A stretch of 26,165 nucleotides of DNA from Prevotella sp. UBA4376 (GTDB lineage Bacteria; Bacteroidota; Bacteroidia; Bacteroidales; Bacteroidaceae), in assembly GCA_002391185.1 (NCBI GenBank), contig DGRY01000028.1:1184-27348 (forward strand), read 5' to 3'. The notes beneath the pieces are model-generated. The model saw only the letters and a list, made by a program, of their open reading frames with translations, had not been told where the DNA came from and did no database searches. Both the position numbers and the translations under genes were made by a program. Positions 1 to 26,165 of the stretch are shown one piece after another. Each line of letters opens with the position of its first letter. Position 1 is the stretch's first letter.

Positions 1-22
1 GCGTTACCTTAGCGTTACCTTA
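1..22. repeat. Two tandem copies of an 11-bp unit at the window edge
   Basis: The unit GCGTTACCTTA occurs twice back to back. The array begins exactly at the window edge, so more copies may lie outside. No function is visible. Confidence 0.6.
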
Positions 23-177
23 GAGAAAGGAGGGATGGAATATTGAAAAATGGAAAGAATGAAAAATTAGTTTTTATTTTCAATTTCTAATAGCAGTTAT
101 CTGTAACCTGAAAATCATCGGCAGTTTTTTGCTCACCCGTAATTCCCTGTGTTAGGACGAAAACCTCCAAAACCCCA

Positions 178-292
178 TTTTTCAGGTTGAGACTACATCT
201 CTTTTGTGGTTGTATGCTTTTTCTTGTATGCAAGCATACTGATAAAAGCCTCCATCCACACTATCAGCCTTTACAGGCAACAACCTGAAAAA
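178..292. other. Inverted-repeat-bounded, multi-hairpin non-coding segment
   Basis: A perfect 12-bp inverted repeat closes the segment (TTTTTCAGGTTG at 178-189, CAACCTGAAAAA at 281-292). Inside are hairpins GTATGC/GCATAC (212-217 with 234-239, and within it CTTG-TATG-CAAG), CTGATA/TATCAG (239-244 with 262-267) and GCCT-TTAC-AGGC (267-278). The first two share the base at 239, so they may be alternatives. A third copy of the closing word, AACCTGAAAA, lies at 105-114. No open reading frame fits. It could be a structured RNA or the remnant of a mobile element. No promoter or terminator was found that would fix the strand. The rest of 1-430 is AT-rich with no recognisable gene. Confidence 0.4.
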
Positions 293-431
293 AGGAAAAA
301 CCAAGAAAAATATTAATTTGTTGTAAGTTTGTAAGTTGATGAGTTTTTTAGTTCTAACTCTTAAAACTTAACGTTAATCTTAATTTTAACTCAAGAACAA
401 ATAATACCACAAATAATATTTCGTTAAGGTT

Positions 432-455
432 TTCGGTGCAAAGCACCGAGTTTTT
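432..455 (+). terminator. Terminator-like GC hairpin followed by T5
   Basis: A 7-bp stem TCGGTGC/GCACCGA (433-439 with 443-449) with an AAA loop is followed by G and five T residues (451-455), which looks like an intrinsic terminator on the plus strand. No plus-strand gene is visible upstream, so it would end either an untranslated RNA from 1-430 or a transcript entering from outside. Read on the minus strand there is no T tract after the hairpin. Confidence 0.4.
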
Positions 456-459
456 CTCT

Positions 460-566
460 AAAAAGGTTTGAGCCGTTAGGCTTGTGATTGAAAGATGCTA
501 ATGAAAGCTTGCTTTCAGATTAGAATCTTGCTATCACAACCATTTCAAAGAAATGAAAACCTTTTG
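460..566. other. Branched long-hairpin element, candidate structured RNA
   Basis: A 9-bp outer stem (461-469 with 557-565) encloses a long interrupted hairpin at 479-541 with about 24 base pairs: GG/CC, TTGTGAT/ATCACAA, AAGAT/ATCTT, CTAAT/ATTAG and GAAAG/CTTTC around a CTTG loop. It also encloses a side hairpin CATTTC-AAA-GAAATG (541-555). AGCC/GGCT (471-482) can compete at the base of the long arm. The outer 3' arm can pair instead with AAGGTTTTC at 426-434, giving a second possible fold. No protein is encoded. The strand is unknown because neither side has a convincing promoter. From memory, some words in the arms recall Bacteroidetes type II-C CRISPR repeat/tracrRNA duplexes, but there are no cas genes or repeat arrays here, so I do not call it one. 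Confidence 0.4.
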
Positions 567-628
567 AGTTGTTTTATTGGTTTTTCTTCTAAATCTCAAC
601 ACAGGATTTTGTGAGTGCCCCAGTTTTT

Positions 629-895
629 TCATTTATTTGGCGAGGCGCTTATTAATAGTTCTTCCATTTGTTCCACAGCTGAGGTGATATCGCTGAGGAA
701 GTAGTTATGAGTACGAAGGAAATCGGGATTTCCTTTCGAAATGCGGTTATATAGTTCTGGATTCATCTCATCAACAAATGAAGAAATGGCATATTCTATA
801 TCGTCCTTCTGCCATTCAAGGTTAGAATGAATATACACGTTTCGTTTCTGATGAAGAAAACTATATGCTGTTTCTATACTGTCTTTTGTAATCAT
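629..895 (-). CDS. Conserved-looking small protein of unknown function (88 aa)
   Basis: An 88-residue soluble, acidic protein with no signal peptide and no membrane segment. It is rich in predicted helix, with a central aromatic region (residues ~25-70, including WQKDDIEYAI and DFLRTHNYF) and a C-terminal helix. I do not recognise a named domain, and it is not a HicA toxin: it lacks the small basic dsRNA-binding fold with the catalytic His. The start at 895 is supported by a promoter-like sequence 29 bp upstream. It is transcribed divergently from the HicB-like gene across a 195-bp spacer. There is no clear terminator on its 3' side before the hairpin element at 460-566. Confidence 0.7.
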   Translation of the reverse strand: MITKDSIETAYSFLHQKRNVYIHSNLEWQKDDIEYAISSFVDEMNPELYNRISKGNPDFLRTHNYFLSDITSAVEQMEELLISASPNK

Positions 896-923
896 AACTT
901 CAGCCTATCATCTTTTTGCCTCT

Positions 924-955
924 GTAAAGGTACAATTTTTATTTGAATGAAGAAA
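924..955 (-). promoter_or_regulatory. Candidate Bacteroidetes promoter for the 88-aa gene
   Basis: Read on the minus strand: TTTC (952-955), a 19-bp spacer, then TACCTTTAC (924-932). The -33 element matches TTTG in three of four positions and the -7 element matches TAnnTTTG except for the last base. Predicted initiation near 918 would give a leader of about 20 nt. Confidence 0.5.
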
Positions 956-994
956 ATAGTTAGTGAGTCAGTACACTACAGTTTATGTTAATTA

Positions 995-1053
995 ATAGTA
1001 AAATTACTATTAGTTTGCCATAAAGTGTTGATTGTTAGTAGTAAAATTACTAT
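995..1053. promoter_or_regulatory. Two identical palindromic operator candidates
   Basis: The 15-bp word TAGTAAAATTACTAT occurs at 996-1010 and 1039-1053, 43 bp apart (about four helical turns). Each copy contains a palindrome, TAGTAA/TTACTA. The second copy sits between the -33 and -7 elements of the HicB-like gene's promoter and overlaps the -7 element, which is where a repressor would block transcription. Autoregulation by the HTH protein encoded just downstream is an inference from position. Confidence 0.6.
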
Positions 1054-1058
1054 TTTTG
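1027..1058 (+). promoter_or_regulatory. Bacteroidetes promoter for the HicB-like gene
   Basis: GTTG (1027-1030, three of four match to TTTG), a 20-bp spacer, and TATTTTTG (1051-1058, exact TAnnTTTG). It overlaps the second palindrome. Predicted initiation near 1065 leaves a leader of about 26 nt before the ATG at 1091. Confidence 0.6.
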
Positions 1059-1090
1059 TATTCTTTTAACGTGGCACTTATAATAAATAT

Positions 1091-1504
1091 ATGGATATGA
1101 ACAGAATTATAATGAAAGCCTCTCGTACAGAAAATGGATATTGCTGTGTATGTGATCTTATCCCTGGTTGGGTTGTTGCCTATACAGGTGAGATGAGTGG
1201 TTTTAAGGCTTATGTTCAGGAGAGCATTGATTTCTGGCTTGAAGGTCGTAAGGAAGATGGAGATGAATATCCTACTATTTTTGATGGAGAGTATGAAATA
1301 GTTTACGAATTTGATGTTCCAACACTTCTGGATTATTATCGTGGTATATTCTCGTTTGCTGCTCTTCAGGCTATTACAGGTATTAATCAAAAGCAACTTG
1401 CTCATTATGCTTCAGGTATAAGCAAGCCTCGTCCTAAGCAGGAGATAAAGATTAAAGATGGGCTTCGCCGTCTTGCAAAGGATATTGAAATGGTCACTGC
1501 TTAA
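1091..1504 (+). CDS. HicB-family antitoxin-like protein with C-terminal HTH (137 aa)
   Basis: The N-terminal ~75 residues (KASRTENGYCC, then PGWVVAYTGEM) resemble the degenerate RNase H-like fold of HicB, which normally binds and neutralises the HicA mRNA interferase. The C-terminal part (~residues 80-130) is a helix-turn-helix region with the pattern ITGINQKQLAHYASG followed by a KPR turn, as in Bacteroidales HicB proteins that bind their own promoter. A HicA gene normally lies directly next to hicB, but none is present on either side, so this is an orphan antitoxin or a stand-alone regulator. Two palindromes upstream fit autoregulation. The start at 1091 is the first ATG after the promoter; ATGs at 1097 and 1112 are alternatives. 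A strong terminator follows. Confidence 0.75.
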   Translation: MDMNRIIMKASRTENGYCCVCDLIPGWVVAYTGEMSGFKAYVQESIDFWLEGRKEDGDEYPTIFDGEYEIVYEFDVPTLLDYYRGIFSFAALQAITGINQKQLAHYASGISKPRPKQEIKIKDGLRRLAKDIEMVTA

Positions 1505-1539
1505 TTGAATTGTCGGATTGACCATGCGACACAACAATT

Positions 1540-1572
1540 AACCTCTGATGTGTAATGCATCAGAGGTTTTTT
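1540..1572 (+). terminator. Intrinsic terminator after the HicB-like gene
   Basis: An 11-bp perfect stem AACCTCTGATG/CATCAGAGGTT (1540-1550 with 1558-1568) runs into a T tract ending at 1571. It lies 36 bp after the stop codon. The hairpin also lies 45 bp past the end of the convergent pilus operon and may help stop that transcript, although the minus strand has no T tract after it. No better terminator for the operon is visible. Confidence 0.85.
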
Positions 1573-1616
1573 GTTTATATTCTATAATCATCAAAATGAT
1601 ATCAGTCTTTTTACCT

Positions 1617-2864
1617 TTAATTGAACTCGCTCATGTCAAAGGTGTCGTCACGTTTTTCGAGTTCCATCTGTGTTGTTGTGTTTGATGGACTCCAGTCAAC
1701 ATATTGGACGTCGTAGCTGATGACTTCGCCTTTGTGGTTGAGGTCGATGTTGAGAATGGTGATGAAACCTGGCTTCAGCAGCACGGAGTTGAAGGTGCTG
1801 CGGTAGAGTTTGCTAACTGGTTTGCCTGAATCGGCATCTGTGTAATGTGCCAGAAACTCTATGTTGAAGGGTTCTGTTGTTGATGTGGCGTTGTAGTATT
1901 GTTGATCTTGTGGCACAAGTAAGCCATAGAAGGAGAATGTTTTCTCCTTGTCGGTATCAGCAGAGGCTGTGTTGTAGTTATAGAACTTCACAGGTTTGCG
2001 AAGTGTCATTTCCATTCCATTATATTTTTCCTTTATATCGTTATCGGCATCTGTGGTCAGGGCACGCACACCTGCATCTCCCTGATCCCAACGATAGAAT
2101 ACTGGTTGGTTGAGCACACGAAGATTGCTAATAGTGGTATTCTTGTCGCCTCCATTGGCAAGATAGTCTTTAAGGTTCACGTTCACTCGCACGCAACTAA
2201 GGGCATGGCGAAAATGAAGTATTGCCTTTGCACCATTATCAGAAGGTGTTAGCGTGTCGTTCTTTACGAGAAGAAGGTCTTCGGCATTCATAAGGTTTAT
2301 ACCTTCCTCGTTGTCAGAGAAGTCTATAGTGTCTTTTGTTATGTCGCCAAGTGAACCATAATAGTATTTGATAGATGATTTGTCATCAATCTTTACTTCT
2401 ATGCTATCCCAGTCAAAGGTGTCGCTAACAGGAATAGAGTAGGCTATTAGCTGGTTGGTGCTTGTGGCATCGGTCCAGAACAGCGTTTTCTCGTTACCAT
2501 CTGTTGGTGTTTCGCCTTCCATTGGTCGTTCCCACGAGCCGTTTCCCTGATAATTAAGAATGAGGTTATGGTAGCTGTATCTCTTTACTGGATTATTGGT
2601 ACGTTGGAATGTGGTAATGACAATCTGGTCTTTGTCATTGTCGAAGTTGATGGTATTGGTAGCCGAATTATATGTGCCTCTACCGATAGCTGTTCCCAGA
2701 TTATCGGATGTAATTGTGGCACGTGAGACTGGTGCAGAAAGTATTCCTGCCTGAAAGGATTTTATTTCTATTGGGTTGCTTTCTGGAGTAATTAATTCGT
2801 TTGTATCGATGCATGAACATAATGCAAAAATACTCATGATAGCTATATATATGTTCTTATTCAT
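1617..2864 (-). CDS. Fimbrillin-like lipoprotein, last gene of the pilus operon (415 aa)
   Basis: A fimbrillin (FimA/Mfa1-type) pilus subunit, expected to be lipidated, exported to the outer surface and assembled by donor-strand exchange. It has a lipoprotein signal peptide with lipobox LCSC (Cys18) and a Ser-Arg-Ala site with Arg48, 30 residues after the Cys, as in fimbrillins whose first strand is released by proteolysis. Two further family landmarks are visible: the FRHALSCVRVNV strand (~residues 218-230) and the C-terminal pattern of a basic 'G.I' strand followed by YVDWSPS near residue 393. A 29-residue tail, rich in charge, follows the VDW motif. It lies 12 bp after the previous gene and ends the operon. 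Terminal position and length suggest a minor subunit, but this is inference. Confidence 0.75.
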   Translation of the reverse strand: MNKNIYIAIMSIFALCSCIDTNELITPESNPIEIKSFQAGILSAPVSRATITSDNLGTAIGRGTYNSATNTINFDNDKDQIVITTFQRTNNPVKRYSYHNLILNYQGNGSWERPMEGETPTDGNEKTLFWTDATSTNQLIAYSIPVSDTFDWDSIEVKIDDKSSIKYYYGSLGDITKDTIDFSDNEEGINLMNAEDLLLVKNDTLTPSDNGAKAILHFRHALSCVRVNVNLKDYLANGGDKNTTISNLRVLNQPVFYRWDQGDAGVRALTTDADNDIKEKYNGMEMTLRKPVKFYNYNTASADTDKEKTFSFYGLLVPQDQQYYNATSTTEPFNIEFLAHYTDADSGKPVSKLYRSTFNSVLLKPGFITILNIDLNHKGEVISYDVQYVDWSPSNTTTQMELEKRDDTFDMSEFN

Positions 2865-2876
2865 TATTCAGTAGGG

Positions 2877-3983
2877 TTAGAGTTTCATTGTTACTTTATA
2901 TAATGTTCCTTCTGTAAACTCTTTGATGGAGAGAGGCATCTTGAATCGACGGTTTCCGTCACGAAGCCACACAACAGGTGCTTTTGAAAGCGAACAAGGA
3001 GGAAGTATGAGTCGATATACTTTTCCGCTCTTGTGGGCTGTGTAAACGGCATTTTGCTCAATATTGGCAAACGAGGTTACTGTGGCTTTCTGCTTACTAT
3101 CGTCGTTGATGGCAATACCTAATACCTTACCATTATCTTCGGCTGAACATGCTTCCTTTTCTGTCATGCCGTAAGGATACTGGTCTTTGTTGTATTCTGC
3201 ATATTTGTTTCCCACAACTACCTCCTGCTGGTCGATATCAGGCATACCTTCAAGGGTGATGATGGCATTATCTGATATCTTGTTTTCAAGATTGCTGTCA
3301 TCGATAGTTATCTGCAAGGCAGCCATAACATGCTTGAATTGCAGGTGAACATTATAAGAACCTGTCTGCATTATGTTTTGTGCCCACAGAAGGTCAGAGG
3401 CAAGATAGTTTTTCTCTTCCTGCTGATTGGCATGAAACACATAGCTGTATTGTGATATTACTCTTTTGTTTGGAGCGGTGAACACAATGTTTTCCGACCA
3501 TGTTGAGGCGGTATATACGTATGGCGTCTGCTGAGCCTCAAAATGTTCAAGAATGTTTGGAGCCGACATATAGGCATATTTAGCTTCAACATCAATCTTG
3601 TCGTCGCTGGTGATATTGGTCCATGCTGTGCCGTTCCATTTCAGCAGCCAATAGCTGTCGGTGCTATGTCCCCATGTTGTTTCACCTATTTCTTTTCCAG
3701 AACTGAAAGGGCATATAACCTTTAGCTTTATGCGGTCGCCAGTAAGGAAGGCTGTTCCTTCGATATTTGAACGGCTATGTTCTTCACCATAGAAAGGTGA
3801 GATGGATGTTGTTAGCGAGATTCCTTTGTCTGAATGTAACGAAGTTTCTTCGGGAGCATCTAAAGAGCATCCCGTAAGCAGAAGACATAAAAATGCTATG
3901 AAGCATTTTGAATGTTGAATGTTGAATGTTGAGTGTTGAGTAATTCGCACTTCGTGCGATGTTGAATTATTTGATATATTCAT
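2877..3983 (-). CDS. Fimbrillin-like lipoprotein with a repeat-encoded N-terminal extension (368 aa)
   Basis: A fimbrillin-family subunit. The core has lipobox LTGC (Cys39), Ser-Arg at 70-71 (32 residues after the Cys), the LQFKHVMAALQITI strand near residues 214-227, and a C-terminal TEGTLYKVTMKL strand. Unlike its neighbours it stops right after that strand and lacks the ..DW.. motif. The odd part is the first ~26 residues before the hydrophobic segment: they are encoded by a heptanucleotide repeat and a small palindrome (3908-3965) typical of intergenic DNA. The ATG at 3983 is only 4 bp after the preceding stop codon, which supports it, but the signal peptide n-region would be unusually long and polar. 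No later ATG precedes the lipobox; a non-ATG start closer to it cannot be excluded. Confidence 0.7.
   Translation of the reverse strand: MNISNNSTSHEVRITQHSTFNIQHSKCFIAFLCLLLTGCSLDAPEETSLHSDKGISLTTSISPFYGEEHSRSNIEGTAFLTGDRIKLKVICPFSSGKEIGETTWGHSTDSYWLLKWNGTAWTNITSDDKIDVEAKYAYMSAPNILEHFEAQQTPYVYTASTWSENIVFTAPNKRVISQYSYVFHANQQEEKNYLASDLLWAQNIMQTGSYNVHLQFKHVMAALQITIDDSNLENKISDNAIITLEGMPDIDQQEVVVGNKYAEYNKDQYPYGMTEKEACSAEDNGKVLGIAINDDSKQKATVTSFANIEQNAVYTAHKSGKVYRLILPPCSLSKAPVVWLRDGNRRFKMPLSIKEFTEGTLYKVTMKL
3908..3965. repeat. Heptanucleotide repeat plus palindrome inside the 5' coding region
   Basis: The word TTGAATG recurs in tandem at about 3908-3928 and continues as TTGAGTGTTGAG. A hairpin TCGCAC-TTC-GTGCGA (3945-3959) follows, then another GTTGAATTA. 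This type of low-complexity word repeat usually lies between genes in Bacteroidetes. Here it encodes the N-terminus of the 368-aa fimbrillin. Confidence 0.65.
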
Positions 3984-3987
3984 TGTT

Positions 3988-6435
3988 TTAATTGTTCTGT
4001 TTGGTTACATCCCAGTTGGATTCCTCTGTTGGTACGCCTTTTGAAAGTTGTGGATAGAGATGCTGATAGCCTGTAGAGCCAACGCTAAAGTGCATGTTGC
4101 ATTTAACGGCATCAGCAAGTCCTTTGGTGGCGTTATATCGATAGATGGCATAGTTCATGGCTTTCCATGGGGCAATACCATAGAATTCTTGTTTCTGCAA
4201 GGCTGACAGTTTGCTGTAGTATTGCTTGTCGCTGAGCAGATTGTCGTTTTTTGCCTTCAGCACGTGTGATTTAGCACCACGTATATACTGCTGTGGCAGA
4301 TAGTCGTCGGCTGTGGTGCCAACGGCATGAGCCTTGGGCGACTTCTCTATGTCGTAATAGTTGCACATGAAGCGGTTGAACGTTACGTTTTTTATTTGTG
4401 GAGCAAAGAACTTTGATATGCCAGCATATCCTCCGAGCAGAGCACCTGCAGTTATTCCCTTTCCTGTTTCCATGCAGCCATACATAAAAAGGTTGTCGGC
4501 GCTATTCACCATTGCTTGTGTGGCTGTTCCTTCATGTATGCAACCTACTACATAGCTATTGCCTGTAATGCTGTTGGCAATGGCACTTGTTGTTGGTGCT
4601 TTGAGAGATATTCCAGCGATGTAAGCACCGAATTTCTCGGCACCAGCAGTTATGCTGTTTACAAGCGATGTGGTATGAACACTTTCCAGGCGAAGGTTGG
4701 TAATGGCACCACCTTTTATGTTGCCGAAGAGGTAGCCGCCTTTCACGTTGATATTCTTTATCACGTGACCTGCACCATCGAAGAATCCAGAGAAAGGATG
4801 TGTGGCTGAATTGCCTATTGCTTCAATCTCTTCGTCTTCAAGATCAATATCAGCACCCAGAACAACCTTGAAATGATTGTTTGACGTGAGGTCGCTTCTA
4901 TAGAAAGAGAAAGGCTCGTCCAGGCAGTCGAGATAGCTATATGCTTCAACGGTACTCGTTTGTGGTATAAAGTGTTTGTATAGAATGTGGTTGCCTTCAA
5001 CTTCGTTGTTTACAAGATAAGGCACTTCCTTTTCTGAGGCTTCGCCTCCTTCATTGGTAACATACCATTTCTTGTTTTCCTTTTCATCAGCATCGATGAT
5101 GCCGTTCTTGGTACTTCCTGTAGTACCGTTTACAATCTGTATGAACTCAAGGAAATCCTGCTTTGTGTTCAGAGTGAATACAGGTGTGAAGGTGTTGTTC
5201 TGGAAAGAATTTTCCATGCCTTTCTGGAACCAGTCGTAGCTGCCACGTGACGAAGTCTTTGTCTCGTTGCTTACGTTGTTGGCTTCAATATCTTGTTCTG
5301 TCCATGAAAGTTTATTAACGAGTGTAACGGTAAATTTGTTATACTGGTAGCCCACAGAGAAAATATAGCTCTTACCAGCTTCAAGAGTTAATCCGTTTTT
5401 AAAGTCATCGCTTACATCAGCCAGAGTTAGATAATGGCAATCGCCCTCAACACCGGGTGTGTTACTGTGGTCGCCGTTGTTAACATCTTTAAGATATATT
5501 CTGAACTTTGTGAAACCAGGTAGAGTGATAGTTCTTTCCTCGTTAGAAGGTTTTTTGCTGAACTGATAAGGAATAGAAAGCATATATAGACGTCCATCAA
5601 TGTTGGATGTGAACTTAGGACGCATAATATCATTCTTCACGGAGTCGGCTGTTTGAGTGTTGAAAGCAACAATACCTGCATTTTTGTGAATGTTCTTGTA
5701 GTCGGTATTCTCAGCGTTGAAAGCTTCTTGAGTGATAGAGTAGAGTGTTTCGTCAGTCATGTTTACACCGGCAGGCATACACATAAGGTCGTAGGCAGCT
5801 TGAACAGCAGCAGCCTTTTCTTCGGCAGTCATACCTTCTGAGTCGGTATATTCGGAAGCCGATGTGCATATAGAGGCACTAACAAGTTCGTTGCCCGATT
5901 TCTGTGAAATACCAATACGACAAGCAAGGTGACGCATCTGTAGTGGAATTGTTACGGTTGGTCCGTAAGCACCTTTCCAACTTGATATTGTAAAATCAGG
6001 ATAATAGTTTGTTTTACTTGAGTTTCTTAGCAGGTCGGCAAGATTACTTCTTCCCCATGCACGAAAGCGCACCGTTTTGTCATTCTCCCAGATGAGTGAG
6101 TCGCCATTCATAGCCTTCCACTCTGCTCCGAGTGATATGCTACCCGAAGTCATTGGGGCATAAACATACACACGGCTTATTTCGCTTTTGGCATCAAACT
6201 CTTTGGCATTATTGCTACTAATATACTGGCGATAGATAGTTAGCTGGTCGTTCTCGTTGAAACTACCATCATGATTGTATGTTGTACGAGTGGAAAAAAC
6301 ATCAGCCATAGAAGCATCGAAGTTGACAGCTTGACCGATAAGCTCACGTTGCTGCTCTGTAAGCTGCATATCATCTTCGTTGCACGATGCAATTATAAAT
6401 GCTGATAATAGAACTATTATATTTTTAATCTTCAT
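3988..6435 (-). CDS. Large fimbrillin-like lipoprotein with GLUG-type C-terminal region, likely tip adhesin (815 aa)
   Basis: Lipoprotein signal with lipobox IASC (Cys18). A Ser-Thr-Arg site (Arg50) lies 32 residues after the Cys. The N-terminal ~385 residues are fimbrillin-like and end in a typical GKSYIFSVGYQYNKFTVT strand followed by LSWTEQDIE near residue 378. The C-terminal ~430 residues are different: a GLUG-like stretch at about 545-585 (HPFSGFFDGAGHVIKNI, GGYLFGNIKGGAITNL) suggests a beta-solenoid-like fold, as in adhesive tip subunits. It is more than twice the usual fimbrillin length. It lies 57 bp after the 481-aa gene, across a word repeat, and 4 bp before the 368-aa gene. Being a tip adhesin is inferred from architecture. 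Confidence 0.75.
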   Translation of the reverse strand: MKIKNIIVLLSAFIIASCNEDDMQLTEQQRELIGQAVNFDASMADVFSTRTTYNHDGSFNENDQLTIYRQYISSNNAKEFDAKSEISRVYVYAPMTSGSISLGAEWKAMNGDSLIWENDKTVRFRAWGRSNLADLLRNSSKTNYYPDFTISSWKGAYGPTVTIPLQMRHLACRIGISQKSGNELVSASICTSASEYTDSEGMTAEEKAAAVQAAYDLMCMPAGVNMTDETLYSITQEAFNAENTDYKNIHKNAGIVAFNTQTADSVKNDIMRPKFTSNIDGRLYMLSIPYQFSKKPSNEERTITLPGFTKFRIYLKDVNNGDHSNTPGVEGDCHYLTLADVSDDFKNGLTLEAGKSYIFSVGYQYNKFTVTLVNKLSWTEQDIEANNVSNETKTSSRGSYDWFQKGMENSFQNNTFTPVFTLNTKQDFLEFIQIVNGTTGSTKNGIIDADEKENKKWYVTNEGGEASEKEVPYLVNNEVEGNHILYKHFIPQTSTVEAYSYLDCLDEPFSFYRSDLTSNNHFKVVLGADIDLEDEEIEAIGNSATHPFSGFFDGAGHVIKNINVKGGYLFGNIKGGAITNLRLESVHTTSLVNSITAGAEKFGAYIAGISLKAPTTSAIANSITGNSYVVGCIHEGTATQAMVNSADNLFMYGCMETGKGITAGALLGGYAGISKFFAPQIKNVTFNRFMCNYYDIEKSPKAHAVGTTADDYLPQQYIRGAKSHVLKAKNDNLLSDKQYYSKLSALQKQEFYGIAPWKAMNYAIYRYNATKGLADAVKCNMHFSVGSTGYQHLYPQLSKGVPTEESNWDVTKQNN

Positions 6436-6439
6436 ATTA

Positions 6440-6515
6440 TAGTTTATGAGTTCAAGAGTTTATGAGTTCAAGAGTTTAAGAGTTCAAGAAGTTTAAAAGT
6501 TCAAGAGTTTAAGGG
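6440..6515. repeat. GAGTTCAAGAGTTTA word repeat between and into pilus genes
   Basis: Imperfect tandem copies of words such as GAGTTCAAGAGTTTA fill the 57-bp gap between the 481-aa and 815-aa genes. They continue into the last codons of the 481-aa gene, whose final residues LKLLNF are encoded by the same words. Confidence 0.7.
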
Positions 6516-7938
6516 GGCAAAAACTCAAATTAATATTTATGACTTCGGCACGATAGCCCATTTCAGGAACCCAATGGTAAATGCCTTTTTGATCTTTTTC
6601 AAGATGCACATTAGCCTGCCATGCTTCGTTGTATGAGCCGGTATAGCTTTTTCTGTCTTCAGAAAGAGTTATCTTGTCTTCCTGAATGGTTTTGTAGTTG
6701 GCGTTAATGCCATTAAAAAGCGATGTAGTGCCTTCTGGGAAGTTCATGAGTGTTATAGTGTGGTCTAAACCATCAAGATGTCCTGTGAAGACGAACAACT
6801 TCTTTTCTATCAATTCCTTCTGTTCATCCGAAAGGGTAGTGTAGTCAATAGTTGTGTCCTTGTCGAGAATGAAATAATCACCATGATGCGCACCCTCTTC
6901 GGTAGTCTGGAACAGTTTGTTTATCCATTCAGAATCCTTAGAATAGGTGAATGCACGTTGCCAACTACTTCCAGACTCTGAAAGCGTGTGGTTTGGTGTG
7001 TCGAACTCGTAGTATGAGTCGTGGTATGTTTTCTCCTCCCATATTTGCGATTCCGACTTGTTGAAGTCAACACCTTCGGCATTAATGTTCAGATATACAT
7101 TAAGCTCCTGGTTGGCATTAAGAGCGTAAGAAACAGTCTTGTTATATTTCAAACCAGAAGAAAGCAGAACTTTTATTTCACAACTGCTTGTTGATGGAGT
7201 CTCTTTCTCGTCGTACATAACATTGGCTGCTACTGAATAAGTTGGGCGCACGATAATATCGAATACCGAATCAGCTTTCAGGGTGTGAGGCTTTAGTTCG
7301 TCTATTTTGTCCCATACAGGCGAATAGGTGAAGTTTGTACCAGTAGTCAATCCTGTAAGCACATCAACATTCTTGAAACTGATATTCTGTAGTTTTACAT
7401 CTTCGCCAAGAAGCGGGTCGATATTGATATGTGCAATAATGCGTGCCAGACGATGAGCAAAAGGAAGTGTAATCTTCTCTACTGTAGAGCTTATGCGGAA
7501 GTTAGGTTGAATGGCAAGAAACTCAGACAGCATGGTATAGCTGTCGTCATTCTGTTTTGTTGCATCAAACGAATTATTATTGAAGGCTGTGAGCAGAGCC
7601 TTTGGCCAATAGATAGCCTGAAACTCATGAAGTCCGTTGTTGAGCCAGCGTGCAGGTTTACCATCGGCATCAGTCATGTGATAAGCCTTATCATCGTCTT
7701 GCCACAGAAAGGCATTATAGAAGGTGCTGTTAGGCTTGGTGATGCTATATTCTTTGTAGCGCACAGGAATATGGTTGTCTTTGCCGGTAGGAAGCGAGAA
7801 CGACAGTTCTGTTCCACCAACATTTATAATGTCGTTGAGGTTTTCGTTGATACCATTGCTTTCTGCAATATCGCTGGCAGAACAACCCACGAATAATGCT
7901 GCGGCAAGTAACCATATATGTGAAATATACCCTTTCAT
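6493..7938 (-). CDS. Fimbrillin-like lipoprotein with short GLUG-like segment, possibly C-terminally truncated (481 aa)
   Basis: Lipobox FVGC (Cys19) marks a surface lipoprotein. The N-terminal ~300 residues are fimbrillin-like: HEFQAIYWPKALL near residue 107, then TLPFAHRLARIIAHI, the equivalent of the KHA strand in its neighbours. The C-terminal part starts a GLUG-like region (FTGHLDGLDHTITL, ~residues 383-397, then TSLFNGI). It ends soon afterwards, at YRAEVININL followed by a few residues read from the word repeat. The 815-aa neighbour continues for over 200 residues past the same motif, so the end here looks cut off and capped by repeat DNA. It is also the one subunit without an Arg 28-36 residues after the lipid Cys, so it may not be processed like the others. 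It starts 9 bp after the 926-aa gene. Confidence 0.7.
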   Translation of the reverse strand: MKGYISHIWLLAAALFVGCSASDIAESNGINENLNDIINVGGTELSFSLPTGKDNHIPVRYKEYSITKPNSTFYNAFLWQDDDKAYHMTDADGKPARWLNNGLHEFQAIYWPKALLTAFNNNSFDATKQNDDSYTMLSEFLAIQPNFRISSTVEKITLPFAHRLARIIAHINIDPLLGEDVKLQNISFKNVDVLTGLTTGTNFTYSPVWDKIDELKPHTLKADSVFDIIVRPTYSVAANVMYDEKETPSTSSCEIKVLLSSGLKYNKTVSYALNANQELNVYLNINAEGVDFNKSESQIWEEKTYHDSYYEFDTPNHTLSESGSSWQRAFTYSKDSEWINKLFQTTEEGAHHGDYFILDKDTTIDYTTLSDEQKELIEKKLFVFTGHLDGLDHTITLMNFPEGTTSLFNGINANYKTIQEDKITLSEDRKSYTGSYNEAWQANVHLEKDQKGIYHWVPEMGYRAEVININLSFCPLKLLNF

Positions 7939-7947
7939 ATCTTAGTG

Positions 7948-10728
7948 TTATTTGTTGTAATCTGTATGATTTCCGAGAGAAGGAGCTACACTATTGCGTG
8001 TGCCCACGCTTCCTGTCTTGTTACCAATAGTAGGCGAAGTAGTGTCTTTCCACCAGTTTCCCTGACAATTAGTGTCTATTAGCATATTGTTGTTATACAC
8101 AGAGTATCCAACAATAGTACCAGTGTTTTTGCTTTTTTCAGCAGGTACAAACCAGCTGTTGCACGATTTTATCATAACATCGTAGTCGCTTATGTTACCA
8201 TCGTTGAGAGTAATCTCGTGGGTACTGTTGATACCGCCAAGAATACCGCCAAAGAACACCTTGTCGTATTCTGTTGCTCCCGTGGCAACGCGTTGATATA
8301 ATGTGCTGTTGTCGGCATGATAGCTACATCCTGAAATCTCGGCGTTGTTGGCATTCGAAACAATACCTCCAACAAGGAATGAAGCACCATTGGTAGGAGT
8401 CTTTGAGAGATATGCAACAACATGGGCATTGCTCTGGCAGTTGATAATCTTAGCACCTTTCTCAGCCCATACCACAAGTCCTGAAGGATTGGCAGCCTGC
8501 ACGTAGTTGTTGCTTGTCATTTTCACCTTTATGTTGTTTATCTCGGCATTCTCTCCCGACACAGCGTATGCGAATGGGGCAATGGCATCGGTATTGTTGT
8601 CGTTGCTTGCAGCTATGAGGTTGCCGTTAATTTTTACAGTCAGGTTGCTAACCTTGCCACTTATGGTTTTGAACAGCATACCATCGGTAGTGATAATTTT
8701 GTTGTTACCTTCAAGAATAAAGGTAACATCCTTGGTTGTAGTCCAGTTGGTAAGTGAAAAACTATCAGCAAGGCGATAGCGCTTGTTTGCCAGATTATAT
8801 TCTGTTTTTGTCAATGCTTCGGCAAGTTCGCTTTGGCAATCAATCACGGCATCGTATGGATTAATGTAGTTGTTGTCGAAAGCAACCTCACCACAGATGT
8901 TTACATCTTTGGTTACCCATGAGTTGCCAGCGTTGTTTACTGTTCCGTTTTTGCTATAGTCGGCAACAATGTTCTTGAAACGTTTTTTGTCTTGCAATAG
9001 GGTTATACCGTATTCGAAAGTGTTCTTTGAAACTTGTCCGTCGGCATAACCAGCAATACCGCCGCCATAAACATCGTTAGATGTTCCGTCAATACGAGCG
9101 TCAACTTTACATCCGTCGATAGCAGCAATAATGGCATTACCTTCTGTTTGACTATGCGAGATACCTGCAATACCACCAACATATTTCTTACCGTTGTACT
9201 CAATTCCCTCTCCATACACATGAATGTTAGATGAGCAGTTGGTGATTATACCCTTGTCATTGTTGTCAACAAGTCCGGCAACGGTGGCTGTAGCTGTTGA
9301 TTCTGCGTTTACAGACACGAGGTTGATGACACCATTGTTGTTTTGTGCAACAGCAGAAGAAAGAGTCACGTTCTTTGGAATCTTTATCTTGGCATTCTGC
9401 AAAGCACCTGTAGAGGTGATGTTGTTAAGAAGACGACCACTTGTACAAAGTGTGGCTCCAGCAACATTAAGAGTGGCTTTAAGATTGTATTTGCTTTCCC
9501 ATTTTTTACCTTCATCGAGATCGATAGATGTTGCATTAACAATACCTACGGCACCTGGAACATTATATGTCGTGCTACTGAGGAATTCAATGAGTTTTGC
9601 TTTGTCAGGAATAATCATCTGCAAACCACTGTTACCGAAGTCGTCGCGTGAAACCTTAATGGTTTTTGTGTCCCAGTCTTCAATCTGTGCCGTGATGCTT
9701 ATCTGACGCGCATCGTTGCCTATAGTGGCAGTGATGATGAGGTGCTGTCCTGCCTGAAGGTTATAGGCATTCTTGACAGTCTCATCGGTTTTGTATTTAA
9801 AGTCGTTGCTTGGACGGAATCGATAGCGTGAGCCTGCAATCTTTACCTCAGTGAGAACATCGTTCTCTGTGAGATAGTTGTGAGGTTCAACAACAGCCTG
9901 ATAGGCAATTGTTTTTTCTGTATTTGAACCATATATAATATCCTGTTTAAAAGCGTAAGGATTAATCTTTGTCTCTGCTGATGTTTCAGCATCGTAGCTG
10001 TTGATATATCCAATAACGCTCTTGCCGTCTCCGTAGTTTTCAAAAGCAAGTTTTTTCTTGTCGTAGGTGTTGTAGGCTTTGAGGATGACTGTGACCATAG
10101 CACGCTGATGGCGTATGAAAAGTGGAATCTGGCGAGAGTCACTAATACCACGTTGCTTATTTATCTTGCTCCATTCTGCTGGAGTGTGGAAGTTGAGTGC
10201 ATTAAGATTGTCGGTCCACTCATCGTTGGTTATTGTTGGCTCAAAGGCATAACCATGTAGAAAGTCTTGCTTTTGCACAAGTTCAGGTGTTGTTTGTTCG
10301 TCTGATAGAGTAGCAGCACCAGCTGTTGCCTCAAAAGCATATTGTTTCTGTGTTGAAGGCCAGTAGAGTAGAGATGAAGGTTTCAGTACAGCAGTTTTAT
10401 CCTGTGAAGAGTATGTTGCAGTACCAACTAATTTCTTGTTTTCTCCATTGGCATCTTCGCCTTCTGTTCTTTCATACATCTTGATAGTGAAATCATATCC
10501 AGCAACTATAGGACTGTATTGTGCATTGTCAAGAGTATAGTTGTCGCCAACGTGAGAAACTTCGGCACGTGAATAAACCTTGTTCTCAGAAAGATATGTT
10601 GTAAACATCACCTCTTCGCCCTCTTCTATGTTATCAGAAAAGAGTGATTCAACAGCATCGGTACAACCAGTGAGAAGTAACGATGAGAGGAATGTGAGGA
10701 TAAGTGTATAATATTTGTTATATCGCAT
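7948..10728 (-). CDS. Very large fimbrillin-like lipoprotein with beta-helix/GLUG-like repeats, likely tip adhesin (926 aa)
   Basis: Lipobox LTGC (Cys22). Ser-Arg-Ala with Arg54 lies 32 residues after the Cys. The first ~355 residues are fimbrillin-like, with LFIRHQRAMVTVIL as the core strand and AGQHLIITATIG ... IEDWDTKTIKV at the domain end. The following ~570 residues are rich in Asn, Gly, Thr and short hydrophobic strands. They include GLUG-type turns such as GGIAGISHS (~521), GGGIAGYADG (~558), GGIVSNANN (~791) and GGILGGINS (~830), which suggests a right-handed beta-solenoid. This is the longest subunit in the operon and the best candidate for a tip adhesin. Ligand unknown. It begins 2 bp after the stop of the 363-aa gene, so translation is probably coupled. 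Confidence 0.78.
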   Translation of the reverse strand: MRYNKYYTLILTFLSSLLLTGCTDAVESLFSDNIEEGEEVMFTTYLSENKVYSRAEVSHVGDNYTLDNAQYSPIVAGYDFTIKMYERTEGEDANGENKKLVGTATYSSQDKTAVLKPSSLLYWPSTQKQYAFEATAGAATLSDEQTTPELVQKQDFLHGYAFEPTITNDEWTDNLNALNFHTPAEWSKINKQRGISDSRQIPLFIRHQRAMVTVILKAYNTYDKKKLAFENYGDGKSVIGYINSYDAETSAETKINPYAFKQDIIYGSNTEKTIAYQAVVEPHNYLTENDVLTEVKIAGSRYRFRPSNDFKYKTDETVKNAYNLQAGQHLIITATIGNDARQISITAQIEDWDTKTIKVSRDDFGNSGLQMIIPDKAKLIEFLSSTTYNVPGAVGIVNATSIDLDEGKKWESKYNLKATLNVAGATLCTSGRLLNNITSTGALQNAKIKIPKNVTLSSAVAQNNNGVINLVSVNAESTATATVAGLVDNNDKGIITNCSSNIHVYGEGIEYNGKKYVGGIAGISHSQTEGNAIIAAIDGCKVDARIDGTSNDVYGGGIAGYADGQVSKNTFEYGITLLQDKKRFKNIVADYSKNGTVNNAGNSWVTKDVNICGEVAFDNNYINPYDAVIDCQSELAEALTKTEYNLANKRYRLADSFSLTNWTTTKDVTFILEGNNKIITTDGMLFKTISGKVSNLTVKINGNLIAASNDNNTDAIAPFAYAVSGENAEINNIKVKMTSNNYVQAANPSGLVVWAEKGAKIINCQSNAHVVAYLSKTPTNGASFLVGGIVSNANNAEISGCSYHADNSTLYQRVATGATEYDKVFFGGILGGINSTHEITLNDGNISDYDVMIKSCNSWFVPAEKSKNTGTIVGYSVYNNNMLIDTNCQGNWWKDTTSPTIGNKTGSVGTRNSVAPSLGNHTDYNK

Positions 10729-10730
10729 AT

Positions 10731-11822
10731 TTAGTAAACAATTGAGCCTGAAGAGTTGTATTCTGTTTCGTCGAGGTCCCAGTCTTCAATCTGAGCATGG
10801 AACATACCTATGCTACCAAGACGAAGGGTAATGTTATAGATGTATTTCGTGCCACTCTGCAGGATGCGTTCACTACCATCTGCCGAGTTCTCATCCGTAG
10901 AGAGTTTATAGGTTACGGTATGTCTGTTGGAATCTGTTTGCAGTGATGGGTCAGCGCTTTCATACCATGTTATACGAATGGCATTAAGAGTGCCGAAGGC
11001 AATGGCATTGAACGAGCTTACTGCATTGGCTTCTGGGGTAGGCATTAAAAACATAGAGAATGCTGATTCTATGTCACCATCTATAGTGTTGCCAATGGTA
11101 GTAGCATGATTTCCAACAGAATCAATTTGTGTAAACACATGTCCTTCGGTAGATACTCCAACGAGTTCTACATTAGCAATATTTCCTGGAACTATGTTTA
11201 CCGACTGATCGGCATCATCGTTGAATATGTTTACCTGTATCTGTGAGAACTGATGTTTGAATATGAGGTTCACCTTGTCTTCTGCTGTCTGAGGAATAAG
11301 TTTGGTAAAGGCAAGGATAGGGTCAGGTTGTTCTTCCATCTTTGTTTTGTCGCCACGTGTAAGGTCGTAAATGAGTTCTTTTTCAGGTGCAACATATTCT
11401 GTTGGAACAGTTTTTAGCTTATGATTGTCGGCAAGTGCCACGAAAGCATGGTAACGGCGGTTCTGCCATGTAAGGGTGTCCTGAGTAGTGTATTGGGCAT
11501 TGCCTTTCTTATTTGTATTATCGGTAGATGAAACAATCATCCATGCTGTTTGTTTCTTGCCAAGGTCATATATAACCGTCTCAGAAGAGTGGGTGTTATA
11601 TGATGGATAGAACATATTGCACACAAAACGGCTACCATCAGGAAGGGCATCGGTGTTGCCTGCACGCGAAAAACCATAGTCGCCAACAATGAAGTGAATA
11701 GGCTTACCAACAATGTCGGCATCTGTTTTGGGAACAGACTCAATGTTGTTTTGCTCCAAATCAGATGCTGAACAAGATGTTAGCAGGGCGAGAACTGAAA
11801 TATAAAGTAACTTTTTATACAT
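10731..11822 (-). CDS. Single-domain fimbrillin-like lipoprotein (363 aa)
   Basis: A subunit of the usual FimA/Mfa1 size. Lipobox LTSC (Cys17). Phe-Ser-Arg-Ala with Arg53 lies 36 residues after the Cys, the putative maturation site. Core strand NLIFKHQFSQIQVNIF lies near residues 184-199. The C-terminal strand GTKYIYNITLRLGSIGMF leads into QIEDWDLDE, and the protein ends ~13 residues later. It starts 17 bp after the stop of the 648-aa gene and ends 2 bp before the 926-aa gene. By size it could be an adaptor between shaft and tip, but its role in the pilus cannot be told from sequence alone. Confidence 0.78.
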   Translation of the reverse strand: MYKKLLYISVLALLTSCSASDLEQNNIESVPKTDADIVGKPIHFIVGDYGFSRAGNTDALPDGSRFVCNMFYPSYNTHSSETVIYDLGKKQTAWMIVSSTDNTNKKGNAQYTTQDTLTWQNRRYHAFVALADNHKLKTVPTEYVAPEKELIYDLTRGDKTKMEEQPDPILAFTKLIPQTAEDKVNLIFKHQFSQIQVNIFNDDADQSVNIVPGNIANVELVGVSTEGHVFTQIDSVGNHATTIGNTIDGDIESAFSMFLMPTPEANAVSSFNAIAFGTLNAIRITWYESADPSLQTDSNRHTVTYKLSTDENSADGSERILQSGTKYIYNITLRLGSIGMFHAQIEDWDLDETEYNSSGSIVY

Positions 11823-11839
11823 GATGATTTCACTTGTTA

Positions 11840-13759
11840 TTACTCTGTTGGTACATCATCATCCCAGATGAGCTCGGCATTACCACTTCCTTCATTCTTT
11901 ACCCAGTCTTTAACATATCCGAGCAGTTCAACTGCCTGCTTTGAAATGTTGATGTTGTAGGTATATACATTGCCTTGCTCCCACAAAGAGATAGGCTCTG
12001 TTGTTGGCTTGCTGTCTTTTACAACTTTGGCATTTGCAAGATTGAAAGTGTATTTTGTTCCGTCTTTCAATGTTACGGTGAGAACCATGTCTTTTGTGGC
12101 TTGTGGAACAACAAACTCGTTGAGGATGTTTGTTGCTGTTATAGCCTGTGGCGTACCTGTAGCAGTTACTGCACCTGTGTGGATATCGAGTTTTCCTGAA
12201 GGATACACATTGCTTAGCGACAGAGAGGCATCAGTAAGATCAACATGCTTTGTTGATGCTTCGTTAGCTCCCTCTTCTGCTGTTGGAGTGGTGAGGTTGA
12301 TGATAACCTTACTCATTACGTGCTTGAACTCAAATGGTACAGAACCTGTACGTGGTGCAATGGCTTCGCCTTCGTTATATGTTTTTGTAGCATTTGATGC
12401 TTTGTGTGCAGCTGTTGTAGCCCAAACACGATCCTGCCCTTGTTTTACTACTCTTGCGTCATCGCCCTCGCCAAGTGTGGTGAGTTTTTCGCCGTCGTAG
12501 TTGGCTTCGGCACGGAAGTAATATGTATCAGTGCCGTTTGGCCAATAGATAGGAGAGTTAAGGCTGAGGCCGTTAGCTGTGTATTCTGCAGTGCGTGTAG
12601 AACTTGCAGTAGGCTCATCTGTTGCTGCAGTCATCCATAGGTTGAAAGCATTGCCTTCGGTTAGCTTATTAGCTATGTTGTGGCTCTTCACATCAGCAGT
12701 GAAGTCAATAATTCCTTCTCCCGCAGCTTCTACTGTAATCCAATCAGTAAGTGATGCAACTACTGAGACACCGCTCTTGTTGAGAGTTATAGTGAGATGA
12801 TAGTTGTAGCCAGGGAGGGTTTTTCCCTCAACAAGTGCTGTTGCCCACGCTGTTGTCAAATTGTCGGCAGTGAGATAGTATGTGTAGTTGTTTCCTTCTG
12901 CATCTGTGATGCTAAGGAAAGTGTTTTCTGTAGAAAGAACTGTGCCTGGAACTGTCATTGCAACATAGGTACGGGTCTTAACAGCAGCATCTTCCTCTGG
13001 AGCTGGGGAATACATAGTGAAATCATCAGCAGCACTTCCATCAACAGTTGCTGTTGGTGCAGTGAAAGTGCCTTTGCTGTTCATGCTGTGCAAGGTAACT
13101 GTAGTGTTCTTCAGTGCCTTGTTAGAAAAGCCGTTGCCTGCTTCAAGAACAACAGTAAACTCACTCATGGCATGAGTGAAAGGAACAGACAGATAGCCTG
13201 TCTTGCCGTTTTTCACACTTGCGTGAGAATAGGTTATCATATCCTGTGCAGCCGACCACAACAGATCGGTGTGCTGAATATCGTCGGCACTTGCTGGAGC
13301 TGTTATAGCGTTCCATTCCAAAGTTCCTGTAGCTTCTGTAAGTCTCTCTGGTGTACCACCATTATAGCAGTATCCATAGTAGCTTTGCAGGCCGTGATTG
13401 GTGGCACGGATATCTTTCTCGCTAACAGCCGATTTGCTAAAGTCATCCCAATAGAGCGGTGTTCCGTCAACCGATACACTTTCGGCAGCGTTAACTTTAA
13501 GAGTAACCAGTCGGTCGAGTTCTGCATCAACATCATTATAGTTATCTTTCGATGCTCCTTCTACATGGCGAACAAATGCTAACAGTTCGCTATTAGCAGC
13601 AAACTGGTTAGCTGATGCACGAGATACAACTGCAGAACTGAGCGAAGTGTTGAAACCCAGTTCAAGACGTTCTGTTGAGTCGCCTGATGTTATATCAGAC
13701 GAACATCCCACAAGGAACATCAAAGCAGATATCGGTAAAATTGAATATTTCAAATTCAT
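11840..13759 (-). CDS. Two-domain fimbrillin-like lipoprotein (639 aa from the preferred start)
   Basis: The lipobox LVGC has Cys19 and the Ser-Arg-Ala site has Arg47, counted from ATG 13759. Domain 1 (to ~residue 345) has FTHAMSEFTVVL and ends YHLTITLNKSGVSVVASLTDW. Domain 2 repeats the same plan: YWPNGTDTYYFRAEA, FEFKHVMSKVIINL, then YTYNINISKQAVELLGYVKDW and a short acidic tail. Domain 2 has neither lipobox nor an N-terminal Arg site, so this is one secreted chain with two fimbrillin modules. An in-frame ATG at 13786 would add nine residues and overlap the previous gene. I prefer 13759 because it gives a normal signal peptide (MNLKYSILPIS) 17 bp after the upstream stop. Overall similarity to the next two upstream genes is weaker than between those two. 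Confidence 0.78.
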   Translation of the reverse strand: MNLKYSILPISALMFLVGCSSDITSGDSTERLELGFNTSLSSAVVSRASANQFAANSELLAFVRHVEGASKDNYNDVDAELDRLVTLKVNAAESVSVDGTPLYWDDFSKSAVSEKDIRATNHGLQSYYGYCYNGGTPERLTEATGTLEWNAITAPASADDIQHTDLLWSAAQDMITYSHASVKNGKTGYLSVPFTHAMSEFTVVLEAGNGFSNKALKNTTVTLHSMNSKGTFTAPTATVDGSAADDFTMYSPAPEEDAAVKTRTYVAMTVPGTVLSTENTFLSITDAEGNNYTYYLTADNLTTAWATALVEGKTLPGYNYHLTITLNKSGVSVVASLTDWITVEAAGEGIIDFTADVKSHNIANKLTEGNAFNLWMTAATDEPTASSTRTAEYTANGLSLNSPIYWPNGTDTYYFRAEANYDGEKLTTLGEGDDARVVKQGQDRVWATTAAHKASNATKTYNEGEAIAPRTGSVPFEFKHVMSKVIINLTTPTAEEGANEASTKHVDLTDASLSLSNVYPSGKLDIHTGAVTATGTPQAITATNILNEFVVPQATKDMVLTVTLKDGTKYTFNLANAKVVKDSKPTTEPISLWEQGNVYTYNINISKQAVELLGYVKDWVKNEGSGNAELIWDDDVPTE

Positions 13760-13776
13760 CTTTTTGTCGTTTATTA

Positions 13777-15840
13777 TTATAGCCATACATCACCGCTGGC
13801 TTTTTCTGTTTGCCATGGGGCAAGAGACACAGAAATGTTGGCAATACCTGTCTTTTTCAACGTGAAAGTGTAGGTGTATTTGTGACCAGGCTTCCAGTCG
13901 GGGATTGCTTTAACATCACACAGGTTCACTTCATATCTCTGATTGTCCTTTGTTGTGATAATGAGCTTAACATTCTCGTTGCTTCTTGAAAGCACCTGTG
14001 GAACAACATCATAGGTGAAGTTGGTTTCTTCGCCGGCAGGAGCTGTCATCACCACATTTGCCTTAGCATTCTCGCCTGTGGTTACTGGCACAACACGTCC
14101 ATTACCCATAAGCACATGTCCCTGATGATACATATTTTCAATTACCACCTGAGCATCCTCAAGGTTCACCTTGTCGTCTCCGTTGGTGGTGTTAAGCTGA
14201 ACATTTATCTGTGAGAGCATGTGCTGCTCGATGATGTCAATGTCGTTTAGTGTAGGACCAATAGCCTGATAGATGTTGCTAAAGCCTTTGTCTGAACTAT
14301 ATGTGGTAGTAGCATTACCCATAGGAGCACCCCAGTGAGGATCTGATGCACCTCGTGTGCCACATGAGATAGTGAAATACGAGTCATCGTGAACATTGGT
14401 AGAGTAGTTTATTTCAGTGCCTTTCTTTACTGTTCTGAAATGATAGAAACAAGTATTGTCGTCGAAGAACCAATCTGTAGAATATTTATTCTGTTCATTA
14501 TTAGCTGTAAGAGTAGCTGCAGAACCATAGTTACCATTCCAAATCTTACCTACATAGTCATCGGTGATAGCATCGTTTCCAGCATCTCTAAGGCGATACA
14601 AGGCTATGTCGGTACATGAATTTTTACCTTCAGCCTGAGAAACAGAAATAGAGATGCGTGCATTGGTAGTAGCTACAGAACCGGTGACTGACTGCCAGTC
14701 AGACAAGGTTGCTTTTACAAAACTTACTCTGGTCTTGTTAAGATTGATGGTGAAGATGTAGTGCATTCCTTGTTTGAGGATGTATGGTGTGGCGTCGGTA
14801 GCAGGCTTGTCGGTAGCAGGCATATCTGTTGATGCCTTTAGAGCCTTTAGCAAGAGAGCCTGACTAACATAGTATCTGTTGCCATTAACAGTTATAGTGA
14901 TAGCATGATCATCGGCAGTACCTATAGACAAACCTGGCATGAAAAGACAACTGTTGTTGATAATCTTTGTCTGGTTTTCTGTTACATCAGTAGCATCCAT
15001 AGTGAGCAGGGCTTTGTCTTTAAGATTAGACCAGCTACCTGTAGAAATATCAAATGTGCCTGATGTGTAAGGCTTGAAATCGTCGTTGCCAAAGAGAACG
15101 GTTGTCTTTTGGGATGTGAAGTCTTCAGGACTAATATATCCTTCTCCCGAAACAAGATTCACCGTAATCTTTGTCAGTGCATGATTGAAATGTAGCTGTC
15201 CCTTTTCAAACTTACCTGCATCTTTGTGACCAAACCACAAACGGTTATCTTCTTCATCGCTCTTCTTAACAATGTTGTTGCTATACACAAGATCGTAGTT
15301 GGCACATTTTGTGTCGACTGCATTTTGGTTTTTGGCAACAGAAAAGTTGAAAGAGAGATTGTTCGCATTGTTGGCAGCTGTTTGCTTAATCCATGGATTG
15401 GCAGCTGATACCCCCTCTAATAATGTTTCGTTATTGAGAAGGGTGGTCTCCTTGTCGGCAATGGCGATAGCATATACCGATACTTTTGCTTCGCGTCCGT
15501 AGGTGTCGTCCCAAAAGCGACTCTCGTTCAACTTGTAGTCAACAGCGCTGTATGATTCCGAGTTGTTATCGTTGTCCTTTGATGCAAGGAGTGAAGCAAC
15601 AGACCATTCTGTTTCTGTTGCATTTTCCGATTCTTTTTCACTCTTTATTTTTGCAATAATCTTAGTGTCGGCCGTGGTGAATCCGGCACGTGAGAAACTA
15701 CCTGTCTGTTCAGCCGAAGCCGAAAGACTGATAGGTGTTTTGCCCCAGTTATCAGGATTGATGATATCTAACAAATCACTACTGCACGACGAAAGCGTGA
15801 GTAGTGATATGAGAGATATGTATGTTGTTTTTAATTTCAT
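13777..15840 (-). CDS. Two-domain fimbrillin-like lipoprotein, paralogue of the upstream gene (687 aa)
   Basis: Lipobox LSSC (Cys19). Phe-Ser-Arg-Ala with Arg51 lies 32 residues after the Cys. Domain 1 (to ~residue 385) shows RFWDDTYGREAKVSVYA, LHFNHALTKITVNL and HYIFTINLNKTRVSFVKATLSDW. Domain 2 begins NARISISVSQAEG and shows CFYHFRTV, QHMLSQINVQLNTT, VLMGNGRVV and the final YTYTFTLKKTGIANISVSLAPW. The same landmarks occur in the same order in the 673-aa product just upstream (YWDDAYGRDAKLSVYA, NARITLNL, VLMGSGLI), so the two are tandem paralogues. It lies 30 bp after that gene. It is probably a shaft or stalk component. Which paralogue forms the main polymer is not visible. Confidence 0.8.
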   Translation of the reverse strand: MKLKTTYISLISLLTLSSCSSDLLDIINPDNWGKTPISLSASAEQTGSFSRAGFTTADTKIIAKIKSEKESENATETEWSVASLLASKDNDNNSESYSAVDYKLNESRFWDDTYGREAKVSVYAIAIADKETTLLNNETLLEGVSAANPWIKQTAANNANNLSFNFSVAKNQNAVDTKCANYDLVYSNNIVKKSDEEDNRLWFGHKDAGKFEKGQLHFNHALTKITVNLVSGEGYISPEDFTSQKTTVLFGNDDFKPYTSGTFDISTGSWSNLKDKALLTMDATDVTENQTKIINNSCLFMPGLSIGTADDHAITITVNGNRYYVSQALLLKALKASTDMPATDKPATDATPYILKQGMHYIFTINLNKTRVSFVKATLSDWQSVTGSVATTNARISISVSQAEGKNSCTDIALYRLRDAGNDAITDDYVGKIWNGNYGSAATLTANNEQNKYSTDWFFDDNTCFYHFRTVKKGTEINYSTNVHDDSYFTISCGTRGASDPHWGAPMGNATTTYSSDKGFSNIYQAIGPTLNDIDIIEQHMLSQINVQLNTTNGDDKVNLEDAQVVIENMYHQGHVLMGNGRVVPVTTGENAKANVVMTAPAGEETNFTYDVVPQVLSRSNENVKLIITTKDNQRYEVNLCDVKAIPDWKPGHKYTYTFTLKKTGIANISVSLAPWQTEKASGDVWL

Positions 15841-15870
15841 TGTTCAAATGAATTCAACAGAGAAAAGAAA

Positions 15871-17892
15871 TTATTTTTCCAAACTGATGTTCTGTGATTC
15901 AGCATTGATAATTGTCCAATCAGCAACAGAAGCAGTCATACTCTTGATACCAGACTTAACGAGGTTGAAGGTATAGGTGTAGGTGTGACCTGGATACCAG
16001 CGTGTGATAGTTTGGCCAACAGTATGCTGAGGGCCAGCTACAGTAGCTGCCTTAATGTTGCTGAGGCGTTCTTTGAAGTACATAGACTGTCCTGTAGCTG
16101 TCTTGATGCTGATACCGATGTAGTCATTGTCATCGGTAGAATTTGCTTTTCGTTCAAGAAGCTGTGGAACAACGTTGAGAGTGTAGGTGTTGCTGTTTTC
16201 TGCTTTGTTAAGCACTACATCTGTAGTGCTACCTGAAAGTGTGATAAGACCGCTACCCATGAGAACCTTACCATTGTTGTCGATGCGGGTAATAGTTACC
16301 TCGCTACCTGTGAGGTCAACTGCAGTTTTGTCTTTAGTTGTTGTAAGGTTGATAGTTATCTGGCTCATCATGTGGAACTGAGTCATATTTATAGCATTAG
16401 TTGTTGCACCAATAGCAGGATTGATGGCGTCAGCATATCCATTTGTTACGTTGTAATCAGGTGTAGTGTTTGACTTCTTGATAGGAGCACCCCAGAGATA
16501 GTCGGTTGTTCCTGCAGTGATAGGGAAGTAGTCGACATTAGTTGCATCTGTTTTAACATCAGCGCTTGTGTTAACCGCACGGAAATGATAGTATGTCTTG
16601 TTGTTCTCGAAATACCATGCATCATCACCCTTAACTTCGTAGCCTGTTTTCCAATTTTTGTCCTCAGGATCTTTGAAGTCGTTTGTTGTGATTGCAGAAC
16701 GATAGAACTTGACATCGTTGCTTTCAGTACCATTGTTGAGAAGGTTGAGGGTGATGCGTGCATTGCTTGGGTCTGTAATCTTGGCTGTGATATCTGTCCA
16801 ACCTTCAACAGTTGCTGTCATTGTTACTGCAGTCTTGTTTACGTTGATGTTGAAGATATAGTTAAGACCATTCTCCAATGTAACATCTGTGTTTGTGAGC
16901 TTGGTCATTGAAGTAGCATTTACTGTTGTGTTCAATGCCTTATACATCATGTCGTATGTGATGTAATACTGGTTATCATCAATGATGAAACTCATGGCAT
17001 TGGCGTTGCTTCCCTTTGTGTATTTTGCACCTGGGATAACCTGTGCCATCAACTCGTGCTTATTATTGTCTGTGCTGCTCTTCTCGTAGATGCTTGCAAC
17101 GGTGTTTGAAGTAGCGTTGCTCCAGGTGCCGTTTGTAAGGTCGAGAGTAGCCGATGTAGGTATGTTGTAAAGGGTTACATTGTTGCCACCAGTGAAGTTG
17201 AAGCAGTTTGTTGCTGCAAAGCCTTTACCCTTGTTGAGGTTTACAGTGATACGAGCCAAAGCATGCTTGAACTGCAGGTTGCCCTGTTCAAACTTACCAG
17301 GACCATCTGTATCTTTAGGATCTTCGAGGTTGAACTTCAACTTGTTGTCGCCAGAGATGTTGTTGCTGTAGATAAGGTCTTCATTAAGAATGCTTTCTTC
17401 TGTCTGGGTAGTAGAAACATTCCATGCTACGGTGTGTGCAAGGTCGGTGTTTGACCATGTCTTATCTTTCTCTGGGGCAGCCAGCAAATTCTCTTTTACC
17501 TGAGTATCATCAGTTGATGTCTTGCCTGGAACAGCAAAAGCATAAACTGAGAGTTTTGCATCGCGACCATAAGCATCGTCCCAATAACGCTTATAAGAGT
17601 CGTCGAATACTACGCTTGAATAAGATGTAGCTGACTGTTCTTCATCCTTAGTTGCATTTGCTTGAGTTCTGGTTACACGTACAGCATTCTCAGCAGGACC
17701 TTCACTCTTGATGTGCATGATGACCTGTGTCGGTGCAGAGTTGTGCAAGCCAGCGCGAGAAGAGGTATTACTTTCTCCAGAGAAAGTAATCTGGTTTTTC
17801 ATACTGTTTGGAACAAATTCTTCCAATTCAATGTTGCTACATGCTGTAGTCATTACAGCTGCAGTCATAAGTAGGTAGTTGATTTTCTTCAT
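15871..17892 (-). CDS. Two-domain fimbrillin-like lipoprotein (673 aa)
   Basis: Signal peptide with lipobox TTAC (Cys18). Ser-Ser-Arg-Ala with Arg46 lies 28 residues after the Cys, the same residue number as the known Arg cleavage site of P. gingivalis FimA. Domain 1 runs to about residue 368: RYWDDAYGRDAKLSVYAFAV, LQFKHALARITVNL, then YIFNINVNKTAVTMTATVEGW. Domain 2: NARITLNLLNN, YYHFRAVN, FHMMSQITINLTTT, VLMGSGLITL, then YTYTFNLVKSGIKSMTASVADW and a short tail. It follows the 404-aa gene by 89 bp, the widest gap in the operon, which holds a hairpin repeat. It is the first of three consecutive two-domain subunits. Position after the gap and length fit a major structural subunit, which is inference. 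Confidence 0.8.
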   Translation of the reverse strand: MKKINYLLMTAAVMTTACSNIELEEFVPNSMKNQITFSGESNTSSRAGLHNSAPTQVIMHIKSEGPAENAVRVTRTQANATKDEEQSATSYSSVVFDDSYKRYWDDAYGRDAKLSVYAFAVPGKTSTDDTQVKENLLAAPEKDKTWSNTDLAHTVAWNVSTTQTEESILNEDLIYSNNISGDNKLKFNLEDPKDTDGPGKFEQGNLQFKHALARITVNLNKGKGFAATNCFNFTGGNNVTLYNIPTSATLDLTNGTWSNATSNTVASIYEKSSTDNNKHELMAQVIPGAKYTKGSNANAMSFIIDDNQYYITYDMMYKALNTTVNATSMTKLTNTDVTLENGLNYIFNINVNKTAVTMTATVEGWTDITAKITDPSNARITLNLLNNGTESNDVKFYRSAITTNDFKDPEDKNWKTGYEVKGDDAWYFENNKTYYHFRAVNTSADVKTDATNVDYFPITAGTTDYLWGAPIKKSNTTPDYNVTNGYADAINPAIGATTNAINMTQFHMMSQITINLTTTKDKTAVDLTGSEVTITRIDNNGKVLMGSGLITLSGSTTDVVLNKAENSNTYTLNVVPQLLERKANSTDDNDYIGISIKTATGQSMYFKERLSNIKAATVAGPQHTVGQTITRWYPGHTYTYTFNLVKSGIKSMTASVADWTIINAESQNISLEK

Positions 17893-17944
17893 ATGATATA
17901 TGATTTTTTTTTCTGTTTATAGTTTACGGTTTATGAGTTTACTG

Positions 17945-17978
17945 TACTCCCTCTCCTTTGGAGAGGGTCGGGGTGAGG
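17945..17978. repeat. Intergenic hairpin repeat of the CCCTCTCC type
   Basis: An 8-bp stem CCCTCTCC-TTT-GGAGAGGG (17949-17967) is followed by TCGGGGTGAGG. This word is, from memory, a common dispersed intergenic repeat in Bacteroidetes. It sits between the first three genes of the operon and the run of large fimbrillin genes. There is no T tract after it in the direction of transcription, so it is not a standard terminator, but it could pause RNA polymerase or affect mRNA decay. Confidence 0.6.
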
Positions 17979-17981
17979 TTT

Positions 17982-19196
17982 CTACTTTTCCAAATCTGTA
18001 TTTATTGTAGCATAGATATAGTCCCAGTCAATAATCTGTGCGGTACATTCTATCTCTCTTTTAACAATATCTTTCACCTTTATGAGGTAGGTGTAGATAT
18101 AGTTAGGGTTCCATGTGAACGAGTCGTTAGATGTGCCATTCTCGTTTAGCACAAGAGGAATATCCTTAAAGATGTTTGTACCTATCTTGAAACTGATAGA
18201 TAACTGCACTCCGCTTTGTGGAATTTGCAGTATTCCATCGGTGCAATACATCATGAATGCTTTGTCATCGCTATTGCATAGAGCAAGGTCGTTAAGGTTT
18301 GACTCTTTATCATCTGTTGTAAGCAAAACGGGATGCTCTTGAGTGCTAAGCAGTTTTGTGAATTTTCCTTTCAGAAGTGGAGTAGTGCTCAGATCAACAT
18401 CATATCCCCTTGCTTCGGTGATAAAATTGTTGGATGTTACCTTTATTTTTATATCGGTAACAGGAACATCCTTTAGGCTTCCTTCTTCTATACCGCTGTA
18501 GATGCCGAAACGAACCTTTGATGTGAAATGATGGAAGGGTAGTGACACCTGACGGGTGAGAGCCGTGCTTCCAGTGTTTATCTCTTTTGTGCCATTGTCA
18601 ATCATCAGGTCGTAGTCTTTGCCATCTGCATTGCGTATAATCTGACAAGGGAAGAAATCTTCGCGTCCTGTAGATGGACGTCCATTGTCGCAGGTTTGGA
18701 ACTGGAACACACCTGTTTCGGGAATGGTGAGATGATTGGTTGTAAATGTGATACCAGATGCATCTTCTGGGTATGGAGTAAGTGCATAGAAGGCATAAGG
18801 AAAGCCTTTCTTGTCCCAGTATGTTTGTTTCTGCTCTTTGATATATGTCTCAGATTTGCTTGCATACTCCCATGAGTAAACCGAGTTCCATGAGTCGTAA
18901 TGGTATTTGACCTGATAGTTGTCCATTACGGTTTTCTGGTTATCCAGCTGGAAATCTTTCCATGCGTTAACAATGAATCCTTGCTGAAGTGGATCGCTTG
19001 TTTGGTTTGTTGAAGATGTGATATTGGCTGTTATGGAATGTGTGGCTGTAGTGCGAAGAGACTGTATGGCTACCTGCGAGAATGTGAGTGGAAAATCTCC
19101 TGGCAGTTCCTCTTCGTAGGCATCAGAGGATGCACTACAGCTTGCAAGAAAAGCTGTAGTCATCAATGTTGCAATATAAATAAATGTTTTCTTCAT
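17982..19196 (-). CDS. Fimbrillin-like (Mfa-like) lipoprotein, third gene of the operon (404 aa)
   Basis: Lipobox LASC (Cys20). Arg48 lies 28 residues after the Cys but within SLRTTAT rather than SRA. It shows fimbrillin features: FIVNAWKDF early on, a YWDKKGFPYAFYALTPYP segment (~residues 122-139), LPFHHFTSKVRFGIY as the core strand (~residue 215), and a C-terminal NYIYTYLIKVKDIV ... IIDWDYIYATI. It is 11 bp after the DUF5119 gene and before the repeat-filled gap, so it groups with the promoter-proximal genes. In related loci this position often holds an anchor or base-proximal subunit, but I cannot prove that role here. Confidence 0.75.
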   Translation of the reverse strand: MKKTFIYIATLMTTAFLASCSASSDAYEEELPGDFPLTFSQVAIQSLRTTATHSITANITSSTNQTSDPLQQGFIVNAWKDFQLDNQKTVMDNYQVKYHYDSWNSVYSWEYASKSETYIKEQKQTYWDKKGFPYAFYALTPYPEDASGITFTTNHLTIPETGVFQFQTCDNGRPSTGREDFFPCQIIRNADGKDYDLMIDNGTKEINTGSTALTRQVSLPFHHFTSKVRFGIYSGIEEGSLKDVPVTDIKIKVTSNNFITEARGYDVDLSTTPLLKGKFTKLLSTQEHPVLLTTDDKESNLNDLALCNSDDKAFMMYCTDGILQIPQSGVQLSISFKIGTNIFKDIPLVLNENGTSNDSFTWNPNYIYTYLIKVKDIVKREIECTAQIIDWDYIYATINTDLEK

Positions 19197-19207
19197 GTCT
19201 TGTAGGT

Positions 19208-20356
19208 TTAAATCTCAAAGTGCCATATCACTTCCTTGTAGTCTTCAATAGTAGGAAGGAACAAACTCTCCATCTTCAATTCGCTCTGATACTCAGGTTC
19301 AAGCTGCATGCAATCTATATCTATGGTGATGATGCCGCCATAAGCCTGTTTCTTCATCTGGTCGGTGATGTCGCGACGATAGGTCTTGACAGTGCCATCG
19401 GCAAGTGTCAGGTCGAAATAAATGTAGTTATGCAGGTCGGAACGACCACCTTGATAGGTTGTGCCCTTGTTGCTATCGTAACGTTCCATATCGCATAGTC
19501 CGAAGGTGTTGAGACGGCCTCCTACAATATCTACTTCCTCGCCATCAATTTTGATGCCTTTCTTCATTCGGGTTGGCATATAAACCATGCAGGCATCGTC
19601 AAGAGTGTGTCCGGTGTTTACTATTGTACCGCGGGCAAGTGATGTAATGGCTGCATTGCCATCAACATCCTGCACTATGCTTTCATTGTTGTGCAGAACA
19701 ATTTGCACCAGATACATGTAAACGAGAGGTTTAAGTATTGCCTCGATATGTTTGATGTAAACGTTGTTTTCGGCATCGTATTCATAGTCGTTCAAATTTT
19801 CAGAGATATGCACATCCTTAGGGTAAGCTCCATACATCATCTCAGGTTGGTCGTGAAGACCAATGATGGCATCATCGTTTTCGCTGCGTCTATTAAAACC
19901 TTTGCTTCCATTGGTATATGCGATAACATTGTTTGGGTTACTTTCGTCAATCTGTACGTTAGGCGATTCGCCCTTAAAGTCAACATCCGACCAGAATAGG
20001 AGGTTGTAATATCCAAACTGGAAATATTTTCTGAATGAAGGGGTGTCGATGGTAAAGCCATCTTTACCAACAATTGCTCCATCAGGATTTTCACCTGTAT
20101 AATATCTGCGCACCTCAATGAGCTTTGGCATGGGGTATTCAAGAGAATCCCATAATGCAGCATCTGTTTCGTCCCATCCGAAATGGTATTTCACCTGAAC
20201 ATCGGTGTGCACATCCCATGCTACATCGATATCGGTGTCAACCTGTGGAAGGATAATTTTCATCTCCTGGCCAGGGAGATGAAGTGGTGGCTCAATACAC
20301 GATGTTATTGAGAATGTGGCTAAAAACAATAAAAGATATGTTGTTATATGTTTCAT
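19208..20356 (-). CDS. DUF5119-family lipoprotein, pilus-associated (382 aa)
   Basis: A lipoprotein (lipobox ITSC, Cys20) of about 380 residues, recognised by overall pattern as DUF5119, a Bacteroidales family regularly found beside DUF3575 and fimbrillin genes. Visible landmarks are CIEPPLHLP right at the mature N-terminus, WDSLEYP, FGYYNLLFWSDVDF, MYGAYPKDVHI, a central PLVYMYLVQIVLHN strand, and ITIDIDCMQLEP near the C-terminus. No Arg site exists near the Cys, so it is unlikely to be a polymerising subunit of the same kind. It lies 11 bp after the DUF3575 gene and 11 bp before the 404-aa gene. A role in anchoring or assembling the pilus at the outer membrane is inferred from context. Biochemical function unknown. 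Confidence 0.75.
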   Translation of the reverse strand: MKHITTYLLLFLATFSITSCIEPPLHLPGQEMKIILPQVDTDIDVAWDVHTDVQVKYHFGWDETDAALWDSLEYPMPKLIEVRRYYTGENPDGAIVGKDGFTIDTPSFRKYFQFGYYNLLFWSDVDFKGESPNVQIDESNPNNVIAYTNGSKGFNRRSENDDAIIGLHDQPEMMYGAYPKDVHISENLNDYEYDAENNVYIKHIEAILKPLVYMYLVQIVLHNNESIVQDVDGNAAITSLARGTIVNTGHTLDDACMVYMPTRMKKGIKIDGEEVDIVGGRLNTFGLCDMERYDSNKGTTYQGGRSDLHNYIYFDLTLADGTVKTYRRDITDQMKKQAYGGIITIDIDCMQLEPEYQSELKMESLFLPTIEDYKEVIWHFEI

Positions 20357-20367
20357 TATTCAGAGTG

Positions 20368-21771
20368 TCATTTCTGTATATTATATACAGGCTTTTTCTT
20401 TCTGTAGATGATGTCGTATGTGAGATGGATTCCTGCGTTGGTAGGTCCAAACCATGTCAAACTGTGATTACGTTTTTTGAAGTCTGACGAATTACCATGA
20501 TAGTTGTAATAGTATAGTCCGTCAATGTCACCAGTAACAGGGTTGCCCCATACGTAAGGGTCGAATTGAGTGTAGAAACCTCCGAAAGAAGCACTGAACT
20601 CAAGACGCAAAGAACCCTTTTTATTCAGATTGCAGGTGTAGCCAATACTTAGTCCTGCTCCTGCTCCTTCGCCTTCCCAACCTTTGGTTTCGCTAAAACC
20701 GATACCATATTTGGTGCCCTCTACATAGGCACTAAGGTAAGTACCGATGAACTGTCCCTCTCCCTTGAAATATCTACGAAGTTCAAACTGCAGGTCGCGA
20801 ATCTGGAAGAACTTGTGCTCGTCCCAATGGCGATGATTGCTGAATGTGAAACCTGCATTATAGGTGTAGTGTCCGTCGAGAGGATAATATTCCAGTTGTG
20901 TGTTGATGCCGAAGGCTGTGCCAAACTGTGGCACGTAAAGGAAATCGTGCAGCAGGTTGGTGCGCAAGGCAATGAGATGCCTACGAGTGTATTTCATTGG
21001 TTGCTCGGCACATTTCTGCTCTGGCATACTGATGTGTAGTTGTGCGTCAAGATTGGGTAATGGAGTCTTAAAAGGCACCTTGGGTGCTTCATACACTTCG
21101 TGATTGCGCACAAACCATAAAATTACTCGTGCCTGACGAAGTGTAGGGAAGTATATATCAAGAAGACGTTTCCATAGCTTTCCTTTGTTATACTTCATCA
21201 GTTGGGTTTTGCAATAGCGTTCGTCGCCTTTTGATTTGTCCCAAATAGCTTTTACGATGTTGTAGTCGGCATCGTTGGCTTTCTTCATCAAGGTAACGAG
21301 ATAACCATAGTCTTCTGTTATGCTTGATGCCTTAACGGGGAGTGCATCAGCTGAACGGCTAAGTCCTTTGCTAAGAAATTCAATAAGTCGTTGAGTACGT
21401 CCTCTACTCAAACGGATGTTATTGTTATAAGGACCCTCTGGTGATGCTGCTCCACGCACAAAAACCTGACTAAGACGCATATCCTGCGCCTTAAGCATTG
21501 GACGAAGCTCCTTGTTGTAGAGAGCTACAAAAGGGTCGGAAGGAAGCAATTCTGTTCTGTTCACGCGGAAATGAATTCCTCGTGAAATAGCATCGAACAC
21601 AGAATCAGAGATAACAGGAGCACAATTAGTACCAGATTCTGATACTATAACAAAAGGGTAGTCTGCCTCTTGTTTATAGACATGACTATCTAATACTTGT
21701 GCTCTTCCCTGATTAATGTGGCTCAAAAATACAGATACGCCTATGGCAATTTGCCGTATTCGAATCAACAT
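20368..21771 (-). CDS. OmpA-like/DUF3575 outer-membrane protein, first gene of the pilus operon (467 aa)
   Basis: A short signal peptide (to about GRAQ, residue 25) precedes an OmpA-C-like region at ~60-155: FRVNRTELLPSDPF, then VRGAASPEGPYNNNIRLSRGR, the pattern of the peptidoglycan-binding fold. A linker with aromatic residues leads to a DUF3575 beta-barrel-like region from ~residue 269 (ALRTNLLHDFLYVPQFG) to the end, with alternating strands and the YGIGFSETKGWEGEG stretch. It probably spans the outer membrane and contacts the cell wall, and so could anchor or help export the pilus. It is the promoter-proximal gene, preceded by a ~115-nt leader and followed 11 bp later by the DUF5119 gene. 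The family assignment is good; the exact role is inference. Confidence 0.8.
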   Translation of the reverse strand: MLIRIRQIAIGVSVFLSHINQGRAQVLDSHVYKQEADYPFVIVSESGTNCAPVISDSVFDAISRGIHFRVNRTELLPSDPFVALYNKELRPMLKAQDMRLSQVFVRGAASPEGPYNNNIRLSRGRTQRLIEFLSKGLSRSADALPVKASSITEDYGYLVTLMKKANDADYNIVKAIWDKSKGDERYCKTQLMKYNKGKLWKRLLDIYFPTLRQARVILWFVRNHEVYEAPKVPFKTPLPNLDAQLHISMPEQKCAEQPMKYTRRHLIALRTNLLHDFLYVPQFGTAFGINTQLEYYPLDGHYTYNAGFTFSNHRHWDEHKFFQIRDLQFELRRYFKGEGQFIGTYLSAYVEGTKYGIGFSETKGWEGEGAGAGLSIGYTCNLNKKGSLRLEFSASFGGFYTQFDPYVWGNPVTGDIDGLYYYNYHGNSSDFKKRNHSLTWFGPTNAGIHLTYDIIYRKKKPVYNIQK

Positions 21772-21893
21772 TTAATCACAATAAATTAAGTTACAGATAT
21801 TGAATTTGTGGTAGACCTTAATCAATTGGTCGCTTTTCGCAAAGTTAATCTATTTCTATTCAAATACCTTTCAATAATATATAAAACCAAGTG

Positions 21894-21924
21894 CAAAGAT
21901 ATAAAAAAATGAAAACAGTACAAA
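21894..21924 (-). promoter_or_regulatory. Consensus Bacteroidetes promoter of the pilus operon
   Basis: Read on the minus strand: TTTG (21921-21924), exactly 19 bp, then TATCTTTG (21894-21901), followed by CAC. Both boxes match the consensus without a mismatch. Predicted initiation near 21888 gives a leader of about 115 nt. A second -7-like box, TAACTTTG (plus 21840-21847), lies closer to the gene but has no matching -33 element. I see no invertible repeats around the promoter. Confidence 0.7.
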
Positions 21925-22158
21925 ACAAAACCTAAAAAAGAAAATAGTTTTTGAGATAAATGCGAGAAATACGAAAATGGTCTTCAAAAAAGGAAAGCAT
22001 TAAGGTTATCGTTTATAAGTATATAGTTTAGCTCATGTAAGTATATAGTTTATGGTTGATTACTATATGGTTTATTAAAAGAAAAAAGTAAAAGGGTAAA
22101 AAAGTAAAATGGTAAAATAGGATATAGTTTCCTGTTGTTTAAGTTTGTGAGTTAACGT
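21925..22158. repeat. AT-rich spacer with degenerate word repeats
   Basis: A spacer of about 230 bp between the divergent promoters. It contains AAGTATATAGTTTA twice (22017-22030 and 22039-22052), a related TACTATATGGTTTATT, and tandem GTAAAA-type words at about 22087-22120. No gene or structured RNA is visible. This looks like decayed Bacteroidetes intergenic repeats. Confidence 0.55.
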
Positions 22159-22189
22159 TTTGTGAAATATTCCTTTTTTATTACTTTTG
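22159..22189 (+). promoter_or_regulatory. Consensus Bacteroidetes promoter that fixes the start of the 139-aa gene
   Basis: TTTG (22159-22162), exactly 19 bp, then TACTTTTG (22182-22189). Both boxes match the consensus. Predicted initiation near 22195 lies downstream of the first possible ATG (22162) and about 18 nt before the ATG at 22213. Confidence 0.65.
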
Positions 22190-22212
22190 CATTCCGTAAG
22201 AATAAAAATGAT

Positions 22213-22632
22213 ATGAAACTAATTCTACATAAAATTTATGATGGTTATCTCTTCTTCCAATTTAAGATGTGGATAAAATATCAAGGTAGAGTCGATTTTG
22301 ATAATCTATATACTCAAATTTTTCTTATATCATATTATAATATAATATGGTGCATGATACTTTATATATATGTGTCGAAACCAACCATAGAAAATAGAGT
22401 TGCTTTTGGAATATTTGGGGCATCCATCTTTTTAATTATTATAAAAATATTAGAAAGGTATCTAAAAAAAAATAACTTTGTAGAGGAATTATACGAGTAT
22501 TACAAAACATTTTCCGATTCAGAAAGAAGAATAAAAGAAAAAAAGGGATTATATTACAATGTATTACCTATTTGTTTATTGCCTCTGCTTAATATAACAT
22601 TATGCTATATTTTATCGCAAGTTTACAAGTGA
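22213..22632 (+). CDS. Small AT-rich membrane protein of unknown function (139 aa)
   Basis: I do not recognise a family. The protein has a polar, aromatic N-terminus (KIYDGYLFFQFKMW), two adjacent hydrophobic segments (~residues 33-54 and 61-77), a charged central stretch ending in SERRIKEKKG (~79-110), and a final hydrophobic segment (~115-135) before a short QVYK tail. This suggests a three-helix inner-membrane protein. An in-frame ATG at 22162 would add 17 residues but falls inside the promoter's -33 box, so I chose ATG 22213. The gene is clearly more AT-rich than its neighbours and uses many ATA and AAA codons, suggesting recent acquisition. It precedes the M15 peptidase gene by 97 bp on the same strand but has its own promoter. 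Confidence 0.65.
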   Translation: MKLILHKIYDGYLFFQFKMWIKYQGRVDFDNLYTQIFLISYYNIIWCMILYIYVSKPTIENRVAFGIFGASIFLIIIKILERYLKKNNFVEELYEYYKTFSDSERRIKEKKGLYYNVLPICLLPLLNITLCYILSQVYK

Positions 22633-22714
22633 TAGCTATGTTGTTTAGTTGGGAGAAAGAAGATATAACGTAATAGAGAATATCTGTTTTGTTGCGTGTT
22701 TCTTTTTTTATTTG

Positions 22715-22722
22715 TAATTTCG
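22715..22722 (+). promoter_or_regulatory. Possible -7 box directly before the M15 peptidase gene
   Basis: TAATTTCG matches TAnnTTTG in all but one fixed position and ends only 7 bp before the ATG. A GTTG at 22691-22694 is spaced 20 bp upstream. If used, the mRNA would be nearly leaderless. Moderate support only. Confidence 0.35.
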
Positions 22723-22729
22723 CAACGTT

Positions 22730-23374
22730 ATGAAATTATTATCAACGATATTGTTGTTTGTTGCTATGCTTGTGGGGCATGGTGATGGAACAGAAAAGGG
22801 ATTTTCACAGCAGCAGATTCCTGACAGGGTGTTTGCACGTATGCAAGGAAAATCGTTTCCTGTGGGATGCAAAGTAAGTAGAAATGATTTGCGTTATTTG
22901 CGTATAAAGCATTATGATTTGCAAGGGAAAGTGCATGAGGGTGAGTTGGTATGTAATAAGAGGATTGCTGCCGACTTGATAGATATTTTTAAAGAGCTGT
23001 ATCGACACAAATATCCGATAGAACGTATGAGGCTGATTGATGATTATGATGCTGATGATGAGAAATCTATGCAGGCAAATAATACAAGTTGTTTTTGCTA
23101 TCGAAAGGTGAAAGGGGCAAAGAAACTGTCAAGTCATTCCATGGGTATGGCTATAGATATTAATCCATTGTATAATCCTTGTTATAAGAAGTATAGCAAT
23201 GGAAAGGAAATGGTTCAGCCATCAACAGCTAAAAAGTATTGCAATAGAAATATTAATTTCAATTACAAAATTGTGAAAGGTGATTTGCTTTATCGCTTAT
23301 TCATTAATCATGGCTTTGAATGGGGCGGTAATTGGCATTCAAAGAAAGATTACCAGCATTTTGAAAAGAAGTAA
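22730..23374 (+). CDS. Secreted M15-family metallopeptidase, D-Ala-D-Ala carboxypeptidase-like (214 aa)
   Basis: A zinc peptidase of the VanY/M15 type, which cuts D-Ala or similar bonds in peptidoglycan peptides. An N-terminal signal peptide (residues ~1-17, MKLLSTILLFVAMLVGH) places it in the periplasm. The zinc-binding pattern SSHSMGMAIDINP supplies His136 and Asp143, and the C-terminal GGNW...KDYQHFE supplies His210. All three expected ligands are present and the spacing is normal for the family. Four Cys in the middle (Cys121, Cys123, Cys151, Cys171) could form disulfides. Length is typical. It faces the DUF349 gene tail to tail and shares a terminator with it. Involvement with the pilus is not indicated. 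Confidence 0.88.
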   Translation: MKLLSTILLFVAMLVGHGDGTEKGFSQQQIPDRVFARMQGKSFPVGCKVSRNDLRYLRIKHYDLQGKVHEGELVCNKRIAADLIDIFKELYRHKYPIERMRLIDDYDADDEKSMQANNTSCFCYRKVKGAKKLSSHSMGMAIDINPLYNPCYKKYSNGKEMVQPSTAKKYCNRNINFNYKIVKGDLLYRLFINHGFEWGGNWHSKKDYQHFEKK

Positions 23375-23409
23375 AAAAAAATAGCTCACGAAAAGTGAGC
23401 TATTTTTTT
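23373..23409. terminator. Bidirectional intrinsic terminator
   Basis: A perfect stem (AAATAGCTCAC with GTGAGCTATTT, extended by A and T tracts on both sides) with a GAAAA loop lies between the convergent M15 peptidase and DUF349 genes. T tracts are present in both reading directions, so it can end both transcripts. Confidence 0.9.
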
Positions 23410-23413
23410 GTTT

Positions 23414-25267
23414 TTATTCTTCTTCGGTGTCTTCGTTTTCTTGATTCTGGTTGTCAATAGCCTTGATTTTCTCGCGAACAAGTTGTGCCTCGTCTTTGAG
23501 TTTTTGAATCTTGTGATTCATTTCGTCGATAAGACTGTTGCCTTTTTTGCTTGATGCGTTAAGGAAACCGAGGTTGTTCTCATAAGTGGTGATGTCGCTC
23601 TTTAGCTGTTCATATCTACGCATGAGTCGTCCACGTTCGTTGTCGAGGGCATCCTCGCCACGTTTTGCAAAGTTCTTTAGGTTGTTCTTGAAGTTGTCAA
23701 GACGCTTGCGGGCAATAGAGATGTGGAGTTCGCTATAGAGCTTGTCGAGAACATCATGATATTCTTTGTAGATCTTGTCCTTCTCTTTGAAAGGAACATG
23801 ACCAACTTTGTTGTATTCTTCAACAAGTTCCTGAAGTTTTGCTTGCAGATTTTCTGACTTCTCCTCAGCGAGGGCTTTCATCTGCGCAATGATATCTTTT
23901 TTCTTGTCAAGGTTGGTGTGCTCTTCGTTGCGAGTACCTGCATTGGCAGCATTACGTGCATCGAAGAAGTGGTTGCAGGCATCTTGGAACTCTTTCCAGA
24001 GTTCATCACCAATCTTCTTTGGAACGATACCCACTTTCTTCCATTCTCTCTGCAAAGCAATGAGCTTGTCGCTAGTTGATTTCCACTCTGTGCTATCGGT
24101 GAGGGCTTTTGCTTTTTCAACAAGAGCCTTTTTCTTTTCTACATTCTCATTGAAACGGTTCTTAAGTTCTTTGAAGAACTCAGCCTTGCGTCCGAAGAAG
24201 TCATCGCATGCAGCACGGAAACGCTCGAAGATTTTAACATTCATCTTCTGTGGTGCAAAACCAATCTTCTTCCATTCAGCTTGAATGTCGATGATTTCTT
24301 TGGTGTGCTTTTCCCAATCACCGGCTCCCTTGTTTTCTTCTTTGCCTATAGCTTCTACCTTCTCGCATAGAGCAGTTTTCTTCACAAGGTTGTCTTCCTC
24401 CTGGGCACGCAGTTTTTCAAAGTGCTCTTGATGACGCTTATTGATGGTGGTAGAAGCTGCCTTGAAGCGAGTCCATACTTGTTCGCGCAAGTCTTTAGCA
24501 ACAGGTCCAATCTCGCGATAGTCCTGGTGTAGTTTCTGTAGTTGATGGAAGGCGCTGATAACATCAGTAGCATCGGTAAGTGCTTCTGCCATTTCGCAAA
24601 GCTTGGTTTTGGCTTCAAGATTCTTTTTGAAGTCATATTCGCGTGCTTCACGATTGAGGTTTAGTAAATCGTAGAACTGTTCAACATAGAGTTGGTAGTT
24701 ACGCCACACCTCATTTGATTTCTCAGGTGGCACACTACCTATTTCTTTCCATTGCTGTTGCAGTTCTTTAAAAGCGTTGTATGATTTGTTGGCTTCATCT
24801 GGTGATGTAGCCATAGCTTTTATCTTTTCAATGATTTCGCATTTCTTCTCAAGATTGCTTTGACGTTGCTTCTCTTGTTCTTCAAACAATTTAGCACGAC
24901 GTTCCTTGATGACGCCCATCTCGGCTTTGAAGATTTCTTCCTCCTCATCAGGAACAACCTGATATTTCTCTGGGTCGCCGCCATCTTCAATGTAGGCTTT
25001 TTGCTGTGCGTCTCGCTCAGCAATATGAATTTTATAGAATGAAGTCTTCAGATAATCAATTTCCTCCTTGCTTGGTGCCTCGTCGCTACTCACAATGTCC
25101 TTTAATCGGTCAATAACCTCTTTCTTAGTTTTGTAAGTTTTCAGCGACTCTTTTTCGGCCTTGGCAGGCTTTGATTCATCGTTGTTCACTTCAGCAGCTA
25201 CCTCTGGTGTCTGCTGTGCTTCTTCTACTTTTCCCAATTCCAGGGTGTTTTCTTGAGAGTCCATCAT
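23414..25267 (-). CDS. DUF349-repeat coiled-coil protein (617 aa)
   Basis: A cytoplasmic, highly charged helical protein with five DUF349 repeats. Each carries the pattern aromatic-K-x-[IV]-G-x-[VA]-P followed by a helix with [WF]-x-x-[FY]: QQWKEIGSVPPEK, QDYREIGPVAKDL, AEWKKIGFAPQKM, REWKKVGIVPKKI and EEYNKVGHVPFKE. An acidic, low-complexity N-terminal ~45 residues (EEAQQTPEVAAEV) and an acidic C-terminal tail flank the repeats. There is no signal peptide or membrane segment. The family is common in Bacteroidetes and its function is not settled. ATG 25267 and the adjacent ATG 25264 are both possible. A -7-like TAGATTTGC lies upstream at plus 25327-25335. It is one of the core-type genes that frame the pilus region. 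Confidence 0.88.
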   Translation of the reverse strand: MMDSQENTLELGKVEEAQQTPEVAAEVNNDESKPAKAEKESLKTYKTKKEVIDRLKDIVSSDEAPSKEEIDYLKTSFYKIHIAERDAQQKAYIEDGGDPEKYQVVPDEEEEIFKAEMGVIKERRAKLFEEQEKQRQSNLEKKCEIIEKIKAMATSPDEANKSYNAFKELQQQWKEIGSVPPEKSNEVWRNYQLYVEQFYDLLNLNREAREYDFKKNLEAKTKLCEMAEALTDATDVISAFHQLQKLHQDYREIGPVAKDLREQVWTRFKAASTTINKRHQEHFEKLRAQEEDNLVKKTALCEKVEAIGKEENKGAGDWEKHTKEIIDIQAEWKKIGFAPQKMNVKIFERFRAACDDFFGRKAEFFKELKNRFNENVEKKKALVEKAKALTDSTEWKSTSDKLIALQREWKKVGIVPKKIGDELWKEFQDACNHFFDARNAANAGTRNEEHTNLDKKKDIIAQMKALAEEKSENLQAKLQELVEEYNKVGHVPFKEKDKIYKEYHDVLDKLYSELHISIARKRLDNFKNNLKNFAKRGEDALDNERGRLMRRYEQLKSDITTYENNLGFLNASSKKGNSLIDEMNHKIQKLKDEAQLVREKIKAIDNQNQENEDTEEE

Positions 25268-25326
25268 TTCACTTTTTTTAGTTTATGATTTGGTTTTTCA
25301 TTGCATAGCGCAATCAAATATGAGTT

Positions 25327-25335
25327 GCAAATCTA
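25327..25335 (-). promoter_or_regulatory. -7 box of the DUF349 gene
   Basis: Minus-strand TAGATTTGC matches TAnnTTTG exactly, with the frequent trailing C. No TTTG lies 19-21 bp upstream (only a T-rich stretch), so support is partial. The predicted leader is about 55-60 nt. Confidence 0.45.
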
Positions 25336-25389
25336 AATAAAAAAAACGTAAAATCCTAATTTTCAACGATTTTTTTACTTTTTAGCAAC

Positions 25390-26165
25390 TTAAAGAAGGC
25401 GTTTTATACGCAAAATCCACCAAGAAAGCCCTGAAACGATAACAGAAATAACTATAGCTGTGATGAAACCGAATGAACTATGTTCCATTCCGTTTATGAG
25501 GTTCATTCCGAAAAGACTTGCAATGAGTGTAGGGAACATCATGATGATACTCACAGAGGTGAGTGTACGCATCGTGGTGTTCATGTTGTTGTTGATGATG
25601 CTTGAATAGGTGTCCATCGTTGACTCGAGAATATCGGAATAGATACTTGTTATTTCTCGTGCCTGTGTGAGCTCAATGGTTACGTCTTCAATAAGGTCGG
25701 CATCAAGTTCATCGACTTGCAGTTTAAACTTCAGTTTTTGCAGAAGTGTTTCGTTGCCTCGGATGGATGTTGTGAAGTAGGTGAGAGAGTCCTGAAGACG
25801 GCTAAGTCCGATAAGACTTTCGTTGTTTACTCCGTGATCAAGGTTACGCTTTGATTTCTCAATGAGGGTATTAATCTGCTTTAGTCGCTTCAGATACCAT
25901 ACTGCACTTGAAAGGAAGAGTCGGAAGATAAGATCGACATAGTCGGTGAAACCAACGCCTCTTTTCTGCTGGAAGCTGACAAAGTCAATCATCATGTTTG
26001 TTTCGTAGAAACATACTGTGATGGTAATGTCGCGCTTGTGGATAATACCTAAAGGAACAGTGGTGTATGGTGTGCGTGAACGTACCTCCTTAACATAGGG
26101 TATGCGAAGGATAATGAGCATCCATCCGTCATCATATTCATAACGGGCACGCTCATCGGTATCGC
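25390..26165 (-). CDS. corA: CorA-family divalent cation transporter, partial (at least 258 codons, 5' end outside the window)
   Basis: The reading frame stays open to the window edge, upstream of the first internal ATG at 26121, with residues DTDERARYEYDDGW preceding MLIILRIP. The true start therefore lies outside. The soluble N-terminal part matches the CorA alpha/beta domain (DITITVCFYETNMMIDF), followed by a long helical region with RLQDSLTYFTTSIRGNE and the stalk helix. The C-terminus holds two membrane helices, and the first ends in the family signature Gly-Met-Asn (FGMNLING). The protein ends KRLL. CorA forms a pentameric inner-membrane channel for Mg2+ and related ions. It is 122 bp downstream of the DUF349 promoter region on the same strand, with no clear terminator between. 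Confidence 0.85.
   Translation of the reverse strand, partial: DTDERARYEYDDGWMLIILRIPYVKEVRSRTPYTTVPLGIIHKRDITITVCFYETNMMIDFVSFQQKRGVGFTDYVDLIFRLFLSSAVWYLKRLKQINTLIEKSKRNLDHGVNNESLIGLSRLQDSLTYFTTSIRGNETLLQKLKFKLQVDELDADLIEDVTIELTQAREITSIYSDILESTMDTYSSIINNNMNTTMRTLTSVSIIMMFPTLIASLFGMNLINGMEHSSFGFITAIVISVIVSGLSWWILRIKRLL

What the first reader, a model, noticed from the sequence alone, without database searches (positions are those of the whole stretch)
1617..21924. Twelve-gene, 20-kb fimbrillin pilus operon with ten different subunits from one consensus promoter
All twelve genes lie on one strand with gaps of 2-89 bp. Ten encode distinct fimbrillin-type lipoproteins, more than the five or so subunits of the P. 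gingivalis Fim or Mfa pili. The set includes three consecutive double-length subunits and three tip-like adhesins. No regulator, protease or recombinase is included. Either one pilus carries many minor subunits, or the locus encodes alternative tips used by the same shaft.
Basis: partly seen in the sequence, partly recalled or inferred. Interest (0 to 1): 0.75.

Follow-up and report, generated by a model that had tools for sequence, protein, structure and literature searches.

The report
Twelve-gene, fixed-order Prevotella pilus operon
A gut bacterium carries a 20-kilobase set of twelve genes that appears to build one surface fibre from ten different processed parts, and the same parts recur in the same order in related species, which suggests a more elaborate version of a known kind of bacterial fibre.

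Summary
Twelve genes (g1-g12) lie on the minus strand at 1617-21771 behind one exact Bacteroidales-type promoter. g1 is a DUF3575 protein, g2 an anchor-like lipoprotein, g3-g12 ten further lipoproteins; g4-g6 each hold two fimbrillin domains. It is a type V pilus locus, larger than the five-subunit Fim and Mfa systems. All 25 loci read (window included) keep the order; 18 hold all twelve genes, in at least four genera. The Arg site at which type V pilins are cut is present in 208 of 215 g3-g12 copies and 0 of 21 anchors. g3-g7 end in a Trp plus a position-specific tail (113 of 115); g8-g12 do not, and g10 models as a pilin joined to a beta-helix. Fixed order, single copies and joint variation of g7-g12 favour one heteropolymer with a compound tip over alternative tips. 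The double subunits lack a cutting site between their halves in 66 of 68 cases, so each looks like a pre-joined pilin pair. Large fimbrillin operons are not unique: the same genome has others. Polymerisation and co-transcription are untested.

The parts
21894..21924 (-). Bacteroidales-type promoter TTTG-N19-TAnnTTTG, exact match, about 120 bp before g1
   Evidence: an exact match (spacer 17-21) lies before g1 in 9 of the 19 loci, window included, with enough upstream sequence
20368..21771 (-). g1, 467 aa, DUF3575 in its C-terminal half; outer-membrane accessory role inferred
   Evidence: PF12099 E 3e-15; 10 relatives at 51-81% identity
19208..20356 (-). g2, 382 aa, DUF5119-like lipoprotein, anchor type, without cleavage site
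   Evidence: PF17145 E 4e-5, 23.9 bits, below its cut-off of 27; Arg site 0 of 21
17982..19196 (-). g3, 404 aa, single fimbrillin, shaft-type C-terminal Trp tail
   Evidence: PF13149; Arg site 20 of 23; tail 22 of 23
15871..17892 (-). g4, 673 aa, double fimbrillin, shaft-type tail
   Evidence: PF13149 two stretches; Arg site 22 of 22; tail 21 of 22
13777..15840 (-). g5, 687 aa, double fimbrillin, shaft-type tail
   Evidence: PF13149 two stretches; Arg site 28 of 28; tail 28 of 28
11840..13759 (-). g6, 639 aa (648 from the upstream Met at 13786), double fimbrillin, shaft-type tail, many alleles
   Evidence: PF13149 two stretches; Arg site 20 of 21; tail 21 of 21; model and fold match
10731..11822 (-). 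g7, 363 aa, single fimbrillin, shaft-type tail
   Evidence: PF13149; Arg site 20 of 20; tail 21 of 21
7948..10728 (-). g8, 926 aa, pilin-like N-terminal part plus long C-terminal domain (probable beta-helix, inferred)
   Evidence: Mfa_like_1 38.3 bits at C70:10856-11686; Mfa_like_1 in 2 and Glug in 2 of 11 family members by hmmscan; Arg site 21 of 21
6493..7938 (-). g9, 481 aa, tip-type subunit by position; shorter than most orthologues, last codons read through an 8-bp repeat; weak Arg site
   Evidence: Arg site 19 of 21 in the family
3988..6435 (-). g10, 815 aa, pilin domain (30-377) plus parallel beta-helix (about 399-801)
   Evidence: Arg site 21 of 21
2877..3983 (-). g11, 368 aa, fimbrillin without terminal Trp tail (Mfa4-like end)
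   Evidence: PF13149; Arg site 18 of 19; tail 1 of 19
1617..2864 (-). g12, 415 aa, fimbrillin-like; lacks the C-terminal domain of nine relatives (598-720 aa)
   Evidence: Mfa_like_1 31.5 bits at C70:3088-3831; Arg site 19 of 19
1540..1568 (-). terminator-like hairpin after g12, shared with the convergent gene; its T-run is better on the plus strand
   Evidence: 2 found, one per strand; 0.1 expected in shuffles

Best explanation
The operon makes one type V pilus with a fixed parts list. g2 stays lipid-anchored. g3-g12 reach the outer surface as lipoproteins and are cut after the conserved Arg by a surface protease encoded elsewhere, which opens a groove. Shaft-type subunits g3-g7 fill one another's grooves with their position-specific C-terminal tails; g8-g12, which lack that tail, form a multi-part tip with beta-helix adhesins. 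The double subunits g4-g6 keep a Trp and tail between their halves but have no internal site, so each acts as a pre-joined pilin pair. Shown: gene order, motifs, domains, predicted folds of g6 and g10. Inferred: cleavage, strand exchange, order in the fibre, tip role, role of g1.
Against: No expression, cleavage or filament data. Window g9 has only a weak site (VRY) and is short; window g12 lacks the C-terminal domain. G356 has g4-g12 in order but no g1-g3 that my profiles see, so the base is replaceable. Some loci have unassigned frames between the genes (G209, G115, G290, G665, G653), and g4 is split into two frames in G593. An exact promoter was not found before g1 in 10 of 19 loci, and G185 has three exact matches inside. 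The g6 linker (337-364) has pLDDT under 50, so completion of the second half by the first is not shown. The co-variation figures have no control gene from outside the operon, leave out g5, and neighbours share history anyway.
Confidence: 0.6

Rival explanations
1. Alternative tips: g8, g9, g10 and g12 are interchangeable adhesins that cap the same shaft, one per fibre, giving several binding specificities at once.
For: Several tip-type subunits lack the shaft-type tail, but a fibre has one free end; g9 and g12 are short in the window and sheep copies, as if partly dispensable.
Against: In 22 of 22 loci where the stretch is covered, each of g7-g12 occurs once and in order; g8-g12 vary together, correlations 0.89-0.96. 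P. gingivalis Mfa1 fibres carry a tip complex of three proteins (PMC5954841, start of abstract in the listing; PMC5789003 passages).
Confidence: 0.17
2. No fibre: the ten are individual surface lipoproteins or a flat adhesin complex that merely shares the fimbrillin fold.
For: For the phase-variable B. fragilis locus with a fimbrial N-terminal match, typical appendages could not be shown (PMC12632263, section 14).
Against: Conserved Arg sites, an uncut anchor type and Trp tails are the signs of type V polymerisation (PMC5789003 passages).
Confidence: 0.13
3. Two assemblies in one operon: a base and shaft set (g1-g6) and a separate distal set (g7-g12) that forms its own complex.
For: Distance correlations are lower between the halves: g1-g4 against g7-g12 0.57-0.86; G356 carries g4-g12 without recognisable g1-g3.
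Against: No anchor-type (uncut) subunit was seen in the distal set, and g7 has a shaft-type tail; only 5 exact promoter matches lie on the coding strand inside 462 kb of these operons, against 1 on the other strand.
Confidence: 0.1

Closest known systems
Porphyromonas gingivalis Mfa1 and FimA fimbriae (type V pili)
   Same: Lipoprotein precursors, Arg cleavage site, uncut anchor, shaft protein with a Trp before the final tail, several tip proteins coded downstream (PMC5789003 passages).
   Different: Five subunits each; here ten subunits with the site plus an anchor type, five shaft-type kinds of which three are double, a beta-helix tip subunit, and a DUF3575 gene in the operon.
DUF3575-DUF5119 operons ending in a giant protein (second class found here)
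   Same: Begin with relatives of g1 (34-38% identity) and g2 (30-34%), then lipoproteins (nine of the ten such loci mapped; four more were fetched and not mapped).
   Different: End in one very large frame (1662 to 4198 codons seen; eight of nine cut by the fetched stretch). Of my profiles only g1, g2 and weak g3 matches (55-75 bits) occur in the three tested.
Other large fimbrillin operons of the same genome (contigs C34, C97, C98, C199)
   Same: Ten to twelve ORFs on one strand, nearly all with a lipobox by pattern, several Mfa_like_1.
   Different: Not orthologous: my twelve profiles score at most 56 bits there; most subunits are single-length.

Membership tests
Type V (Bacteroidota) pilus | Subunits made as lipoproteins | tested here: met
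   Lipobox in g2-g12 of the window and in 236 of 239 family members by pattern (g2-g12 summed)
Type V (Bacteroidota) pilus | Arg protease site after the first strand in polymerising subunits | tested here: met
   208 of 215 members of g3-g12 (by sequence motif only); window g9 is the weak case
Type V (Bacteroidota) pilus | Anchor subunit without that site | tested here: met
   g2 0 of 21
Type V (Bacteroidota) pilus | Pilin fold of two beta-sandwich domains | tested here: met
   g6 and g10 models match solved type V pilins; the other subunits were not modelled
Type V (Bacteroidota) pilus | Shaft C-terminal Trp followed by a donor tail | tested here: met
   g3-g7, 113 of 115; that the tail is a donor is inferred
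Type V (Bacteroidota) pilus | Arg-specific surface protease in the genome | tested here: inconclusive
   Peptidase_C11 family present in the own genome and 6 of 6 others; specificity and location not tested
Type V (Bacteroidota) pilus | Polymerised filament | not testable with these tools
   needs microscopy or biochemistry

The most novel reading that the evidence does not exclude
A type V pilus built as an ordered heteropolymer: at least five non-interchangeable shaft subunits, each with its own donor-tail sequence, three of them genetically fused pilin pairs without an internal cleavage site, carrying a co-inherited multi-protein tip with beta-helix adhesins.
Probability: 0.42. Interest if true: 0.68.

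Novelty: new variant of a known kind. Interest (0 to 1): 0.52.

Why it matters
How type V pili set the order of their subunits is, as far as I know, open. A conserved operon with position-specific tails and natural pilin fusions gives a direct test: the fused pairs show which halves belong next to each other, and single genes can be removed. Relatives of g6 and g10 are listed from Xylanibacter (Prevotella) ruminicola and X. brevis (name lines), species that I recall as cultured, where fibres can be looked for. Since this genome holds several large fimbrillin sets, surface fibres of such Prevotella may be richer than the P. gingivalis model suggests.

Tried and rejected
Invertible promoter: no convincing inverted-repeat pair flanks the promoter; the longest pair listed with an arm near it (21851-21886 and 22439-22474, 72% complementary) is A+T-rich and weak (25 of 221 pairs shown). 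Structured RNA: no Rfam match at gathering score. NCBIfam: no family for the ten proteins given; g4 and g5 were not given. Sequence search of solved structures: g6 found 4k4k and 3ufi; g1, g2, g8, g10, g11, g12 found none at E 0.01; g3, g4, g5, g7, g9 were not searched. Purifying selection as the cause of the 97-98% identity of g2 and g3 to the sheep locus: set aside, since blocks of 99-100% DNA identity also cover flanks while other flank stretches are 84-89%; recombination or assembly mixing fits better. Cis-completion of the second half of g6: unresolved. My first anchoring of the central Trp by pattern was visibly wrong in 4 of the 36 rows shown (2 of 67); repeated on alignments it gave 2 of 68, with a Trp in 67 of 68. 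Presence outside the family: the g10 profile found only the own genome among 295 of the order. Literature: searches listed no paper whose title or abstract start describes this operon; the listings were capped and the library is open-access only. Six papers were opened: PMC12632263 (passages and section 14), PMC10434189, PMC5789003, PMC4789730, PMC8551831, PMC9409006, the last five in passages. Xu et al. 2016 and Shibata et al. 2020 were not read; they are recalled and seen as citations.

Full report
Observation. The window holds twelve minus-strand genes from 21771 down to 1617. I number them g1 to g12 in the direction of transcription. The gaps are short (2 to 89 bp); g5 and g6 overlap by 10 bp unless g6 starts at its second Met. 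A promoter of Bacteroidales type (consensus recalled), TTTG-N19-TAnnTTTG, lies exactly at 21894-21924 on the minus strand; two exact sites occur in the window where shuffles give 0.23, the other being divergent at 22159-22189. With one mismatch allowed, no other site lies on the minus strand. A hairpin at 1540-1568 follows g12.

What the genes are. hmmscan gives DUF3575 for g1, a sub-threshold DUF5119 for g2, and Mfa_like_1 for g3, g4, g5, g6, g7 and g11, with two stretches in each of g4, g5 and g6. The six-frame search of the own genome adds Mfa_like_1 over its cut-off in g8 (38.3 bits) and g12 (31.5 bits), so eight of the ten carry it by one route or the other. hmmscan of family members found it in two of 11 g8 and two of 11 g12 proteins, with the GLUG motif in two and one. 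g9 and g10 have no Pfam hit. All of g2-g12 have a lipobox.

Comparison. A search with g1 in 398 genomes of the genus gave 78 with any match at 1e-10; 13 matched over 500 bits, own included, and a fourteenth (G291) over part of the gene at 67%. A g10 profile gave 14 of 398 in the genus, 10 of 301 in a family sample (three of the own genus, seven from five other genera) and only the own genome of 295 in an order sample. In the genus the two sets of 14 share 13; G290 has only g1, its contig ending early, and G356 only g10. I read 25 loci, window included. Profiles built from the first members place the genes in the same order in all 25 (matches over 50 or 60 bits). Eighteen hold g1-g12: the window, L009, G185, G277, G117, G112, G268, G291, G337, G275, G346, G345, G209, G648, G593, G669, G511 and G665, in at least four genera. 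Six are cut by a contig end or by the fetched stretch (G115, G290, L010, G645, G434, G653); in G290 a further 538-residue frame before the contig end was not assigned. G356 has g4-g12 but no g1-g3 that the profiles see. An extra lipoprotein with a g3-like score lies between g2 and g3 in 15 loci, and seven have a further g5-type double subunit. Unassigned frames lie within the set in G209, G115, G290, G665 and G653, and g4 is split into two frames in G593. The profiles were built from these loci, so scores favour them, but the assignment is specific: the other fimbrillin operons of the own genome score at most 56 bits. By shared neighbours within 6 kb the loci fall into at least a dozen groups, which suggests that the set has moved as a block, though genome rearrangement around it is not excluded.

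Processing and polymerisation signs. In the Mfa1 fimbria of P. gingivalis the shaft and tip precursors are cut at an exposed Arg, the anchor is not, and the shaft has a Trp before a final tail that matters for polymerisation (PMC5789003, passages). I tested these signs on 24 loci (G356 came later). A [STAVLM]-R-[AGTSVYR] site 20-45 residues after the lipid Cys is present in g3 20/23, g4 22/22, g5 28/28, g6 20/21, g7 20/20, g8 21/21, g9 19/21, g10 21/21, g11 18/19, g12 19/19 and g2 0/21; members under 200 bits or without a clear lipobox were left out. The window's g3 and g9 pass only by loose forms of the motif (LRT, VRY). Random stretches of 63 residues hold a slightly narrower motif in 173 of 1125. 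A Trp 8-26 residues from the end, followed by a tail, is present in 22/23, 21/22, 28/28, 21/21 and 21/21 of g3-g7, in 0/21 of g2, 1/21 of g10 (a cut copy) and 1/19 of g11; g8, g9 and g12 give 5/21, 10/21 and 11/19, with endings unlike those of g3-g7 by eye. The last seven residues agree by 0.20-0.62 within a position and 0.05-0.13 between positions, with g3-g4 at 0.30. So each shaft-type gene has its own tail; that of g7 is the least conserved.

One fibre or several tips. In 22 of 22 loci where the stretch is covered, each of g7-g12 occurs once (19; G112, G209 and G356). Pairwise protein distances over 16 loci correlate at 0.88-0.96 among g7-g12, 0.85 for g1-g2, 0.90 for g3-g4, and down to 0.50 between g1 and g4; g5 was left out. 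Separation along the operon does not explain this alone: g7 and g12, five genes apart, correlate at 0.92. The distal genes thus vary as a unit, which suits a compound tip better than interchangeable caps. I had no control gene from outside the operon.

Variation. Of the 120 proteins listed for g6 (of 511 found), 47 are at least 70% identical to the window's copy, the copy itself included; of the 120 listed for g10 (of 303 found), three are (recounted). The first query was an alignment and the second a single protein, so this is suggestive only. It points to g6 as an exposed, diversifying part.

Sheep copy. Against L009 with L066 (complete operon) protein identity is 80% for g1, 97-98% for g2 and g3, 73-81% for g4-g7, 83-90% for g8-g10 and 95% for g11 and g12. 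DNA identity jumps between about 64% and 100% along the part compared, flank included, which looks like recombination between lineages, or mixing in metagenome assemblies.

Ordinary side. The genome has 40 Mfa_like_1 stretches on eight contigs, and contigs C34, C97, C98 and C199 hold ten to twelve ORFs each in one direction, nearly all with a lipobox by pattern. For C97 ten proteins were scanned and eight had a fimbrial family at or near its cut-off. A large set of pilin-like genes is therefore not special here. What stands out is the fixed order across genera, the position-specific tails and the fused pilins.

Verdict. A new variant of the type V pilus kind. I give 0.6 to a single heteropolymer with a compound tip.

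Noticed in passing
own genome contigs C34 (L014), C97 (L015), C98 (L016), C199 (L017): Other one-strand sets of ten to twelve ORFs, nearly all with a lipobox by pattern and several fimbrillin-like, not orthologous to this operon.
   Followed up: partly
L032, L033, L034, L038, L039, L040, L041, L042, L044: A second class of operons that starts with relatives of g1 and g2 and ends in one giant open frame of 1662 to 4198 codons, eight of nine cut by the fetched stretch; the one scanned (L032) had no Pfam hit.
   Followed up: partly
window 6441-6513: Tandem 8-bp repeat (AGTTTAAG/AGTTCAAG) in the g9-g10 gap that also encodes the last residues of g9.
   Followed up: partly
window 3908-3939: Seven-bp repeat (TTGAATG, 4.6 copies) inside the unusually long N-terminus of g11, so the g11 start is doubtful.
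   Followed up: no
window 18166-20165 and 22166-22765 against L009: Blocks of 94-100% DNA identity to a sheep Prevotella genome beside stretches of 64-90%, as after recent recombination.
   Followed up: partly
window 1091-1504 (+): Convergent 137-aa ORF that resembles a HicB-type antitoxin with a C-terminal helix-turn-helix; resemblance recalled, no Pfam hit.
   Followed up: no
L083:4171-5226: In G356 a YhcG-type nuclease gene (PF06250) lies some 5 kb before the g4-g12 block, near where g1-g3 would be expected.
   Followed up: no
own genome C138 (L023) and C187 (L024): Two further DUF3575 genes away from this operon.
   Followed up: no
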